A stretch of DNA of 64,000 nucleotides from Levilactobacillus fuyuanensis (GTDB lineage Bacteria > Bacillota > Bacilli > Lactobacillales > Lactobacillaceae). Each line of letters starts with the position of its first letter. Position 1 is the stretch's first letter. Under the pieces are notes generated by a model. It saw only the letters and a list, made by a program, of their open reading frames with translations, was not told where the DNA came from and ran no database searches. Below are positions 1 to 64,000 of this stretch, one piece after another. The DNA is taken from NCBI RefSeq assembly GCF_003946395.1, contig NZ_RHNZ01000010.1, positions 1-64,000 of the forward strand, written 5' to 3'. The translations under genes and the position numbers were made by a program.

Positions 1-28
1 AGATACGTTAGAATCCATGTATTAGAAG

Positions 29-961
29 CTAGCTAATGGGAGAGGACTTCCATTTACACAAAAAATTTGACACTCCCAGCGTTTTGTTACCTGCGTGATT
101 GAAAACAACGTGGTGGTTAATTGAATAGTTCGCAATCGAAGATAGGACCCGTGAAACGACAGTTGCCACGAGGATACTATTTAAGACGTGATTGCCAATG
201 AAAAAAAGGACAAGATAAAATAAACTAATATCAATCAGGAAAGAGATTAGTCCACTGGCGGCGAATTTTAAAAATCGAGAATAAATTGCAATTGAATCAC
301 GAATGACACGGAAATGGGATGAGGCATTGCCTTCCAAGTAAATTGTCGGAATAGGCTGCTCGATGATCTTTACATGATATTTTTTTGCTTGGAGTAACAT
401 GTCAAATTCAAACTCGAAGCGATCACCAGAAAAATTGATCAGTGCTTTCGTGTAAGTCATGGGAATGACCCGCAGTCCAGTCTGGGTATCTGAAATATTT
501 TGTCGCGTTAATAAACGAACCAGTCCGCTGGTCAGTAGATTACCAAATTGGCTACGAAATGGAATGTCATTTGTGAAATGGCGGACGCCGATGACGAGTT
601 GTTGCGGGTCTTGGGCAAATCTATCTAGACAGCTTTGTAAAGCCGCAATAGTATGTTGGCCATCGGAATCCATAGTGGCCACACCGTCGATATTTGGCAG
701 GTGCTTTTGAACGTAAGTAAAAGCGGTCTTCAGCGCCGCCCCTTTGCCACGATTGTGTGGATGATTTAAGATAGTCAGCTCTGGGTAGCGTTGTCGTAAT
801 TGTTGAAAAATAACTTGATGTTTAGCATCACTACCATCATTTACAATGATGATTTCGTTAATGGCAGCGCTTAATATTGATGAGGAATTTATATTGCTGA
901 TCAGGTCAATCAACTTATTATCCGGATTAAGAGCCGGAATGATGACGCCAATGTTTAACAT
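29..961 (-). CDS. GT2 glycosyltransferase with a shortened GtrA-like C-terminus
   Basis: A membrane-attached family 2 glycosyltransferase, probably moving a sugar to a polyprenyl carrier for wall glycosylation. Residues 1-225 are the GT-A domain, with VIIPALN near 6, IVNDGSD near 39 and the metal-binding MDSDGQ near 96. From about 229 the protein resembles GtrA, with two hydrophobic segments and NYSINHHVVF. A GtrA domain usually has four segments, but the frame stops soon after the second, so the last half is missing. Other frames beyond the stop hold further stops, which suggests old frameshift decay. The ATG has AAGGAGATGGGGAG upstream. Glycosyltransferase identity is secure; the exact substrate is unknown. 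Confidence 0.8.
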   Translation of the reverse strand: MLNIGVIIPALNPDNKLIDLISNINSSSILSAAINEIIIVNDGSDAKHQVIFQQLRQRYPELTILNHPHNRGKGAALKTAFTYVQKHLPNIDGVATMDSDGQHTIAALQSCLDRFAQDPQQLVIGVRHFTNDIPFRSQFGNLLTSGLVRLLTRQNISDTQTGLRVIPMTYTKALINFSGDRFEFEFDMLLQAKKYHVKIIEQPIPTIYLEGNASSHFRVIRDSIAIYSRFLKFAASGLISFLIDISLFYLVLFFIGNHVLNSILVATVVSRVLSSIANYSINHHVVFNHAGNKTLGVSNFLCKWKSSPIS

Positions 962-1528
962 AATGTCTCCCCATCTCCTTCAAAGACTTCCCTGTTAATG
1001 AACAATATGGTTTATTAAAACTGGTTGCATAAGTTAATATCATATAATATACGCAAGAGAATGATAGTATATCATTCATTTAAAGCGGTGCGAAATAAAT
1101 GCATAAAATGATGATTTAACTAAGCCTGGCTGCGTTTAAAAACCAAAGACACTTAAAAGTGTTGTCGTGGTTTATATTGAGTAAGTTAATTATACCTACT
1201 AATAACCTAGTTCCATTATAGATTAACATCGGACAAACAACGAGACAAATATTTTACCGATATATAAGTATCAGTCATTCATTATATTGGCAATGGTAAG
1301 ATAGTTTTTGCGATTCTGGGACCATCATAAACAGGACTATTTGATTGGAATCTAACTTCAGAAATCAGTGCCAGTATTTTCTCAGAGTGATGATTGCGTG
1401 TCTTAATCACTATGTTCGCCAATGTGTTTACCAGGTCTTTACCAAAACCTCAGCAATTCTTTACAAACATCACGTAGAATAAGAGGTATCCTAATGACAG
1501 TAAACAAGACTGAAGTAGGGAGTGACTG
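962..1528. other. Gene-free stretch, AT-rich
   Basis: 567 bases between divergent genes. I see no credible reading frame with a ribosome binding site. The only structure noticed is a small hairpin at 1140-1172 (ACACTT/AAGTGT core) without a clear T-run. The stretch must hold the promoters of the glycosyltransferase and the phosphodiesterase, but neither could be placed confidently. Confidence 0.5.
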
Positions 1529-2221
1529 GTGACAATGACAACGACCGTATTTGGCCACCGGGGATATCCGGCGCGCTTCCCGGAGAATTCACTGGTGGGA
1601 TTCAGCTATGCTTTGGATCATGGAATTGAAGGCTTAGAGTTTGATGTACATCTGACGAAGGACCGTGTGCCAGTCATTATGCATGACGAACGGATTGATC
1701 GAACCACGGATGGCAGTGGGTTGATTGAGAGCTATACCTACGCGCAACTACGGCATTTTCGGTTGGCCAATCAGGAACCGATTCCGTCACTGGCGGAGTT
1801 TCTGGCGTTGGTCACTGATCGCGATGTGCAACTCAATCTGGAGTTGAAGACCGATAAGATTCAGTATCCGGGGATTGAGGCCATTGTCATGCGCATGGTG
1901 CACACGACCAAGCTACAACGACCTGTGATCTTCTCATCCTTTCACTTGCCGACCTTGAAGACCTGCCAGAAGATTGCGCCCGACGAGAGTTATTGCTGGC
2001 TGACGGATAAGCCAGTGGCCCAGCCAGCAATGCTGGTGGCGAAGGAACATCTGAGTGGTTTGCACCTGAGCCATTTTCAATCAGGCCTGCCTATCACCGA
2101 ACGCATCTGGACGGTCGATAATCCAACCGTGGCTGCGGATCTCATGAAGCAGCACGTTGCCGGGATCTTCACGGATGACTTTGTCACGATGATGCAGGTA
2201 AAACGACAGATTGCTAATTAA
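1529..2221 (+). CDS. Glycerophosphodiester phosphodiesterase
   Basis: A cytoplasmic GDPD-fold enzyme of 230 residues that splits glycerophosphodiesters into glycerol-3-phosphate and an alcohol. It may recycle lipid or lipoteichoic acid fragments. The family residues are all present: HRG at 10-12, the metal ligands E37 and D39 in EFDVHLTKD, and the second histidine H52 in VIMHDE. There is no signal peptide or membrane anchor, so it is the short intracellular type. GTG at 1529 is chosen because GGGAG lies six bases upstream; an ATG two codons later is further from it. The gene stands alone and ends at a strong hairpin terminator. Confidence 0.9.
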   Translation: MTMTTTVFGHRGYPARFPENSLVGFSYALDHGIEGLEFDVHLTKDRVPVIMHDERIDRTTDGSGLIESYTYAQLRHFRLANQEPIPSLAEFLALVTDRDVQLNLELKTDKIQYPGIEAIVMRMVHTTKLQRPVIFSSFHLPTLKTCQKIAPDESYCWLTDKPVAQPAMLVAKEHLSGLHLSHFQSGLPITERIWTVDNPTVAADLMKQHVAGIFTDDFVTMMQVKRQIAN

Positions 2222-2268
2222 AACAAGCGCCCCGTTCCGATGACAGAACGGGGCGCTTGTTAGACTTT
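2222..2268. terminator. Rho-independent terminator
   Basis: A 16-base perfect stem (AACAAGCGCCCCGTTC with its complement) and 8-base loop directly after the phosphodiesterase stop, followed by a short T-run. Symmetric enough to serve the convergent flavin reductase gene as well. Confidence 0.85.
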
Positions 2269-2309
2269 TAAGGGGGCTTAGAGTGTTGGGCAATTCTCCC
2301 AATGATAAG

Positions 2310-2864
2310 CTATTTGTCGAGTAAATTCTGAAATTCAGCACCCAATTGTTGCGTGTTAAATGCATAGGGGGCCAGTGCCTGATCAACGTCTATGAAGTGA
2401 CCTTGGTCGTCCATATCAGTGCGGTGCAAGCTAATCTGCAAGTTGTTATTCAACGGTTGCATCTTGAGGCCACGAATGATGAGGTTGACTCCTAGTGCGG
2501 CTTGGAAGCCCCCGTGACTACCGTACGAGACCATGCTGACGGCTTTACCGGCCCATTCCTTATAGAGGTAATCGAGAGCGTTCTTCAGCGGTGCCGGATA
2601 GCCCCAATTATATTGGGGGAAGAGCAGGATAAAGCCGTCGTAACCCTGAACCAATTGACTCCAGCGTTGTGTATGGACCTCGTTGTAGACGCCTGTCGAA
2701 GGCTGGGCGACTTCGTCCAGGAAAGGCAGGTTGATTTCAGCCAGATCGATAAGGTCGACAGTTAAATTAGGTTGCGCGATGGCCTTCTGGAGCCAGGCTG
2801 CGATGTCGGGACTGATTCGAGAGGGGCGAGTGGAGCCGATGATGATGCCGATTTTAGATGTCAT
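2310..2864 (-). CDS. NAD(P)H-dependent FMN reductase family protein
   Basis: A flavodoxin-fold oxidoreductase of 184 residues that uses NAD(P)H and FMN, related to azoreductases and quinone reductases. The FMN phosphate loop GSTRPSR is at 10-16. PQYNWGYPAPLKN near 83-95 is the typical ribityl/isoalloxazine-binding segment, and a YGSHGG-type loop follows near 113. The gene is divergent from the MarR-type regulator at 2945 across 80 bases, so it is the likely target of that regulator. This arrangement is common for quinone or redox stress sensors. The natural substrate cannot be told from sequence. Confidence 0.88.
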   Translation of the reverse strand: MTSKIGIIIGSTRPSRISPDIAAWLQKAIAQPNLTVDLIDLAEINLPFLDEVAQPSTGVYNEVHTQRWSQLVQGYDGFILLFPQYNWGYPAPLKNALDYLYKEWAGKAVSMVSYGSHGGFQAALGVNLIIRGLKMQPLNNNLQISLHRTDMDDQGHFIDVDQALAPYAFNTQQLGAEFQNLLDK

Positions 2865-2898
2865 GAGTTAAAAAATCTCCTTAAATTTGAAATAATCT

Positions 2899-2937
2899 GT
2901 GCATTATGCACGTATCTTAACAACTTTCTGGTATAAT
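2899..2937 (+). promoter_or_regulatory. Operator palindrome and -10 box of the marR gene
   Basis: GTGCATTATGCAC at 2899-2911 is a palindrome centred in the divergent gap and lies at the expected -35 position. TATAAT at 2932-2937 is a consensus -10 box only seven bases before the ATG of the regulator. The layout fits autorepression and control of the divergent reductase; MarR binding is inferred. Confidence 0.6.
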
Positions 2938-2944
2938 AGCAAGT

Positions 2945-3391
2945 ATGGATAATGAAATTTTTGAAGCACTATTTGAAATCGTAACTTTTTTTAATCAACC
3001 GCAACAGGATCGCCATCTGCTCCAGCAGGCCGATGTGCCATTGGAATCGGCGGCCCTACCCATTGTGGTTCGGGTTGGGCGTCAGCCGGGGATCAGCATT
3101 GGCGAATTGGCCGATCAGATTGGTCGGAATCACTCGTCCATCAGTCGGCAGGTCGATAAATTAATGGCGGCAGGTTGGTTAGCAGAGGCGGAACGTCGGG
3201 ATCAACGGGTTCGCCAAGTGACGCTAACATCGCAAGGGCAACGGGGACTGATACAAATCAAGCTCGCTCGGGAGGCAGCATTACGCGAAAAATTAGCGAG
3301 CTATTCCAATACCGATCGTGCCGAATTGGCGCGGGTCCTGCAACAATTAGCGGATACGTTGACGGGTAACAAGGAAGATTATCATGAATAA
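2945..3391 (+). CDS. MarR family transcriptional regulator
   Basis: A 148-residue winged-helix regulator. The recognition region GELADQIGRNHSSISRQVDK spans about 53-72 and the wing with RDQRVRQVTLT follows near 84-95, as in MarR proteins; a C-terminal helix completes the dimer domain. No cysteine was noted in the N-terminal helix, so a redox-thiol mechanism is not supported. No ribosome binding site precedes the ATG, and the -10 box puts the transcript start at or next to the A of ATG, so the mRNA is probably leaderless. It likely represses itself and the divergent flavin reductase. Its stop overlaps a truncated downstream frame. Confidence 0.9.
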   Translation: MDNEIFEALFEIVTFFNQPQQDRHLLQQADVPLESAALPIVVRVGRQPGISIGELADQIGRNHSSISRQVDKLMAAGWLAEAERRDQRVRQVTLTSQGQRGLIQIKLAREAALREKLASYSNTDRAELARVLQQLADTLTGNKEDYHE

Positions 3392-3437
3392 GTATGCATG
3401 GCGCTCTGAATGGTTAAGTTTAGTGATGGCCCGTTAG
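3384..3437 (+). pseudogene. Remnant of a gene once coupled to marR
   Basis: ATG at 3384 overlaps the marR stop codon and has AAGGAAG upstream, the layout of a translationally coupled second gene. The frame (MNKYAWRSEWLSLVMAR) ends at a TAG after 17 residues. Operons of this kind often carry a transporter here, so this may be the start of a deleted membrane protein gene. It is too short to identify, and chance is possible. Confidence 0.35.
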
Positions 3438-3925
3438 CGGAAATAAGTTGGGTGAGGCAACGTTTGTTGTTTTTGTCCATAACGTCAAGCTAGCAGAAAA
3501 TTTCAGAGGGATGAAATCAGTTTGCAGTCTTCTAAAAACATCATGGTTAGCCAGTCTGGTGGAAAAAAGTGTAAAAAAATTAACCTCATTGAATCGAACT
3601 GGGATTTAGTCTGATTCAATGAGGCTAATATTTAATTTGGACAATCAATTGCTAAGACATTTTCCGGGTACCTTAACAATTGTTACCAAAAAAGCTTTAG
3701 TTTGTCGTCTGGTTGTTAAGCAATTGTTTTACGACATTTTTATAATAACAAAGAAATCAAGGGTTTTGGGTAATTCTCGTGATTTGTAATATTACAAATT
3801 CATGGAAGCGAAATTTTCCTGAAATCTAAATGAAATCCCGAACAAATCCACGAGCCAATTTGACCTTTCATGTGTAAAGAAAGCGTATACTTATCCTAGT
3901 TACTGAATAAATTGGAGGGTCAAAT
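3438..3925. other. Gene-free stretch with inverted repeats
   Basis: 488 bases without a credible gene. Besides the hairpin at 3579-3627 there is a spaced inverted repeat around 3645-3655 and 3717-3727 (CAATTGCTAA against TTAAGCAATTG) and AT-rich DNA up to the aldo/keto reductase. The stretch may be what is left after loss of a gene downstream of marR. Confidence 0.4.
3579..3627 (+). terminator. Long hairpin, probable terminator
   Basis: TTAACCTCATTGAATC and GATTCAATGAGGCTAA form a stem of about 14 pairs with a 17-base loop. A-tracts lie before it and TATTTAATTT follows. The T-run is broken, so termination is likely but not certain. Confidence 0.5.
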
Positions 3926-4774
3926 ATGTCAGTTTTAACGGATACGTTTCGTTTGACTAATGGTACGCAGATTCCACAGGTTGGATTTGGCACTTGGCAG
4001 ATTCCGGGTGGCGACACGGCTTATAACGCGGTGGCAAATGCGTTGAAGGCTGGGTACCGGCACATTGATACGGCAAAGGCTTACGCTAACGAATCTAGTG
4101 TTGGTAAGGCGATTCGCGACTCTGGGATTCCACGAGCAGAGATTTTTGTGACCACAAAGTTGCCAGCTGAAGTCAAGACCTATCAAGGTGCGTTGGATGC
4201 CTTTGACACGACCATGTCGAACTTGGACGTTGGATACGTTGACCTCTACTTGATTCATGCACCGTGGCCATGGCGTGAAATTGGTAAAGATTGTGATGCC
4301 GGAAATCGTGATGTCTGGCGTGCGATGGAAAAAATTTATGCCAGCGGTAAGGCGAAGGCCATTGGGGTCTCGAACTTCAACAGTCACGATTTGCAGAACA
4401 TCTTAAATCATGCTGAGGTTGCGCCCATGGTCGACCAGATTCAATACTATGTCGGCTACACGGAACCTAAGATCACGAAGTTTGCGCAGGACCACGATAT
4501 GTTGGTTGAAGCTTACTCACCGTTGGCTACTGGCGATATGTTGGAAAATGCGGCGATTAAGGAAATGGCTAATAAGTACCACGTTTCGGCGGCACAGCTA
4601 GCCCTGCGTTTTGTCTTAGAGAATGGCGTGTTGCCACTGCCTAAGGCGACAAGTCAGGCCCATATTACGGCGAATGCGCAGTTGGACTTTTCAATTGATG
4701 CGGGTGACATGGCTAAGTTAAATGCGATGAGTGATACGGCTAAGAACCATGAACACAATGGGACGCAAGGCTAA
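3926..4774 (+). CDS. Aldo/keto reductase
   Basis: A soluble NADPH-dependent carbonyl reductase of 282 residues from the 2,5-diketogluconate reductase (AKR5-like) branch. The catalytic tetrad is complete: D48 and Y53 in HIDTAKAY, K78 in TTKLPAE and H111 in YLIHAPWPW. The cofactor-binding end carries LPKATS near 236. Close paralogues lie at 34057, and more distant ones at 38663 and 42608, so the window carries four members of this superfamily. The start has GGAGG eight bases upstream. The gene is monocistronic and ends at a strong terminator. The substrate is unknown; aldehydes or dicarbonyls are plausible. Confidence 0.92.
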   Translation: MSVLTDTFRLTNGTQIPQVGFGTWQIPGGDTAYNAVANALKAGYRHIDTAKAYANESSVGKAIRDSGIPRAEIFVTTKLPAEVKTYQGALDAFDTTMSNLDVGYVDLYLIHAPWPWREIGKDCDAGNRDVWRAMEKIYASGKAKAIGVSNFNSHDLQNILNHAEVAPMVDQIQYYVGYTEPKITKFAQDHDMLVEAYSPLATGDMLENAAIKEMANKYHVSAAQLALRFVLENGVLPLPKATSQAHITANAQLDFSIDAGDMAKLNAMSDTAKNHEHNGTQG

Positions 4775-4790
4775 ATTTACTGAAAATAAC

Positions 4791-4832
4791 ACGGTTGATT
4801 GCATGCATAAGGTGCAATCAGCCGTTTTTTTA
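4791..4832 (+). terminator. Rho-independent terminator
   Basis: ACGGTTGATTGCA pairs with TGCAATCAGCCGT across a short loop and runs into seven Ts, just after the aldo/keto reductase. Confidence 0.88.
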
Positions 4833-5019
4833 TTGCCTACGATAATCATGGGATCGGATGTTTCCGTTGACGATTGGTTGGTCGGCTCATTAGATTCGCT
4901 AACAAGATAGTTTTATTGAAAAATAAATATATAGTTCGAGTTTTACGATTTACTTATTGAAAATAGGCGCTTTTTTCGTCATTAATATATTTATAATCCG
5001 GCATATTTTCAGAAAACGA

Positions 5020-5047
5020 TTGTAAAAGTTCGGGTTTCTGTTAGTAT
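5020..5047 (+). promoter_or_regulatory. Candidate promoter of the phn operon
   Basis: TTGTAA, 16 bases, then TAGTAT, about 45 bases before the phnD start codon. The rest of the 4833-5093 gap is AT-rich with no gene. Moderate match only; no operator was recognised. Confidence 0.4.
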
Positions 5048-5093
5048 TGGGAGTGGTCAAAGAGGACTACTACATAACTGAGGAGTGAGCTAG

Positions 5094-6041
5094 ATGCACT
5101 TGAGTAAGAAGGTAAAATGGCTCTTAGTTTTCACTGCATTACTGGTCTTACCAGCAGCATTGGCAGGTTGTGGGAAGACTACGGCATCCACGTCTGGATC
5201 AAAGGGGTATGCCCCCAAGAAGTTGACGGTGGAATTCGTGCCGTCATCTAATGCGGGGACGATTGAAGCCAAGGCCAAGCCACTGGAAGGGTTGCTGAAG
5301 AAGCAATTGGGGATTCCAGTCACGGTCAGCGTTTCGACCGACTACAACACTATCGTTGAAGCGATGGGGTCTAAGAAGGTTGATGTGGGCTTCCTGCCAC
5401 CTGATGCCTACGTATTGGCTCATAAGCAGTACCATGACAAGGTCTTACTGCAAGCACAACGTTATGGGCTTACGGAACCAGGGGACAAGGCCAACACCAA
5501 GCTGGTCGACTACTACCGTTCCCAAATTCTGGTACGCAAGGATAGCGGCATTAAGTCTGTTAAGGACTTGAAGGGTAAGAAGATTGCCGTCCAAGACACG
5601 ACGTCTACGGCCGGCTGGATCTATCCAGCAGTTGAAATGTTGGACCAAGGTGTCAACATCAATAAGGATGGCATTCAAACGGTCACGGTCAAGGGCCATG
5701 ATCAAGGAGTCTTATCCGTTTACAACAAGAACACGGATGCTGCCTTTGTCTTCCAAGGCGCACGGAACCTGGTGAAGAAGGACGAGAAGGACATTATGAG
5801 CAAGGTCGTTCCCATCTACACCACAGGGAAGATTCCAAACGATACCATTACGGTCCGTGGGGATATGACCGGTAAGTGGCAAAAGAAGATTGCGACGGCG
5901 TTCAAGCAGATTGCGAAGACCAAGAAGGGTCACGCCATCATTTCCAGCGTTTACTCGCATGAAGGCTACACGGATTCAAAAGACAGCAACTTTAACATTA
6001 TTCGTCAGTACGATAAGAAGGCTAAGGCCCTCGACAAGTAA
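5094..6041 (+). CDS. phnD: Phosphonate/phosphite-type ABC transporter lipoprotein PhnD
   Basis: The extracytoplasmic binding protein of the transporter encoded by the next three genes. A lysine-rich start, a hydrophobic stretch and the lipobox LAGC with C26 as the lipidated residue mark a membrane-anchored lipoprotein. The body is a type II periplasmic-binding fold of the PhnD family: EFVPSSNAG near 49 for the first ligand segment, VGFLPPDAY near 97, and DTTSTAGW near 168, where serine and threonine side chains normally hold the oxyanion. First gene of a five-gene operon. The family binds phosphonates, phosphite or phosphate-like anions; which one applies here is open because no C-P bond cleaving enzyme is encoded nearby. 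Confidence 0.9.
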   Translation: MHLSKKVKWLLVFTALLVLPAALAGCGKTTASTSGSKGYAPKKLTVEFVPSSNAGTIEAKAKPLEGLLKKQLGIPVTVSVSTDYNTIVEAMGSKKVDVGFLPPDAYVLAHKQYHDKVLLQAQRYGLTEPGDKANTKLVDYYRSQILVRKDSGIKSVKDLKGKKIAVQDTTSTAGWIYPAVEMLDQGVNINKDGIQTVTVKGHDQGVLSVYNKNTDAAFVFQGARNLVKKDEKDIMSKVVPIYTTGKIPNDTITVRGDMTGKWQKKIATAFKQIAKTKKGHAIISSVYSHEGYTDSKDSNFNIIRQYDKKAKALDK

Positions 6042-6131
6042 AACTGAATTGATGTAACGACGGTAAGAGTAGCAGGGGGAGCGATAGTATCGGCGCCTTC
6101 GCTGCTCTTTTACATAGGGGGAATCAGACGG

Positions 6132-6884
6132 ATGGACAAGGCACCCATTATTTCATTTAAAAACGTCAACAAAGTCTACGCTAACGGCACGGTCGGTTTG
6201 AAAAATATTAACTTTGAGATTCCACAGGGTGAATTCTTGGTGGTGGTCGGCTTGTCTGGCGCAGGCAAGAGTACCCTGCTGCGGACAATTAATCGGATGC
6301 ATGAGATTACGTCCGGTGAGATTCAAGTTGAAGGCGAATCAATCAAGACCTATAAGGGCCGCTCACTGCGCTTGCTGCGGCGAAAGATTGGAATGATCTT
6401 TCAAAATTTCAACTTAGTAAAACGGTCGAGTGTGGCTAAGAATGTCCTCTCAGGCCGGGTCAGCTATTACCCAACCTGGAAGAGCATCTTGGGCTTATTT
6501 AGCACGACGGACAAGCAGAAAGCCGTACAGGCCTTACAGCGGGTCAGTCTAGCGGAAAAGTTATACGCAAGAGCCGATGAACTGTCGGGTGGGCAACAAC
6601 AGCGGGTCGCGATTGCACGGACGCTGATGCAGGACCCTAAGATCATTTTAGCCGATGAGCCGATTGCCTCGTTGGATCCGCTGACGACTAAGACGGTCAT
6701 GGATATCCTCAAGCGGTTGAATCAGGAGGATGGCATTACGGTGATCGTCAACCTGCATTCCGTGGCGTTGGCCCGGGAATATGCCGACCGGATCGTGGGG
6801 TTACGCGCCGGTGAAGTCGTCTATGATGAGCCGATTGCGGCCGTGACCGAGGCGGACCTGAACCGGGTCTACCAGACAGTCTAG
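6132..6884 (+). CDS. phnC: Phosphonate-type ABC transporter ATPase PhnC
   Basis: The cytoplasmic ATPase of the PhnCDE importer, 250 residues as usual. The Walker A loop GLSGAGKST is at 40-48, the signature LSGGQQQR near 152, Walker B IILADEP near 172 with catalytic glutamate, and the switch histidine in NLHS near 205. The family Q-loop is in IFQNFNLV. It follows phnD after 90 bases that include a GC-rich imperfect hairpin (about 6067-6110), which may lower expression of the ATPase relative to the abundant binding protein. GGGGAATCAGACG precedes the ATG. Permease genes follow directly. Confidence 0.93.
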
Positions 6885-6895
6885 GAGGGGCATAA

Positions 6896-7690
6896 ATGAT
6901 GACAACACAAGTACCACGGCGGCCGTGGTTGCAACGCTGGCACGTGAAGCCCATTGCCTGGACACTCGTCATTCTTATTCTGTTGGTAGCGTCGTCACGA
7001 ATGACCGGCGTCGATGTGGGGATGTTCTTCGGCAACCTAGGTCAGTTTACGGATCTGCTCGTACGCATGTCGCGGCCGGCCTGGGATTATCTTCCCATTA
7101 TTCTTCATCCCTTATATGAGACCATTCAGATGGCCATCCTGGGGACCACGATTGGGGCTGCCTTCGCTGTTCCTTTTGCCGTATTGGCGGCCAGTAATTT
7201 GGTCCACAACCGTTGGCTCAGAGGAATTATTCGTTTGATTCTCGACCTTGTTCGGACGCTACCTGACCTGCTCTTAGCGGCCATCTTTGTGGCCATCTTT
7301 GGGATCGGATCGACGGCAGGGGTTGTGACACTAGCCATCTTCTCGTTTGGGATGGTTTCCAAGCTCTTCTATGAAGTTATTGAAACGATTGATATGGGGC
7401 CGCTGGAAGCCTTGGAGTCCGTAGGGGCTAACAAACTAACTATTATTTGGTACGCGGTTTTACCGCAAATCATGAATCAATTCGTGAGTTATTTTCTCTA
7501 TACTTTAGAGATCAATGTGCGGGCCTCAACGGTGCTAGGATACTTAGGTGCCGGTGGGATTGGGGTGTTCTTACAGCGATCACTAAATGAGTTCAACTAT
7601 AGTCAGACGGCGGTTATTATTTTGGCAACACTCGTGGTGGTCATGGTCATTGACGGTATCAGTAATCATTTGAGGAGGGTGCTACTCTAA
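6896..7690 (+). CDS. phnE: Phosphonate-type ABC transporter permease PhnE (first copy)
   Basis: An inner-membrane permease of 264 residues with a BPD_transp_1 fold. It has about six hydrophobic segments and the ATPase-contacting EAA loop near 163-185 (GPLEALESVGANK). It starts eleven bases after phnC with GGAGGGG upstream and ends one base before the second permease. The two permeases are related but distinct, so the membrane channel is presumably a heterodimer. Its length and segment pattern are normal for PhnE. Confidence 0.92.
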   Translation: MMTTQVPRRPWLQRWHVKPIAWTLVILILLVASSRMTGVDVGMFFGNLGQFTDLLVRMSRPAWDYLPIILHPLYETIQMAILGTTIGAAFAVPFAVLAASNLVHNRWLRGIIRLILDLVRTLPDLLLAAIFVAIFGIGSTAGVVTLAIFSFGMVSKLFYEVIETIDMGPLEALESVGANKLTIIWYAVLPQIMNQFVSYFLYTLEINVRASTVLGYLGAGGIGVFLQRSLNEFNYSQTAVIILATLVVVMVIDGISNHLRRVLL

Positions 7691-7691
7691 C

Positions 7692-8504
7692 ATGCAAACA
7701 ACAATATCAAAAAAACCCGCCACGTTGACTCTATGGCGGCGATGGAACTGGCTCTTGTGGATTGCCGTCGTGGCGGTTGTCTATACTTGGGCGATTACGG
7801 GACTGCATTTCACCGGTCTACAAGAATCTGCGGCATCCGTGTCCCGTTCAATTGTGCATGGCCTGGTTCAGCCAGACTGGTCGTACGTTTATAATGGTAG
7901 CGGCGAAGATCTGGTGTCGTTGATTCTACAGACGTTAGCGATTGCCTTTTTGGGAACGATTATCTCTTCTCTAATCAGTGTGCCCTTTGCCTTTTGGGCG
8001 GCGCGTGGGGGTAAGGAGTGGCTCCACGTCCGTTCGGGAAGTGGCAAGGTCATCCTGACCTTGATTCGAACTTTTCCCGAGATTGTCCTCGCCATTATGT
8101 TTATCAAAGCGGTCGGTCCGGGATCATACGCTGGAGTTCTAGCAGTCAGCATCCATTCGATTGGGATGCTGGGTAAGCTATTTAGTGAAGCGATTGAGAA
8201 CATGGACCGGGGTGCCGATGAGGCCATTACAAGCGCCGGAGGCAATAGCGCACAGATCTTCATGCTAGCAACATTGCCGACGATTATGCCAGAATTCATT
8301 TCCTATACCCTCTATCGCTTTGAAATCGCGGTTCGTTCGGCCTCGATTCTGGGGATGGTCGGTGCCGGCGGAATCGGAACGCCCATGATCTTCGCCATTC
8401 AAACACGTAACTGGCCGCGAGTCGGCATCATCTTGTTGGGGATTGTCCTGATGGTTCTGTTGATTGACTCCTTGTCGGAACAACTACGAAAGAGGTTGAT
8501 TTAG
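7692..8504 (+). CDS. phnE: Phosphonate-type ABC transporter permease PhnE (second copy)
   Basis: A second PhnE-type permease of 270 residues, with an N-terminal hydrophobic segment, a periplasmic part, and a core carrying the EAA loop (RGADEAITSAGGN near 174). ATG at 7692 lies directly behind the stop of the first permease, and AGGAGGGTGCTACTCTAAC supplies the ribosome binding site inside the previous gene, so the two are translationally coupled. Its stop overlaps the start of the downstream phosphatase gene by one base, showing that the phosphatase belongs to the same operon. Confidence 0.92.
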   Translation: MQTTISKKPATLTLWRRWNWLLWIAVVAVVYTWAITGLHFTGLQESAASVSRSIVHGLVQPDWSYVYNGSGEDLVSLILQTLAIAFLGTIISSLISVPFAFWAARGGKEWLHVRSGSGKVILTLIRTFPEIVLAIMFIKAVGPGSYAGVLAVSIHSIGMLGKLFSEAIENMDRGADEAITSAGGNSAQIFMLATLPTIMPEFISYTLYRFEIAVRSASILGMVGAGGIGTPMIFAIQTRNWPRVGIILLGIVLMVLLIDSLSEQLRKRLI

Positions 8505-10063
8505 TGGTGAAAGTTAAGATTCTCTCAACTAGCGACGTTCACGGCTACGTCTATCCGACAAAGTACCTGAACGCAGCGGACAATCAACCGCTGGGCCTGC
8601 TCAAGGCAGCGACAGTGATCGAGGAGATTCGCCGGAATGCGGCGCCGGATGAAGTTGTTATTACGATTGAAAATGGAGATTGGATTCAAGGCTCGCCACT
8701 GACCACCTACTTGGCCAAGCACTCTGAGGCACCGAGTGAACTTTTGAGCCAGCTGACCACAACGCTAAATTACGATGCCGGCGTTTTGGGTAATCATGAA
8801 TTTAACTATGGTTTGGACTACCTGCGAACCTGTGAGAGCGACCGAGACTATCCCTTATTGGGGGCCAACATTGAGGGTGGGGAAGCCCAGAAGATCGTTG
8901 ACGCACCGTATACTATTGTTGAACGCCAAGGCGTCCGGGTAGCGATTCTGGGATTAACGACCAGTTACATTCCGGTGTGGGAAACGGCCGACCATATCGT
9001 GGGACTACAGTTTGATTCCGTTGTAACGACGGCTAAACGTTGGGTTCCCCGGTTACGAAAACAAGCAGATGTTGTGGTTGTCGCCTATCACGGTGGTTTT
9101 GAGGCCGATCCGACCACAGGCAAGCCAACCGAACGCGCGACCGGTGAGAATGAAGGCTATCGACTCTTAACGGAAGTTCCGGGAATTGATGCTCTAATTA
9201 CGGGCCATCAACACCGGCAGTTAGCGGATATCTATCGGGGGGTACCCACAACTCAGCCCGGTGAAAAGGGCGTTGCGGTGGGGATGATTGACCTGGTATT
9301 GGATAAGCATAAGCAAGTCATCGATCACGATGCTCGCTTGCTGACGACGGCTAATGCCCAACCGGCTGACTGGCTGGCGACGCTGGCTGATGAGACTGAA
9401 AGTCACGTCCAGCGTTGGTTAGACCGCCCAATCGGCAAGCTAAGCGGTGACAGTCTAGATGTGACGGATAGTATGGCCGCCCGACGGCATGGACACCCGT
9501 ATCTCGAGTTCGTGAATACTGTGGAAATGACGGCCGGTGGTACTGATATTGCCGCAACCAGTCTCTTCAACGACGATGTCCGCGGATTAAGCGCGCAACC
9601 CACGATTCGGCAACTCCTGAACAGTTACAGCTATCCCAATACCCTTGTAGTCGAACAGCTTTCGGGTCAGGATATCCGGGCGGCCTTGGAGCGATGCGCT
9701 AGTTTCTGGCTACTGAATGCTAAGGGAAAAATTACCGTTAACCCAGCGTTTACGACACCCAAGTTGCAACTCTATAACTATGATTTTTACAGCGGGCTAG
9801 ACTACACATTCGACTTACACCAGCCGATTGGCCAGCGGGTTGTGCAATTGGATTATCACGGGACCCCCGTCCAGCCTGATCAAATGCTTAGTGTGGCGGT
9901 TAATCAGTATCGTGGCAACGGTGGCGGTGATTATCCGATGTTTAGTGCAAAGAAAATCACGCGAGAAGTAAATGTAGATTTACCTGAATTAATCATGACT
10001 TACTTTGAACAACACCCTGTGGTTTTGGGCCACCAGCCCACTAACTTTAAAATGATCAGCTAA
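8504..10063 (+). CDS. 5'-nucleotidase / cyclic phosphodiesterase family metallophosphatase
   Basis: A two-domain UshA/CpdB-like enzyme of 519 residues. The N-terminal metallophosphatase has DVHG at 11-14, NGDWIQG near 57, GNHEF near 97, AYHGGF near 196 and GHQH near 235, which together supply the two-metal site. The C-terminal half is the 5-nucleotidase substrate domain, with the GNGGGDYP loop near 482. Relatives are normally exported or wall-anchored, but this one begins directly with MVKVKILSTSD and has no signal peptide, so it should act inside the cell. It overlaps the second permease gene, so it probably works on what the transporter brings in or on an intermediate of it. Substrate unknown. 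Confidence 0.88.
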   Translation: MVKVKILSTSDVHGYVYPTKYLNAADNQPLGLLKAATVIEEIRRNAAPDEVVITIENGDWIQGSPLTTYLAKHSEAPSELLSQLTTTLNYDAGVLGNHEFNYGLDYLRTCESDRDYPLLGANIEGGEAQKIVDAPYTIVERQGVRVAILGLTTSYIPVWETADHIVGLQFDSVVTTAKRWVPRLRKQADVVVVAYHGGFEADPTTGKPTERATGENEGYRLLTEVPGIDALITGHQHRQLADIYRGVPTTQPGEKGVAVGMIDLVLDKHKQVIDHDARLLTTANAQPADWLATLADETESHVQRWLDRPIGKLSGDSLDVTDSMAARRHGHPYLEFVNTVEMTAGGTDIAATSLFNDDVRGLSAQPTIRQLLNSYSYPNTLVVEQLSGQDIRAALERCASFWLLNAKGKITVNPAFTTPKLQLYNYDFYSGLDYTFDLHQPIGQRVVQLDYHGTPVQPDQMLSVAVNQYRGNGGGDYPMFSAKKITREVNVDLPELIMTYFEQHPVVLGHQPTNFKMIS

Positions 10064-10066
10064 AAG

Positions 10067-10108
10067 AGTACCAGAGCCATCACTACTTAGGATGTGCTCT
10101 GGTACTTT
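10067..10108 (+). terminator. Terminator of the phn operon
   Basis: AGTACCAGAGC pairs with GCTCTGGTACT around an 18-base loop, followed by a short T-run, three bases after the stop of the phosphatase. Confidence 0.75.
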
Positions 10109-10278
10109 GAGGTTAAAGCGTTTTGTGTCAGCCTGTTTATGCCTGATCAAAGGGCATAAAGCTACCGATTTTGGTAATTAGCACACGAATGTAACACTCA
10201 CCACAAGCTCAAATGAGAGCAATCTTTAGCTAAATTGTGCTGACCATAGTATGAAGTTTAGGCATAGGGGGGGATGGT

Positions 10279-10560
10279 ATGCAAACGACAAAGCAGAATC
10301 AACGTAAACGAGTTCAGGCACTGGTTGATGCAGAAGTTGCTGATCAGGCCGAAAAAGTTTTGAGCGATCTCGGGATGACGCCGACTAACGCAATTAATGT
10401 GTTCTATCGTCAGATTATTATTCACGGTGGACTACCCTTTGATGTTGTTCTATCGGAACGGCAGCGGGCAACACATGAGTTATTAGAAGCGACAAAGAAT
10501 CAACCTGTCAAGGAAGTTAAGACGCAAGCCGACTTAGAAGGATTTACTGATAAGGATTAA
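10279..10560 (+). CDS. RelB/DinJ family antitoxin, no toxin partner seen
   Basis: A 93-residue ribbon-helix-helix protein. The segment RVQALVDAEVADQAEKVLSD at about 11-30 followed by GMTPTNAINVFYRQI is the typical RelB/DinJ DNA-binding half. The rest is charged and would normally wrap around a YafQ- or RelE-type toxin. No toxin frame lies on either side: a terminator follows within 40 bases, and upstream is the phn terminator. It may be a solitary regulator, the remnant of a toxin-antitoxin pair, or an antitoxin acting on a distant toxin. The start has GGGGGG upstream. Confidence 0.82.
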   Translation: MQTTKQNQRKRVQALVDAEVADQAEKVLSDLGMTPTNAINVFYRQIIIHGGLPFDVVLSERQRATHELLEATKNQPVKEVKTQADLEGFTDKD

Positions 10561-10599
10561 TCGGATCGATGTTCACCCGAGAGCACGAATCAGGAATGC

Positions 10600-10643
10600 A
10601 ATAGGCAGCGATTCAGCAAGCGACTGAACCATTGCCTATTTTA
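10600..10643 (+). terminator. Rho-independent terminator
   Basis: AATAGGCA and TTCAG pair with CTGAA and TGCCTATT, then TTTAATT. It closes the antitoxin transcript and leaves no room for a co-transcribed toxin. Confidence 0.75.
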
Positions 10644-10768
10644 ATTATCACTACAACTTTTTAACCCTATATATTAAATTTGCATTGCAAACGGCTGAAT
10701 GAGATGCAATTTTCATGAAAACTTGGTAAAATTAACTAATCAAAAATTTAGATTTGGAGGTGGACGTC

Positions 10769-10810
10769 TTGCACTACCGGAATATTGCATTACCGATTCC
10801 TGACCGTTAA
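10769..10810 (+). CDS. Possible 13-residue leader peptide before the P-type ATPase
   Basis: A TTG at 10769 sits eight bases after GGAGGTGG, the best ribosome binding site in this gap. It opens a frame of 13 codons (MHYRNIALPIPDR). The frame ends 34 bases before the likely ATPase start, whose own binding site is weak and distant. Translation of this leader could couple to or control the ATPase. It may equally be a chance frame beside a long-form start. Confidence 0.35.
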   Translation: MHYRNIALPIPDR

Positions 10811-10844
10811 AATTTTTCATTTTAGAAAGGATGAACCTGAATAT

Positions 10845-13595
10845 ATGGCACAAGATCCAGAAGCAACTGTAACACCGACTGAAATAGCAGAAAGCACTGA
10901 CCCCGGACCCAGCCAGGAGCCGCCACTCTGGCAGCGAACGACTGAGTCCTTACTTGCAGATTATGCCACGGATAGAGATGACGGCCTGAGTACCGGCGAG
11001 GCGCAACAACGCCTCCGGACCAATGGCCCCAACGAACTGACCGCGAAGAAGCAATCCAACTTATTGCGATTCTTAAAGCAGTTCAACAACAGTATCATCT
11101 ATATTCTGGCGGGCGCCGCCTTGCTCACGTTCTTTATGCACCACTACTCCGACTCAATCGTTATCGGACTGGTGATCATCGCGAACGCCTTTATCGGTTA
11201 CTTTCAGGAAAAATCCGCGGATAACGCGTTGGACCGTATCAAGGCCCTTTTAGTCAACGAGGCCGTCGTGATTCGGGATGGTCAGAAAATCACCTTGCCA
11301 GCGCGTGAGCTGGTTACCGGGGATATCGTGCAGCTTGAAGCTGGGGATACCGTTCCGGCCGATTTACGGCTGATCGATGCCGACAACCTGAAGATTCAGG
11401 AATCCGCCCTGACTGGTGAAACGGACTCCGTCTTAAAGGGTGAAGATCCTTTAACGGCGCTGGATTTACCGTTAGCTGAACGGTCAAACCAAGCGTTTGC
11501 CTCAACTGCCGTGACCAATGGCTCCGGCCGAGGCATCGTGACGGTGACTGGAACGGATACTGAGATTGGGCATATCCAACAGAACGTGGCCGAAGTTAAG
11601 CAGCAACGGACACCGTTGATGAAGAACTTAAACAGTCTGGGCCTGGGCCTGTCGATTGCCATCTTAGTGGTGGCCGCCTTGCTCTTCATTCTGGGGATGA
11701 TCACCCACGTATACAGCTTGCCAACCCTACTGATTGCCGTGATTACGATGGTCGTCGGGTCCATGCCAGAAGGGTTGCCCGCTAGTACGTCCGTGGTCTT
11801 AGCCATGGGAACGCAGGCGATGACCAAGCAAAACGTAATCGTTAAGACGCTGCCAGCCGTTGAAACACTGGGAGCCGTCGATATCGTGAACACCGATAAG
11901 ACTGGGACGTTGACGAAAAATGAAATGACCGTGACCGACGTGTTGACCGCCGCCGATACCTACACCGTATCCGGCATTGGCTATGATGTGACCGGCCAGA
12001 TTGAAAATGACGAGGGTCAAACGGTGCCGTGGCAACACGATGCCGACCTCGAATGGTTGGTCCAAATTGCCGGTCAGACCTCCGATGCCGAATTCCATGA
12101 GGAAGACGGCCAGTGGGTCCTGACAGGTGAACCGACCGATGGTGCGCTGACGGCGCTTTACCATAAATTAGTAGGAACGGAACCCGATCCTCAAGAGATC
12201 GATTCGTTACCTTTTGACTCCGCAATTCGTTATTCTGCACGGTTGGTGGACCACAAGGATCAGCGCGTCTTGCTGGTCAAAGGGGCCCCACAAACGTTGA
12301 TGAAAATGATGAGCGACCAGGGTCAACCCGTCGATCAAGCAGCTTGGCAAACGCGTTTATCCCAGTTAACCCAACAGGGAAAACGGGTGGTGGCTTTGGG
12401 CTACCAACCGGTTGCCGCTGACGTGACCGATGTGGCCGACGTTACCGTTGGGCAGAATTTCCACTTAGCTGGGATGGCCGGCATCATTGATCCACCGCGT
12501 CCTGGTGTGGCCGATGCCGTGAAACAGTTACGGTACGCCGGCATCAAGGTTAAGATGATTACCGGTGACGACCCCGAAACGGCAGCCGCCATCGCGCAAC
12601 AACTTAACCTGTCTGAAAAGGCGCGGGCCATTACCGGACCCGAACTGGCACAATTGAGCGATGAAGAATTGGCCGCTAAGATTGACCAATACACTGTGTT
12701 TGCTCGGACCACGCCAGCCGACAAGCTACGGATCGTTAAGGCGCAACAGCAACGCGGTCACGTGGTCTCGATGACCGGTGACGGGGTCAACGATGCGCCC
12801 GCTCTGAAGCAAGCCGATATTGGGGTGGCCATGGGGATTCGGGGAACCGACGTCGCCAAGGACTCCGCCGATATGGTGCTGGCCGATGATGACTTCACGT
12901 CGATTCTGCGAGCCGTGCGGGAAGGGCGTCACGTCTTCGATAACATTCGTAAGACGATTCGTTTTCTTCTACCAACGAGTTTTGCCGAAGGGTTGATCGT
13001 GGTCTTGAGTATCCTGATGGATCAGGAATTACCGTTGTTCCCGACGCAATTGTTGTGGATCAACATGGTTTCAGCCCTGACCATTCAGTTTGCATTCATC
13101 TTTGAACCGGCTGAAAGTGGCATTATGAAGCGGGGGCCTCGAGACGTGACACGCGGGATTTTGTCCAAGCTGGACGTCTTCGAAGTGACCTACGTATCGC
13201 TACTGATTTCTGGACTCGGGATGTTTGCCTACGACTTCTTAACGAACCAGGGCTTGTCCGCCGTAATCGGGAGTACCATGACGCTAAACGTGATCATCTT
13301 CGGGAAGGTTTTCTACCTCTTTAACTTACAGAACGACCACCCGGTATTGTCGAAGTACTTCTTCCGCAACAAGATGAGTTTCGTGATCGTTGCGATTCTG
13401 CTAGTCTTACAGGCCGGCATTATTTACTGGCCAGCCATGCAGAGCGTATTCCACACCACATCCGTCAACTTCTTCTACGGCTGGTGGATTCCAATTGTCG
13501 CTGGATTTGTGGTTCTGGTGGTTACCGAAATTGCGAAGGCCATTCGGCACCGCATCGACAACCAGACCGTAGCGCGTGAACAGCGTAACTTCTAA
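10845..13595 (+). CDS. P-type cation-transporting ATPase (P2-like)
   Basis: A 916-residue ion pump of the Ca2+/Na+/H+-type P2 group. An N-terminal cation-ATPase domain is followed by a TGE loop (TGETD near 189), the phosphorylated D351 in DKTGTLT, and the hinge TGDGVNDAP near 644. M4 contains PEGLP as in calcium pumps. M6, however, reads NMVSALTIQFAF and lacks the usual TDGxPA calcium-site aspartate, so the ion may not be calcium. Ten membrane segments are visible. ATG at 10845 is chosen because homology starts just after it. A TTG 60 bases upstream is possible but adds an atypical extension. The gene stands alone with a strong terminator. Confidence 0.9.
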   Translation: MAQDPEATVTPTEIAESTDPGPSQEPPLWQRTTESLLADYATDRDDGLSTGEAQQRLRTNGPNELTAKKQSNLLRFLKQFNNSIIYILAGAALLTFFMHHYSDSIVIGLVIIANAFIGYFQEKSADNALDRIKALLVNEAVVIRDGQKITLPARELVTGDIVQLEAGDTVPADLRLIDADNLKIQESALTGETDSVLKGEDPLTALDLPLAERSNQAFASTAVTNGSGRGIVTVTGTDTEIGHIQQNVAEVKQQRTPLMKNLNSLGLGLSIAILVVAALLFILGMITHVYSLPTLLIAVITMVVGSMPEGLPASTSVVLAMGTQAMTKQNVIVKTLPAVETLGAVDIVNTDKTGTLTKNEMTVTDVLTAADTYTVSGIGYDVTGQIENDEGQTVPWQHDADLEWLVQIAGQTSDAEFHEEDGQWVLTGEPTDGALTALYHKLVGTEPDPQEIDSLPFDSAIRYSARLVDHKDQRVLLVKGAPQTLMKMMSDQGQPVDQAAWQTRLSQLTQQGKRVVALGYQPVAADVTDVADVTVGQNFHLAGMAGIIDPPRPGVADAVKQLRYAGIKVKMITGDDPETAAAIAQQLNLSEKARAITGPELAQLSDEELAAKIDQYTVFARTTPADKLRIVKAQQQRGHVVSMTGDGVNDAPALKQADIGVAMGIRGTDVAKDSADMVLADDDFTSILRAVREGRHVFDNIRKTIRFLLPTSFAEGLIVVLSILMDQELPLFPTQLLWINMVSALTIQFAFIFEPAESGIMKRGPRDVTRGILSKLDVFEVTYVSLLISGLGMFAYDFLTNQGLSAVIGSTMTLNVIIFGKVFYLFNLQNDHPVLSKYFFRNKMSFVIVAILLVLQAGIIYWPAMQSVFHTTSVNFFYGWWIPIVAGFVVLVVTEIAKAIRHRIDNQTVAREQRNF

Positions 13596-13657
13596 TCCGC
13601 GTCTACGATGAGTTTGTTAGTAAAGGTATTCAGATTTAGTTACTGAACTTAAACACG

Positions 13658-13701
13658 AGTGCTACCCCCTCCACGTCTAGGAGCGGGGTAGCACTTTTTT
13701 A
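13658..13701 (+). terminator. Rho-independent terminator
   Basis: AGTGCTACCCC pairs with GGGGTAGCACT and is followed by six Ts. The remaining 145 bases up to the dipeptidase hold a possible -10 box (TATACT near 13817) and nothing else recognised. Confidence 0.88.
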
Positions 13702-13846
13702 CGTTTTTACGGGAAACACCGTCACTAACTAGCCACTATTTCATCGCACTAACATCTCGCCACTAGTTATTTCGCGAAATTTCCCGAAAAGCCTAGCCCT
13801 TAGCACCCGATAATCCTATACTTGTAAGCAAAGGAGGCGGAACACT

Positions 13847-15265
13847 GTGAAGAAAAGTTCCGATTGTACCGAGATTTTAGTGGGTAAAGCCGCCAGCATG
13901 GATGGCTCCACGATTGTAGCGCGTAACGAGGATGGCTATGGGCCAATTAATCCCATCAAGTTTGTGGTGCATCCCGCCACGGACCAAAAGCAAGCAACGT
14001 TTACGTCGGCTGTTACAGGCGTCAACGTTCCCTTGCCCGACCACGCTTACCGTTACACGGGCACTCCGCAAGCCGATCAAAGTGACGGCCAATACGAAGA
14101 AGCTGGGATCAACGAGTTTAACGTGGGGATGAGCGCGACCGAAACGACGGCGACCAATGCGCGCGTCCTGGGTTACGACCCATTAGTTAACGATGGCATC
14201 AACGAAGAGGCCATGATTACACTGGTTCTGCCGTACGTGAAGACTGCCAAGGAAGGTGCCCAACGCTTGGGTGCCTTATTGGAAAAGTACGGGACCGGCG
14301 AAAGCAACAGTATTGCCTTCAACGATAAGAATGAAATTTGGTATTTGGAAACGGCCGGGGGCCATCACTGGGCAGCCATGCGCTTGCCTGAAGATAGCTA
14401 CGCCATTGCGCCAAACCAAACTTTGATGCAAGAGGTCAACTTGGATGATAGTGACAATTTCTTAGTGGCGACCGACCTCGTCGATTTTGTCACCAAGTAT
14501 CACTTGAACCCAACGCCAGGCACGTTTAACTTCCGGGAGATCTTCGGGACTCACGGGGAGGACGATGCCTACTACAACACGCCACGGACTTGGTATGGCC
14601 AGAAGTTGTTCAATCCGGAAGTTGCGGATCAACAACCAACCGACCAAGACATGCCGTTTACGCGTCAACCAAGTAAGAAGATTGCGATTGAAGATGTTGA
14701 ATTCTTCCTATCTTCTCACTACAATGGCACGCCATACGATCCATTCGGGACGTTTGCTTCCGGTTCAGCCGATGACCAGAGAAAATACCGGCCAATCGCT
14801 ATGGACCGAAACCAATGCTCCTCAATCCTTCAGATTAGAAATGACGTTGACGATGACCACGCGGCCATTCAATGGATCGCTATGGGCTTCTTCGCCTACG
14901 CACCTTACGTGCCATTCTTTACCAACATCAATGACACGCCAGAAGATTACAAGAACACCACGACCGAAGTTTCCGTGGACAACGTGTACTGGTTAAACAA
15001 GACCTTATCCGTTTTGATCGAACCGCACTTCCACGAATTTGTAGAGAGCGTCAATGCCTTCCGCGAAGGCTGCCAATCTTACGGTCGAGCCCGAGTTGCC
15101 GCTACGGATGCAACCATCAATGAGGATGCCACGACTTTCCTGACCAAGAGTAATGCCGAGACCGCTGGCGAAGTTTCCAAGCGGACCCATGCCTTATTCA
15201 ACGACCTGGTTAAGCAAGGCTTACTGCTCTCCAAGACGGCGTGGGAAAAGGGTCAGAACCTTTAG
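13847..15265 (+). CDS. pepD: C69 family dipeptidase
   Basis: A cytoplasmic dipeptidase of 472 residues of the N-terminal nucleophile type, which finishes breakdown of imported peptides. After a six-residue propeptide, C7 is the predicted catalytic cysteine, freed by self-cleavage. The following EILVGKAASMDGSTIVARN and the RNEDGYGP segment are family hallmarks, and NSIAFNDKNEIWYLET near 157 is the conserved core. GTG is the start because a near-perfect AAAGGAGG lies nine bases upstream. The gene is monocistronic. It is a housekeeping proteolysis function in lactobacilli, usually present in several copies per genome. Confidence 0.92.
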   Translation: MKKSSDCTEILVGKAASMDGSTIVARNEDGYGPINPIKFVVHPATDQKQATFTSAVTGVNVPLPDHAYRYTGTPQADQSDGQYEEAGINEFNVGMSATETTATNARVLGYDPLVNDGINEEAMITLVLPYVKTAKEGAQRLGALLEKYGTGESNSIAFNDKNEIWYLETAGGHHWAAMRLPEDSYAIAPNQTLMQEVNLDDSDNFLVATDLVDFVTKYHLNPTPGTFNFREIFGTHGEDDAYYNTPRTWYGQKLFNPEVADQQPTDQDMPFTRQPSKKIAIEDVEFFLSSHYNGTPYDPFGTFASGSADDQRKYRPIAMDRNQCSSILQIRNDVDDDHAAIQWIAMGFFAYAPYVPFFTNINDTPEDYKNTTTEVSVDNVYWLNKTLSVLIEPHFHEFVESVNAFREGCQSYGRARVAATDATINEDATTFLTKSNAETAGEVSKRTHALFNDLVKQGLLLSKTAWEKGQNL

Positions 15266-15425
15266 CTTATCAGCCGAAAGTTGTGGCTAGTAATTATTTT
15301 CTGTTGAAATTGATTCTAATTGGTTGATTATTAGCCAAATTTAAGTAAAATGGTTAGAAATGAGTTAAGAGCAGAGATTTTGATTCAGAAGAGTAAGCGT
15401 TGAGGATAGACTAGGAGGACCACAC

Positions 15426-16430
15426 ATGAAATGGATGAAGTTCGCTTTAGCCGGAAGCCTGGGATTGGCTTTATGGGGAGCAACAACTACGGCGCAGGCC
15501 GCTACGAAAGTCACGTTACCAGCGTATCCGCAACATCGGGTATTTACGTTTAAGGCTAAGGGAACCAAGGTTTACAGTTATCCCCGTGCTGCATACGCGC
15601 ACAGCAAGGTTTTGGGGACCAACCTGAGCACGAAGAAGCATTGGACCGTGGACAAAGTGGTGACCGTCAGTGGCAAACGCTATGTGCGGTTGGCCAATGT
15701 GACGGCCACGAAGCTGCAGCACGGCCAAGTCGCAGAATCTAATGCAGTTGCGGCGACGAAGATTACCGGGGGCTACGTTGCCCTGAGTAAACTGAATTTC
15801 CACCAGCAGATCAGTCAGCTGAAGTCGATCAAGAAGACGGCCTACTGGACGCCAACGACGACACATGATTTCTGGAACATGCCGGCAAAGACGTTGGGCG
15901 TCACAGCCGCCAGCCACTTTGGCAGTAACTATGGCTATAAGACGCTCTATGCCGTGCAGTCATTGACGACCACGACTAAGAAGCATTATTTGTACTTCGA
16001 AACGGCCGCGGGCAAAGCCATTGGTTGGTTACCGACTAGCGCCGTTGTTAAGGGAACCTACCCGGATAACATGAAGCGCGAGATGGGTCGCGATGGTTTG
16101 ACGGCGACAGCGACCAAAAAGGTGGCCACGCTCGATAAGAGTGGTCACATCAAGATCGGTATTGCCACGGCGAATAATCAAATTCAACGGGTCGTTATGC
16201 TGAAGCAGAACAGCCAGACTATGACCTACGCGTATGAGAACGGTAAGGCTGTTCGCGAGATTACGCGGAGTGCCACGGGTAAGCTGTTATCCAGCAAAGC
16301 TATCACACCAGTGGCGACCTTGAAGTTTAAGTTAGTCGCGACGTTTGATCTTCACGGGCAGACTTACCAGGGGACCATTTCGCCTCAAGGTAAGATCGAC
16401 ATTCCGGTTTACCTCGGGTGGATTGCATAG
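15426..16430 (+). CDS. Secreted protein of unknown function
   Basis: A 334-residue exported protein. Residues 1-25 form a signal peptide ending TTAQA before ATKVTLP. The mature part is rich in lysine, threonine and alanine and shows SH3-like features: HRVFTFKAKGTKVYSYP near 37, KHWTVDKVVTVSGKRYVRLA near 73, and GGYVALSKL near 118. It resembles the lysine-rich wall proteins of lactobacilli, including the duplicated protein at 60293, which shares the GW/GY-ALSKL type ending. No LPXTG or transmembrane anchor is present, so it is secreted or held by charge. I do not recognise a specific family. Confidence 0.75.
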   Translation: MKWMKFALAGSLGLALWGATTTAQAATKVTLPAYPQHRVFTFKAKGTKVYSYPRAAYAHSKVLGTNLSTKKHWTVDKVVTVSGKRYVRLANVTATKLQHGQVAESNAVAATKITGGYVALSKLNFHQQISQLKSIKKTAYWTPTTTHDFWNMPAKTLGVTAASHFGSNYGYKTLYAVQSLTTTTKKHYLYFETAAGKAIGWLPTSAVVKGTYPDNMKREMGRDGLTATATKKVATLDKSGHIKIGIATANNQIQRVVMLKQNSQTMTYAYENGKAVREITRSATGKLLSSKAITPVATLKFKLVATFDLHGQTYQGTISPQGKIDIPVYLGWIA

Positions 16431-16576
16431 TTAAAAGAGTGAGACATAGGGCGGTTAGCCAGTGAGCATTAACGTCGATTACCGAAAAATCCCGATTTTG
16501 GATTATTTGGTAATCGGGGTTAAGCGGAACTGGTTGCCCTGTAGAACACGTTTCGACAATATAAGTTCGGATATGA

Positions 16577-16613
16577 AAAGGCGTCTGGAAATTTTTCCAG
16601 ACGCCTTTGATTT
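16577..16613 (+). terminator. Rho-independent terminator
   Basis: A perfect 15-base stem, AAAGGCGTCTGGAAA with its complement, around two bases, followed by TTGATTT. Upstream at 16476-16516 another inverted repeat (CGATTACC/GGTAATCG) lies in the same gap. Confidence 0.8.
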
Positions 16614-16656
16614 AGACCTAACTTTAAGTGGTAAGCTAATGGTGAGGTGAAGGTTA

Positions 16657-17268
16657 ATGGCAAAATCTGAAATTGAAAAGTTGGATACGGGGGAGCCTTA
16701 CCACTTTATGGATAAGGCGGTGGCTGAACGGAAAGTGCGAGCGGCCAAACTCTGTCAGGAATTTAACAGCATTCCGGCAACCGATCCGCAAGCTCAGACC
16801 GCCAAGATCAAGGAAATTCTGGGCAGTCATGGTAAACGGGTCTCGGTACAAGCCACGTTCAACTGCGATAATGGCCGCAATATTCATGTGGGTGAGGATT
16901 TTCTGAGCAACTATAACCTGACAATCTTAGATATAGCGCCAGTGACTATCGGCCGCAACGTAATGGTTGGGCCCAACGTAGATATCTATACCGTCAATCA
17001 TCCGCTACGGGCGACTGATCGCCGAAGCTACATGGCGCAGGCCAGTCCGGTAACCATTGGTGATGACGTGTGGATTGGCGGCAAGGTGGCCATCATGCCC
17101 GGTGTCACGATCGGGAGTAATGTAGTTGTCGCAGCTGGGGCTATCGTGACCAAGGACGTTCCGGCCAATGTCTTAGTTGGTGGCGTACCAGCACGAGTGA
17201 TTAAGCGATTGCCACCGATTGGTGTATCGCAGGCTAATCACGACGATGTGGCCCGGCTATTACGATAA
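16657..17268 (+). CDS. Sugar O-acetyltransferase (maltose/galactoside type)
   Basis: A 203-residue left-handed beta-helix acetyltransferase that uses acetyl-CoA to acetylate a sugar hydroxyl. An N-terminal Mac segment (about 7-60) precedes hexapeptide repeats from about 75. The catalytic histidine is in TVNHPL near 113, and DVWIGGKVAIMPGVTIGSN near 143-161 is the classic repeat pair. It faces a paralogue at 17325 across a shared terminator. Further relatives lie at 35215 (broken) and 41261. The physiological acceptor is usually unknown for this family. Confidence 0.88.
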   Translation: MAKSEIEKLDTGEPYHFMDKAVAERKVRAAKLCQEFNSIPATDPQAQTAKIKEILGSHGKRVSVQATFNCDNGRNIHVGEDFLSNYNLTILDIAPVTIGRNVMVGPNVDIYTVNHPLRATDRRSYMAQASPVTIGDDVWIGGKVAIMPGVTIGSNVVVAAGAIVTKDVPANVLVGGVPARVIKRLPPIGVSQANHDDVARLLR

Positions 17269-17283
17269 TTTTGATGAAAAAAT

Positions 17284-17312
17284 AGGGACTGGCCGATTGG
17301 CTAGTCCCTTTC
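17284..17312. terminator. Bidirectional terminator between convergent acetyltransferases
   Basis: AGGGACTGGCC and GGCTAGTCCCT form the stem. An A-run on the left and a T-run on the right allow use by both genes. Confidence 0.82.
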
Positions 17313-17324
17313 ACATGAGCTAAT

Positions 17325-17894
17325 TTAATCTTTAGTTGGGACGTTTTCGCGAATAACGCGGGCAGGACTGCCGGCTAAGACAACGTTGTCGCCGAAGGAT
17401 TTCGTGACCGTGGAGTTGGCCCCGACCACGACGTTGTTCCCCAATGTTACACCGGGCAGGATGACGGAACCGCCACCGATCCAGACGTGATCGCCAATCG
17501 TTACGGGTTTGCCGAGACCTACGAAAGCATCACGACCGGCTGGATCAAGGGGATGGTAGGCGGAGTAGATTTGAACGTGGGGGGCCATCATGCAGTGATC
17601 CCCGATGGTTACGGGAGCGACATCCAAGATGACACAGTCGTAGTTACACATGAAAGCGTCACCAACGTGGATGTTGTAACCGAAGTCACAGCGGAAGTTA
17701 GGCTGCACCCATGGCGTCTTGCCGACGGAACCGAAGAGCTGCCGAATAACGTGCTCCTTCTCGACAGCGGCCGTATCATCTAGTTCATTCATGATCTTAC
17801 AGAGCCGCCGCGCCTTGGTCTCCTCGGCTGCGAGTTCCGGATCCATGATGTTGTAGGGCTCGCCCGCCATAAACTTTTCTTTTTCGGTTTTCAT
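17325..17894 (-). CDS. Sugar O-acetyltransferase (Maa type)
   Basis: A 189-residue hexapeptide-repeat acetyltransferase. The N-terminal Mac domain begins KEKFMAGEPYNIMDPE at about 5-20, the usual opening for maltose acetyltransferases. The catalytic histidine is in SAYHPL near 117, and DHVWIGGGSVILPGVTLGNN near 138-157 is the repeat core. A consensus-perfect CcpA site lies 65 bases upstream of the ATG, next to a TACAAT -10 box read on the same strand, so expression probably responds to carbon supply. The gene is convergent with its paralogue at 16657. The acceptor sugar is unknown. Confidence 0.9.
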   Translation of the reverse strand: MKTEKEKFMAGEPYNIMDPELAAEETKARRLCKIMNELDDTAAVEKEHVIRQLFGSVGKTPWVQPNFRCDFGYNIHVGDAFMCNYDCVILDVAPVTIGDHCMMAPHVQIYSAYHPLDPAGRDAFVGLGKPVTIGDHVWIGGGSVILPGVTLGNNVVVGANSTVTKSFGDNVVLAGSPARVIRENVPTKD

Positions 17895-17958
17895 AGGATA
17901 TAGCCTCCAGGTCTTTTCGATTATTGTAGCATAAATAAGAATATTTGTACGGATTAAT

Positions 17959-17972
17959 TGTAAACGCTAACA
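17959..17972. promoter_or_regulatory. cre site (CcpA operator)
   Basis: TGTAAACGCTAACA matches the cre consensus TGWNANCGNTNWCA at all 14 positions. It lies upstream of the acetyltransferase at 17325-17894. The match is directly visible; binding is inferred. Confidence 0.7.
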
Positions 17973-18238
17973 TTTATCTGGCAATGAAAGCCGCTTGGTT
18001 ATAAAAATATCCAGCTGGCGAACAATTGTTGGGCACAGTGATGGTGGGCTTTAATTTCCTCGCCAAGCTAACCGGGGCCTTTGGTGAGGGTTCTGCCGTG
18101 AGATAGCATACAATAAACGTCAAAGCTGCGGGGAAGCTTGTCCTCCGGAGTTTGTGCTCAGCTAAAAATATAAAACGGATAATGTCGGGCGACTACCATC
18201 ATGGTCAATGCTGATAACTATTTGTGGCTGGGTCAGCG

Positions 18239-18266
18239 AGGCTTCCGCGAAGGCGGGGGCCTTTTT
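18239..18266 (+). terminator. Orphan terminator
   Basis: AGGCTTCCGC and GCGGGGGCCT form ten pairs (two G-U) around GAAG, then TTTTT. No complete gene precedes it on this strand, so it ends either a decayed gene or a small RNA. Confidence 0.7.
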
Positions 18267-18452
18267 GGTCGTTTTCTAATAGTGTCGTTAGAATGAAGCG
18301 ATTCCAAATTATAATCGCGTGAGTAATCGCACTTTCCTTAGAGGTCCCGCGAAGCCCTTTGCTATAATGGGCAGTGGACGATTAATTTTACGCGATAAGA
18401 GGGATTAGGGAATGTTTAATTTAAATACAGTTGCTAACGGGAAGTGGCCACG

Positions 18453-19382
18453 ATGAACCGTCAACATCATTTACGCGGCGTACTCTTAGCCAGCGTGGCG
18501 TGTATCCTCTGGGGTATCTCGGGGGTAGCGGCCAGCAGTTTGTTTATGCTGAACTCCCACGTCACAGCCCTGTGGTTGACGCAGGTCAGAATGATCTCGG
18601 CCGGACTGATTCTACTCGTCTTTGGCCAGTTCGCCGGGGTCAAGCCATTTGCCATCTGGCGCCAACGGGCTACGGCCTTACGCGTAGTCAGTTACGGCTT
18701 ACTGGGATTGGTGCCGGTCCAGCTCTGCTATTTTGAGGCCGTGAAGTTCGGGAACGCACCGATTGCGACCATCATTCAGTTTTTAGGACCGTTCATCATC
18801 AGTATCTACTTTCTACTATTTAAGCACGTCACGCCAACGCGGCCGGAAGCGTTGGGGATGATCATGGCCTTCTTCGGAACGTTACTGATTGTGACCCACG
18901 GCCATTTGAACAGCCTGGCCATTTCTCCGGTCGTCCTGTTCTGGGGCGGATTATCCGCCATTGGTGTGGCGACGAACACCTTGATTCCACGGCCCTTACT
19001 ACCTAAGTTCGGCGCGGTATCCGTGACCGGGTGGGGATTATTCGTCGCCGGTATCTGTCTAAATGTTTTCGGGCCAGTTTGGCGTGATCACGTGACCTTG
19101 ACGGGTACGGAGGTTGCCCTGATTCTGGTGATTATCATTCTGGGAACGGTGATTCCGTTCTTGATGTTTGCCCACGCCCTGGGCTACATTCTACCGACGA
19201 CGGCCAGCTTGCTGGATGCCTTCGAACCACTGGCGGCAACGGTCTTCTCCGTGGCTTTCCTCAATGTTCAGCTGACCAACTATGACTTGTTCGGCGGGAT
19301 GCTGATTATTCTCGCGGTCATGGCGTTATCCTTAAATGGCCGGAAGATGATCAACTTCCTTCGCGGCTTCCGAACCGAGTAA
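18453..19382 (+). CDS. EamA/DMT family transporter
   Basis: A 309-residue inner-membrane exporter-type carrier with about ten hydrophobic segments arranged as two EamA repeats. The first repeat starts with LLASVACILWGISGVAAS at about 8, the second near 150. PVQLCYFEAVKFG near 90 and PFLMFAHALGYI near 230 are conserved helix segments of the RhaT/EamA group. ATG at 18453 is chosen because GGGAAG lies eight bases upstream; a GTG three codons earlier lacks a binding site. Substrate is unknown; amino acid or metabolite export is typical. A family-1 structured repeat follows 25 bases after the stop. Confidence 0.85.
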   Translation: MNRQHHLRGVLLASVACILWGISGVAASSLFMLNSHVTALWLTQVRMISAGLILLVFGQFAGVKPFAIWRQRATALRVVSYGLLGLVPVQLCYFEAVKFGNAPIATIIQFLGPFIISIYFLLFKHVTPTRPEALGMIMAFFGTLLIVTHGHLNSLAISPVVLFWGGLSAIGVATNTLIPRPLLPKFGAVSVTGWGLFVAGICLNVFGPVWRDHVTLTGTEVALILVIIILGTVIPFLMFAHALGYILPTTASLLDAFEPLAATVFSVAFLNVQLTNYDLFGGMLIILAVMALSLNGRKMINFLRGFRTE

Positions 19383-19407
19383 CTTAACGTTAAGGGGACC
19401 AGTTGTC

Positions 19408-19597
19408 GCCTGCGGCAGTCAGGACTCCGCCTGCTGTGGGGACCGCCTACAGCCAAAAGGCGGGCTTCCGGCTCGGTTTGAAACCTCGCGAAGTTCATGT
19501 GAGTTTCCAAACACGTCCCACGGTGTAATCCCGGGAAGGTCCAATCGCCCGGGATAACGCCGTCGTCACAGCCATCTGCGTCCTGACTGCCTTCGGC
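19408..19597 (+). repeat. Family-1 structured intergenic element, copy A
   Basis: Ends are inverted repeats GCCTGCGGCAGTCAGGAC and GTCCTGACTGCCTTCGGC. Inside lie three hairpins: AGCC..AAG/CTT..GGCT, then GGTTTGAAAC-type against GTTTCCAAAC-type arms, then ATCCCGGG/CCCGGGAT. Shared core words are CTGCTGTGGGGA and GTCCCA. No reading frame. It sits just after the DMT transporter gene. Confidence 0.8.
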
Positions 19598-19714
19598 TAG
19601 TTACTACTCTTAACTTTAAGTTGAATCGTAAGGTTTTTTGAAATTTAGAAAAGTGGGGTCACGCAGGAGATATTGCGTGGCCTTTTATGATGTGGAAACA
19701 GATGAAAATGAATC

Positions 19715-19743
19715 TTGCTTTTCCACAACGGTTTCGGTATACT
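19715..19743 (+). promoter_or_regulatory. Promoter of the EF-G-binding protein transcript
   Basis: TTGCTT, exactly 17 bases, TATACT. The predicted start near 19750 precedes a perfect 7-pair hairpin (ATTCAGC/GCTGAAT, 19752-19771) and then the leader peptide ribosome binding site. Confidence 0.65.
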
Positions 19744-19789
19744 TATGAACAATTCAGCTAAATTGCTGAATACAAGGAGATGATCGACG

Positions 19790-19831
19790 ATGATGGCATC
19801 GTTATTTGTACGGAAGAGTGCTGGCTGTTAG
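19790..19831 (+). CDS. 13-residue leader peptide of the EF-G-binding protein gene
   Basis: ATG at 19790 has AAGGAG eleven bases upstream and opens MMASLFVRKSAGC, ending at TAG one base before the first arm of an attenuator. The position, good binding site and adjoining hairpins are those of a regulatory leader peptide. Longer overlapping frames here start too close to the binding site. No stall motif is recognised. Confidence 0.6.
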   Translation: MMASLFVRKSAGC

Positions 19832-19832
19832 C

Positions 19833-19884
19833 GACACTTTTCTGCAAAACCTTTCAGAGAAGTGTCTGGTTTAAATCTGAAAGG
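19833..19884 (+). promoter_or_regulatory. Alternative hairpins hiding the EF-G-binding protein start site
   Basis: Arm 1 (19833-19844, GACACTTTTCTG) pairs with arm 2 (19855-19866, CAGAGAAGTGTC) with one mismatch. Alternatively CCTTTCAGA at 19850-19858 pairs perfectly with TCTGAAAGG at 19876-19884, which contains the AAAGG of the downstream ribosome binding site. The two structures share CAGA at 19855-19858 and exclude each other. This is the form of a translation attenuator. Confidence 0.65.
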
Positions 19885-19895
19885 AAGAAACACTT

Positions 19896-20543
19896 ATGGA
19901 ACCAACAATCACCGCTTACGAATATAGTTATATCACCCAGCAAGTCAACGCCCTCGTCAGTGCCTACCTGTCCGTCAACGACAAGCGTATGCGCCGCGTC
20001 ATTCGTGATACCACGATTGAAAATATCGCGAGTCACTTGCCGGCAGATGAGCCCGTTGCTCAGGACTTTTTACGACAACTACAGCCCGATCGCATTACGC
20101 GCGAGGCTGCGGCCAAGCTACTACCGACGATTAAGCCGCTCGTAGTGCCGTTCCCAAGTCTGAGTCAGAAGCAACTGAGCAAGCTATTCCGTAAAGTGAA
20201 AAAATTAAAGCAACCGGAGTGGGCCGACGTTGATTTACACGAACTTACCTACCTCGGTTGGAATGACGGCGGTAGTCAGAAAAAGTATCTGGTAGCCCCG
20301 TATCAAGACCGACTCATTGGGATTCAAGGGGACATGGGGCCCAAGACCGTTAAAGGTGTCTGTGCCATTTGCCAAACAATCGGCAATGTTTCCCTGTTCG
20401 TCTCAACGACCAAGAAGTCCGGTCTGGGGACCTTCACACGAAATGGTAATTACATCTGCCGCGACAGCGCCCAGTGTAACCGCCAACTGATCGACCCCCA
20501 ACCACTCGCCGATTTCTTAGAGATTGTGCGACCGAAACGCTAA
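19896..20543 (+). CDS. Elongation factor G-binding protein (FusB family)
   Basis: A 215-residue cytosolic protein of the FusB/FusC type, which binds EF-G and frees it from ribosomes stalled by fusidic acid. The N-terminal half is a helical bundle (TAYEYSYITQQVNALVSAYL at 6-25). The C-terminal half is a treble-clef zinc site with C156 and C159 in VCAICQ, and C188 and C194 in CRDSAQC. Chromosomal relatives in lactobacilli are common and need not give drug resistance. The ATG has GAAAGGAAG upstream, inside an alternative hairpin preceded by a leader peptide. Two strong terminators follow. Family call is firm; physiological role is inferred. Confidence 0.88.
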   Translation: MEPTITAYEYSYITQQVNALVSAYLSVNDKRMRRVIRDTTIENIASHLPADEPVAQDFLRQLQPDRITREAAAKLLPTIKPLVVPFPSLSQKQLSKLFRKVKKLKQPEWADVDLHELTYLGWNDGGSQKKYLVAPYQDRLIGIQGDMGPKTVKGVCAICQTIGNVSLFVSTTKKSGLGTFTRNGNYICRDSAQCNRQLIDPQPLADFLEIVRPKR

Positions 20544-20556
20544 ACATTAACTTCCG

Positions 20557-20585
20557 AGAGGACTGCCAAGTGGTGGTCCTCTTTT
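20557..20585 (+). terminator. Rho-independent terminator (first of two)
   Basis: AGAGGAC/GTCCTCT stem with TTTT, 14 bases after the EF-G-binding protein stop. Confidence 0.7.
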
Positions 20586-20591
20586 AAATGG

Positions 20592-20636
20592 AAAAGGTAC
20601 CGCAACCCCTCGTGTTTAGGGGTTGTGGTACCTTTT
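20592..20636. terminator. Strong bidirectional terminator
   Basis: AAAAGGTACCGCAACCCCT pairs with AGGGGTTGTGGTACCTTTT almost perfectly around seven bases. The 100 bases after it, up to repeat copy B, hold nothing recognised. Confidence 0.88.
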
Positions 20637-20748
20637 GCTTCAGTAATGAGCATACTTAGCTGAATCGTTATAACTTTGATTATCTCTAGACTATAAGCGG
20701 TAAAAATGAGCCGCAAAGTTTATGGACGCTTCGTGTTAAGACCAGTTT

Positions 20749-20940
20749 AGCCGGAGGAAGCCAGAGATGGCGCCAGCCGTGACGACGTTGTTAGACCGGG
20801 CGATTGGTTCTTCCCGGCCTTACAACGTGGGACGTGTTTGGAAACTCGCATGATTCTTGCGAGGTTTCAAACCGAGCCGGAAGCCCGTTTTCTGGCTGCA
20901 GGCGGTCCCCACAGCGGCAGAATCTCTGGCAGCCGCAGGC
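20749..20940 (-). repeat. Family-1 structured intergenic element, copy B
   Basis: The inverted relative of copy A. Plus-strand end arms are AGCCGGAGGAAGCCAGAGAT and ATCTCTGGCAGCCGCAGGC. Hairpins in plus-strand order are GTTGTTAGACCGGG/CCCGGCCTTACAAC, GTTTGGAAACTCGCA/TGCGAGGTTTCAAAC and AGCCGGAA/TTCTGGCT. The element ends 13 bases from the copB stop codon, so it may also act as that gene's 3' structure. Confidence 0.8.
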
Positions 20941-20953
20941 GACGACCTAAACA

Positions 20954-23104
20954 CTAAGCGACCGTTTTTATCTTGAGGGTCATGGCGTTGATAGCGACGA
21001 TAATTGTACTCAATGACATCACAACCGCCCCCACCATAGGATTCAGCATGAAGCCAATCGGTGCCAACACCCCAGCGGCCAGTGGAATTGCAATCAGGTT
21101 GTACCCAGCTCCCCACCAGAGGTTTTCAGTCATCTTTCGGTGGGTTGCGCGAGCTAAGTCTAAGAATTGAATGACATCGGCGGGATCGCTGGAGACTAGG
21201 ATGATGTCGGCGGATTCAATCGCCACGTCGGTCCCAGAACCGATGGCGATGCCAATGTCGGCGCGGGCCAGACTAGGTGCATCGTTGACCCCATCCCCAA
21301 TGAAGAGAACCTTGCCATCCTTCTGATACTGTTGTACCAGTCGTTCCTTATCTTCCGGTAACAGGCGTGCTTGGACATCATCAATCCCAACGGAAGCGGC
21401 AACCTTGGCAGCCGTTTCCTGGTTATCACCGGTCAACATGACTGGCGTGATACCCTGCTTCTTCAACGAAGCCACCAGCGTTGCGGCAGCTGGCTTAATT
21501 TGATCACCTTGGGCGACCAAACCCAGAACGGTATCGCCGGCAACCAGGTAACTGATAGAGTTACCTTCAGCAGCAAACTTGGTGAATTGGTCGTGGTCGT
21601 AAGCTAATTGGTGCTGGTCGAGGTAGTTCACGGAGACGACGCCGTAAGTGGTGCCGGCAATGGTCCCGAATTGCCCCATCCCGGTTTCCTGACGGGTGTC
21701 AGTTGCAGCAGTAAACGTCAGGTCTTTGCCCGCGGCGGCAGTTAAGATCCCGGTAGCGAGCGGGTGACTTGAACCTTTTTCAAGGCTCGCCATCAGACTG
21801 AGAACCTCGTCTTCACTATGCTGGGTATCGAAGCTGACCAGGTGGTTGACCTTGAATTCACCCATCGTCAGCGTCCCCGTCTTATCCATTAAGGCAAAAT
21901 TGATTTGCTTGACTTGTTCCATAGCGTTCCGGTTCCGGATCAACAGGCCATTTTGCGCAGCCAAAGCGGTACTCCGTGAGACAACTAGGGGTACAGCCAA
22001 GCCCAATGCATGGGGGCAGGCGATAACGAAGACGGCAACGGCGACTGGTAGGGCGACCGCCAAGTCGGCAACGGTCAACCAGACGATGAAGGCGAGAATC
22101 CCGGCAAAGAGGGCGGCGTAGAAGAGCCAACCGGCCACGCGGTCCGCGAGATTTTCGGACTTTGATTTAGAATTTTGGGCGTCCTTGATGAGTTTCATCA
22201 CTTGGGCCAGGTAACCGGAATCCCCGGTACCCGTCACCTTGGCCGTGATTGTTCCCGTGCCATTGACGGACCCTCCGATGACTTGGTCACCGACCGTCTT
22301 ACGAACAGCCTTAGACTCACCGGTCACGAGTGACTCGTTGACGTCCGAACTCCCATCCAGGATTAAGGCATCGGCTGGCACTTGTTCGCCGGCGCGAATC
22401 GCTACGGTTTGGCCAACTTGCAGGTCACTCAGTTGGATGTCGGTCGTGTTACCTTGGTCGTCGACGACGTGGGCATCTTGTGGTAAAAGCTTACCCAAGG
22501 CTTCAACGGCGGAACCGGCATTCATGACCGTGTTCATTTCAATCCAGTGACCCAATAGCATGATGACGATCAACGTGGAGAGTTCCCAGAAGAAGTTGTT
22601 GACGGTCGGGGTCACGTGAAAGAGATTGTTGGCAATGACGGCGTAGATGCTGTAAATGTAGGCCACGCCGACCCCCATGCTGATCAGGGTCATCATGGCA
22701 GGCCGCTTCATTTGAAGCTCAGCCTTGGCGCCGCTGAAGAAGGGGGCACCGCCATAAAAGAAGAGGATCGTGCCGAGAATAGCGACAATCCAGTCACTCC
22801 CTGGGAAAATCCATTGAAAGGGTAGTGTCATGCCCATCATGGGGGACATCAGGACTACGGGAATGGTGAGAATCAGGGAAATCCAGAACTTGCGTTTCAG
22901 ATTGCCCATGTGCATTATGTGCCCGTCGCCCATGTCCATATCCATATGACTCATATCCATGTTACTCATGTCCTGGTGTTCAGAGCCGTCACCCATCGCC
23001 ATGCCGGCCATGTCGTCGTGACTCATCTGACTGTGATCCATGCCCTTCATGTCGTGGTTCATATTCATGTGGGTCATCCCCAAGTGTCGTTCAGTTTCTT
23101 TCAT
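20954..23104 (-). CDS. copB: Copper/silver-exporting P1B ATPase (CopB type)
   Basis: A 716-residue heavy-metal pump. The first 65 or so residues are a Met/His-rich cytosolic tail (repeats of MSNMDMSHMD kind) instead of a CxxC domain. The membrane metal site in M6 is CPHALGLA, the CPH signature of the P1B-3 group linked to Cu(II), Cu(I) or Ag export. The phosphorylation motif is DKTGTLTMGE, and the hinge is GDGVNDAPSLARADIGIA. ATG at 23104 has GGGGAG nine bases upstream and lies three bases behind the copY stop, so it is translationally coupled. No CopA or copper chaperone is visible nearby. Confidence 0.93.
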   Translation of the reverse strand: MKETERHLGMTHMNMNHDMKGMDHSQMSHDDMAGMAMGDGSEHQDMSNMDMSHMDMDMGDGHIMHMGNLKRKFWISLILTIPVVLMSPMMGMTLPFQWIFPGSDWIVAILGTILFFYGGAPFFSGAKAELQMKRPAMMTLISMGVGVAYIYSIYAVIANNLFHVTPTVNNFFWELSTLIVIMLLGHWIEMNTVMNAGSAVEALGKLLPQDAHVVDDQGNTTDIQLSDLQVGQTVAIRAGEQVPADALILDGSSDVNESLVTGESKAVRKTVGDQVIGGSVNGTGTITAKVTGTGDSGYLAQVMKLIKDAQNSKSKSENLADRVAGWLFYAALFAGILAFIVWLTVADLAVALPVAVAVFVIACPHALGLAVPLVVSRSTALAAQNGLLIRNRNAMEQVKQINFALMDKTGTLTMGEFKVNHLVSFDTQHSEDEVLSLMASLEKGSSHPLATGILTAAAGKDLTFTAATDTRQETGMGQFGTIAGTTYGVVSVNYLDQHQLAYDHDQFTKFAAEGNSISYLVAGDTVLGLVAQGDQIKPAAATLVASLKKQGITPVMLTGDNQETAAKVAASVGIDDVQARLLPEDKERLVQQYQKDGKVLFIGDGVNDAPSLARADIGIAIGSGTDVAIESADIILVSSDPADVIQFLDLARATHRKMTENLWWGAGYNLIAIPLAAGVLAPIGFMLNPMVGAVVMSLSTIIVAINAMTLKIKTVA

Positions 23105-23106
23105 AA

Positions 23107-23556
23107 TCAACAGCTCCCCTCATAGCCCTCCGGCAGGCAGTCACACGTAATCGTGGTCGGTGCCGTGGTTAACTTTTCTTGCAAATGCGTAATCAGTTCT
23201 TGAATATCTGTTTGGCTCAGTTCGGTTTGGTCGATGGCGTTGACGAAGGCTTGACCACGACACATCGCACACATCTGGTCGAGCTGACTGGTTAGCGCCG
23301 TGTCCATGGCGGCCTGTTCGGGAATGAGTGGGGTATAAATGAACTGCCGCCCATTCTTGGTGGTGGCGAGCGCGCCCTTCTTGACCAGTCGACCAATCAA
23401 GGTTTTAATCGTTGCGGCCTTCCAGTCGTGTTGCTGGCTGACCAAGTCGATGATGGTATGGCTGTCGGCCTCACCCAGCGTCCAGACGATTCGCATGACC
23501 GCCCACTCGGCGTCGGTAATGGCTTCGGTAATTTCAGTATTTTCGGTGATTGCCAC
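23107..23556 (-). CDS. copY: CopY family copper-responsive repressor
   Basis: A 149-residue BlaI/MecI-like winged-helix repressor. The N-terminal half (ITDAEWAVMRIVWTLGEADS, about 13-32, to NGRQFIYTPLI near 82) is the DNA-binding domain. Metal sensing in CopY normally uses a C-terminal CxCxxxxCxC. Here the end is CDCLPEGYEGSC, one cysteine short and differently spaced, with an extra CAMC near 107. GTG is the start, with AAAGGAG nine bases upstream. Two cop boxes upstream support autoregulation and control of copB. When copper is bound the repressor should leave the operator. Confidence 0.92.
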   Translation of the reverse strand: MAITENTEITEAITDAEWAVMRIVWTLGEADSHTIIDLVSQQHDWKAATIKTLIGRLVKKGALATTKNGRQFIYTPLIPEQAAMDTALTSQLDQMCAMCRGQAFVNAIDQTELSQTDIQELITHLQEKLTTAPTTITCDCLPEGYEGSC

Positions 23557-23575
23557 GATGAGTCACTCCTTTGTT

Positions 23576-23617
23576 TACGTTTGTAGTTTTACTTGATGGT
23601 TAGAGTTTACATCTGTA
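23576..23617. promoter_or_regulatory. Two cop boxes (CopY operators)
   Basis: TACATCTGTA at 23608-23617 matches the cop box TACANNTGTA exactly and is extended by flanking GTT/AAC symmetry. TACGTTTGTA at 23576-23585 matches nine of ten. Two boxes before copY are the usual arrangement. Confidence 0.8.
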
Positions 23618-23771
23618 AACGTAAAGTGTCAAGAACAAGGTTGCCATTCGATTACAAATTCACTAATAAGTAATTAAAATTTGTGGAAGTTTCCCAATAA
23701 TCGTGGTGTTACCGCCAAGACTTTGTATAATTGAAAGATAAGTTTAGTTCACGAAGGGAGCTTATTTACCT

Positions 23772-25031
23772 GTGGTTCTTTTAAAACGCTGGTTACGCGT
23801 CATTGCAATCGTCGGCTTGATTGCCACTATCTTGGCACCGGTAACGGCCCAAGCGGCAAGTAAGACGGTCAGTAAGGTACCGGCGCGCGCCGCTTACGTC
23901 ATGGATGCCAACAGCGGCCAAGTCCTTTACCAGCAAAATGCTGATAAACGGTATCCGATTGCCTCATTATCTAAATTACTAACGGTTTACCTCACCGTCA
24001 AAGCTATTAATGAAGGAAAACTCAGCTGGGATGAAGAGGTCACCATGCCGAATAACCTTTTGAAGTTAAGTCACAGCTATGCCTACTCCTCTTTGCGGAT
24101 GAAGGCGGGAGAAAAGTTTACGGTCAAGCAACTGGTCGCGGCAGCCATGATTGCCTCATCTAACAGTGCGGCCACCGAATTGGGTGAGATTGTCGCCGGC
24201 AGTAATGCGAAGTTCATCGCCCTGATGAATCAGCAAAGTGAGACGTGGGGGTTAGAAGCCCACTTCATCAGTTCGTCCGGTCTCGATAACTCCGATCTCA
24301 AGGATTACGATCTCGTGTTGCCCGATACCGGAAAGAGCGAGCAGAACCTGGTCTCCGCTAAAGCCATCACGACCGTGGCGCAACAACTCCTGAAGGCGGA
24401 CCCGGAGATCACCAAAATCGCCAGCCAAACGGAAGCCAGCATCAATGGCACCAAGATCTACAATGAAAACAGTTGTCTGCCAGGCAAGTCGCAGTACAAG
24501 AAGGAAAGCGGCATCGATGGTTTGAAGACCGGGTATACGGAAAACGCCAAACTGTGTTTCACGGCAACCTACACGGTTAACGGGCAACGCATGGTCGCCA
24601 CGATTCTGGGTGGGGACACGACGTTCTCGGCGATGAATAAGCTGATCAAGCAGTTGAAGCAGAAGTATAGCTTGGAAACGACACCACTGACTTCTCAGCG
24701 GATTGCGTTAGCCAATGGTCTAGCCACGACCGTGACCGCCACGCCAACGGCTTCACAGGCTGGTGTCTGGTATCAGGATAAGACGGCCAGTCTCACGACG
24801 AAGGTCGAGACAAAATTGACGCCGGCACAACTGAGCTCAGGAACGGTCGATGCGGGTGATCCCGTGGCGCAGGCCACCGTCACCGACACACAGACCGGGA
24901 CTGCCCAGCAGATCACGTACCGTGCTGACCAAACGGCGACCTTATTTGCTGAGCGCGTCGTGTTTACGGCCAAGTCGACGACTGATCAACTGTTGACGGC
25001 GTTGAAGCAACCAGTCGCGAGTTTGTTTTAA
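23772..25031 (+). CDS. dacA: D-alanyl-D-alanine carboxypeptidase (penicillin-binding protein)
   Basis: A class C low-molecular-weight penicillin-binding protein of 419 residues that trims the terminal D-alanine from peptidoglycan side chains outside the cell. A signal peptide ends near TAQAA at 25-29. The three active-site motifs are SLSK at 65-68, SSN at 129-131 and KTG at 252-254. The C-terminal part is the beta-rich PBP5 domain, and an amphipathic tail usually tethers such enzymes to the membrane. GTG is the start, with AAGGGAG upstream. Monocistronic with a terminator. The gene name follows function; orthology is inferred. Confidence 0.9.
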   Translation: MVLLKRWLRVIAIVGLIATILAPVTAQAASKTVSKVPARAAYVMDANSGQVLYQQNADKRYPIASLSKLLTVYLTVKAINEGKLSWDEEVTMPNNLLKLSHSYAYSSLRMKAGEKFTVKQLVAAAMIASSNSAATELGEIVAGSNAKFIALMNQQSETWGLEAHFISSSGLDNSDLKDYDLVLPDTGKSEQNLVSAKAITTVAQQLLKADPEITKIASQTEASINGTKIYNENSCLPGKSQYKKESGIDGLKTGYTENAKLCFTATYTVNGQRMVATILGGDTTFSAMNKLIKQLKQKYSLETTPLTSQRIALANGLATTVTATPTASQAGVWYQDKTASLTTKVETKLTPAQLSSGTVDAGDPVAQATVTDTQTGTAQQITYRADQTATLFAERVVFTAKSTTDQLLTALKQPVASLF

Positions 25032-25059
25032 GAGCTAAACCAATTAATATGATTTAACA

Positions 25060-25090
25060 GAATCGGGACAGCTGTCTCGGTTCTTTTTTT
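25060..25090 (+). terminator. Rho-independent terminator
   Basis: GAATCGGGACAG and CTGTCTCGGTTC pair (two G-U) and run into seven Ts after the carboxypeptidase gene. Confidence 0.85.
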
Positions 25091-25522
25091 GATAGCATTT
25101 CTTATAGGAAGAGAAAACATTATCGTTCGATAAGCCAAATATGTTAATGGGTAAGCGAACGGCCTGATTTATACCGTGCGCGTTGAATTCGTCCGGACTA
25201 TTTTATGATGAGATTTATAAGATTGAGATAGAAGGTTTTCAGAAAAAGAGGTCAACTTTATCCGAAAAATTGTGAACGAAACGAGTGACATGTCACGATT
25301 CTTAGGAGATTACTGTCCAATTGGTTGCAGAGGTTGCAACTTACAGCAAGCCTAGATTAACATAGTCGCCAGGTAACGGGCGGTTTGACTGCTGAGTGAG
25401 TACGGCCAGTGGCTATTCTGGCGATTGCAGGGGGAATGATGTTTTGGGAATTGTTTAAATTGCTAATTTTCGCGCTTAGGTGGTATATCAGAAGGAAAAA
25501 CCAGTTGGATCTTGGTTTTTAG

Positions 25523-25536
25523 TGAAAGCGGAAACA
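25523..25536. promoter_or_regulatory. cre-like site
   Basis: TGAAAGCGGAAACA fits the cre consensus at 13 of 14 positions, 285 bases before the GPH symporter gene. Confidence 0.5.
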
Positions 25537-25608
25537 TTTTTATTTTAAAATTTATCACAAGAACACGTATAACGATAAACGTTGATGTAGCAGTGTATGA
25601 GGCCCTGC

Positions 25609-25636
25609 GAATTGGTAGCAAATCGGCTACCAATTC
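25609..25636. repeat. Perfect 11-base inverted repeat
   Basis: GAATTGGTAGC, six bases, GCTACCAATTC. No T-run follows, so it is more likely an operator or RNA hairpin than a terminator. Confidence 0.6.
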
Positions 25637-25659
25637 ACATAATTCTTTTAATTTGTCCT

Positions 25660-25673
25660 TGAAAGCGATTTCT
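25660..25673. promoter_or_regulatory. cre-like site
   Basis: TGAAAGCGATTTCT fits the cre consensus at 13 of 14 positions, about 135 bases before the GPH symporter start. Confidence 0.55.
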
Positions 25674-25695
25674 ACACGTGGTACGCTGAACCTAA

Positions 25696-25716
25696 CTTGT
25701 ATACTAGTTATACAAG
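25696..25716. promoter_or_regulatory. Palindromic operator candidate
   Basis: CTTGTATA, five bases, TATACAAG. The TTGTATA..TATACAA form resembles operators of GntR-family sugar regulators. No such regulator gene lies in this window, so the protein would be encoded elsewhere. Confidence 0.5.
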
Positions 25717-25807
25717 AGAGCGTTACCGTAAATACCCTAGCTAGGATTACCACAGCGTTCAGTTAAGCCCTTATTTCGCACGTTTAGACTATATCTATTT
25801 TTAGGAA

Positions 25808-27244
25808 GTGTCAGGAAAATTGGATAAAACACAAAAAACGATTACCATCGATGCCGCGCCTTTTAACATAAAAGACCGTATCGGTTATATGTTTGGTGAT
25901 ATTGGGAATAACTTCTCATTTAACGTTATCAACTCGTTCTTAATGATTTTCTACACCAACGTCCTCGGTTTAACTGGGGCTCAAGTTGGTATCTTGTTCT
26001 TGACTGCTCGGTTCGTCGATGCCTTTGCCGATATCATGGTTGGGCGATTCGTCGATAACAGTAAGTTACATAAGAGTGGCCGGTTCCAGCCTTGGATGAA
26101 CCGGATGAAGTACCCATTGATGATTGCCTTCATCTTGACATTCGTGCCAATCGTCAAGGATTGGGCGATGCCAGCACGTTTGGCTTACGTCTTCATTACG
26201 TACTTATCATGGGGGATCTTCTATTCCTCAGTTAACATCCCTTATGGCTCAATGGCTTCCGCAATTAGTGGGGATCCTAACGATAAGACCTCATTGTCAA
26301 CGTTCCGTGCCATCGGTTCTGCCGTTGGTAGTGCGCTGACCAGTTACGTCTTACCACTGATCATTTACGTTGGGGCTTCCCAAAAGATTTCTGGGAACCG
26401 GTTCTTCTGGGTCGTTGTCGGCTGTGCCATTGTCGCTTGGGCTTGCTACACGTTAACGACTGCCTTAACGACTGAACGTGTGCGGACTGAAAAGTCTGAA
26501 AAGGTACCATTAGCACGTTTGGTTAAGGGCTTGTTCGAAAACAAAGCCTTAGTTGTCTTGGTTCTTGTTGATATCTTAATCGTTATCAACCAAAACTTGT
26601 CAGGGACGTTGTTGACGTACCTGTTCAACGATTACTTCAAGGATACGAAGGCCTTGAGTATCGCGTTGGTCTTCAACTTTGCGACTGTTATTCTGTTAGC
26701 CCCATTCAGTAACTGGATGACGCGGACGTTTGGTCGTAAGGAATGTTCTATCGTTGCCTTATTCATCGGTGCCGCAATCTACGGGACTTTAATGATGATG
26801 CGGACACAAAGCGCCGGGTTCTACCTGGTAATGCTGTTCTTCGGTTCCTTAGGTGCCGGGGTCTTCAACCTGATGGTTTGGGCCTTCATCACCGATGTTA
26901 TCGATAATCACGAAGTCTTGACGGGTGTCCGTGAAGATGGTGTGGTTTATGGTGTTAACTCGTTTGCTCGTAAGGTTGCCCAAGCTATCGCCGGTGGTTT
27001 CGGTGGGTTCATGTTGACCTTCATCGGTTACAAGTCATCTACTGGTGGTGGTGCCCAACAATCAGCTTCCGTTGTTAACCACATCTACACCTTAGCTACT
27101 GGGGTACCAACCTTCTGTCTGTTACTGGCCGGCTTGGTCTTACTGTTCTTCTACCCATTGAGTAAGAAGCGCGTTAACGCCAACGCTGCCAAATTAGCTG
27201 AAATTCACTCTGAAAACGCTGAAGAGGAAGAAGAAGCTAAGTAA
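25808..27244 (+). CDS. GPH family sugar:cation symporter (XylP/GusB-like)
   Basis: A 478-residue inner-membrane symporter with about twelve hydrophobic segments. GPH hallmarks are clear: IGYMFGDIGNNFSFNV near 20, ARFVDAFADIMVGRFVDNS near 68, SYLSWGIFYSSVNIPYGSM-type loop 4/5 region near 128, and EDGVVYGVNSFARKVAQA near 376. A close paralogue lies at 61448 beside uidA. The substrate is probably a xyloside, glucuronide or related glycoside; no hydrolase gene adjoins it here. The start is uncertain: GTG at 25808 and TTG at 25820 both have AGGAA very close. Codon use is unusually biased to preferred codons, suggesting high expression. Confidence 0.88.
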   Translation: MSGKLDKTQKTITIDAAPFNIKDRIGYMFGDIGNNFSFNVINSFLMIFYTNVLGLTGAQVGILFLTARFVDAFADIMVGRFVDNSKLHKSGRFQPWMNRMKYPLMIAFILTFVPIVKDWAMPARLAYVFITYLSWGIFYSSVNIPYGSMASAISGDPNDKTSLSTFRAIGSAVGSALTSYVLPLIIYVGASQKISGNRFFWVVVGCAIVAWACYTLTTALTTERVRTEKSEKVPLARLVKGLFENKALVVLVLVDILIVINQNLSGTLLTYLFNDYFKDTKALSIALVFNFATVILLAPFSNWMTRTFGRKECSIVALFIGAAIYGTLMMMRTQSAGFYLVMLFFGSLGAGVFNLMVWAFITDVIDNHEVLTGVREDGVVYGVNSFARKVAQAIAGGFGGFMLTFIGYKSSTGGGAQQSASVVNHIYTLATGVPTFCLLLAGLVLLFFYPLSKKRVNANAAKLAEIHSENAEEEEEAK

Positions 27245-27279
27245 GCAGATCGGTTTAAAAAAGTAAATTAATTTAAAAG

Positions 27280-27323
27280 AGTCGTGGTCGTCATTCAATT
27301 TTGAATGGTGAGCACGACTTTTT
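27280..27323 (+). terminator. Rho-independent terminator
   Basis: AGTCGTG..CATTCA pairs with TGAATG..CACGACT and is followed by TTTTT. From here to copy C at 27418 nothing else is seen. Confidence 0.82.
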
Positions 27324-27417
27324 CTGTGGTTGGAATTTTTGTGAGATGTGATGCTAGCGGATAGAAATGAAAAAACTATCATAGGAGTGGAAATCCAGGG
27401 GGGTTAACCCAGCGTGG

Positions 27418-27606
27418 TCGCAGGAGGGTAGGGTGTAGCCAGCCGTGACGATGGTGTTAGGACGGGCGCTTGGTTCTTCCCGTGCTTACACCATGGGACG
27501 AGCTTGGAAACTCGCGGGTTTATGCGAGGTTTCAAGTCGAGGTCCAAGACCGCACTTTGGCTTGGACCGGTCCCCACAGCAGGCGGAATCCCTGCCAGCC
27601 GGAGGC
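27418..27606 (-). repeat. Family-1 structured intergenic element, copy C
   Basis: Right end TCCCTGCCAGCCGGAGGC; the left end is a degenerate complement. Three clear hairpins in plus-strand order: GGTGTTAGGACGGG/CCCGTGCTTACACC, GCTTGGAAACTCGC/GCGAGGTTTCAAGT, GGTCCAAG/CTTGGACC. Ends nine bases from the FtsX-type permease stop codon, as copy B does at copB. Confidence 0.8.
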
Positions 27607-27615
27607 AAAACTTAG

Positions 27616-30192
27616 TTAATCCACTGATTTCAAAGCATCTAGCATGTTGATCCGTTTCAATTTGCGGTGCATCAGCCACATGACCAGTAAGCTAAAGGCC
27701 AGCGTCAGAAGGGCCGAGTACACGTAACTTACAGGATGAATGCCCGGCGAGAACATCAGACTGTCGGTCTCCGCCGTATTGAGGATGTAGCTGTGAAGCC
27801 AATCCCCCATGAAGCAACCGAAGAAGATGCCCATGACCGTTAGAATGAGATTTTCTCTGAAAATGTACATCGTGACCTCGCCGTCGTAAAAGCCCAACAC
27901 CTTAATCGTTGAGAGCTCGCGAATCCGTTCGGAAACGTTGATATTGGTCAGGTTGTAGAGGACGACTAGCGCCAATGCTCCAGCGGCGACCACGAAGATG
28001 ACGACGACCAGATCCATCGTATCCAGCATCTGGAAGTTGTTTTTCTTCTCCGTACTCAGCAGACTGACGTTGAGCATGCCCTTGGTCTTCAGGAGATTGC
28101 TGGCAAATTGGTTCTGGGCCGTTTGCCCGTGATGCTTGAACTGGACCAGATTGCCATTGTAGACGGGGTGCTGGCCAAAGACGTGATGATAGGCCTGCGG
28201 TGACAGGTAAATGAAGTGGTTGACGTAGTTTTCCGCGATGGCTGAAATCCGGACGTGCTTGATGGCGTGATTGCCCAGCTTGACCGGCAGTTGGTCACCG
28301 ACCTTGACGCCGTAAAGCTTGGCCAGCTTTTCATCGATGATGGCGCCCTGGCTGTTGAGCGTGTACGCATGGTGGCTCTGGCGATTCCGCAGGACGACGA
28401 ACTTTTTCAGTTGCTGTGGCCGCTGGGGCACACTCAACGTTGCCGTTTGGTTGGCTACGTCCGCGCGTTCCACGGTCACTTGTGATTGCTTGAGAACCAG
28501 GTCGTTCTTGTATAAGGATTGTTGGTGTAGGGCGCGACGCTGCTGAGCCGTCTGCGTGCCGTTGCGCACGACGATGGCGTCGTAGTGCCAGAGCTGATTG
28601 AACTGTTTGACACTGATATCGCCGATGGAATCCTTTAAGCCGAAGCCGGTAATCATCATCGCCATGCAGCCAGCGATGCCCAGAACCGTCATGAGTAGGC
28701 GTTGTTTATAGCGAAAGAGATTCCGCAGCGTGACCTTGTGATTGAAGCTCAGACGCCGCCAGAAGCCACGCCAATGTTCCAACCACAACGTCTTGCCAGC
28801 CTTAGGGGCCTTGGGTTGCATCAACGTTGCGGGGGTACTGTGGAGGTCGACACGCAGAACAATAGCGGCACTGCCCATGGTGCAGGCCAGCGCGATGACC
28901 AGTGCAATCAGGATGTCCGGCCACAGGTACTGGACGTTGATGGCGGGGAGGTTATACATACTGCCATAGGCCTGGGCGATGAACCGGGGGAAGAAATTGA
29001 CCCCAAAACCCACGCCTAGGAGCGTGCCTAGCAGACTGGCCAGTCCACCATAGAGCATGAACTCACTGCCAATGGCGAGATTGCTGTAACCGAGGGCTTT
29101 GAGCGTTCCCATCTGAATCCGCAGTTCGGTAACCATCCGTGTCATGGTCGTTAAACAGATCAGCGCGGCGATGGCAATGAAGAAGAGCGGGAAGACCGTG
29201 GACAGCGCCACGACCCGTTGCGTATTCTCGTGGTATTCGCTGTAGCCGGGATTGGCGGCCCGACCGGTATAGAGATAGGTGGGCTGGCCAATCGTGGCAA
29301 TCTTTGCCTGGGCCTGCTTGATCTGGGTCTGGGCTTTGTGCAGGATTGGCGAGTTGGCTGGGAGCTGTTGGGCCAGTTGCGTCACCTGCTGGATCTGTGG
29401 CGCTAACTGCGCGCGAGCCTGCCGCTGAAGCTGGGCTTGGCGTTTCGCCGCTTGGGGCTTGAGCCAGGATTTTAGTTTGGCCGTATTGGCTCGTTGCCGG
29501 TGCTTGTACGTTGCGGAGTAGGGGGCAACGGTCGCGAGGTTCTTGAATTGAATGTCGATGCGGCTGGCTACCTTTTGGGTCAGCGTGCCCGGCTTGACCA
29601 GGGCGAAATAGTCCAATGTGCCCTTGCTGACGGTTGTAACGCCGCGGGTCGTCTTCTCGATGTAGCGGGGAGAGTTAACGAAGCCGACGACCGTAAACGT
29701 CCGCCGGTTAAAGGAGGTGTTCAATTTGGCAGTGGTGGCAATCGTGTAGGTCGATCCTAATTTCAAATGGGGCTGGAGGGTCCGCGCCTGCTGGTCCAGG
29801 ACGATCTCGTTGGCCTTGCGCGGGAGGTGGCCACTGACCACCGTTAGCCGGTTGACGCGTTGCTTGGCGGGTACCTCGGCCACCCGGACGGTTTGATTGT
29901 TATTGAGCTGATTGATGTCCAGGTACTTCACGGCCTGATAGGCAATCTGACTGCGGTGTTGATGTAAAACGGCCAGGTCTTGTCTGGTGAGGCCAGCCGT
30001 GGATTGGACGCTATTCGTCGCTAATTTCTGAGTGGCGTAGTAGTCATCGGCAGCTTGAAGCATGTCCGGCCCGGTTGCCCGAATGCCGGTGTAGAAGGCA
30101 ACGCCGAGAAAAATAATTAACATGATTGAGAGAAAACGGGCCTTGGAACGGCCAATTTCTCGGAACATGGCTTTGACATAACTTTTTGTCAT
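27616..30192 (-). CDS. FtsX-like ABC transporter permease (MacB/YknZ type)
   Basis: An 858-residue membrane protein with the MacB topology duplicated. An N-terminal membrane segment (FLSIMLIIFLGVAFYTGIRA at about 16) is followed by a large extracellular domain with a glutamine/lysine-rich coiled-coil stretch near 240-300. A three-segment FtsX core follows near 330-450, then a second segment, extracellular domain and FtsX core at the C-terminus. With the ATPase gene just upstream it forms a two-component ABC system. Such systems export or extract lipids, peptides or drugs, or act as mechanical transducers. ATG at 30192 is chosen because GGTAGGTG, which spans the ATPase stop, lies just ahead. 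Confidence 0.88.
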   Translation of the reverse strand: MTKSYVKAMFREIGRSKARFLSIMLIIFLGVAFYTGIRATGPDMLQAADDYYATQKLATNSVQSTAGLTRQDLAVLHQHRSQIAYQAVKYLDINQLNNNQTVRVAEVPAKQRVNRLTVVSGHLPRKANEIVLDQQARTLQPHLKLGSTYTIATTAKLNTSFNRRTFTVVGFVNSPRYIEKTTRGVTTVSKGTLDYFALVKPGTLTQKVASRIDIQFKNLATVAPYSATYKHRQRANTAKLKSWLKPQAAKRQAQLQRQARAQLAPQIQQVTQLAQQLPANSPILHKAQTQIKQAQAKIATIGQPTYLYTGRAANPGYSEYHENTQRVVALSTVFPLFFIAIAALICLTTMTRMVTELRIQMGTLKALGYSNLAIGSEFMLYGGLASLLGTLLGVGFGVNFFPRFIAQAYGSMYNLPAINVQYLWPDILIALVIALACTMGSAAIVLRVDLHSTPATLMQPKAPKAGKTLWLEHWRGFWRRLSFNHKVTLRNLFRYKQRLLMTVLGIAGCMAMMITGFGLKDSIGDISVKQFNQLWHYDAIVVRNGTQTAQQRRALHQQSLYKNDLVLKQSQVTVERADVANQTATLSVPQRPQQLKKFVVLRNRQSHHAYTLNSQGAIIDEKLAKLYGVKVGDQLPVKLGNHAIKHVRISAIAENYVNHFIYLSPQAYHHVFGQHPVYNGNLVQFKHHGQTAQNQFASNLLKTKGMLNVSLLSTEKKNNFQMLDTMDLVVVIFVVAAGALALVVLYNLTNINVSERIRELSTIKVLGFYDGEVTMYIFRENLILTVMGIFFGCFMGDWLHSYILNTAETDSLMFSPGIHPVSYVYSALLTLAFSLLVMWLMHRKLKRINMLDALKSVD

Positions 30193-30200
30193 GGCGGCAC

Positions 30201-30902
30201 CTACCATTCAATCTCGGCAACCGGTGTGGGATGCGGGTTGCGTTGAGCGGACTGGACCTGAGCGTCGTTGATGTGGATGACCTGATCACCCATCTTGGCA
30301 ATGGCGCTATTGTGGGTGACGATGATGACGGTCATATTGGTCCGCCGGGCACCGTCCTGAATGACTTGGAGCACCTGTTTCCCAGTCTGGTAATCCAAGG
30401 CACCGGTTGGTTCGTCACACAGCAGGAGCTTGGGGTTCTTAGCGATGGCGCGGGCAATAGCGACCCGTTGCTGTTCACCCCCGGAGAGTTGCGCGGGAAA
30501 ATTGGCGGCCCGGTCGGTCAGACCAACTAGTCCCAGCGTCTCGCTGACGTCGTGAGCATCCGCGGTAATTTGCGAGGCCAGTTCGACGTTTTCTCTGGCA
30601 GTCAGGTTGGGTACGAGGTTGTAGAATTGAAAAACGAAGCCGACGTCCTGACGCCGGTAGGTTGTGAGTTGCTTAGCGGTCAACTGCGCGATGTCTTGGC
30701 CATCAATCAGGACTTGGCCGCTGGTGGGGCTGTCCATGCCTCCGAGGATATTGAGCAGCGTGGATTTCCCCGCGCCACTGGGCCCCAGAATGGTGACGAC
30801 TTCGCCTTGCTCGACACTAAAGGAGATGTCGCGGTTGGCGGTGGTGACTTGGTCGCCTTGGGTAAATTGACGCGTTTCGTTACGAACTTCTATGTAAGCC
30901 AT
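30201..30902 (-). CDS. ABC transporter ATPase (LolD/MacB type)
   Basis: A 233-residue ATPase partner of the FtsX-like permease. Walker A is GPSGAGKST near 41-49, the Q-loop sits in [12 protein letters not shown] near 87, the signature is LSGGEQQR near 147, and Walker B is [12 protein letters not shown] near 165. The N-terminus reads [20 protein letters not shown] at 30902 has AAGGAG nine bases upstream. The frame stays open 45 codons further into repeat copy D, but those codons are structured repeat, not coding. Its stop overlaps the ribosome binding site of the permease gene, so the pair is translationally coupled. Confidence 0.92.
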
Positions 30903-30951
30903 ACTTGGATTCTCCTTGTCTTTTGCTTTTTTGTTGGTAATAGTTGTTATC

Positions 30952-31126
30952 GCCTGCGGCTGCCAGGGATTCCGCCTGCTGTGGGGAACGCCTGCAGCCG
31001 AAGGGCGGGCTTCCGGCTCGCCTGGAAACCTCGCCAAAGTTCAGCGAGTTTCCCAGGTCGTCCCGTGCTGGAAGCCCGCGCTTACAGCACGTAGTCATGG
31101 CGCCGACATCCCTGGCCTTCTCCGGC
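30952..31126 (+). repeat. Family-1 structured intergenic element, copy D
   Basis: Ends GCCTGCGGCTGCCAGGGAT and ATCCCTGGCCTTCTCCGGC. Internal hairpins: AGCCGAAG/CTTCCGGCT, CCTGGAAACCTCGC/GCGAGTTTCCCAGG and GTGCTG/CAGCAC. It lies 50 bases upstream of the ABC ATPase start, so the operon's promoter must be inside it, beyond it or close to its edge. A fragment of the end (GGCAACCGCAGGCGAC) recurs at 31223-31238. Confidence 0.8.
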
Positions 31127-31294
31127 TGAGGCATCGTTTACCAAGCAATGGTACCGCCATGGGTAGTTTCCATTTCTGGCAACGTGGCAGTTCAATTGAA
31201 TTCAGAAAAGTACGGTGTGTCATGGCAACCGCAGGCGACACTATACAATCCAGACATTAATCCAATTGTAGGCGGAAACCAATGTAGACGCAAC

Positions 31295-31308
31295 GGGAAA
31301 CGTTTTCA
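31295..31308. promoter_or_regulatory. cre-like site
   Basis: GGGAAACGTTTTCA fits the cre consensus at 12 of 14 positions and lies eight bases before a -35 box, a position from which CcpA can activate or repress. Confidence 0.45.
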
Positions 31309-31315
31309 AAAACGC

Positions 31316-31343
31316 TTGAAAATCTAACTGGGTCCGGTATACT
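31316..31343 (+). promoter_or_regulatory. Promoter of the CoA-disulfide reductase gene
   Basis: TTGAAA, 16 bases, TATACT, about 55 bases before the start codon. Confidence 0.6.
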
Positions 31344-31397
31344 TGGCGCAGAGATACCGGTTGGGGTATCAATTGGAAACGGAAGGAAGTTTTGTGG

Positions 31398-33053
31398 ATG
31401 AAAGTCGTCATTATTGGTGGTGTGGCCGGCGGGATGTCGGCCGCGACCCGGTTACGCCGGTTGGACGAAGACGCTGAGATTATCGTTTTTGACAAAGGGC
31501 CCTACGTGTCGTTTGCCAACTGTGGGCTACCGTTTTACCTGTCCGGTGAAATCAGTGAGCACGCTGACTTGGTGGTTCAAACGCCGGAGAAGTTACAGCA
31601 GCGCTTCAATCTGGACGTACGGCCGAATCACGAGGTTACCCGGATTCTGCCCGATAGCCACGAGGTCGTCGTCCGGTACGCAGGCCAGCTCACCCACGAG
31701 TCCTATGACCGGTTGATCCTGGCGCCGGGTGCGCGGCCAATCATGCCAGATCTGCCGGGTATCGCGGATGCTAAGAACATCTATGCCTTGCGGAGTATCC
31801 CCGATCTTGATCAAATTATGACCGGGATCCAGGCCGAATCCACGCAGCATGTGTTAGTCGTTGGTGGTGGCTTCATTGGGCTAGAAGTCGCCGAGAATCT
31901 AGTGTTGAGCGGCCTCAAGGTGACGGTCGTTGAACAGGCACCGCACGTGTTGCCCCCACTGGATACCGAAATGGCGGCGTTTGTTGAAGCTGAGCTAGCA
32001 CGTAACGGCGTACGGGTCATCACTGGTCAGGCGGTCGCGTCATTCGAAGATGCTGGCAAAGTGGCGATTTTGGCGGATGGAACGCGGCTCACCACGGACC
32101 TTACGATTATAGCGGTCGGCGTGCGGCCAGCCAGTCAACTCGCTAAGGCTGCTGGTTTACGCTTAGGCTTTCACGGTGGTATCGTTGTCGACAAGCAATA
32201 TCAGACTAGCGTGCCGGATATCTATGCGGTCGGGGATGCCATCGTGGTCCAGCAACAGGTGACCAATGACCCAACGCTGATTCCCCTAGCATCGCCGGCC
32301 AATCGGCAGGGTCGTCAGGTGGCGGATAACATTGCCGGGTTGCCCCACCCCAACCGGGGCAGCCTGGGCACCGCCATCGTGCGGGCGTTTAAGTTGACGG
32401 CCGCGGCGACCGGCCTTAGTGAGTATCAGGCGCAACAGGCTGGCCTCACGTATCGGGTAGTTCACGTGCGCGGCGGCAGTCACGCGGGGTACTTTCCCGG
32501 GAGCACACCGCTCACCTTAAAATTAGTCTTCAATCCTGATTCTGGGGAAATCTATGGCGCGCAAGGCGTCGGAGAACGGGGCGTGGACAAGCGAATCGAT
32601 GTGTTGGCCACGGCCATCAAGGGGGATCTGACGATCGACGACTTACCGGAGCTGGAGCTGACCTATGCGCCACCGTTTGGGTCAGCCAAGGACCCCGTCA
32701 ACATGCTGGGCTATGTTGCGATGAACGTGGCGGAGGGGCTAAGCAAGACGATTCAGTGGCACCAGTTGCCGGCGGCGTTGGCGGCTGGTCGACAGGTGCT
32801 GGATGTCCGGGATGTCGATGAACTGGCGGATGGTGAGTTTCCACAGGCCCGTAATATCCCGTTGAATCAGTTACGGCAGCGGCTGACTGAGTTGAATCCG
32901 GCACAACCGTATGTGGTCAGCTGTTTCAGTGGGCAACGGAGTTACATTGCCGAACGACTTTTGCGTCAGCACGGCTTTGATGTGGTCAACCTGGACGGGG
33001 CGTTTGCCCTGTATCATGCGGTGCGGCCACAAGACCTGATCTATCAGCGGTAA
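31398..33053 (+). CDS. CoA-disulfide reductase with C-terminal rhodanese domain
   Basis: A 552-residue flavoenzyme of the single-cysteine pyridine nucleotide disulfide family. The FAD loop GGVAGGMSAA is at 7-16. C42 in VSFANCGLPFY is the redox cysteine that cycles with CoA thiolate or a persulfide. A second dinucleotide loop, VVGGGFIGLEVAE, lies near 155, and the FAD motif DIYAVGDA near 275. From about 465 there is a rhodanese domain with VLDVRDVDE and catalytic C510 in SCFSGQRS. The fusion suggests reduction of CoA-persulfide or polysulfide and sulfur transfer. ATG at 31398 has GGAAGGAAG eight bases upstream. Monocistronic, with promoter and a cre-like site. Confidence 0.9.
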   Translation: MKVVIIGGVAGGMSAATRLRRLDEDAEIIVFDKGPYVSFANCGLPFYLSGEISEHADLVVQTPEKLQQRFNLDVRPNHEVTRILPDSHEVVVRYAGQLTHESYDRLILAPGARPIMPDLPGIADAKNIYALRSIPDLDQIMTGIQAESTQHVLVVGGGFIGLEVAENLVLSGLKVTVVEQAPHVLPPLDTEMAAFVEAELARNGVRVITGQAVASFEDAGKVAILADGTRLTTDLTIIAVGVRPASQLAKAAGLRLGFHGGIVVDKQYQTSVPDIYAVGDAIVVQQQVTNDPTLIPLASPANRQGRQVADNIAGLPHPNRGSLGTAIVRAFKLTAAATGLSEYQAQQAGLTYRVVHVRGGSHAGYFPGSTPLTLKLVFNPDSGEIYGAQGVGERGVDKRIDVLATAIKGDLTIDDLPELELTYAPPFGSAKDPVNMLGYVAMNVAEGLSKTIQWHQLPAALAAGRQVLDVRDVDELADGEFPQARNIPLNQLRQRLTELNPAQPYVVSCFSGQRSYIAERLLRQHGFDVVNLDGAFALYHAVRPQDLIYQR

Positions 33054-33140
33054 GCCGTAAAAGGTGATTGTATTTTTAATATACCCCCCTATATAATTAA
33101 TTAAGAGAAACGTATTTTGCAATTATTTTGGAGGAGACTC

Positions 33141-33392
33141 ATGAAGACACTACGGAAAGCGGCCCTATTGATTGCCGCTACCTTTACGCTGACCGGGGTT
33201 GCAGAACCTATGGTCATTCACACGACGACGGCCGAAGCCAAGGCCTCTAAGGTTTGGATTGCGCCGAACCATGGTAGGAAGTACCATTATGCCAAGAATT
33301 GTCGGGGGCTCAGTCACGCGGGCAAGCTCAAGCACGTGACGCTGAAATGGGCAAAGAGCCACCACTACAAGCTCTGTGGCTGGGAAAAGTAA
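33141..33392 (+). CDS. Small secreted cysteine-containing protein
   Basis: An 83-residue exported protein. A signal peptide covers about the first 31 residues (AALLIAATFTLTGVAEP, with TAEAKA as likely cleavage region). The mature part has only two cysteines, in YHYAKNCRGLSHA and YKLCGWEK. This resembles the short YHxxxNCRxL..A...CGW module found at the end of secreted nucleases and wall proteins of Gram-positive bacteria, here as a stand-alone protein. A zinc or disulfide role is possible. ATG at 33141 is chosen since GGAGGAG lies upstream. A terminator follows. Function unknown. Confidence 0.7.
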   Translation: MKTLRKAALLIAATFTLTGVAEPMVIHTTTAEAKASKVWIAPNHGRKYHYAKNCRGLSHAGKLKHVTLKWAKSHHYKLCGWEK

Positions 33393-33413
33393 GCATCTTT
33401 AGAATGCGTAAGC

Positions 33414-33443
33414 TAAGGTTGGGAGAAATCCCAGCCTTTTTTT
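33414..33443 (+). terminator. Rho-independent terminator
   Basis: AAGGTTGGGA pairs with TCCCAGCCTT across four bases and continues into seven Ts. Confidence 0.85.
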
Positions 33444-33522
33444 GTGTTCCCGTTCAGTGAATGCCTATCGTAGTTGACTGTCAAAATTAAAACGCGCATG
33501 CTGTCACTAAGGGGGAGTACAT

Positions 33523-33882
33523 ATGCAGACATTTTCAAAGATTCGACCGTGGATTGCCGGAGTCGTCGCTTGTTTGACCATCGGGGGACCGTTGGTGGTT
33601 ATGATTAACGGATATGTTTTGATGGCGGAAAACGACCCATCTCATCCGGATGCTTTGGTCTTAATGGGATTATTGGTTTGGGGGCTTGTTGGACTCATTG
33701 GCGTCCTGACGTATGGCATTCATACCTACCGTGTTGGCTGGCGACAGCTCCCAATGCGTCAGCGAATTTTATTGACACTTTATGGCATTGTCTTTCTAAT
33801 TGGTCTATTCATTTGGCTGGCATTCCTGGGGTTGACGCCCTTCGAATGGGCCTACTGGATTATTTATGGGCAAGCTTATTAA
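33523..33882 (+). CDS. Small membrane protein of unknown function
   Basis: A 119-residue protein with three hydrophobic segments, at about 14-34, 46-66 and 84-110. The loop between the second and third is basic (TYRVGWRQLPMRQR). AAGGGGGAG precedes the ATG, so translation is credible. No family recognised. Neighbours give no clue; it is monocistronic between a terminator and an imperfect hairpin. Confidence 0.65.
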   Translation: MQTFSKIRPWIAGVVACLTIGGPLVVMINGYVLMAENDPSHPDALVLMGLLVWGLVGLIGVLTYGIHTYRVGWRQLPMRQRILLTLYGIVFLIGLFIWLAFLGLTPFEWAYWIIYGQAY

Positions 33883-33910
33883 CCGGTATAACTGAACATC
33901 AGATACTTAA

Positions 33911-33955
33911 AAGGGCTTCCAGAAGTCGTCGATCGATTTCTGGGGGCCTGTTTTC
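33911..33955 (+). terminator. Imperfect hairpin, possible terminator
   Basis: AAGGGCTTCCAGAA against TTTCTGGGGGCCTG with mismatches, then TTTTC. It follows the small membrane protein gene. Confidence 0.5.
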
Positions 33956-34056
33956 GTTGATTAAAAGATAGTAAAAATCAAGAAACAAATGACTTGCCTT
34001 CGAGTGGGCCTAAGGGACTAAAATAAACTCATCAGTTAGAAAATGGAGGATTAGCT

Positions 34057-34902
34057 ATGCCAACAATTACGGATACTTTTACGTTGAATAACGGTCTCAA
34101 GATGCCCAAGGTTGGGTTTGGCACCTGGCAAACGCGGCCCGGTAAGGAAACTTACGATGCCGTCAGCAATGCCTTAAAGGCTGGGTACCGTTTCATCGAT
34201 ACCGCCAAGGCCTACAACAACGAGCAGAGTGTCGGCGAAGCCTTGCGGGACAGTGATGTGGCCCGCGAAGATATCTTCGTACAGACCAAGTTGCCCGCTG
34301 AATCCAAGTCCTACGACGCGGCAATGGCCGACTTCAAGAGCAGTTTAGCTGCCTTGGATCTCGACTACGTGGATTCTTACATCATCCACGCACCATGGCC
34401 ATGGGCACAAATGGGGTCTAACCACGATGCCGAAAACCGCGACGTTTGGCGCGCCATGCAGGATATCTATGCCAGCGGTCAGGCTAAGTCGGTTGGGGTC
34501 TCCAACTTCAACTCTCACGACCTGGAAAACCTGTTAACTTGGGATGGCTTAACCGTTAAGCCCGCTGTTGACCAGATTCAATACTACGTGGGTCACACGC
34601 AGGCGTCCATCGTGAAGACGGCGGAAGCCAATGACATCACGGTTCAGGCGTACTCCCCACTAGCTACCGGTGGGTTAATCGACAGTCCCGAATTGGAACG
34701 GGTCGCTGGTAATTACGGCGTGTCGATTCCACAGTTAGCCCTGCGCTACATCGTTCAAAAGGGCGTGGCGCCACTGCCTAAGGGCCGTTCCATGGTTCAC
34801 GTTCAGGCCAACACGGAGCTGGACTTTGAGATCAACGACAAGGATATGGCCTTTCTCGACCGGTTGTCGGATCCTAACGGCTGGCATCCAGTTGGTGACT
34901 AG
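34057..34902 (+). CDS. Aldo/keto reductase
   Basis: A 281-residue NADPH-dependent carbonyl reductase, a clear paralogue of the protein at 3926. The tetrad is intact: D48 and Y53 in FIDTAKAY, K78 in QTKLPAE and H111 in YIIHAPWPW. Both share the unusual PWPW after the histidine and the SNFNSHDLEN-type stretch near 150. The GC-richer codon choice fits a separate history from the 3926 gene. GGAGG lies upstream of the ATG. Monocistronic, ended by a strong terminator. Substrate unknown. Confidence 0.92.
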   Translation: MPTITDTFTLNNGLKMPKVGFGTWQTRPGKETYDAVSNALKAGYRFIDTAKAYNNEQSVGEALRDSDVAREDIFVQTKLPAESKSYDAAMADFKSSLAALDLDYVDSYIIHAPWPWAQMGSNHDAENRDVWRAMQDIYASGQAKSVGVSNFNSHDLENLLTWDGLTVKPAVDQIQYYVGHTQASIVKTAEANDITVQAYSPLATGGLIDSPELERVAGNYGVSIPQLALRYIVQKGVAPLPKGRSMVHVQANTELDFEINDKDMAFLDRLSDPNGWHPVGD

Positions 34903-34976
34903 TGTTGGGTTGAATCAGTCTGGAACTGACGGTGACAAGCCTAGCTGGTATTAAAATCAAAATAAATTAACCGATA

Positions 34977-35016
34977 AATGACGGTTCCTCAAGATACGAG
35001 GAACCGTCATTTTTTG
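34977..35016 (+). terminator. Rho-independent terminator
   Basis: A perfect 14-base stem AATGACGGTTCCTC with its complement and six Ts. The following 198 bases up to the acetyltransferase pseudogene hold nothing else recognised. Confidence 0.9.
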
Positions 35017-35214
35017 GTTAAGAAAAGATAAAGTTCGGGAGAAATGTGAGACTGAATTCGGCATTTTGACATTAGTAATAAGTATAGGGCATTTTCGGAA
35101 AGAAGCCATCTATGCCTGACAACTATATTGCATCATTTGAAATAGGTATTTGATATGGCTAGGACTGATCACTATACTAGGCATCATCCAGAAATAAGCA
35201 AAGGAGCCATTCAA

Positions 35215-35796
35215 ATGACAGAACCAATTATCTTTCAGCGGGCGCTACAGGGCTTACCACTCGACTTTTCCGGTGAAGATTTCCGGGAGATCGACGAAAC
35301 GGTGCAACGCACGCAGGAACTCTTGAAACAGTTTAACCAAAGGGACCAGACGCCGGCTCAGCGGCGCGCCACGCTCAGTCAGGTCGTGGGATACAGCGTG
35401 CCGGAATCTGCGGAGATCAATGCACCGGTACACAGCGACTTTGGGCCGCACATCTTTATCGGCGAGAACGTCTACGTGAATCAGGATGTCATGTTCGTGG
35501 ACCTGGGCGGTATCTACTTGGGCGAGGGCGCACTGATTGGGCCGCGTGCCACGCTGGTCACGGTCAACCATCTCGAGGATCCGGCCCATCGCCGTGACGT
35601 TTAGGCCAAAGCCATTCACATTGAACAGAATGCCTGGATCGGCGCCGGGGCAACGGTGCTTCCCGGGGTAACTGTTGGTGAGAACGCCATTGTGGGCGCC
35701 GGAGCCGTGGTGACCAAGGATGTTCCCGCGAACGTGGTGGTCGTGGGTACGCCGGCGAGAGTGTTGCGTCGGGTGAAGGGCGCGCCGACTGATTAG
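35215..35796 (+). pseudogene. Sugar O-acetyltransferase interrupted by an in-frame amber codon
   Basis: A hexapeptide acetyltransferase of 193 codons, broken by TAG at 35602-35604 (codon 130). Reading through the stop continues without any frameshift into perfect hexapeptide repeats ([19 protein letters not shown] near 140 and [19 protein letters not shown] near 161) and ends at a natural stop. The first half carries TVNHLEDPAH near 118, with the catalytic histidine. ATG at 35215 has AAAGGAG upstream. A single base change explains the break, so it is a recent pseudogene, a sequencing error, or a case of readthrough. The truncated product would lack the acetyl-CoA binding coils. Confidence 0.8.
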
Positions 35797-35845
35797 GATA
35801 TAAAAAGGAGCCGACAAGTGCCAGCTCCTAAGGTCATAATCAGTC

Positions 35846-36727
35846 TTAATTTTCAGTCGGCGTCAGTTCTGCGCGAACCTGAGTCAACAACGCTTGTGCC
35901 GCCGTGGACAGGCGTTGGCCCTTTAGCCAGACCAGGCTCGATCCGGAAGATGTCCGGGGTGCCAGTGGGACAAAGGTCAGGTCGGACTGGTTGGTGTTGA
36001 CGATGCCATCCAGTCCCAGTGCATTCCCCACGCCAGCAGATACCAGCAAAGATGCGTTATACAGCAGGTTGTAGGTGGCCGCGACGTTCAGGTCCTCTTG
36101 GGTGAGGCCGAAGACGGCGTGAATTCGCGCGCTGCCCCCCTGTTGGGGAAGAATCAGCCGCGTCTGCGCCACGTCGTCCAGACTCACGGTAGGTTGTTGG
36201 GCTAGGGGCGAACTGTTTTGGACGAGCAGCCCCCAGCGACTTTCGCCGGGGAGCCGCAAGAAGTCATAGTCGCTCTTATCCGTGGGTTCCATGACCACGC
36301 CGAAGTCGAAAACACCGGAGGTCAATTGGCTGTGAATGTCGCTGGCATCGGTACTGACGAGGTGAATCTGAACGTGAGGATGCTGCTGATTGAGGTGGCC
36401 GATGGCCTGCGCAACCGTCAATACGCTACGGGCCTCCGCACTTCCCACGTAGACGGCACCGCTGATGTCCGTTTCCTGATGAATGTTCGTCAGGGTCTTA
36501 TCGGTCAGGGAGAGAATCTGGCGGGCCTGGTTGGCAAAATATTCGCCATCCGGGGTCAGCTGAATGGTCCGATTGCCGCGCGTAAAGAGGGTCGTCCCCA
36601 GCTCTTCCTCGAGTTCCTTTAACTGGCGAGAGACGGTTGGCTGCGACACGTGCAAACGGGCCGAGGCCTTACTGATAGTCTTTTCTTGAACAATCATCAA
36701 GAAGTAACGGAGAACGCGTAATTCCAT
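35846..36727 (-). CDS. LysR family transcriptional regulator
   Basis: A 293-residue regulator. The N-terminal winged helix (MELRVLRYFLMIVQEKTISKASARLHV region, with SQPTVSRQLKELEEELG at 28-44) is followed by a two-lobed effector domain from about 90. It is divergent from the DUF2255 gene at 36844 across 116 bases, which is the usual layout for a LysR protein and its target, and convergent with the broken acetyltransferase. The effector is unknown. GGAGCTGAGTGCC precedes the ATG. Confidence 0.9.
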   Translation of the reverse strand: MELRVLRYFLMIVQEKTISKASARLHVSQPTVSRQLKELEEELGTTLFTRGNRTIQLTPDGEYFANQARQILSLTDKTLTNIHQETDISGAVYVGSAEARSVLTVAQAIGHLNQQHPHVQIHLVSTDASDIHSQLTSGVFDFGVVMEPTDKSDYDFLRLPGESRWGLLVQNSSPLAQQPTVSLDDVAQTRLILPQQGGSARIHAVFGLTQEDLNVAATYNLLYNASLLVSAGVGNALGLDGIVNTNQSDLTFVPLAPRTSSGSSLVWLKGQRLSTAAQALLTQVRAELTPTEN

Positions 36728-36843
36728 GGCACTCAGCTCCTATAACTAATTTGTATAGCATTCAATCTAATCTAAGCATTCGACATGCCGGAAGTCAAGC
36801 CATAGGATGGATGTATAAGGTGACAAGGAAAGGAGGTAGCGTG

Positions 36844-37224
36844 ATGATGGAACAATGGACGCCGCAACGGCTACAGAGTTTTGCGGTTGCGGATGATCTG
36901 CAGGTGTCCCCGTTGTACGATGATGGTCGAACCTGTGGCACGCCGACCTGGATCTGGTCGGTCGTTGTGGGCGAGCACCTGTACGCGCGCGCCTGGAATG
37001 GGCAACGTTCCTCGTGGTACCAAGCGGCGGTTCGGCAGCAACGCGGGCGTATTCACCTAGCCGGTTGTAATTTTCAAGTCAGCTTCGCCGCAGTCTTGGC
37101 CAATAGCGCCGTAACTGAGCAGATTGACGCAGCCTATCGGCAGAAATATGCGGGCAGTGGATACCTGCTACCGATGCTCCAGGTGGGCCCGCAATCCGCG
37201 ACGGTCGAGATTCGACCGATTTAA
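36844..37224 (+). CDS. DUF2255 family protein
   Basis: A 126-residue protein resembling the DUF2255 family, small proteins with a flavin-reductase-like or split-barrel look. Typical segments are the start WTPQRLQSFAVADDL, then GTPTWIWSVVVGEHLYARAW near 38-57 and the SWYQAAVRQQRGRIHLAG stretch near 62. The end reads KYAGSGYLLPML. ATG at 36844 has AAAGGAGG six to eight bases upstream, much better than earlier in-frame starts. Divergent LysR gene at 35846 is the likely regulator. Biochemical function unknown. Confidence 0.78.
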   Translation: MMEQWTPQRLQSFAVADDLQVSPLYDDGRTCGTPTWIWSVVVGEHLYARAWNGQRSSWYQAAVRQQRGRIHLAGCNFQVSFAAVLANSAVTEQIDAAYRQKYAGSGYLLPMLQVGPQSATVEIRPI

Positions 37225-37239
37225 GTGGCTGATGGTTAG

Positions 37240-38391
37240 CTAGACTTGCGTCGTCCAGCTCCAGATTCCCAACGTAAGTAGGGCAACGTCAGTCAGGGCC
37301 AATCCCACAAAGACGGGCATTAGCAGTGTGAGCAACATCAGAACGATCGTCCCACTGGTGGCCCAGAGCTTAGGGGATGACAGTGGGTGCACGTTGTAGA
37401 GTTGCGGCCGCGTCAGTGCCAACAGGGCCAGTAATACCAGTGCCGTGACGATGATGAGGCCCGTGTAGTAAATGGGTTTGCCGGTCTCGTAGGTCTGCGA
37501 GATGAAGAAGGATTGCAGGGTCAGACAGGCAATCAGAAAGCGATGAATCCCGCGGAACAGCGAGATGGGCCAATAATGGCTGGCGGTTACTTCCCGCTCG
37601 TCCATCAGCGTGTAATAGATCATCCAGGTCCCGATGATGCAGACCAGAGCAGCGGTGAAGTGGGTGTAATCGGCGAGCTCCGTGTGTTCCGCCGTCATGT
37701 GTTCGATGATGCCGGCCAGCGATTCGCCCAAGACAATCATGGTAAAGAGGCCGTAGCGTTCCAGAATGGCGGAGTTGAGTTCAAAGGGAATCCCCCGGCG
37801 CTTAAACTCAACGTCGAAGTTGTGGTTCTCGGCCATGACGGTACTAATGAAAATCAACAGGCTGAGGACAATCAATCCCTGTTGCCACAGTAGGCTCGGT
37901 GCCCAGATGCTGCCGATGAAGATGATTTCCCCCACGATGTAGGCAATCAAGAAGGGCCGCGTAGTCGTCGCGTGCAGCGGATCGGCAACCATGGTCTTGA
38001 AGTAGAGGTACATGTAGATCAGTTGGTTGAACGAGTAAGCGAGGATGAAGCCGGTATAGTGACCGGCGAAGGCGTCGGTCGTATAGGTCGCCGTGATGGC
38101 GACGGCAACGATCTGTAGGAGGGCAAAGCAGGTATTTCGCAGGTTCGCCTTGCCGTGCAGGTCGAAGTACAGCACCATGTTGGTCCAGGTGTTGAAGAAG
38201 AACAGGAAGAGCACCCAGAAGGTCACAAAGCCAAAAAGGGTAAAGTGTTCGGACAGGTTCTCCACGAAGCTATGGATGATGACGACATAGACTAAGTCGG
38301 AGAAGAGTTCCAGCCAGGAAATCTTCCGGTTTTCGATGGTATTCGTGATGGTTCGTGGTGCGCCCCACCAGGATTTGCGTGTATGATTCAC
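37240..38391 (-). CDS. Low temperature requirement protein A (LtrA) family
   Basis: A 383-residue polytopic membrane protein with about ten to eleven hydrophobic segments. The family signature is the first acidic helix, SWLELFSDLVYVVIIHSF near 24-41. FERYGLFTMIVLGESL-type sequence (ILERYGLFTMIVLGES near 208) is the second conserved block. Listeria LtrA was named for growth in the cold, but its molecular role is not known. GTG at 38391 has GGGGGA eight bases upstream; a TTG five codons earlier overlaps that site and is less likely. Its 3' end faces the DUF2255 gene with only 15 bases between. Confidence 0.83.
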   Translation of the reverse strand: MNHTRKSWWGAPRTITNTIENRKISWLELFSDLVYVVIIHSFVENLSEHFTLFGFVTFWVLFLFFFNTWTNMVLYFDLHGKANLRNTCFALLQIVAVAITATYTTDAFAGHYTGFILAYSFNQLIYMYLYFKTMVADPLHATTTRPFLIAYIVGEIIFIGSIWAPSLLWQQGLIVLSLLIFISTVMAENHNFDVEFKRRGIPFELNSAILERYGLFTMIVLGESLAGIIEHMTAEHTELADYTHFTAALVCIIGTWMIYYTLMDEREVTASHYWPISLFRGIHRFLIACLTLQSFFISQTYETGKPIYYTGLIIVTALVLLALLALTRPQLYNVHPLSSPKLWATSGTIVLMLLTLLMPVFVGLALTDVALLTLGIWSWTTQV

Positions 38392-38562
38392 AGTGAATTC
38401 CCCCAAAGTTTTTAGGTATGTAGGGTAAGTATGATTTTAGAACGGCGATACGTCAAGCCTCCCCACTCGCCACGGGTTACTTAACCGCTGGCAATGGCGA
38501 AAACTGGGGATTCGGGTCGTAAGCATGTCACTTTTGAATAGCAAGACATAATGATTAGGTGT

Positions 38563-38591
38563 TTTACATTGTAACCGATTACTCGTATGAT
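38563..38591 (+). promoter_or_regulatory. Promoter with overlapping palindrome for the 38.6-43.6 kb operon
   Basis: TTTACA, exactly 17 bases, TATGAT. The palindrome TTACATTGTAA (38564-38574) covers the -35 box and could bind a repressor. The rest of the 271-base gap shows nothing else. Confidence 0.6.
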
Positions 38592-38662
38592 AAACACAGG
38601 ATTATCCCTATTAAGAGGGCATCAAGTCACTGTCAGTTTATCCAGCAAAAGGAGAAAAAATA

Positions 38663-39607
38663 ATGACAACTATACCAGCAAAAATTGCATTGGGAACCTG
38701 GGCCTGGGGCGATACGCCCGAAGGCCAAGTCTTTGGGAATTATTTGACGGCCGACGATCTGAAGCCAGTCGTTACGGCGGCGATGGCTGCTGGATTCAAC
38801 TTATGGGACACGGCTTACGCTTACGGTTCCGGTGAATCCGAATCGAAGTTGGGTGAGCTCCTGCAGGACTATCCGCGGGACAGCTACCAATTGTCCACGA
38901 AGTTCACGCCCCAGATGGCCGCGGGCGACAGTGACCACGAAGTCGCTGACATGCTCGAAGGCAGTCTGAAACGGTTGCACACCGACACTATCGATATCTA
39001 CTGGATCCACAACCCCGCCGACGTTGAAAAGTGGACGCCACAACTGATTCCGCTGGTCCAAAGCGGCAAGATCAAACGCGTGGGGGTCTCCAACCACAAC
39101 CTCGCCCAGATCAAGCGGGCCAATGAAATCTTGGGTGAAGCCGGTATTCAAATTTCAGCCGTGCAAAATCACTTCAGTCTCCTGTACCGGTCCTCAGAAG
39201 AAGCCGGCATCATTGACTACTGCAAGCAACATGACATCACGTTCTTTGGCTACATGGTCCTGGAACAGGGCCTCTTGACCGGTCGGTACAACGTCGACAA
39301 TCCTTTGCCTGCCGGAAGTATGCGCGCGAGCGTCTATAACGAGGTCTTACCACAAGTGACGGCCCTAAACGATGGCTTGAAGGCGATTGGCGCTAAGCAA
39401 GACGCTTCCGCTGCCGAAGTTGCCACGGCCTATGCACTGGCTAAGGGTGTCACCCCAATCGTGGGGGTCACAAAGGCCAAGTACATGCCAAGCGAAACGA
39501 AGGCGTTAGCCCTGAAACTCAGCGATAGCGATATCAACAGACTAGAAGAATTAGCAACGGCCGCAAACGTGAACACGAAGGGTTCCTGGGAAGCCCCAAT
39601 GGCTTAG
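38663..39607 (+). CDS. Aldo/keto reductase, first gene of a six-gene operon
   Basis: A 314-residue aldo/keto reductase of the larger AKR11/13-like branch. The active site has D53 and Y58 (LWDTAYAYGSGESE), a lysine in STKFTPQ near 80 and histidine in IYWIHNP near 117. NADPH is bound near the C-terminus (PIVGVTKAKY near 271). A good promoter lies about 70 bases upstream and AAAGGAG precedes the ATG. Five genes follow on the same strand with gaps of 11 to 52 bases and no terminator until 43631, indicating one transcript for a set of redox and tailoring enzymes. Confidence 0.9.
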   Translation: MTTIPAKIALGTWAWGDTPEGQVFGNYLTADDLKPVVTAAMAAGFNLWDTAYAYGSGESESKLGELLQDYPRDSYQLSTKFTPQMAAGDSDHEVADMLEGSLKRLHTDTIDIYWIHNPADVEKWTPQLIPLVQSGKIKRVGVSNHNLAQIKRANEILGEAGIQISAVQNHFSLLYRSSEEAGIIDYCKQHDITFFGYMVLEQGLLTGRYNVDNPLPAGSMRASVYNEVLPQVTALNDGLKAIGAKQDASAAEVATAYALAKGVTPIVGVTKAKYMPSETKALALKLSDSDINRLEELATAANVNTKGSWEAPMA

Positions 39608-39659
39608 GCCAGCCCGCGACTACATGATGAAGATGTAAATCGAATTGGAGGATAACTAG

Positions 39660-40301
39660 ATGACAAAAGTAATGATTGTCGGCGCACATGGCGCCATGGC
39701 ACAACTGGTAACGGAACGCTTACTCAACGAAACGACGGCGACTCTGACGCTATTCTTGCGCGATGCCTCGCGGTTGAATCAATACGCGACAAACGACCGG
39801 GTAACCCTCGTCGACGGCGACATCAAGGACACGGTATTGGTGGCCAAGAGTATGGCTGATGCGGACGTAGTTTACTCCAACCTGGGTGGTACGGACTTGG
39901 CCGACCAAATGCAGAGTGTCCTCGCCGCCATGGCACAGACCGGGAAGCACCGGTTAATCTACATCAGTTCATTGGGCGCCCATCATGAAGTTCCCGGCAA
40001 ATTCGGCGAGTGGAACGAACAGGCGATTGGGGCCTTTCTGCCGGGGTTCCGCAAGACGGCCGAATTGGTGGTCGACTCCGGCGTGACTTACACCGAGATT
40101 CGCCCGGCTTGGCTGACGAACAAGGACGAAGTCGACTACGAAGAAACGCAGTTGGGTGAAGACTTCAAAGGGACCGAGGTCTCCCGAAAGAGTGTCGCGG
40201 ACTTCGCCTTCAAGGTCATCACACAGCCGAATACTTACCAGAATGCCAGTGTGGGCTTGGACAAGCCCGGGACTGACGGCGACCAACCCAGCTGGGTCTA
40301 A
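39660..40301 (+). CDS. NAD(P)H-binding atypical SDR protein
   Basis: A 213-residue NAD(P)-binding Rossmann protein of the YwnB/BVR-B type. The cofactor loop is GAHGAMAQLV at 8-17. Typical inner strands follow: TLVDGDIKD near 50, DVVYSNLGG near 70 and LIYISSLGAH near 100. The catalytic Tyr-x-x-x-Lys of classical SDRs is absent, as usual for this branch. A paralogue lies at 44392 in a different operon. Probably an oxidoreductase or redox sensor for small carbonyls or flavins. GGAGG lies nine bases before the ATG. Confidence 0.85.
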   Translation: MTKVMIVGAHGAMAQLVTERLLNETTATLTLFLRDASRLNQYATNDRVTLVDGDIKDTVLVAKSMADADVVYSNLGGTDLADQMQSVLAAMAQTGKHRLIYISSLGAHHEVPGKFGEWNEQAIGAFLPGFRKTAELVVDSGVTYTEIRPAWLTNKDEVDYEETQLGEDFKGTEVSRKSVADFAFKVITQPNTYQNASVGLDKPGTDGDQPSWV

Positions 40302-40312
40302 GGGAGACGTCT

Positions 40313-41221
40313 ATGACAGTCATTGACGTTTTCGCCCACATTTTACCGCCTGAGTTTCTCGCGCAAATGAACGCGGTCCAGCCCAACATTCTGGATAACT
40401 TTCCGTATATGAAGAACGATTTATTGACGGATGTGGCTAAGCACCGCGCGTCCTTACCCGCCGACCATCAACAGATTCTCTCGGCGGTCAACCTGAATCC
40501 CGAGGACTTTGTCAACCCCGAGCAGGCCGCGGCACTCTGCCGGTCGGGCAACGACGAGTTAGCGGCAACGGTCCGGGCCAATCGGGATATCTTCCCAGCT
40601 GGGGTGGCGATGTTGCCGATGAATAACGTTCCGGCGGCACTCAAACTGATCGATGAGCAGGTCGCCGGTAGCGATGTCTTGGTCGGCGTGCAACTCTTCA
40701 CGCAGGCGCTGGGTCAACCGATCACGGCGCCCGTTTATGAACCGATCTTTGCCAAATTAGCGGCGATCGGTGCCCCAATTTGGCTCCATCCCGTCTTCGA
40801 TACGCACAAACCGGATAACAACCTGACGTTTAGCTGGGAATACGAGTTGACGCAGGCGATGTACGGAATTGTGGCGGCGAAGTACTTCCGGAAGTATCCG
40901 GGACTCAAGGTCATCGTGCATCACGCGGGGGCCATGGTGCCGTACTTTAGCCAGCGCATCAAGTACATTCAAGGGCCGGCAGACTATGCCGATTTCCAGA
41001 AGTTCTACGTGGATACGGCGATTCTAGGCAATCCCAAGGCATTGGAGCTCGCTGTCGACTTCTTCGGCAGTGACCACGTGCTCTTCGGGACCGACTCGCC
41101 ATTCGGAATTCCACCGGTCGGGCCGACAGCGGTCATTGAAGAAGCCGTCTCCGCGATGGCCATCACGGACCAGCAGCGACAAGGCATTCTCCACGACAAT
41201 TGGCAGACGCTGATGGCGTAG
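40313..41221 (+). CDS. Amidohydrolase-fold protein (ACMSD-like) with altered metal motif
   Basis: A 302-residue TIM-barrel protein of the amidohydrolase 2 / ACMSD group, whose members decarboxylate or hydrolyse aromatic ring-cleavage products. The N-terminal motif is normally HxH, but here it reads DVFAHILPPEF with F7 in place of the first histidine and H9 kept. The other metal positions look intact: WLHPVF near 160, IVHHAGAMVPYF near 201 and LFGTDSPFG near 260. Some relatives share the phenylalanine, so it may be a subgroup with a different metal site. It follows the NAD(P) protein after 11 bases with AAGGGAG upstream. Confidence 0.83.
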   Translation: MTVIDVFAHILPPEFLAQMNAVQPNILDNFPYMKNDLLTDVAKHRASLPADHQQILSAVNLNPEDFVNPEQAAALCRSGNDELAATVRANRDIFPAGVAMLPMNNVPAALKLIDEQVAGSDVLVGVQLFTQALGQPITAPVYEPIFAKLAAIGAPIWLHPVFDTHKPDNNLTFSWEYELTQAMYGIVAAKYFRKYPGLKVIVHHAGAMVPYFSQRIKYIQGPADYADFQKFYVDTAILGNPKALELAVDFFGSDHVLFGTDSPFGIPPVGPTAVIEEAVSAMAITDQQRQGILHDNWQTLMA

Positions 41222-41260
41222 ATTGGACGAAACGACAGGTCAAAAGGGGGCAACTTTATA

Positions 41261-41848
41261 ATGAAGACGGAACACGAAAAATTATTGGCGGGCCAGGATT
41301 ACGATTACCGTGATCCTGAGCTCCAGCAGCTTATCACTCGCGGAAAGCAACTGCTCACGGTCATCAACGGGGGTCAGGGTGCCGCTCGGCAAGCGGCCAT
41401 TCAGGATTTCTTTGGTCGCACGGGCCAGCGTTTGACCATCAACGGGTACTTCAGCGCGGTCTATGGCGTGCATATCCAGGTCGGCGATGATGTCTTTATC
41501 AACGGCAACTGTACGTTCCAGGATTCCAATCAAATCATCCTGGGTGACCGCGTGATCATTGCACCGGACGTGAAGCTGTACTGTGGCAGTCACGCGCTGG
41601 ACGCCACGCACCGGTTCGGCGTGCGGCCGGATGGCAGTCGGTACCTAATTACCACCACCGCGCCCATTATGATCGGCAACGACGTATGGATCGGGGGTAA
41701 CGTGACCATCATCGGCGGCGTGCACATCGGCAATAACGTTGTGGTTGGTGCAGGGGCCGTGGTTACGAAGGACGTCCCAGATAATATGGTCGTCGCCGGT
41801 GTTCCAGCACGGATCATTGAAACGTTACCGCCGTTGCCTCGGAATTAG
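41261..41848 (+). CDS. Sugar O-acetyltransferase (Maa type)
   Basis: A 195-residue hexapeptide acetyltransferase. The Mac domain ([19 protein letters not shown], about 6-24) precedes the beta-helix. The catalytic histidine is in [12 protein letters not shown] near 110, and [20 protein letters not shown] near 142 is the core repeat. Fourth member of this family in the window and the only one inside a multi-gene operon, between the amidohydrolase and an ABM protein. That position suggests its acceptor is an operon-specific metabolite, which is an inference. AAGGGGG precedes the ATG. Confidence 0.88.
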
Positions 41849-41882
41849 ATAATTGTTTGGCACGTAAAGGAAAGTGAGACGA

Positions 41883-42557
41883 ATGGCAAATCAAGCAACG
41901 CCGTTATTTCGATTATTCAAGTTGACCATCACTGCCGAACAGCGGGCTAATTTTGTCGCAGCCGGGAAACACAATCTGGTGACGTCGATGCAAAACGAGC
42001 CCGGAACGCTGGCTATGTACGCCCTACACGTGGCACCGGCTGGACTGGAGAATCGCGTCATCGAGGTCTATCGCGATGCCGCCAGCTACGACCAGCACGC
42101 CAATTCGCCGCAATTCAAGGCGTTTCGGGCGGTGGCGAAGGATGCCGTGACCCAACAGGCTGTGGTGAATCTCACGCCAATCGTGCTCAGAGAACAGGCA
42201 CGGCCCCTGATGGTGAGCGGTGAGCCGCGCTTCGTCCAGCTGACGGAAGTGACCCTCGAGCCGGGCCAGGCAACCGCGTATCAGGAACTGGTTACGGCGA
42301 GTGGTTCGGCAGCAACGACCACTCAGGCCGGACGGCTGGTCATCACCATTGGGCGAGTCGTCGATGATCCGCAAAAATGGGTGGTCTTTGAGGTCTATCA
42401 GGATAAACTGGCCTATCAACGCTACCAGCAGACGGCGGCTAACAGGCACTATCAGCTCGCGAGTCAGTCGTTGATCCAGACGGCCCAGACAACGGTGCTG
42501 AGTCCGGACACCTTGGTCAATCAGGGTGGGTTAACGCTGGTCGATCGCCAGGGTTAG
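41883..42557 (+). CDS. Antibiotic biosynthesis monooxygenase (ABM) domain protein, duplicated
   Basis: A 224-residue protein made of two ferredoxin-like ABM domains. The first runs from about 10 to 100 (LFKLTITAEQRANFVAAGKH, then MQNEPGTLAMYALH). The second runs from about 117 to 210 (FVQLTEVTLEPGQATAYQEL, then VVFEVYQDKLAYQRY). Single-domain relatives are cofactor-free oxygenases of quinols or haem-degrading or stress proteins; a fused pair makes an intramolecular dimer. ATG at 41883 is preferred because AAAGGAAAG is eight bases upstream. It sits between the acetyltransferase and the last aldo/keto reductase of the operon. Confidence 0.82.
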   Translation: MANQATPLFRLFKLTITAEQRANFVAAGKHNLVTSMQNEPGTLAMYALHVAPAGLENRVIEVYRDAASYDQHANSPQFKAFRAVAKDAVTQQAVVNLTPIVLREQARPLMVSGEPRFVQLTEVTLEPGQATAYQELVTASGSAATTTQAGRLVITIGRVVDDPQKWVVFEVYQDKLAYQRYQQTAANRHYQLASQSLIQTAQTTVLSPDTLVNQGGLTLVDRQG

Positions 42558-42607
42558 ACCTGGATGTGCCTCTTAGGATAAGTAGAGTTTTAGAAAGAAG
42601 TGGCAAC

Positions 42608-43615
42608 ATGGAATACGGCAAGTTTGGCAATACGGGATTAGATGTGTCGCGCCTGTGTCTGGGCACGATGGGCTTTGGCAATGCGTCAACGGGGATGTTT
42701 CCGTGGGCCGTTGACGAGGAAAAGAGTGAACAGGTCATCAAGCAAGCGCTCGACCTAGGCATCAACTTCTTCGACACCGCGAATATTTATTCGCACGGTG
42801 ACAGCGAGCGCTTCGTGGGTCGGGCACTGAAGAAGTTGGCGAACCGGGATGAAATCGTCCTGGCAACCAAGGTCTTCTTCACGCCGGAAAAGGCACCTAA
42901 CGTGGCCGGACTCTCGCGCAAGGCCATCTTTTCACAGATCGACCAGAGCCTGAAGCGTCTGCAGACGGACTACGTGGACCTGTACGTGATTCACCGGTGG
43001 GACTACAACACGCCGATCGAAGAGACCATGGAAGCCTTAAACGACGTGGTCAAGTCCGGGAAGGTCCGCTACATTGGGGCCTCGGCGATGTTTGCCTGGC
43101 AATTTGAAAAGGCCCAAGCGGTCGCGGAACAGCACGGCTGGACCAAGTTCGTGTCGATGCAGAATCATCTGAACCTGCTCTATCGTGAGGAGGAACGGGA
43201 AATGCTGCCGCTGTGTGCGGACCAGGGGATTGCGGTGACGCCGTATAGTCCACTGGCATCCGGGCGGCTGACGCGGGACTGGTCTGGTGAGACCAAGCGC
43301 TATGCGACCGATAAAGTGGCGCGGTCCAAGTATGATGACAGTAAGCAACTGGATCTGCCAATTATTCAGCGGGTCGGTGAGATGGCCAAGAAGTACGGCG
43401 TCGAACGGGTTCAGATTGCGCTGGCCTGGTTGTTGCAGAAGCCAACGGTGACGGCACCCATCATCGGTGCCACCAAGTCATCGCATTTAACCGGTGCGGT
43501 CAAGGCGTTGGACGTTCACCTGAGCGCGGATGACGTGGCCTACTTGGAAGCTCCGTACCTGCCGCATGAACTGGTCGGGCCATTGACGGCTGATGAAACG
43601 GATTATCAACGTTAA
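42608..43615 (+). CDS. Aldo/keto reductase, last gene of the operon
   Basis: A 335-residue aldo/keto reductase of the YhdN/IolS-like branch, distinct from the three others here. The start MEYGKFGNTGLDVSRLCLG and the FFDTANIYSHGDSE block near 53 carry D55 and Y60. The lysine is in LATKVFF near 86 and the histidine in YVIHRWDYN near 127. The cofactor end PIIGATKSSH lies near 286. ATG at 42608 is chosen because the conserved N-terminus starts there and AGAAAGAAGTGG precedes it. It closes the operon before a strong terminator. Confidence 0.9.
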   Translation: MEYGKFGNTGLDVSRLCLGTMGFGNASTGMFPWAVDEEKSEQVIKQALDLGINFFDTANIYSHGDSERFVGRALKKLANRDEIVLATKVFFTPEKAPNVAGLSRKAIFSQIDQSLKRLQTDYVDLYVIHRWDYNTPIEETMEALNDVVKSGKVRYIGASAMFAWQFEKAQAVAEQHGWTKFVSMQNHLNLLYREEEREMLPLCADQGIAVTPYSPLASGRLTRDWSGETKRYATDKVARSKYDDSKQLDLPIIQRVGEMAKKYGVERVQIALAWLLQKPTVTAPIIGATKSSHLTGAVKALDVHLSADDVAYLEAPYLPHELVGPLTADETDYQR

Positions 43616-43630
43616 CTAGATGAGATGCGA

Positions 43631-43671
43631 AAAGCGGTGTCACCCCCAGATAGGAGCGACACCGCTTTTTT
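43631..43671. terminator. Operon terminator, usable from both sides
   Basis: AAAGCGGTGTC and GACACCGCTTT with a 16-base loop, then TTTTTT; an A-tract on the left serves the convergent gene at 43693. Confidence 0.87.
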
Positions 43672-43692
43672 GATCCATAGCATAAGTCACGC

Positions 43693-44373
43693 TTAGTAAC
43701 GTTGTGTTGGTTGGGGATTGTTCCCGCTGAACAAGGTGATTCTCTGATGGCTGTATTGCTTATTCTCAATGATGTCGATTACGCCCTTGGCGAAATCGGC
43801 GTAGGAAATATAGTCTTGCTTGCCGTCATTGGGATTTTGGGAGCGAGCGGGCTTGAATTCTTCACCCGCGACCCGGTAGCTGCCCGTACGTTTGCCGTCG
43901 GGGTCGAAGTTGTAAGTGGGCGTGACGTAAGTCCAGTTCACATCATCGGTGCCACGGAGAACCTTTAATCCCTCGGCGTGAGCGGAACCGAGATCCTGCA
44001 TGTAGTCAGGATAATACAGGGGGAGTTCTTGCAGCGTGTGGGTATGGGCGGCGTTGATATACAGCGTATTGGCGCCACCGACCTTCAGATAATGAATGGC
44101 CGTCCCCTTGATCAGGGCAATCATGTGTAGAGGCCCCGTGTAGTGGATGGCTTCGGTGGCGGGGGTCCAGGCACCAACAGCGTCGACAATGGCGTCAACA
44201 TCGGCAATATCTTGCGGCGTCAGTTTCAGCATATCCTTGATGATCACGTTAGGCCGCGTTGCCCCGGCGTGTTGTTGGTGCGCAACGCCCACGACGTCAT
44301 GTCCGCGGGCCTGAGCCTCCGCCATAATCAGACGGCCGAGATGACCATACGCACCAATCACCATGATTTTCAT
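43693..44373 (-). CDS. NAD(P)-dependent oxidoreductase (atypical SDR)
   Basis: A 226-residue Rossmann protein. The cofactor loop GAYGHLGRLIM is at 7-17, with further family blocks at DVDAIVDAVGAW near 58, GGANTLYINAAH near 98 and NWTYVTPTYNFDPDG near 144. The last gene of a minus-strand operon that begins at 46459 or 46012, after a related protein (44392) and a YdcZ-type exporter. The ATG has AAAGGAAG upstream. Substrate unknown. The doubled NAD(P)-binding proteins suggest related but non-identical roles. Confidence 0.85.
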   Translation of the reverse strand: MKIMVIGAYGHLGRLIMAEAQARGHDVVGVAHQQHAGATRPNVIIKDMLKLTPQDIADVDAIVDAVGAWTPATEAIHYTGPLHMIALIKGTAIHYLKVGGANTLYINAAHTHTLQELPLYYPDYMQDLGSAHAEGLKVLRGTDDVNWTYVTPTYNFDPDGKRTGSYRVAGEEFKPARSQNPNDGKQDYISYADFAKGVIDIIENKQYSHQRITLFSGNNPQPTQRY

Positions 44374-44391
44374 AGTCAGACTTCCTTTCGA

Positions 44392-45039
44392 TTAGTAAAA
44401 ACTTGGCTTGGCGCCCTCAGTGTGCGGTTCGCTGATACCGATGGATTGCTTGATGGCTTGGCTGTCATCGAGAATGAGGGTACCGATGTAGGCGGCGACA
44501 CTCTTTCTGGAGACTTCAGTGCCCTTAAAGGTTTGGCCCTTCTGAGTTAACTCATAGTTGATGGTCTCTTTGTCGGAGAACCAGGCCGGCCGAATAATGG
44601 TGTAAGCGAGTGAGCTACTCTCCACAACCTTGGCACCAGCGGCGTAGGCGTCCAGGGTACTACCGAGCATTTGTTGGTTCCACTTCCCGTATTTCCCGGG
44701 AACCTCGCCGTAGATGCCGTTCGCGGAGATCCAGATCAGGCGATTGACTTTGGCGGCCTGCATGGCTTGAACCACGGCTTGACCTTGTTGTTTCAAATTA
44801 GCGCCGTAAAGGTTAGCGTAAACGAGGTCCTGACCACGCATGGCTTGGGTCAGCGTCGCGGTATCCTTAATGACGTCGGCGACGACCACTGTCACCCGGC
44901 TGTCGTTTCTGATGGCAGCTGTGAGACGTTCGGGGTGGCGCACCAACAGGGTCATTTGAACCTGGGAATCTTCAATGAGGTTTTCTTCGACCAGCGTAGC
45001 GATGGAACCGGAAGCACCTAAAATTAAAACTTTTTTCAT
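44392..45039 (-). CDS. NAD(P)H-binding atypical SDR protein
   Basis: A 215-residue paralogue of the protein at 39660. The cofactor loop is GASGSIATLVEE at 8-19, with VVVADVIKDTAT near 52, DLVYANLYGANL near 72 and LIWISANGIYGEVPGKYGKW near 103. Both paralogues end with a LTQKGQTFKGTEVSRKSVA-type segment (near 166-184), so the duplication is clear. It starts 13 bases after the exporter gene, with AGGAGGATATTTATT upstream, and is followed by another oxidoreductase after 18 bases. Confidence 0.86.
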   Translation of the reverse strand: MKKVLILGASGSIATLVEENLIEDSQVQMTLLVRHPERLTAAIRNDSRVTVVVADVIKDTATLTQAMRGQDLVYANLYGANLKQQGQAVVQAMQAAKVNRLIWISANGIYGEVPGKYGKWNQQMLGSTLDAYAAGAKVVESSSLAYTIIRPAWFSDKETINYELTQKGQTFKGTEVSRKSVAAYIGTLILDDSQAIKQSIGISEPHTEGAKPSFY

Positions 45040-45052
45040 AATAAATATCCTC

Positions 45053-46012
45053 CTAGAATGAGATGAATTTAACGACTAAGACACCGAGAAATAGAACGCA
45101 GAGACCGATGATTTTGGAGCGGGTGATTTGGGTTTTGGGAGAGGCAAACAGGCCAAAGTTTTCGACTAGGGCGCTAAAGAACAATTGACCAAAGAGTGCC
45201 AGAACAACCACTTGACCCGTGCCAATCAGAGGAACGAGCCAGGAGCTGCAGAGCACGTACAGCGCGCCGATGATGCCGCCAATCCAGATCCACCAGTAGT
45301 GGCGGCCCTGTTTGACGGCCAGCCGGAGATTGGTGAATTTTGTAGAAACGGCTAGGTTAACGATCAGCAGGCAGAGAACCCCGATGGAAAAGGAAACGAA
45401 GGCGGCATGAATCGGTGAACGGAGAACCGTGCCAAGATAGCCGTTGACCGCGGTCTGAATGGCCATTAACATGCCGGCGACAATCGCAAATACTTGATAC
45501 AAAATGAGGGAGTCGTGGGCGATGGGCAGTTGCGCATCCTTACCATCTTTGCGGATGGCGTCCTGCGCATCCAAAATGCCCAGGGACAGCACGACACCAG
45601 CTATGATGAGACCTAATCCTAGAATCTTGGCCAGGGTGAGTGGGCTGCTCGGAGATTTGAACAGGCCAAATTGATCAATGATGACGCTCATCACGATTTG
45701 TCCCATGATGGGGAGCACGGTCGTCTGAAGGCTGCCGATCTTTTGAAACAAGACGACGTTGCCAGTCAGCGCGATTGCCCCAAAGAGACCGCCGAGCCAA
45801 AGCCAACCCGGATTGTGGGTGAAGACGGTGCTACTGATCATTAGCGATTGGTGGGTAAAGAGACTGAGTAATAATAGGAATAGCCAGGCCATCAGGAAAG
45901 AAAAGCCGGATGAAAGGTAGGATGAAAAAGTAAAGCTTCTCAATTTTGAATTGACAGCGGTTTGCATCGCTAAGCCTGCGCCCATGGCGACAGGAAAGAG
46001 TAAGAGTAGCAC
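45053..46012 (-). CDS. YdcZ/DUF606-type DMT exporter, fused double unit
   Basis: A 319-residue inner-membrane protein with about ten hydrophobic segments. It is two DUF606 (YdcZ) units in tandem. The first begins FPVAMGAGLAMQTAVNSKL and the second has MLMAIQTAVNGYLGTVL near 180, the same AMQTAVN-type motif. Single-unit relatives form dimers; the fusion makes one chain. GTG at 46012 is chosen because GGAAGTGATCTC precedes it; an earlier TTG has no site. It leads two NAD(P)-binding proteins in an operon. Substrate unknown, likely export of a small metabolite. Confidence 0.82.
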   Translation of the reverse strand: MLLLLFPVAMGAGLAMQTAVNSKLRSFTFSSYLSSGFSFLMAWLFLLLLSLFTHQSLMISSTVFTHNPGWLWLGGLFGAIALTGNVVLFQKIGSLQTTVLPIMGQIVMSVIIDQFGLFKSPSSPLTLAKILGLGLIIAGVVLSLGILDAQDAIRKDGKDAQLPIAHDSLILYQVFAIVAGMLMAIQTAVNGYLGTVLRSPIHAAFVSFSIGVLCLLIVNLAVSTKFTNLRLAVKQGRHYWWIWIGGIIGALYVLCSSWLVPLIGTGQVVVLALFGQLFFSALVENFGLFASPKTQITRSKIIGLCVLFLGVLVVKFISF

Positions 46013-46081
46013 GAGATCACTTCCTAAATGGTTAATTGCGGTCAAGGTAACGGGATGCTTGAATGGCGCGGCGTCAGTTAA

Positions 46082-46459
46082 TTAATCGGATTTTTCGATA
46101 GCTGGGATGACTGGTGGACATTGGTCGAGTAAACGCCAACTGTTGCAATCTTGCACGAACGTGAGCCGCTGTTGGTCCGTCCGTGCAGCGTTTCCCTGAA
46201 TCTGCCACTTGACCTGAACTTGCAAAGTCCCTCGGGGCATCGTGAGCTGTGGCGCATCGGGAGTAGAGCATGCTTGGTAACGGAGTGTCTCGTTTTGAAT
46301 GGCATCGATCCAGTCGTATTTGGTGTAGGTACGGCCGTTGATGAGGTGGAGTTCTGCGGTAGTCGCCAGTAGACGGTCCAGTTGGCAAATGTCTTGGGTT
46401 GTTAATGCAGTAACCAGTTGTTGGTAACAGTCGATCAGTGCGAGTTGGTTAGTGTCCAA
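46082..46459 (-). CDS. SnoaL/NTF2-like protein
   Basis: A 125-residue cone-shaped NTF2-fold protein. IDCYQQLVTALTTQDICQLD forms the helix pair, AELHLINGRTYTKYDWIDAI the conserved central block, and QQRLTFVQDCNSWRLLDQCP the final strands. Such proteins may be small isomerases or ligand binders. The start is TTG at 46459 because AAAGGAG lies nine bases upstream; the frame continues upstream but without a site. It stands 70 bases before the exporter gene and is probably the first gene of that operon. Two codons from the end it is acidic and unstructured. Confidence 0.72.
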   Translation of the reverse strand: MDTNQLALIDCYQQLVTALTTQDICQLDRLLATTAELHLINGRTYTKYDWIDAIQNETLRYQACSTPDAPQLTMPRGTLQVQVKWQIQGNAARTDQQRLTFVQDCNSWRLLDQCPPVIPAIEKSD

Positions 46460-46593
46460 TAGAATCCCGCTCCTTTCTTTCGTAGCATCTGGGGAAATAT
46501 GGTAGTCCATTCTTGACGTTTCTTATCATAACCGGAATTGTAGCGCCAACCAATATGGCTTTACGATGGGAATCATCGGAAAAACCGATGGAT

Positions 46594-46629
46594 AAAAAAA
46601 GACCCGCATTTGGTGGGCCCTTCACGGGT
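46594..46629 (-). terminator. Possible terminator of the LysR gene
   Basis: On the minus strand ACCCG and CGGGT enclose a GGGCCC palindrome and run into seven Ts. Short stem, so moderate confidence. Confidence 0.45.
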
Positions 46630-46662
46630 GAAATCAGGTTAATCTCGTGTGGCTAGTGGCGA

Positions 46663-47556
46663 TTATTCCTCGGTAAATTGGTCCTTTAAGATCTGGGCGA
46701 ACGTTTCGACGTAGAAGCCGGAATTGTTCTTTTTCCAGTAAGCGTAGTAATGCTGCGTGAGATCGCGGCCGTGGTCAACGAGCTTTAGGACGCGGTTAAT
46801 CGTGGGATCAATTTGGCTAGCGGTGCGGCTATTGACGACGACGTAGCCTTGACCGGCAGAGGCTAACATTTGAGCCTCGCCAAAGCTGGCGGCAATCTGA
46901 AAGGGACTTTGAATTCCCAGGACATCGCGATAGTAGCGTTGTTCAGACGCATATTCATCGGCCCCAACGATGAGAATGCAGGGGAGATCGACGAGGTCAG
47001 TGGTGTCGATGCTGATGGTTTTAGTCGCCGCTACTTTGTCGGCGAGGACCACCATGTAATCGGCAGAGGTCAAGAATTCATTTTCGAAGTCCGGTGAGAA
47101 TTCGTAACGGTGATCGGAGAAGTTCAGGTCGATCTTGTCGGCCCGAATCAGAGAAAAAAGTTCGTGATAGGAATCGCTGTGGATTTGAACGCGAACCTGG
47201 GGATAGGCGTGAGAGAATTGCGAAACGGCTTGTAAGAATTCTCGTGATCCGAATTTTCTTAAATACCCCAAGTGGAGGGTGTAGGTTTCCTGAGTCTGCT
47301 GGGCGATTGCCTGGGTTTCGTCAACCAACTTGGTAACTTGTTCCAAGACCACCTGGCTGTGTTGATAGAAGTATTCGCCAGCGGGGGTTAATTCAAAGCT
47401 GCGGCCTTTGCGCTGAACTAAGGTTACACCGAGATGTTCCGAAAGCTCCTTGATACGTTGGGACAGCGATGATTGTGACATGTGACATTCTTCCGCTGCT
47501 TTGGTGTAGCTGTGATTCTTGACGACCGCGATAAAACATTGCATTTGTCGAAACAT
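46663..47556 (-). CDS. LysR family transcriptional regulator
   Basis: A 297-residue LysR protein. The recognition helix region is SYTKAAEECHMSQSSLSQR (about 16-34), followed by the linker helix and a substrate-binding domain from 90 (LGYLRKFGSREFLQAV near 96). Same strand as the NTF2/YdcZ/oxidoreductase operon 200 bases downstream, which it may control. AAGGAGC lies upstream of the ATG. It is the second LysR regulator in the redox island. Effector unknown. Confidence 0.9.
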   Translation of the reverse strand: MFRQMQCFIAVVKNHSYTKAAEECHMSQSSLSQRIKELSEHLGVTLVQRKGRSFELTPAGEYFYQHSQVVLEQVTKLVDETQAIAQQTQETYTLHLGYLRKFGSREFLQAVSQFSHAYPQVRVQIHSDSYHELFSLIRADKIDLNFSDHRYEFSPDFENEFLTSADYMVVLADKVAATKTISIDTTDLVDLPCILIVGADEYASEQRYYRDVLGIQSPFQIAASFGEAQMLASAGQGYVVVNSRTASQIDPTINRVLKLVDHGRDLTQHYYAYWKKNNSGFYVETFAQILKDQFTEE

Positions 47557-47678
47557 GATTTTTGCTCCTTAGGTGTCAGCTCTATATCGTATGCGAGGTG
47601 AGTTTCTCTTTAGCATAACTGAATTTTAGGGAAATTGCGAAGGGTTAGGCGATTGAGGAGTTGGCAAGCGGTATTAAA

Positions 47679-47716
47679 AACCGGTAGCACCCAATTAACG
47701 AGTGCTACCGGTTCTT
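47679..47716. terminator. Bidirectional terminator
   Basis: AACCGGTAGCAC and GTGCTACCGGTT form a perfect 12-pair stem, with A-run and T-run at the two sides. It ends the L,D-transpeptidase transcript on the minus strand. Confidence 0.88.
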
Positions 47717-47728
47717 TTGGCAATTAGA

Positions 47729-48292
47729 TTAGTGAATAACAACTTTCATGTTGTAAGGCACGTGGCTGTAAATCCAGTGGGCGTCGGCAACCCGTAACCG
47801 CACACAACCGTGACTGGCCCGTTTGCCTAACTTCTTGGCTTCGCTGACAACGTACTTGCCGTGGGCGTTGACCGGAACGGAGTGGAAGAGGTAGGTTCCC
47901 CAGTATTTGAAGGACGTCCAATAGTTGGCGCCTTCCTTGGAACTGGCGTTATAGAAGTGCGTGCCGCGGTTTTGAATGTGGAACGTTCCGGTAGGGGTCG
48001 GGGATGATTTCTTCCCGGTCGAGCAGATCATGGTGTAGAGCACTTTCTTCTTGCTGGCCATGATGTACACACGCTGCTTGGCGATGGACACCTTGATGAA
48101 GGCCTTCTTGTGCTTCTTCAGATTAGGATAGGCTTTCTTTTCAGAAGGCTGTTTCCAAGACGGGGTCTTCGCCGTCTTCGTGGTTTTGGCGCTAGCGGTG
48201 GCCATCTGGGTAGGCGTAGCGATGGCAGTAATGCCAACGGTTAAGCCCAATATGGCAAATAGGCCGGCGATGAATACTTTTGTTTTACGCAT
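47729..48292 (-). CDS. L,D-transpeptidase (YkuD family)
   Basis: A 187-residue exported wall enzyme that makes or edits 3-3 cross-links or attaches proteins to peptidoglycan. A signal peptide covers about the first 36 residues (FIAGLFAILGLTVGITAIA, cleavage near ASA). The YkuD domain begins FIKVSIAKQRVYIM near 65. The catalytic block is SHGCVRL with C163, and FHSVP near 136 carries the supporting histidine. ATG at 48292 is chosen because AAGGAGGAG lies just upstream; the frame extends eight codons further without a site. Confidence 0.92.
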   Translation of the reverse strand: MRKTKVFIAGLFAILGLTVGITAIATPTQMATASAKTTKTAKTPSWKQPSEKKAYPNLKKHKKAFIKVSIAKQRVYIMASKKKVLYTMICSTGKKSSPTPTGTFHIQNRGTHFYNASSKEGANYWTSFKYWGTYLFHSVPVNAHGKYVVSEAKKLGKRASHGCVRLRVADAHWIYSHVPYNMKVVIH

Positions 48293-48349
48293 GGAACTCC
48301 TCCTTGTAGAATACATTGTTAATTCTATAAGGGTGGAGATGGACTGTTA

Positions 48350-48484
48350 ATGCATGGAACGAATGACATTAAAAACTATTTGGAAGCTTATTATCTGATC
48401 GGGTGCGGAGCCTCGCATTTTAATGGTGGCAATGCTTGCAAGATTATCAATGTTGTACGTGAGGTCGTAAAAGCAACTAAATAA
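48350..48484 (+). CDS. Candidate small protein of 44 residues
   Basis: A frame from ATG at 48350 to TAA at 48482 encodes a 44-residue peptide with the middle GCGASHFNGGNACKIINVV and a helical, basic end VVREVVKATK. GGTGGAG lies 11-17 bases upstream. Two cysteines are eleven residues apart, and a Gly-Gly occurs before NACK. It could be a small secreted or bacteriocin-like peptide, or the tail of a lost gene next to the tnpB element. No family recognised, and no terminator found. Confidence 0.35.
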   Translation: MHGTNDIKNYLEAYYLIGCGASHFNGGNACKIINVVREVVKATK

Positions 48485-48580
48485 TTCCACTCAAGAAGCG
48501 TATAATTTTAGAGAGAAATGCTTAAATACAGATGAATCTTTCACGTTAAAGGTGGTCAATACAAGTCATGGTCCTATCAG

Positions 48581-50064
48581 TCAATTGCCCCTGAATGAAT
48601 TCAGAGGCTTGTCGCTCACGCGTCTTACGACACAGTAGTCCAACATGTCTATTTGACACTCCTACTCGTAATGGCAACATCATCGGGTAATTGACGGCTA
48701 CCCGTTTAACTGCCAGGTTTACCCAGCGGTTGTTAGCTTCTTAATTTTTGGGTGCTTAACACCATTCAACCAATCTTGTCCAAGCATCTTAATATTCATG
48801 GCCCCTAACCGGTCATCGTTACAACGATACTGACATTGTTGACACCAATATTCATGCGCATCGTGATGCCGATTAGTTTTCTCTATTAAGCCACACTTGG
48901 GACAGCGCTGTGAGGTAAAAGCCGGACTGACTTTCACAACAGCACTTTGAATAGCCTGAGCTTTATACGTTAGGAAAGATTCTAGCTGGAAGAAAGACCA
49001 GGAACGATGACTGCTTCGTAAAGACTTAGGCAGGTCATCGGTGTTGAATGTCACATTGGTTAAGTCTTCCAGAATGAAGAGCGTATGCGAACCATATGCC
49101 GTAACGAGTGTCTTAGCTAGCCGATGATTCACATCGGTCATCCAGCGGTTCTCTCGTTGAGCCAGCTGTTTCAGCTTCTTATTGGCAGACCTGGTGCCCT
49201 TACTTTGTAGTTGTCGCCGGATTTCTAGGAATTTTTTCCGCCTACGTAAGATCTTTTGACCGTTAAAGAATAGCGTCTTCCCCTTACTATCAAAGGCAGT
49301 TGCTAGGAAGCGTAACCCGCGGTCAATACCTACAATTTGAGGATTATCGTTAGCATCGAAATTCCTAACTTCTTTCGTGATGCCAATATGCAGAAACCAC
49401 TTGTCCCGGTTACGGACCAACTTAGCGGTACCTAGTTTCCAATCGTCAGTAAAGTATTTCTCGAATCCCTTTTTGGTAAAGCCTAGCTTAGTCCGCTTAC
49501 CGAGAGTAGTCATAGAAATCTGTCGCATTCTGTCTACAAAAGAATAGTTACTCTGACGAACCAAGTCTGCTTGTGGTCGCCGAAATTGAATGGGCTTCAC
49601 TAACCAGGTCAAGTCTCTAGGAATTTGAACCCATTTGTTTTCTTCGTTCTTGCAGCGGTAAGGATGTTGTTTCATTTGTTCTCGAACGGTTTTATAGCGA
49701 GCCACAACCGTCCGAAAAACAGATTGAATCATTTGACTATTGAGTTCTGATCCCTGTCTAAATATTTTGTACAGATGATGATTGATTTTTAACCAGCTTA
49801 ACTGAAACTCATGGTCAAAGATCCATTGACTAACAATGTTAGCTAATCGTTGGTATTCCTTGCTCATCGCTAGAAATTGTTCTGCCTGATCTGTGTCCGG
49901 ATAGAGTCTCATCTTGATTGTTCGCCCTAATTTAACCAACGGATACCTCCCCTGTAAGTTGGGTTAAGTATACCATGTTTAGTCTCTTTTAGGGGAACGT
50001 ATGTTTTGGAAAAGATTATTAAATTTTGGCATTCATCCTGCGATTAAAATCGCAGGTTTTCTGC
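48581..50064 (-). mobile_element. Stand-alone tnpB element (IS200/IS605 superfamily, no tnpA)
   Basis: The gene at 48719-49939 with flanks that look like IS605-type ends. Downstream of tnpB the minus-strand text has a CGGGTA/TACCCG hairpin and then, at 48588-48607, the end-type palindrome CCTCTGAATTCATTCAGGGG. Upstream at 50038-50057 is CCTGCGATTAAAATCGCAGG. Exact ends are uncertain. No Y1 transposase is present, so movement would need tnpA from elsewhere. The region after the stop is where an omega RNA would lie. Confidence 0.6.
48719..49939 (-). CDS. tnpB: TnpB RNA-guided nuclease (OrfB)
   Basis: A 406-residue TnpB, the likely ancestor group of Cas12 nucleases. The N-terminal wedge starts GRTIKMRLYP. 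The RuvC catalytic residues are all present: D206 in IVGIDRG, E291 in FILEDLTN and D376 in NDDRLGAMNI. The zinc finger has C346, C349, C366 and C369. It is therefore probably active. TTG is the start, with AGGGGAGG upstream. No tnpA lies beside it. Known TnpB proteins use an omega RNA from the 3' end of the element to cut empty sites and favour its retention; that role is inferred here. Confidence 0.9.
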   Translation of the reverse strand: MVKLGRTIKMRLYPDTDQAEQFLAMSKEYQRLANIVSQWIFDHEFQLSWLKINHHLYKIFRQGSELNSQMIQSVFRTVVARYKTVREQMKQHPYRCKNEENKWVQIPRDLTWLVKPIQFRRPQADLVRQSNYSFVDRMRQISMTTLGKRTKLGFTKKGFEKYFTDDWKLGTAKLVRNRDKWFLHIGITKEVRNFDANDNPQIVGIDRGLRFLATAFDSKGKTLFFNGQKILRRRKKFLEIRRQLQSKGTRSANKKLKQLAQRENRWMTDVNHRLAKTLVTAYGSHTLFILEDLTNVTFNTDDLPKSLRSSHRSWSFFQLESFLTYKAQAIQSAVVKVSPAFTSQRCPKCGLIEKTNRHHDAHEYWCQQCQYRCNDDRLGAMNIKMLGQDWLNGVKHPKIKKLTTAG

Positions 50065-50146
50065 TTAGTTTTTAATAAAAAATTACTTTCTCATTTTTCT
50101 CAGCCTCTTTTTACCCATAGTCTTTGGACTGAATTTACGGAAATCA

Positions 50147-50443
50147 TTGGAGATTAAGCTCTTAATTACCGTGGTACTACTGATAATGTCAGTAGTAGTG
50201 GTTGCTTATGCCATCAGGCACCCTAAAAGAATGTGGACGGGGGAATATGGTGTCTACGCGGGTGTGGTGCTGGGGGTCATTGGTTGGAGTACGCTGCTCT
50301 TATTTGTGTCAGTGTCAACGCCCCTAACCGGTTGGCTGTACTGGGCTTGGTGGGTGGCAAGCGTACTATGCTGTGGGATTGTGATGGGCTTTGCCGCGAT
50401 TGTGCATGACATATTTATCGACCGTCGCGGTGCAAAAAGGTAA
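50147..50443 (+). CDS. Small membrane protein of unknown function
   Basis: A 98-residue protein with three hydrophobic segments, at about 5-22, 38-56 and 64-88, and basic ends (RHPKRM near 24, DRRGAKR at the end). TTG at 50147 is the first codon; the ribosome binding site is weak (CGGAAATC), so the start is tentative. It lies just outside the upstream end of the tnpB element, so the insertion may have replaced its original promoter. No family recognised. Confidence 0.5.
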   Translation: MEIKLLITVVLLIMSVVVVAYAIRHPKRMWTGEYGVYAGVVLGVIGWSTLLLFVSVSTPLTGWLYWAWWVASVLCCGIVMGFAAIVHDIFIDRRGAKR

Positions 50444-50470
50444 TCGTTACTTTATAATACAGTGAGACGC

Positions 50471-50515
50471 AAAAGCAGGTGCCCCTCCTAATAAGGAGAA
50501 GCACCTGCTTTTTGA
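50471..50515. terminator. Bidirectional terminator
   Basis: AAAAGCAGGTGC and GCACCTGCTTTT with an inner TCC/GGA pair and T-run; lies between convergent genes. Confidence 0.85.
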
Positions 50516-50562
50516 AAGCTATTGAGATGAATGCGTTGTGGCATCCAAAACCACTAGCAAGG

Positions 50563-52287
50563 TTACTTAAACGACTGGTTCACGTAAGACTCAACGGTCC
50601 CGGTCTTAGCGGACTCGTTGACTCGACCCGTCAGTTTGACTTGGTCGCCGGCCTTCATCAATACGGCCTTAGGATAGTCGGCGGTACCGACCGTCCAGAG
50701 GGTATCGTTACCTTTGACCGCGAACAGCACGTTTTGGTTATCGCCATTTGGAATGACGACGACCCGTTCCACCGTGCCCTTGAGCTTGATGGTCTTGGAG
50801 TTCGTGGTTGAGCTAGCCGTTGACCCGACCGTGGCGAGTTGTACCCGGTATTGGTCGAGCGCTTGGGTCGCCGTTGTAGCGTAAGCTTTCACACTTTGAT
50901 CGGCCGCCTTGATGTAGGCGTAACTCCGGAAGGCCCCGGTGGAGTCTAGCAGTGAAACGACCCAAGTAGGTGTGCCGTCGATGTTGTACATGATCGGCAT
51001 CGTAGCGGACCACTTCTGGGCGACGTATTCCTTTTCGGCGATCTTCTTGGCCCCGTCACTGTCCATGACCCCGATGTTTTTCCCGGTGTAGTAGGTCAGT
51101 GTCCCAGTCCGCGCGTTAATCATGGAGTAACCCATGGTTGAATCCGCACTGGTCTTAGGTGAGGTGAAATCGTTGAAGTAGGAGATGTCGCCGTGCTTGT
51201 CCACGACGGGCGTAACGCCATCTTCGGTCCCGTTACTGTTCGGGTCCTTCACGCCGGTCTTGTTAAAGTGGGCGTTGAAGTAACCGTTGCCGTACCAGCC
51301 GAAGATTTCGTTCATTTCCGCAGCCGTGGAGGACGCGATGGATTCGTTGATAAATTTCGGTGCGCCGGCAGCTGAGTAGAGCTTGGTGTCACCGGTCTTG
51401 GCGTTCAAGACGACGACGTGCAGACTCTTATAGTTGATCCGGCTGGAAACACCACGGGCCTTGTAGACGGTCTGGATGAAGTAGGGTTCGCCGCTATCCT
51501 TGATTTCGAGTTGCGGTTGCCCTTCCTGAACCCAGCCAGGGAAACGGTTGTAGATGACCCGTTGTGCGTCTTCGAAGAGGTAAGCACTCGGCGTGTACTT
51601 CATGGATTGCTTAATGAAGTGGGGCTCGGCGTTCACGTTGGTGGCGTCGATCATGAAGTAACCGGGTGACTTCTTGGCCCGTTGCCACCGCCAGAAGCCG
51701 TCGAATTCAACGGGGGCGATGTAGACGGTCTTGCCCTTAACGACCTGCGTTTGCAGGGCGCCTAGCTTGTAGTAAGACGTATTAGGCACGGCACTCATGG
51801 CCTTGTTCATCTTGTTGCGGACGGTCTTGGGTGCGATGGCGATTGGCGTCGCGTCCTTGTCCAGCAGGGGCGCGGTCTTCATCGTCTTGATCTTTAAGGA
51901 GTTGTAGACTGGCTTCACACCGAACTTGGTCTGAGCGGCCCCAAAGAGGCTGACGACAAAGAGCAATGCCAGTAGGCCGGCTGCCACGTTTAAGCCTTTA
52001 TTTTGGCTACGAACGTGGGGGCGTTTGTCACCACTGCCGGTCTCGACCGCCACGTTGGGACTGCTGAGCGCCAGGAATGGCAGGTACAGCACCCCACTGA
52101 TGACGTTCATGATGATCAGGCTAAAGAGCGCCTTGCTGGGTAAAATGACGAAGACCACGCCAATGGCAATGACGTAGTAAACGATGTAGATACCCGCCAG
52201 CATTTGCAAGTGTTGGGGACGTTGAACGATTCCCATGATTGCCATGATGAAGGCGGATAGGGTACAGAAGAAAGCGACTAGTAACAT
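50563..52287 (-). CDS. Large membrane protein with extracytoplasmic domain, unknown function
   Basis: A 574-residue protein. Two to three hydrophobic segments occupy about 1-75 and another lies near 98-115 (VAAGLLALLFVVSLFGAA). The remainder is probably outside the membrane. In it GYFMIDATNVNAEPHFI near 188, DGTPTWVVSLLDSTGAFRSY near 437 and YYTGKNIG near 395 look like PepSY-type or repeated beta modules. The last 80 residues (KGTVERVVVI to GDQVKLTGRVN) resemble a small OB-fold. GGAAAGGG precedes the ATG. I do not recognise the family. It stands alone, convergent with the small membrane protein gene. Confidence 0.7.
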   Translation of the reverse strand: MLLVAFFCTLSAFIMAIMGIVQRPQHLQMLAGIYIVYYVIAIGVVFVILPSKALFSLIIMNVISGVLYLPFLALSSPNVAVETGSGDKRPHVRSQNKGLNVAAGLLALLFVVSLFGAAQTKFGVKPVYNSLKIKTMKTAPLLDKDATPIAIAPKTVRNKMNKAMSAVPNTSYYKLGALQTQVVKGKTVYIAPVEFDGFWRWQRAKKSPGYFMIDATNVNAEPHFIKQSMKYTPSAYLFEDAQRVIYNRFPGWVQEGQPQLEIKDSGEPYFIQTVYKARGVSSRINYKSLHVVVLNAKTGDTKLYSAAGAPKFINESIASSTAAEMNEIFGWYGNGYFNAHFNKTGVKDPNSNGTEDGVTPVVDKHGDISYFNDFTSPKTSADSTMGYSMINARTGTLTYYTGKNIGVMDSDGAKKIAEKEYVAQKWSATMPIMYNIDGTPTWVVSLLDSTGAFRSYAYIKAADQSVKAYATTATQALDQYRVQLATVGSTASSTTNSKTIKLKGTVERVVVIPNGDNQNVLFAVKGNDTLWTVGTADYPKAVLMKAGDQVKLTGRVNESAKTGTVESYVNQSFK

Positions 52288-52646
52288 ATAAAAACCCTTT
52301 CCAAATAATGTCAGCGAAAATCCAATTATGTAAAAAATAACTACTTTCTCTAGTTTACCCTATTTAGCGATGTGACTAAAGGGGAACACCGTAATCAGTA
52401 GAAATAATGGTAGCGCTTTTGTGGCTGGTGTGATGGGATTTGTCCAGATAGTTATGATGGCAATAGGGATGGACCTACTCAAGATGAACGGAATTAGTGA
52501 TTCTCAGCTGGGTAACATGTACGGATGACTTGAGGAAAGATGGTCCTAGTAAAAGCCCGCCAAATCAGCAGTGCAAGCAAACTTAGCGTGACAAAGTGGC
52601 AGGCATTTGCTAGGGTTAGGTCAGATAGATGCAGGGAGGAAACACG
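52288..52646. other. Gap with a possible gene relic
   Basis: 359 bases. At 52421-52528 a plus-strand frame from GTG to TGA reads like a membrane segment and tail (MGFVQIVMMAIGMDLLKMN). It has no ribosome binding site and is probably a remnant. The promoter of the large membrane protein must lie in the left part. Nothing else recognised. Confidence 0.3.
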
Positions 52647-53285
52647 ATGACACTCGGGGAAAAATTAAAGCAGGCACGGGCGGATCACGAGCTGACCCAA
52701 CAGGCCGTGGCCCAGCAGGTGGTCGTCTCGCGACAGACCATTTCAAGTTGGGAAACGGGGAAGAGCTATCCGGATATCGACAGTCTGGTGACGCTGAGCA
52801 ATCTGTACGGGCTGACATTGGACAGCCTGATCAAGGAAGATACGGGGATGCTGGATTATTTGCGGAAGTCGGAGGTTGCGGTGAGGTTACGACCAATCCG
52901 TCAGGCGATGCTCATCTTGAATAGTTTATTCGTGGTGCTCTTAGTCTTCTTTTTGCCAAGTCGGCTAGGTGGTGGCATCTTAATTGTCGCGGTGCTGGCT
53001 AACTTGGTCGGCTTGGCCTATCTCCAAAAATTTGAGGAGCAGCTCAGTGACCTGCCCGTATGGGAACAGCGGTGGCGACGGGGGCGGTTACCGGGATTAC
53101 TGGGAAGTCTAGCGGCAACGGGCGCCTTGATTGCAACCAACTGGTGGTCAGTCTCCGCGGCGGTTGCCAGTAGTCTGGTCAGTATCACCCTGGTGGGTTG
53201 GCTGACGTTGTTACTGCTTTGGTTAGGTCACGTAATCGGTCGGCTTAAACAGCAAGAGGATAAGGTGGCCAGGTCCAAGACGTAG
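52647..53285 (+). CDS. XRE family regulator with membrane segments
   Basis: A 212-residue protein. Residues 1-65 are a Cro/C1-type helix-turn-helix (LGEKLKQARADHELTQQAVA and SRQTISSWETGKSYPDIDSL). After a linker, four hydrophobic segments follow at about 92-108, 112-126, 150-170 and 175-205. Membrane-linked XRE regulators of this layout are common in lactobacilli and often sense wall or antibiotic stress, but the signal here is unknown. ATG at 52647 has GGGAGGAAAC upstream. Monocistronic, with no obvious partner gene. Confidence 0.85.
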   Translation: MTLGEKLKQARADHELTQQAVAQQVVVSRQTISSWETGKSYPDIDSLVTLSNLYGLTLDSLIKEDTGMLDYLRKSEVAVRLRPIRQAMLILNSLFVVLLVFFLPSRLGGGILIVAVLANLVGLAYLQKFEEQLSDLPVWEQRWRRGRLPGLLGSLAATGALIATNWWSVSAAVASSLVSITLVGWLTLLLLWLGHVIGRLKQQEDKVARSKT

Positions 53286-53386
53286 GGACTAGCGCGGCGG
53301 GTTACCAATTAATAATTAGTGTTATCGAAGAAGTGCCTTCGCCAATCTAGTTTGGTGGGGGTGCTTTTTGAGATAGTGTTATACGC

Positions 53387-53414
53387 AAAAAAAGACCAGC
53401 CAAATCAGCCGGTC
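53387..53414 (-). terminator. Terminator of the 30-residue small-protein gene
   Basis: On the minus strand GACCGGC pairs with GCTGGTC around six to seven bases, then seven Ts. It starts about 33 bases after the small gene's stop. Confidence 0.75.
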
Positions 53415-53446
53415 CACCCAACACATTTATTTCCGAATAGGGGTCA

Positions 53447-53539
53447 TTAATGCTTAAACATGAAAATGCCCCGCACAATTTCGGCACCAATTAAAACCAC
53501 CATGAATGACCAAGTAACAAGAGTTGCGACGCTTCCCAT
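53447..53539 (-). CDS. 30-residue small membrane protein with its own transcription unit
   Basis: ATG at 53539 has GAGGAGG at ideal spacing and opens 30 codons. The product starts MGSVATLVTWSFMVVLIGAE, a single hydrophobic helix, and ends IVRGIFMFKH with a positive tail. A promoter with exact 17-base spacing lies upstream and a terminator downstream, so the whole transcript is about 190 bases. Form and size are those of a small membrane peptide such as a type I toxin or a membrane-complex regulator. It does not match the Fst sequences I know. No antisense RNA was found by eye. Coding is well supported; function is open. Confidence 0.65.
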   Translation of the reverse strand: MGSVATLVTWSFMVVLIGAEIVRGIFMFKH

Positions 53540-53581
53540 TTTAAAGACCTCCTCGATTCTGCCCAATTTCTAATTACTTTT

Positions 53582-53610
53582 ATTGTACGCCGAACACTGG
53601 AGCGACACAA
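53582..53610 (-). promoter_or_regulatory. Promoter of the 30-residue small-protein gene
   Basis: Read on the minus strand: TTGTGT, exactly 17 bases, TACAAT. It places the start near 53575, about 36 bases before the ATG. Confidence 0.65.
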
Positions 53611-53634
53611 TAGGAACCGCTTACATTTTCAGAA

Positions 53635-53684
53635 AAATCCATCACTGAATAGATCTACTTTGGGACCTGTTCTGTGATGGATTT
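53635..53684 (-). terminator. Terminator of the deacetylase gene
   Basis: AAATCCATCAC and GTGATGGATTT form a perfect 11-pair stem. On the minus strand it runs into TTTTTC, 93 bases after the deacetylase stop and just before the small-gene promoter. Confidence 0.75.
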
Positions 53685-53740
53685 ATTCTTATGCGTGCAG
53701 TGTTTTGTCAGTTTTGGTAAGTTCCAAATGATCGGGAGCG

Positions 53741-53756
53741 CTGGCAGCCGCAGGCG
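53741..53756 (-). repeat. End fragment of a family-1 element
   Basis: CTGGCAGCCGCAGGCG equals the terminal word of copies A, B, D and I. It lies 20 bases from the deacetylase stop codon, the same relation to a stop codon as copies B and C. No hairpin core remains. Confidence 0.55.
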
Positions 53757-53776
53757 AAAATACAACTCCTATCTGA

Positions 53777-54631
53777 CTACTGGTTGGTGACATCGACGAG
53801 GCTGGCAAAGGTGGCAGTGCTCATGCCGGGAACGACCCGCAGCCGTGACAAATTGTAGCGCCCCTGCTTCAGAGTGGCCACGCCCTCCTGCGTGGTCAGC
53901 GCCAGCGTGTAGCCACTCTGTTTAGCCAACCGCCGTGTCGTGGCATTGGCGCGGCCAGCCGGGTAACACAGCATCCGCGTTTCCTGATCAAGATGGGTGT
54001 CTAACCACTGCTTAGACTTAACCAACTCCTGCTTCTGCTGAGCCGCCGTCAGTTCATCGAGATTCAAGTGCTGGACGGTGTGGCTGGCAAAGTCCACGTG
54101 GCCGGTCGCCTTCATTCGTTTCATCTCGGCTAGTGTCAGGTGATTGCCCTTATGCGTGAAGCCCGTGATGACGTTGATGGTCGCGTGTAGGTTGTATTTT
54201 TTCAGCGCCGGCAGGCCATTAGTCAGATTATCTTTGTAGGCATCGTCCAGTGTGATCCAGACGACCTTCTTCTGCGGAATGCTATTGGTCGAGAGCGCAT
54301 GAATCGCCTCGGCCGTGGTCAGTGTCCGGTAGTGATGCTGCTTAAGGTAGGCCATCTCACTGGCGAACTGGGCCTTGGGCACGCGCAACTGATTCCCACT
54401 GGAAATACTGTGATACATCAAAATGGGCAGCTTGAGCGGCTGCTTTAACTTGATCCAGGGTTTGGCCTTGACGGGCTTAACAGCCGTAGATTCTGCGTCC
54501 TGACTTTGAATCCGATTGTGACGAGCCGGATGACTAATAGTGTTCGGCCGCGATTGACTCCAGGCGAACCCGCCGCCTAATAGCGCAATCAATGCCAGAC
54601 AGCCCCCCAAGAACCACCAGTTTCTTTTCAT
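53777..54631 (-). CDS. Polysaccharide deacetylase (CE4 family), membrane-anchored
   Basis: A 284-residue exported NodB-type enzyme that removes acetyl groups from wall polysaccharide or peptidoglycan. Residues 6-24 are an uncleaved signal/anchor helix. The catalytic domain begins LPILMYHSIS near 69. Metal and base residues are D129-D130 in TLDDAYKD, and H184 and H188 in SHTVQH; YPAGRAN near 222 is motif 3. Motif 1 reads TLDDA and not the usual TFDDG, common in the poly-glucosamine deacetylase branch. GGGGGAAT precedes the ATG. Monocistronic. Confidence 0.9.
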   Translation of the reverse strand: MKRNWWFLGGCLALIALLGGGFAWSQSRPNTISHPARHNRIQSQDAESTAVKPVKAKPWIKLKQPLKLPILMYHSISSGNQLRVPKAQFASEMAYLKQHHYRTLTTAEAIHALSTNSIPQKKVVWITLDDAYKDNLTNGLPALKKYNLHATINVITGFTHKGNHLTLAEMKRMKATGHVDFASHTVQHLNLDELTAAQQKQELVKSKQWLDTHLDQETRMLCYPAGRANATTRRLAKQSGYTLALTTQEGVATLKQGRYNLSRLRVVPGMSTATFASLVDVTNQ

Positions 54632-54697
54632 CGCCTATTCCCCCAGTTTGTTCGTTTACTATTTAGTATAGGGGGTTCAATGAACGGTGGCACGCAT

Positions 54698-55522
54698 TTA
54701 GTCTGCGCGCTGGGCCAATCGACGATAATAGTCGATGGAATCCGGTTCTAAATGGAGGGCAGAAATGGCGTCACGGTCGGAAAGCTGGGGGTGCCGCCGC
54801 AGATAGTTAACTAAGTAACCTTGGTACAGCACGGTGGGGCTCAGGGCAAAGCCCACGACAGTTTCATCCGGCTTCAAATATTTATGCAGGCCGGGCAACG
54901 TTAAGTGGGGATCGGCCGCGGCCCGTTGCTTTAGGAACCAATCATTGGACTGGAACCGTTGCTGCAGGGGGGCCAGAAAAGCCTGGAGTTCATTTAAAAA
55001 TTGCTGGGCCGGTGCTGACCAGCTCTGTGTCTTCAAATTAGCTGTGAAATTGGGTTGAAGAAAGGCCTGAACCGGGTAGCCGTGAGCTACGAGTAGGAGT
55101 GTTAGCCGGGTATACACGTGGAGGCGCGGGTCGGCCAGCAGGCTGTTGAGGTCATCGACCCAGCGGTAGTTCAGCGGTTGGGCGGCTTGCTTGGGTTTAC
55201 TCTTCAGATCCAGAGTCGGCAGGTAGGGCGTCCAACTGTGTGAGAAGAGAAATTTAAAGTAGACGTTGAGGTGCGACAAGACCTTGTTGTAGGTCTGATT
55301 CTGAATCTTGCGGGCGTCGACCAACATGGCCAGATACTGCTCCACATCGGGCGTCTGGAGTTGATTGACGCGGTGGTCTCGCTGATAGGTGGGATTGAAA
55401 TTTTCTAGGTATTTGAAAAAGTCCGTCAGGGTCGCGTTGTACTCGTCTTCAGTGGCCTGCGCCATGGCCCGCTGCTGGAGCGTGCGATTGAAGGCGTCTT
55501 GATACGGATAGGTTTGGGACAT
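54698..55522 (-). CDS. Tyrosine-recombinase-like protein lacking catalytic residues
   Basis: A 274-residue protein with an integrase-type SAM-like N-terminal domain (ATEDEYNATLTDFFKYLENF near 23-42, and YNKVLSHLNVYFKFLF near 96-111). The C-terminal half keeps the general helical plan but not the chemistry. LLLVAHGYPVQAF replaces the first conserved arginine block, and no HxxR was found before the final IDYYRRL, where a tyrosine remains. It is therefore likely a DNA-binding relative and not a recombinase. No phage genes or attachment sites adjoin it. The ATG has AAGGAAGTG upstream. Confidence 0.7.
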   Translation of the reverse strand: MSQTYPYQDAFNRTLQQRAMAQATEDEYNATLTDFFKYLENFNPTYQRDHRVNQLQTPDVEQYLAMLVDARKIQNQTYNKVLSHLNVYFKFLFSHSWTPYLPTLDLKSKPKQAAQPLNYRWVDDLNSLLADPRLHVYTRLTLLLVAHGYPVQAFLQPNFTANLKTQSWSAPAQQFLNELQAFLAPLQQRFQSNDWFLKQRAAADPHLTLPGLHKYLKPDETVVGFALSPTVLYQGYLVNYLRRHPQLSDRDAISALHLEPDSIDYYRRLAQRAD

Positions 55523-55601
55523 GGCAAAACACTTCCTTTGCTAAAAATTACATTAACTTAGAGTGGCGACCACGACCGTGAAGTCGTGGCGGTGATGGGA
55601 G

Positions 55602-56642
55602 CTAGGCCGTGGTTGAGGTGCGGGCAGCCAAGACCCTTTCGCGTAATTGTTCTTTTTGATCGTCATCGATAAAAGCGGCGTCGATGGCGTTAAGTGTCAG
55701 GCGTTCCAGCAGAGACCAGTTCAGACCAAACTGCTTGCGAAGCGTGACGAATTCATCGGTTAAAGTGACGTTAGAGACGGTCCGGTCATCGGTGTTGACC
55801 GTGACCTTCAGGCCGGCACTGAGAAATTCCGATAACGGGAAGTCGCTCCAACTGTCGACAGCCTTGGTCTGGATGTTACTTGTTGGGCAAATTTCAATGG
55901 TGGCCCCGGCTTCTTTAGTTTGTGCGATTGCGGCCGGGAAGCCACTCATGTGAACGCCGTGGCCAATCCGTTTAGCACCCAGGGTCAGCGCAACCACAAC
56001 GTTATCGACGGGCCCGGCCTCACCGGCATGGATCGTAAATGGCAGGCCGGTTGCCTGACCCGCGCGGATGGCATCAACCAGGTCGATCGTTGGATGATTG
56101 TACTCGTCCCCAGCGAAGTCCAGGCCAACGACCCCCTCGTTCTTGAAGTCGGCAGCGGTTTGGAAGACGTCGATGCATTCGTCTAAGGGACGGTCACGCA
56201 TCGCACAGACGATGGCGTTGACTGGAATCCCAAAGTCGGCAGAACCGGCGTGCAGGCCCTCCAGTGTCGCGGCGATAGCTTCGCGAATGGAGAGACCCTT
56301 TTCGGTGAAAATGGCGGGGGCGAACCGCGTTTCTAAGTAAATCAGACCGTCTTCGGAGGCAGTCTGAACCATATCGTAACCAGCAATCCGGAGCTGTTCC
56401 GGCGTTTGCATCAGATCGGTCACAACCTGGAATCGTTTCAAGTAATCAATCAAACTGACGGTATCAATGGGTGCCGATACCAATGTCCGGAGTGCAGCGT
56501 CGCTGGCTGGCAACTCGGCACCGGTAATGGCTGCCATCTTCCGTAGCGCGGGTAGTGAGATCGATCCATCGAGGTGGCAGTGCAACTCAACTTTCGGATA
56601 CTGACGAACGGCGTCTGCGGTAAAAGGGTTAACTTGAGACAT
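55602..56642 (-). CDS. add: Adenosine deaminase
   Basis: A 346-residue zinc enzyme that turns adenosine and deoxyadenosine into inosine forms for purine salvage. The zinc histidines H21 and H23 are in ELHCHLDGSI, the third is in IHAGEAG near 213, where the glutamate is catalytic, and HGVHMSG near 237 follows. The zinc aspartate is in VNTDDRTVS near 293. AAGGAGG lies nine bases before the ATG. It stands alone; a 1.3 kb gene-free stretch lies upstream of it, the longest in the window. Confidence 0.95.
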   Translation of the reverse strand: MSQVNPFTADAVRQYPKVELHCHLDGSISLPALRKMAAITGAELPASDAALRTLVSAPIDTVSLIDYLKRFQVVTDLMQTPEQLRIAGYDMVQTASEDGLIYLETRFAPAIFTEKGLSIREAIAATLEGLHAGSADFGIPVNAIVCAMRDRPLDECIDVFQTAADFKNEGVVGLDFAGDEYNHPTIDLVDAIRAGQATGLPFTIHAGEAGPVDNVVVALTLGAKRIGHGVHMSGFPAAIAQTKEAGATIEICPTSNIQTKAVDSWSDFPLSEFLSAGLKVTVNTDDRTVSNVTLTDEFVTLRKQFGLNWSLLERLTLNAIDAAFIDDDQKEQLRERVLAARTSTTA

Positions 56643-56744
56643 GGCAAGGTCCTCCTTTGGAATATGTAACTTCCTTCCAGTATACCATGATAGCGCTTAA
56701 CAACGCGACCTTACGGGGAAAATTTGCCTTTCGGTCGCCTTGCC

Positions 56745-56912
56745 GGGTGGTGCAAATAAACCGGGACGCTGTGGGCGGGTGCCCGGAGCCAAAGAGCGGT
56801 CTCCGGACTTGCCTTTGAACCTCTGAGAACCGAGTTTCAAAGACACCAATGTTCTAAGCGGCTTAAACCGCCGCTAAGAACATTCCCACGGCTGAGCTTA
56901 TTTGCACCACCC
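56745..56912 (+). repeat. Family-2 structured intergenic element, copy F
   Basis: Perfect 15-base ends GGGTGGTGCAAATAA and TTATTTGCACCACCC. An inner stem GCTGTGGG/CCCACGGC closes three hairpins: CCGGAG/CTCCGG with loop CCAAAGAGCGGT, CTTTGAA/TTTCAAAG, and AATGTTCT..AGCGG against CCGC..AGAACATT. Confidence 0.8.
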
Positions 56913-56993
56913 TCACGGCTTAGGTAGATTTAGCCCGTAATCGCTATAGAATTTGCTTCCCATTTTCCTCGCTACGTGATGAGAGTAAACTAC

Positions 56994-57147
56994 GCTGCGG
57001 TGGCAGTCGTCTAAAGCCCAAGGGCGGTCTTTAGACTTGGCTTTAAGCCGCTGAGAACCACGTCTTAAAACCACTACATCTCTAAGCACCAAGGTTCGGC
57101 CGCCAAGAGGTGTCCCACGGCTGAGCCCATTTTCACCGCCCTTACGG
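56994..57147 (+). repeat. Family-2 structured intergenic element, copy G (end stem decayed)
   Basis: Keeps hairpin 1 (GTCTAAAG/CTTTAGAC), a weak hairpin 2 (CTTTAAG against CTTAAAA) and hairpin 3 (ACATCTCT against AGAGGTGT). GTCCCACGGCTGAGC and the right flank match copy F. The left outer arm is not complementary any more. Confidence 0.7.
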
Positions 57148-57708
57148 CTCACACGAATTTAGCCCGTAATCGCGTAGTAATAGCGACTGTCATTTGGTAC
57201 TGAATTCTGCTAATTTGGGGAATTGGTTTTAAAATGAAATGAAATTATTCGAAAAAACTCATTAGATTTAAGGACTGTTCTGTCGATTAACAAAATTTTT
57301 TCCATTTTATCGCATTTAAAAGGGAAAGTTAGCGAACAAACCGATTGGCTAAAACCGCGATATCTTGCGGTTTATCGCCATTAATGCGTGACGGTTGGAT
57401 TGCAAATTTTACAAATGTGAAATTTCATTAAAAAACGTTGTGTCTGGGGGCCAAACATTATAGAATTGATGTAATCGTCAGGGGGTTAACAAATCCCCCG
57501 TGTGCCGGAGTATTAGCACGATAAATAAATTTAAAAAATTAATATTAATAGGATAGGTAGTCATTGTTACGTGAACTATCTAAAAGCAGCCGAGAGTCCA
57601 GTCGACCGCAAGTTAAGTCTGTGTGCCAGAATCTTGGCTTGTCTGTGTGGGTGTGGCAACCGCCAGTTAAAATGGGTGTGTGTTGGGTTGAACGTGTGTT
57701 AGCCGTGA

Positions 57709-57875
57709 GGACGGTGAAAATGAATCCAGCCGTGAGAATTCTCTTAATGGTGGGTTTTACCATTTAGAGAATTGGTGTCTTGAAGACTCGGTTCGCAGAG
57801 GCTTCAAGCAAGTCCAGAGACCGCTCTTTGGCTCTGGACGTCCGCCCACAGCGTCACGATTCATTTTCACTGTCC
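57709..57875 (-). repeat. Family-2 structured intergenic element, copy H
   Basis: Ends GGACGGTGAAAATGAATC and GATTCATTTTCACTGTCC, one mismatch. In plus-strand order the hairpins are AATTCTCTTAATGGT/ACCATTTAGAGAATT, CTTGAAG/CTTCAAG and GTCCAGAG/CTCTGGAC with loop ACCGCTCTTTGG. Inverted relative to F and G, 96 bases before the acyltransferase gene. Confidence 0.8.
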
Positions 57876-57970
57876 GGTAAGGCGCTGTGAGGACGCTTTG
57901 AACCAGAGGCGCACGACACGCGTTTAACGTGGGGGAGTAATGGCAGCGTTAAAGAGAAGGAGCAATTGCG

Positions 57971-59908
57971 ATGAATCATTTTAACACGGAACTGACGCGA
58001 ATGGGGATGCGCGCGCGTCAGTCGGGCAAACGGCGGTATATCACCGGTTTCGATGGTATCCGGACGTTGGCCGTTTTGGGGGTTATTATTTACCATTTGG
58101 CGCCATCTACCTTGCAGGGTGGGTACTTAGGGGTGCCGATTTTCTTCGTCGTTTCAGGTTATTTAATTACATACTTATTGATTCAGGAGTTCGATACGCA
58201 GAATCACATTGATATTATTGGCTTTTACGGACGACGGTTAAAACGACTGTACCCGGCGCTGGTGACTATGATTCTTGGAACAACGGCCTACATTACGCTG
58301 TTCCAGCGGAGTCTGTTGGTCAATATCCGGGGAACGGTCATGACCAATCTGATCTACGGGTATAACTGGTTTGAAATCAATCACGGCCAATCGTATTTTG
58401 ATCGATTCAGCGGGGAATCGCCGTTTACCCATCTGTGGTCGTTGTCGATTGAAGGTCAGTTTTACCTGATCTGGCCGCTGGTGGTGCTGGGACTCTTGCT
58501 GTTTGTGCACAAGAAGTCCCAACGGCTGGGCATTCTCATGGCGGTCGCCGTGGTTTCGGCGATTGCAATGGCTGTGCTGTACAGTCCTAATAACCCCAAC
58601 CGGGTCTACTACGGAACCGACACGCGGATGTTTGCGATTCTAATTGGTGCGGGGATGGCCTTTGTTTGGCCGGCACACAAGCTGAATGCGGATGTCGGTA
58701 GGCAACAGCGACTGACTTTGGACGTTGTCGGCGGACTCTCGTTACTGGCGCTGATCTACCTATTCTTTACCATGAACGGGCAGGCGGCCAGCACGTATCG
58801 CGGCGGGATGTTCTGGTTCACGGTGTTGTCCGGTATTCTGGTTGGCACGGTGGCTCATCCCGGGAGCGATATGAACCGTATCCTGACGAACCGGTTGTTT
58901 AGCTATGTGGGTAAACGGAGCTACGGGATCTATCTTTACCAATTTCCCGTGATGATTTTCTACGAATCTAAGGTCAATATCGGGAATCATCCGCTATTTC
59001 ATGCGTTGATTGAGGTGGCGCTGATCTTACTGGTCACCGAGCTCAGCTATCGGTGGATTGAAAATCCGATGCGGCATTACCACTATGGGCAGTTGACGGG
59101 GGACGTTGTGCGGTACTTCCAGCAACCCAAGGCACATCGTCTGGCCAATACATTAGGTGTGGTCGCGGCCTTACTCTTTGGATTGACGGCAGTTGGTTTC
59201 GTACAGCAGCCCGCGGCGGCCAAGCCAACGGCGCTGCAACAGACCATCACTGCTCGGCAGGCTGCGGCAAAGAAAAAGAATGCGGCGGCCGTGAAAAAGC
59301 AGAAAGCCTTGGCGGCGGCTTCATCCAAGAAAAAGCACGACACGGCGGTAGCTTTCTCCAAGCTGTCAAAGGCTAATCAAAAGTTGGCGAAGTACTACTA
59401 CTTAACGCCAGATGAAGTCTTAAATAGTAAGCAAACGCCGTTAACCGCAATCGGAGATTCCGTCTTGCTGGATGATTCCGGTGATTTGCAAGACGTCTTC
59501 CCAGGTGCCATCGTTAATGGTAAGGTTGGCCGGCAAGCGGCCGACATGCACGATGTTATCGTGGGTATGGCCCAACAAGGTCAGCTGGCGAAGAATGTCT
59601 TGATCAATATCGGAACTAACGGCTACGTGACGCCGGAACAGGCCGATGACATTGTCCACGCTATCGGACCAGATCACCAGATCTTCTGGGTCACGGCCCA
59701 CGTGCCAACGCGTGAATGGCAGAATTCCGTGAACAATCGAATTGCCAAGACTGCGGATAAGTACCACAATGTCCACGTGATTGACTGGTACACGACGGCT
59801 AAGAACCAGCCTAAGTGGTTTGTCAGTGACCACGTTCACCCGAATAATTACGGGAACCGGCACTACACTTCGTTGATTGCTAAGGCAATTGCGCAGGCTA
59901 ATCAGTAA
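57971..59908 (+). CDS. OatA-like membrane acyltransferase with SGNH domain
   Basis: A 645-residue peptidoglycan or wall polymer O-acetyltransferase type protein. The N-terminal acyltransferase-3 unit (about 20-420) has ten or eleven membrane segments, with TLAVLGVIIYHLAPS carrying the conserved histidine near 40 and HLWSLSIEGQFYLIWP near 156. After a lysine/alanine-rich linker comes the extracellular SGNH domain: GDS with S497, then INIGTNG near 541, and D620 and H623 in SDHVHPN. OatA gives lysozyme resistance in related bacteria; the exact acceptor is not provable here. AAGGAG precedes the ATG. Monocistronic. Confidence 0.9.
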   Translation: MNHFNTELTRMGMRARQSGKRRYITGFDGIRTLAVLGVIIYHLAPSTLQGGYLGVPIFFVVSGYLITYLLIQEFDTQNHIDIIGFYGRRLKRLYPALVTMILGTTAYITLFQRSLLVNIRGTVMTNLIYGYNWFEINHGQSYFDRFSGESPFTHLWSLSIEGQFYLIWPLVVLGLLLFVHKKSQRLGILMAVAVVSAIAMAVLYSPNNPNRVYYGTDTRMFAILIGAGMAFVWPAHKLNADVGRQQRLTLDVVGGLSLLALIYLFFTMNGQAASTYRGGMFWFTVLSGILVGTVAHPGSDMNRILTNRLFSYVGKRSYGIYLYQFPVMIFYESKVNIGNHPLFHALIEVALILLVTELSYRWIENPMRHYHYGQLTGDVVRYFQQPKAHRLANTLGVVAALLFGLTAVGFVQQPAAAKPTALQQTITARQAAAKKKNAAAVKKQKALAAASSKKKHDTAVAFSKLSKANQKLAKYYYLTPDEVLNSKQTPLTAIGDSVLLDDSGDLQDVFPGAIVNGKVGRQAADMHDVIVGMAQQGQLAKNVLINIGTNGYVTPEQADDIVHAIGPDHQIFWVTAHVPTREWQNSVNNRIAKTADKYHNVHVIDWYTTAKNQPKWFVSDHVHPNNYGNRHYTSLIAKAIAQANQ

Positions 59909-59964
59909 CGGTTGAACTGCTAGTTTGCCGGTTACCTGTGTCTTATATCTTCAGAATAAAATGT

Positions 59965-60013
59965 AAACTGCGTTGTCCCAAGCTAATTGAAGCTGAGGGC
60001 AACGCAGTTTTTT
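59965..60013 (+). terminator. Rho-independent terminator
   Basis: AAACTGCGTTGTCC pairs with GGGCAACGCAGTTT (G-U and one mismatch tolerated) and runs into six Ts. Confidence 0.82.
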
Positions 60014-60075
60014 ACGAAATCAATGGTAGTTATAAGAGTAGGGCGATCATCTGGGGTGAGGTCCATTACCCGTCA

Positions 60076-60115
60076 AAAAGTCGTGAACGCTACTGATTTG
60101 CCGTTCGCGACTTTT
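60076..60115 (+). terminator. Second hairpin, possible terminator
   Basis: AAAAGTCGTGAACG and CGTTCGCGACTTTT pair around 12 bases. It lies in the 384-base gap between the acyltransferase and the wall protein; the remainder of the gap shows only AT-rich promoter-like DNA. Confidence 0.6.
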
Positions 60116-60292
60116 CGCTGGGAACACCGCTAACGCCCCGTAATGTTAGTTCCATTAATTTACCGGAGGACCGGGATTTTTAGCGATTTTTTAGCGAAAT
60201 TGGGAGATGATTTCTGCCCGAAAAAAAGGACCGTGTTATGATACCAATTGAGTTCAGGGATGAATTCGAAAATTTACTGGGGGGTAATTGTT

Positions 60293-61051
60293 ATGATGAA
60301 AAAAGTTGCAATGATCGCAGCAGCTGCGGCTATGGTATTACCATTGGGGATTGGTGCTATTGCTCCCGCAACCGGTGAGGTTACTGCTTTTGCGGCCGCT
60401 AAACCAGCAGCCAAAAAAGTGACTCACACGTTAGTCAGTGCAAAAGCTATCAAGAAAGCAGCGTTCCACGTTAAGAGTGGCAAGCCAGCGCTGTATAGCG
60501 CAGCGTTTGCAGCTGATCAAGCCAAGGTCGGCATGACCAAGAAAGGGACTTTAGCGGGCGGCATGACCTACTACGCAACCAAGAAGATTGTCGTTAAAGT
60601 CAAGGCTACCAAGACAACTAAGGCTAAGAAAGTCACCTACGCCTACATCAAGTCATCCAACGGCAAGGTTGAGGGCTGGGTCGCACTTTCTAAGTTAACG
60701 GCCGGCAAGTTCATGGCTGCTGACGGCAACGCCGACGCCAAGAAAGCCGCCGACAAGATTGCAGGGAAGACCTACACGTTGGTTAGCGCCAAGAGCATCA
60801 AGAAGAGCGCGTTCCACTTCAAGGCCAACCAACCTGCACTCTACGCCGGCAAATTCGCCGCTGACCAAGCTAAGGTAACGTTAACCAAGAAGGGCGTATT
60901 GCCAAACAGCAAGACCTTCTACGCTACCAAGACAATTACCATCAAGAAAGCTAAGAAGAACGTGAAGTACGACTACGTGACCAGCGGCAAGACCAAGGGC
61001 TGGGTCTTAGCATCTCAACTGACTGCCGGCAAATTCATGGCAGCCGATTAG
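60293..61051 (+). CDS. Secreted lysine-rich wall protein with two tandem repeats
   Basis: A 252-residue exported protein. The signal peptide (MMKKVAMIAAAAAMVLPLGI, cleavage probably near AFAA) is followed by two copies of a module of about 95 residues. Each begins TLVSAKAIKK or TLVSAKSIKK and ends LTAGKFMAAD, near 40-145 and 157-252. Each carries a GW-type ending (EGWVALSKL, KGWVLASQL) like SH3-type wall-binding modules. The chain is very basic, so binding to teichoic acid is plausible. ATG at 60293 has GGGGGG upstream. No LPXTG. Function beyond wall binding unknown. Confidence 0.8.
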   Translation: MMKKVAMIAAAAAMVLPLGIGAIAPATGEVTAFAAAKPAAKKVTHTLVSAKAIKKAAFHVKSGKPALYSAAFAADQAKVGMTKKGTLAGGMTYYATKKIVVKVKATKTTKAKKVTYAYIKSSNGKVEGWVALSKLTAGKFMAADGNADAKKAADKIAGKTYTLVSAKSIKKSAFHFKANQPALYAGKFAADQAKVTLTKKGVLPNSKTFYATKTITIKKAKKNVKYDYVTSGKTKGWVLASQLTAGKFMAAD

Positions 61052-61071
61052 TTAAATACTCCAGTATATTT

Positions 61072-61107
61072 AAAAAACGGATGGCTTACGGGCCATCCGT
61101 TTTTTTT
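61072..61107 (+). terminator. Rho-independent terminator
   Basis: AAACGGATGGC pairs with GCCATCCGTTT and continues into eight Ts. Confidence 0.9.
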
Positions 61108-61135
61108 GCGGTTTAAACGTCAATTGTTGTGTGTC

Positions 61136-61328
61136 GCTTGCGGCTGCCAGGGGTTCCACCTGCTGTGGGGACCGGTCGGTAAAAGCCTGAGAAGCGGTCT
61201 TTTACCTCGACTTGAAACCTCGCGGAGAAGCACGAGGTTCCAAGTTCGTCCCATGGCGTAAGCACGGGAAGAAGCAAGCACTCGTTCTAACGCTATCGTC
61301 ACGGCCGGTTCTACCCCTGGCCTCCAGC
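61136..61328 (+). repeat. Family-1 structured intergenic element, copy I
   Basis: Ends GCTTGCGGCTGCCAGGGGT and ACCCCTGGCCTCCAGC. Hairpins: GGTAAAAG/CTTTTACC, CTTGAAACCTCG/CGAGGTTCCAAG, and GCGTAAGCACG against CTCGTTCTAACGC. The 119 bases between it and the symporter stop contain only a small ACTGTTT/AAACAGT hairpin. Confidence 0.8.
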
Positions 61329-61447
61329 TAAGACAACTGTTTACCCAAACAGTATAACGTCTGCGTATCAGCTAATACTAGTTGAATAGACATGATGCAA
61401 GTAAATTAAACGATTTGCACATTCAGACAATATTAACCGCTTACAAT

Positions 61448-62863
61448 TTAGTCTTGATTGAGCTGTTTTAAGTATTCAGCGTTGGCGGTAACTTTCTTCT
61501 TGTTCAGTGGGTACCAGAGAATCAAGATCAGGGCGCCAACACCCATGCAGACGGCTGGTAAGCCAACCGACAGTTGATAAATGTGGTTGGCAACGGCTTC
61601 GGTCTGAACGGCACCACCGGTCGTGGACGCCTTGTAGCCAATAAAGGACAACAGGAGACCAGAGACCCCACCGGCTAGGGCTTGCGCAACCTTTCTGGAG
61701 AAGGAGTTAACCCCGTAGACCACACCGTCTTCACGAATGCCATTTTCAACCTGTTCGTTATCAATGACGTCGGTGATGAAGGCCCAGACCATCAGGTTAA
61801 ACATCCCAATTCCCATTGAACCAATGAAGGCGAAAATTAGGTAGACCACGACGCTGTGCGTGTGAATGATAAAGAGTAGGGTAAAGAAGATGAAGCCTAA
61901 GATCAGGAAACTTGCGGTGGCTTCTTTCCGGCCGAACCGTTGGTAAAGGTGTTTGGTGAATGGCGCCAACAGGAAGACGGCAACGGAAATGGTCAGCATT
62001 GCCAGAGCCATGGCTCCTTTGTTTTTGAAGTAGTCATTAAATAAGTATGATGCCATTGACGTGTAGCTGTAGAGGGCAATACAAATCAAAATATCGACGA
62101 TTACGAGGACAATCAATGCCCGATCGGTCAATAGTTTTTTGAACAGAGTACTTAATGGCACGTTTTCACTCTTGTGGGTCCGCACCCGTTCGTGGGTGAA
62201 ATGACCCAGAATGGAGTAGGCCAGGAACCCCCCAATTGCACAGAGACTAACGACTGTAAATAATCGTGTTGAAGAAATTTGTTGTGACCCTTTGGCATAC
62301 ATGAACATGGGCACGAAGTAGCTGACCAGAACCGTCCCGATAGCTGAACCGATGCTCCGGAAAGTCGACAGAGACGTCTTATCGGCGGGGTTGCTGGACA
62401 TGGAAGAAGCCATCGAACCGTAGGGAATGTTGACGGTCGAGTACAGAATCCCCCAGGCAATGTAGGTAATGAAGATGTAGACAATCTTCGTCGTCATGGA
62501 AAGGTGACTGACCCAGGGTAAAAAGAGCAACATGGAGAGCAGAAGCAGCGGGTACTTCATCTTACGAATCCAGGGATGGAACCGGCCATCGTGTTTCAAG
62601 TCACTGTTGTCGACCAGCCGACCCACGCCGAGGTCAGCGAAAGCATCGATGAAGCGCGCAATCAGGAAGAGAATCCCGACGACAGCGGCGGAGACACCGA
62701 GAACGTTGGTGTAAAAAATCATAAGAAACGTCGTGACGGTGGTAAAGGTCAACATGTTCCCGATATCACCGAACATGTAGCCAATCTTATCTTGAATCCC
62801 GAATGGTTGTTTCGTAACAACAGTTGTATTCTGATTATTCAAATTCTTCACTGTACCTTCCAT
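61448..62863 (-). CDS. GPH family glucuronide/pentoside symporter
   Basis: A 471-residue inner-membrane symporter, close paralogue of the protein at 25808. GPH blocks are IGYMFGDIGNMLTFTT near 27, ARFIDAFADLGVGRLVDNS near 69, TSLSTFRSIGSAIGTVLVSY near 147 and EDGVVYGVNSFSRKVAQALA near 380. It starts 16 bases after the uidA stop with AAAGGAGC upstream, so the two genes are one operon. By context it most likely imports glucuronides for the beta-glucuronidase. Substrate is inferred from position only; the family also carries xylosides and melibiose. Confidence 0.88.
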   Translation of the reverse strand: MEGTVKNLNNQNTTVVTKQPFGIQDKIGYMFGDIGNMLTFTTVTTFLMIFYTNVLGVSAAVVGILFLIARFIDAFADLGVGRLVDNSDLKHDGRFHPWIRKMKYPLLLLSMLLFLPWVSHLSMTTKIVYIFITYIAWGILYSTVNIPYGSMASSMSSNPADKTSLSTFRSIGSAIGTVLVSYFVPMFMYAKGSQQISSTRLFTVVSLCAIGGFLAYSILGHFTHERVRTHKSENVPLSTLFKKLLTDRALIVLVIVDILICIALYSYTSMASYLFNDYFKNKGAMALAMLTISVAVFLLAPFTKHLYQRFGRKEATASFLILGFIFFTLLFIIHTHSVVVYLIFAFIGSMGIGMFNLMVWAFITDVIDNEQVENGIREDGVVYGVNSFSRKVAQALAGGVSGLLLSFIGYKASTTGGAVQTEAVANHIYQLSVGLPAVCMGVGALILILWYPLNKKKVTANAEYLKQLNQD

Positions 62864-62879
62864 GTGAATTGCTCCTTTA

Positions 62880-64000
62880 TTAGTTTTTATAGTTGAAATT
62901 AGGAATTGCTTGCCAACGGTGGGCTAGCCAGGTTGCAGCCGCTTTAGGTTCGCGGGCCCGGTTGAAGATCCCCTTGCGATTACCTTGAACCCGACCAATA
63001 CCGACCTTGGTCTGAAAGTCGGCGAAGTTCCACAGCTGCTCACCGACGAAGTTCGTGATACCGTCAAAGACCTTCGCGTTCATGGCGTAGTAGTTGACCT
63101 GATACTCTTCAGAGAAGGGCTCGTTGTAGGCGCTGTGTAACCCGGGTAGCGTGTCAGCACCGAATTCGGTGAACATGATCGGTTTGGTGGGATATTTGGC
63201 TTGCCATGCCTGTAATTCTTGGGTCTCAGCAACAGCCGCAGCATCAAGGTCACCCGTCTGAATATACCAACCGTAGTAGCGGTTCAGGCAGAGAATATCA
63301 GCGAGGTCGGAACAGGTGTCGCGTTTCGGCGTGGCCATCATGATATTGATGTAGGTGCAGGGGCGCTGTTGGGGATCGAGCTGTTTGGCCAATTTGAAGA
63401 GTGGCGCGAAGTAGTCGTGGGCCCCTTCAATGTGGGTTGCTGGTTCGTTGGCCAGTGACCAGATAACGACGCTGGCGTGGTTCTTATCGCGACCGATCAT
63501 TTCCTGAATCGCTTGTTGGTGCGCGGCCTGTGTCTTAACTTGATGCCAGTAGGGATTGTTTTTAGGGCTGTTGGCCTTGCTGGAAACGTTGAAGTCGAAG
63601 CCCGGCATCAAGCCAACGGCGGGAACTTCGTCGATAACGACGATGCCCTCACGGTCGCAGAGGCGCATCATTTCTTCGGAGTAAGGGTAGTGCGAGGTCC
63701 GAAATGAGTTGGCACCCATGTGCTTCAGTAGGTTTAGATCGAGTACGTTAGCCGCTTCGTTGAGGCCACGACCGTTGATGTAAGTGTCTTCGTGTTTACC
63801 GAAGCCCTTGAAGTAGAAAGGACGGTCGTTGATGAGAAACTGTCCAGCCTTGACGGCGACGGTTCGCAAACCAAAGGGTTCGGTATAGCTATCGAGGACG
63901 CTGCCATCTTCGGCTAAAAGTGTAACTTGGGCGTGATACAGGTAGGCGTTCAGGGGTTGCCAGAGGTGAATCTGGTCGAGATGAATGGCACTGTCTCGGC
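62880..64000 (-). CDS. uidA: Beta-glucuronidase, cut by the window end
   Basis: The C-terminal 373 or so residues of a family GH2 beta-glucuronidase, which frees glucuronic acid from glucuronides inside the cell. The frame is open to base 64000, and the start lies beyond. The link to the TIM barrel reads FYFKGFGKHEDTYING. The acid/base glutamate is in WSLANEP and the nucleophile in FTEFGAD. NRYYGWYIQTGDL and NFADFQT are typical of bacterial UidA, and the NKG motif that selects for the glucuronate carboxylate is present as NRKGIFNR. The symporter gene follows after 16 bases. Identity is very strong by residues; full length is not visible. Confidence 0.93.
   Translation of the reverse strand, partial: RDSAIHLDQIHLWQPLNAYLYHAQVTLLAEDGSVLDSYTEPFGLRTVAVKAGQFLINDRPFYFKGFGKHEDTYINGRGLNEAANVLDLNLLKHMGANSFRTSHYPYSEEMMRLCDREGIVVIDEVPAVGLMPGFDFNVSSKANSPKNNPYWHQVKTQAAHQQAIQEMIGRDKNHASVVIWSLANEPATHIEGAHDYFAPLFKLAKQLDPQQRPCTYINIMMATPKRDTCSDLADILCLNRYYGWYIQTGDLDAAAVAETQELQAWQAKYPTKPIMFTEFGADTLPGLHSAYNEPFSEEYQVNYYAMNAKVFDGITNFVGEQLWNFADFQTKVGIGRVQGNRKGIFNRAREPKAAATWLAHRWQAIPNFNYKN

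Follow-up and report, generated by a model that had tools for sequence, protein, structure and literature searches.

A probable MITE-like transposon family spreads folded three-hairpin modules at gene borders in Levilactobacillus

The structured elements found in a 64,000-nucleotide stretch of Levilactobacillus fuyuanensis DNA (the window) probably belong to a non-autonomous, MITE-like family of DNA transposons, present in Levilactobacillus and Lactiplantibacillus, whose folded modules they represent. Mobility was observed in relatives, where inverted ends and flush target duplications surround the modules, and the modules themselves exhibit dispersal, turnover, strand-specific pairing and, in selected orthologues, a divergence lower than that of the flanks. 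The copies in the window would descend from end-bounded units, and the selected strand may act as RNA and may influence neighbouring transcripts. We propose only tentatively that the family is a mobile functional RNA, i.e. a transposon family planting a selected three-hairpin RNA at gene borders.

The family comprises two related subfamilies, A of about 195 nt and B of about 186 nt, and each module consists of an outer stem and three hairpins. Covariance models R1 (subfamily B) and R2 (subfamily A) combined detected at least 208 copies in the L. fuyuanensis genome, a lower bound as the R1 search scored 150 of its 864 first-look candidates and the R2 search 150 of its 854; this count omits the four weakest R2 matches and the R1 matches that were A copies. 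At about 190 nt each, 208 copies represent ~1.5% of the genome and lie at the borders of many genes. When a single element was used as query against the same genome, 41 matches were listed, and a second element gave 42; the eight window elements are thus not a chance occurrence. All eight had been proposed in an earlier note on this DNA and were recovered near the places it gave, with the boundaries of the covariance models. The hairpin 1 arms that it had listed (CCAAG/CTTGG, AAAAG/CTTTT, CGGAG/CTCCG, TAAAG/CTTTA and CAGAG/CTCTG), together with the kept loop, match the letters. The end fragments it had placed at 31223 and 53741 are also real and correspond to deletion remnants, the 3' ends of copies that L. 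parabrevis still has. The extent of the elements had to be revised: the conserved block represents the core only, as complementarity specific to each copy reaches on into the flanks in 40 of 52 A copies and 25 of 39 B copies tested.

Modules and remnants in the window. Module boundaries are those of the covariance models and the strand is the one whose fold is selected.
Feature	Position	Strand	Remarks
Subfamily A module	19406..19599	-	R2 183.6 bits; orthologous copy in L. parabrevis
Subfamily A module	20748..20942	+	R2 205.4 bits; L. parabrevis counterpart at the same site and in the same orientation, sequence largely different
Subfamily A module	27415..27608	+	R2 199.9 bits; orthologue 97% identical; a convergent ABC-transporter-like gene has its stop codon 8 bp away
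Subfamily A module	30950..31128	-	R2 129.9 bits; by comparison with L. parabrevis, probably the left member of an ancestral divergent pair
3' remnant, deleted right member of the 30950 pair	31221..31241	+	Whole right copy kept there in L. parabrevis
3' remnant of a deleted A module	53740..53757	+	A module sequence at the orthologous L. parabrevis site
Subfamily B module, left-hand partner in a divergent arrangement	56736..56921	-	R1 212.8 bits; orthologue 93% identical
Degenerate subfamily B module, in tandem with 56736..56921	56965..57150	-	R1 101.8 bits (usually ~200)
Subfamily B module, right-hand partner in a divergent arrangement	57700..57884	+	R1 194.9 bits; orthologue 96% identical
Subfamily A module	61134..61330	-	R2 183.8 bits; downstream of an intrinsic terminator; G005 and G010 without a module at the corresponding place

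The earlier note had not recognised the elements as a described family. No Rfam 15 family scored above its gathering threshold in the window, and permissive scans of two stretches returned below-threshold matches only. The best sub-threshold match, Atu_C9 (E 0.00044, 22.6 of 40 bits), sits on the terminator beside the 61134 element. No published description of the family was found in the open-licence papers searched.

In relatives, including another genus, the modules are present inside units of 390-640 bp with inverted ends CTRAAGGTTGAAAG. Each of 16 end-bounded units carried at least one module, and 9 of the 16 were bordered by a flush target duplication of 6-9 bp, which was never obtained in 2000 controls in which the left flank of one unit was combined with the right flank of another. 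The other seven lacked a duplication; over all 22 candidates, which add two weaker duplication-less ones (L219 and L313) and four longer ones, nine have one. Units with duplications came from at least four Levilactobacillus genomes, Lactobacillus sp. HBUAS51381 and Lactiplantibacillus pingfangensis; measuring 393-637 bp and made mostly of module sequence, they would be too small for a transposase gene. Among 150 units of L. fuyuanensis and L. parabrevis, a scan run without a positive control detected none with ends and a duplication, the controls giving 0-1. In four of the units the two ends were loosely similar, with no duplication. An outer inverted repeat around pairs exceeded the 95th percentile in 0 of 14 and 2 of 13 cases in these two species; in G005, where different units have similar ends, this comparison carries no information. 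The earlier note had left the choice between a structured RNA family and a non-autonomous mobile element; mobility is borne out for the relatives, and the modules may still be read as RNA.

A Y1 transposase (REP/REPIN-RAYT) was considered as the mobiliser and rejected for want of co-distribution among 35 genus genomes: PF01797 occurs in 23 of them and is absent from the element-rich G002, G003, G020 and G029, and both genomes that lack R1 matches, G011 and G024, carry Y1 transposases. A longer, autonomous element with the same ends was not found among the loci retrieved (end pairs of 900-3000 bp with a duplication of at least 5 bp), and plasmids queried with two unit ends gave no lactobacillar match. 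Carriage by plasmids or phages was discarded, as neither the window A query nor the window B query had a match; in plasmids, one further A copy and one whole unit did not match either.

Pairs changing on both sides amounted to 35 of 63 in A and 36 of 62 in B. The A alignment contained 156 double-change cells compared to 44.7 in shuffles, and the B alignment 194 compared to 48.3; in neither case did any of 500 shuffles, which ignore the relatedness of the copies, reach the observed value. The compensatory change described earlier in the stems is confirmed, and it holds with more copies. Wobble pairs then indicate the strand on which the fold is selected: among variable pairs, G-U exceeded A-C by 68 to 24 in A and 76 to 22 in B, and in each of the four gene contexts G-U was two to four times as frequent as A-C. 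This strand is the reverse of the one chosen in the earlier note. The G-U:A-C ratio was 56:23 in 21 A copies and 43:20 in 19 B copies of other species, and 53:27 (p 0.005) for changes since the split from L. parabrevis in 20 orthologous pairs (GC to GU 31, GC to AC 12, AU to GU 22, AU to AC 15). At unpaired element sites, C/T differences numbered 68 and A/G differences 32. Transitions showed no strand bias in the flanks (66:61 and 35:43) and a ratio of 110:72 in the element; the unbiased flanks speak against attributing the wobble excess to a strand bias of mutation, and a residual bias inside the element could still contribute to it. That the three-hairpin fold is kept on one particular strand suggests that the copies do something after landing.

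Neighbouring modules less than 600 bp apart in L. fuyuanensis were divergent (5' to 5') in 41 cases, tandem in 4 and never convergent. The same order was seen at 42 named loci (26 divergent, 4 tandem, 0 convergent), which represent one region in different species and are not independent. In G005 pairs the centre, read by eye, mostly measured 61-116 nt. Among single copies in two sister genomes (44 and 35), the median distance from the module 3' end to the facing stop codon is 30 nt; for the 5' side it is 199 nt. Of 70 single copies, 2 had remnants of an inverted partner upstream, both being the 30950 site in the two sister genomes. The 5' flank was also considered as part of the element and set aside, as 189 of 4465 flank pairs matched and most of the 25 matches listed read as neighbouring modules; some contribution of this flank to the element is conceivable.

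A role as leader RNA was rejected: B modules lie upstream of genes in 22 of 30 cases, yet 18 of 29 A modules face gene ends. For 14 of 27 and 9 of 17 facing genes, the gene's intrinsic-terminator-like site was located past the module, and for 8 of 27 and 5 of 17 it separated the gene from the module. Where there is no such gene in need of a terminator, a site was present in 2 of 18. Upstream of modules in convergent contexts, sigma-A-like promoters were not enriched on the selected strand (17 copies, mean z 0.03), so there is no evident route there to RNA of this strand. The same scan on the other strand revealed an excess in '-R-' contexts, where a gene needs a promoter (25 copies, mean z 0.67). 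A small RNA with its own promoter was discarded on the negative scan, a slight A excess in a cruder scan not being upheld.

Turnover was assessed by comparing L. fuyuanensis with its sister species. Of 66 copies tested, 54 were resolved: 35 were the same, up to 9 had a counterpart from the other subfamily with orientation unchanged, 6 had a remnant or a counterpart in another orientation and 4 sites were empty. Many orthologous copies keep the fold in place, and many diverge less than their flanks: in orthologous pairs preselected for identity (0.87 or more), the copies differ at 6.1% of sites, compared to 16.7% in the 5' flank.

The earlier note took compensatory change as the mark of selected structure. 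Taken alone this is too strong, as template switching can create and maintain hairpins and thereby keep stems paired (according to passages of PMC8794818), and hairpins are swapped between copies. The modules could thus be neutral palindromes, paired through template-switch mutation and gene conversion and functionless after insertion, and both the complementarity reaching into unconserved flanks and the low-identity orthologue pairs shown, which are mosaics with whole hairpins swapped, agree with such an origin. However, it does not lead one to expect G-U above A-C on one strand of the element next to unbiased flanks, and in selected orthologues the elements diverge less than their flanks. 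Furthermore, where aligned identity reached 0.87 or more, all 7 double changes were isolated; in pairs of lower identity this applied to 87 of 158. We consider neutral hairpins improbable.

The wobble excess on one strand since speciation, the low divergence of selected orthologues relative to flanks and the placement of 3' ends close to facing stop codons at gene borders would also be accounted for by a structured RNA family that acts in cis, be it as leader, 3' UTR or processing element, and is selected site by site, its spread being a by-product. This is unlikely, as the strand bias persists where neighbouring genes would transcribe the opposite strand, no own promoter was detected in the 17 convergent cases, the other subfamily occupies up to 9 of 54 sister-species sites, and units with transposon ends exist. 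A strand-specific fold independent of gene context, the lack of a detected promoter and the paired inverted arrangement would fit a structure needed for movement as single-stranded DNA, in the style of IS200/IS605, REP or integron attC, and not as RNA. We consider this quite unlikely, since mobile units carry inverted ends and target duplications of ~8 bp, Y1 genes do not co-occur with the family and the constraint on end-less copies would be left unexplained. Single-strand Y1 transposition is not known to make such duplications.

Under the preferred explanation of a MITE-like family, the intact unit, as observed in relatives, consists of an inverted-repeat end near CTRAAGGTTGAAAG, 45-95 bp, an outward module, 24-112 bp in the centre, a second module oriented outward in the opposite direction, another 45-95 bp and the other end, some units having a single module. 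A putative transposase acting in trans would insert the unit and duplicate ~8 bp of the target, and the ends would decay once the unit is inserted. Copies are lost by internal deletion, leaving short end remnants, or are overwritten by other copies, at times by ones from the other subfamily lying in the same orientation. The module, with its outer stem and three hairpins, stays folded on one strand.

The family joins transposon spread with covarying RNA-like structure, two properties that are usually kept apart, and its orthologous copies in sister species provide a natural test between covariation by selection and template switching. If the family is a mobile functional RNA, individual copies are kept by selection long after the transposon ends decayed and each genome carries the same RNA device at well over a hundred loci. 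The genus would supply hundreds of replicate loci for measuring the effect of the modules, provided that they act as RNA.

The REP/BIME and REPIN-RAYT systems resemble the family as dispersed palindromic units between genes. REP units often occur in inverted pairs and depend on Y1-type RAYT transposases. They differ in size, REPs being 20-40 bp (as given in part of PMC3733652), and in that Y1-type transposases do not co-occur with the family. The EFAR elements of Enterococcus, listed among named bacterial MITEs in the same source, come from a lactic-acid-bacterial relative; at the order level, R2 matches were confined to Lactobacillaceae (8 of 295 genomes, 8 candidates scored in each). The bcr1-bcr18 repeats of Bacillus cereus are likewise group-specific and dispersed with mobile-element features; according to sections of PMC3446304 and PMC6542083, some have a conserved secondary structure, transcription is reported for about half of the copies and, unlike in the present family as far as the descriptions compare, mobility is tied to a TTTAT motif. 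The MITEs Correia/NEMIS, ERIC and QMITE share a length of hundreds of bp, an intergenic location, a high copy number, inverted ends, short target duplications, many end-less copies and predicted stem-loops (in the passages of PMC10969869 describing them). By these descriptions the present family is set apart by units made of one or two 190-nt three-hairpin modules, with pairs arranged 5' to 5', by strand-specific covariation and by its two subfamilies.

Covariance models were built for the two subfamilies of the intergenic element, R1 from 29 copies of subfamily B and R2 from 26 copies of subfamily A, and together they recovered all eight elements that the earlier note had listed in the window. 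In the own genome (2.72 Mb), at E up to 0.1, R1 gave at least 139 matches and R2 at least 149, among the best 150 of 864 and the best 150 of 854 candidates, respectively, that were scored. Merging the two sets, leaving out the four weakest R2 matches and the R1 matches that were A copies, resulted in a lower bound of 208 copies, of which 145 belong to A and 63 to B. A copies are also recognised by R1, with scores of about 22-86 bits, so the two subfamilies share a common architecture. Elsewhere in the window, two reading frames (3926-4774 and 34057-34902) share stretches of 72-77% similar DNA (repeats D2 and D5) and are probably paralogues.

Compensatory change, proposed in the earlier note, was borne out. 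In trimmed alignments of the better-scoring copies, pairing held in 96.6% of cells in A and 98.8% in B, and both sides were altered in 35 of 63 pairs (A) and 36 of 62 (B). Two-sided changes occupied 156 (A) and 194 (B) cells compared to 44.7 and 48.3 upon shuffling, which ignores relatedness, and none of 500 shuffles reached either value; the signal was lost in both subfamilies when partners were slid along the alignment. In a wider set, the share of paired cells was 95.0% in A (75 copies) and 97.3% in B (49 copies). The strand on which the fold had been drawn, however, must be exchanged: there, variable pairs are less often G-U than A-C (21:49 in A, 27:75 in B), whereas on the reverse strand, termed R, the ratio is 68:24 (A) and 76:22 (B). 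Predicted folding energy was lower on R in 25/31 A and 31/32 B copies. The G-U/A-C ratio on R exceeded 1 in every combination of neighbouring-gene directions (2.0-3.7 for A, 2.75-4.2 for B), two of the eight single contexts being without significance alone. In other species it was 56:23 (21 A copies) and 43:20 (19 B copies), the copies being chosen among the better matches. Template switching is described as able to maintain paired stems (PMC8794818), but a wobble excess on one strand is not expected from such a process. The strand opposite to R is the one that neighbouring genes would often transcribe, and no R-strand promoter was detected in convergent gene contexts.

Within the stretches covered, sites of 66 own-genome copies scoring at least 60 were compared with the sister genome of L. 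parabrevis; 12 had no assignment. Among the 54 assigned sites, a few of which share one L. parabrevis copy (tandem copies 56736 and 56976 correspond to a single one), orientation agreed at 35 that carry the same subfamily and at up to 9 that carry the other one; 6 have a remnant or another orientation, and 4 were empty. The reverse comparison gave 30, 8, 5 and 4, with a further 20 unassigned. Identity exceeded 0.85 in 21 of 34 full-length same-subfamily pairs, and most of six change-rich pairs displayed appear mosaic or replaced. In the 20 pairs of at least 0.87 identity, single changes to G-U outnumbered those to A-C by 53 to 27 (p 0.005; 13 pairs favour G-U and 2 favour A-C), and 13 base pairs were altered on both sides. 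In 19 such pairs the element differed at 216/3538 sites (6.1%) and the 5' flank at 187/1123 (16.7%); the 3' flank, partly coding, differed at 125/1131. The choice of pairs by identity lowers the element value and the skipping of flanks below 0.7 identity both flank values; the flanks had no C/T versus A/G bias.

End remnants of the element are kept at several "empty" sites in both directions of comparison, therefore deletion of elements occurs. The end fragments at 31223 and 53741 reported in the earlier note proved to be deletion remnants of the same kind. At C54:87488-87680 of the own genome, the L. parabrevis orthologue has lost the module by deletion and retains the outer stem, in which two base pairs differ on both sides between the species. 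At C34:174843-175466 (in locus L248) and in locus L196, an A module lies between the arms of a B outer stem; this chimera is kept in L. parabrevis and a neighbouring B copy there appears missing. Site C34:174843, tallied among the 9 other-subfamily sites, is better read as missing in L. parabrevis.

Modules lie with their 3' ends near genes and their 5' ends far from them. With a home-made gene caller and the two sister genomes pooled, the median distance of single copies to a facing stop codon was 30 nt on the 3' side (44 copies) and 199 nt on the 5' side (35). Neighbours less than 600 bp apart in the own genome were divergent (5' to 5') in 41 cases, tandem in 4 and convergent in none; the values were 26, 4 and 0 at 42 named loci, which represent a single region in different species. 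The compared genome G005 has its R2 matches arranged as divergent pairs, the centre of which mostly measures 61-116 nt (judged by eye), and about half of 20 fetched pairs belong to one common unit of ~600 bp with conserved ends and centre. When all fetched loci were searched for the ends, 22 pairs of candidate ends with a spacing of 300-3000 bp were obtained. The 18 shorter than 900 bp or with a duplication were displayed and, excluding L219 and L313 (weak ends, no duplication), 16 units were analyzed. These contain, from model matches, a divergent pair (11) or one module (5). Flush direct repeats of 6-9 bp bound 9 of the 16 (9 of the 22 candidates), compared to 0/2000 when unit flanks were randomly re-paired.

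Units bounded by a flush 6-9 bp direct repeat
Locus	Genome
L142	G003
L298	L. suantsaiihabitans
L302	Lactiplantibacillus pingfangensis
L315	L. fujinensis
L320	Lactobacillus sp. HBUAS51381
L338, L354, L357, L371	G005

Such a unit would be moved by a transposase acting in trans, leaving a duplication of ~8 bp, and divergent modules within it would explain the pair geometry. Loss of one partner would account for single copies having a long 5' side; partner remnants near these are rare (2/70). After insertion, ends would decay and interiors be deleted or overwritten, while the fold of the modules would be kept on R, action of R as an RNA being a candidate reading. An end-agnostic test of the own genome and L. 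parabrevis revealed ends plus duplication in 0/150 units (controls 0-1), and the outer flanks of pairs there were not inverted repeats; we therefore infer that the window copies are old or end-less relatives of the end-bounded units.

At an E cut-off of 0.001, R1 had matches in 33 of the 35 genomes of the genus, the richest having at least 75 (75 candidates scored per genome). G011 and G024 have no R1 match, yet carry Y1 (single-strand-type) transposases. Under stricter filters, with the best 8 candidates scored per genome, R2 had matches in at least 61 of the 301 genomes of the family, spread over 9 of 40 genera; in the order-level search its matches (8/295 genomes) were confined to Lactobacillaceae. 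Four genomes of other genera (G082, G130, G112 and G071) carry weakly matching shorter relatives of ~142-163 nt, perhaps a third subfamily. The named relatives retrieved with one window protein were Levilactobacillus and Lactiplantibacillus species. Three module queries had no match in plasmids, nor two of these in phages.

No Rfam family scored above threshold in the window or in permissive scans of two stretches, and no published description recognisable as this family turned up in searches of open-licence papers. The main text of a review of bacterial MITEs (PMC10969869) has no word starting with "lactobac" or "enterococc", and a survey of bacterial stem-loop families (PMC2267715) names Lactobacillus once, as L. 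johnsonii. In kind, the family belongs to the bacterial MITEs (non-autonomous DNA transposons), and its closest analogue in lifestyle is the B. cereus repeats (PMC3446304, PMC6542083).
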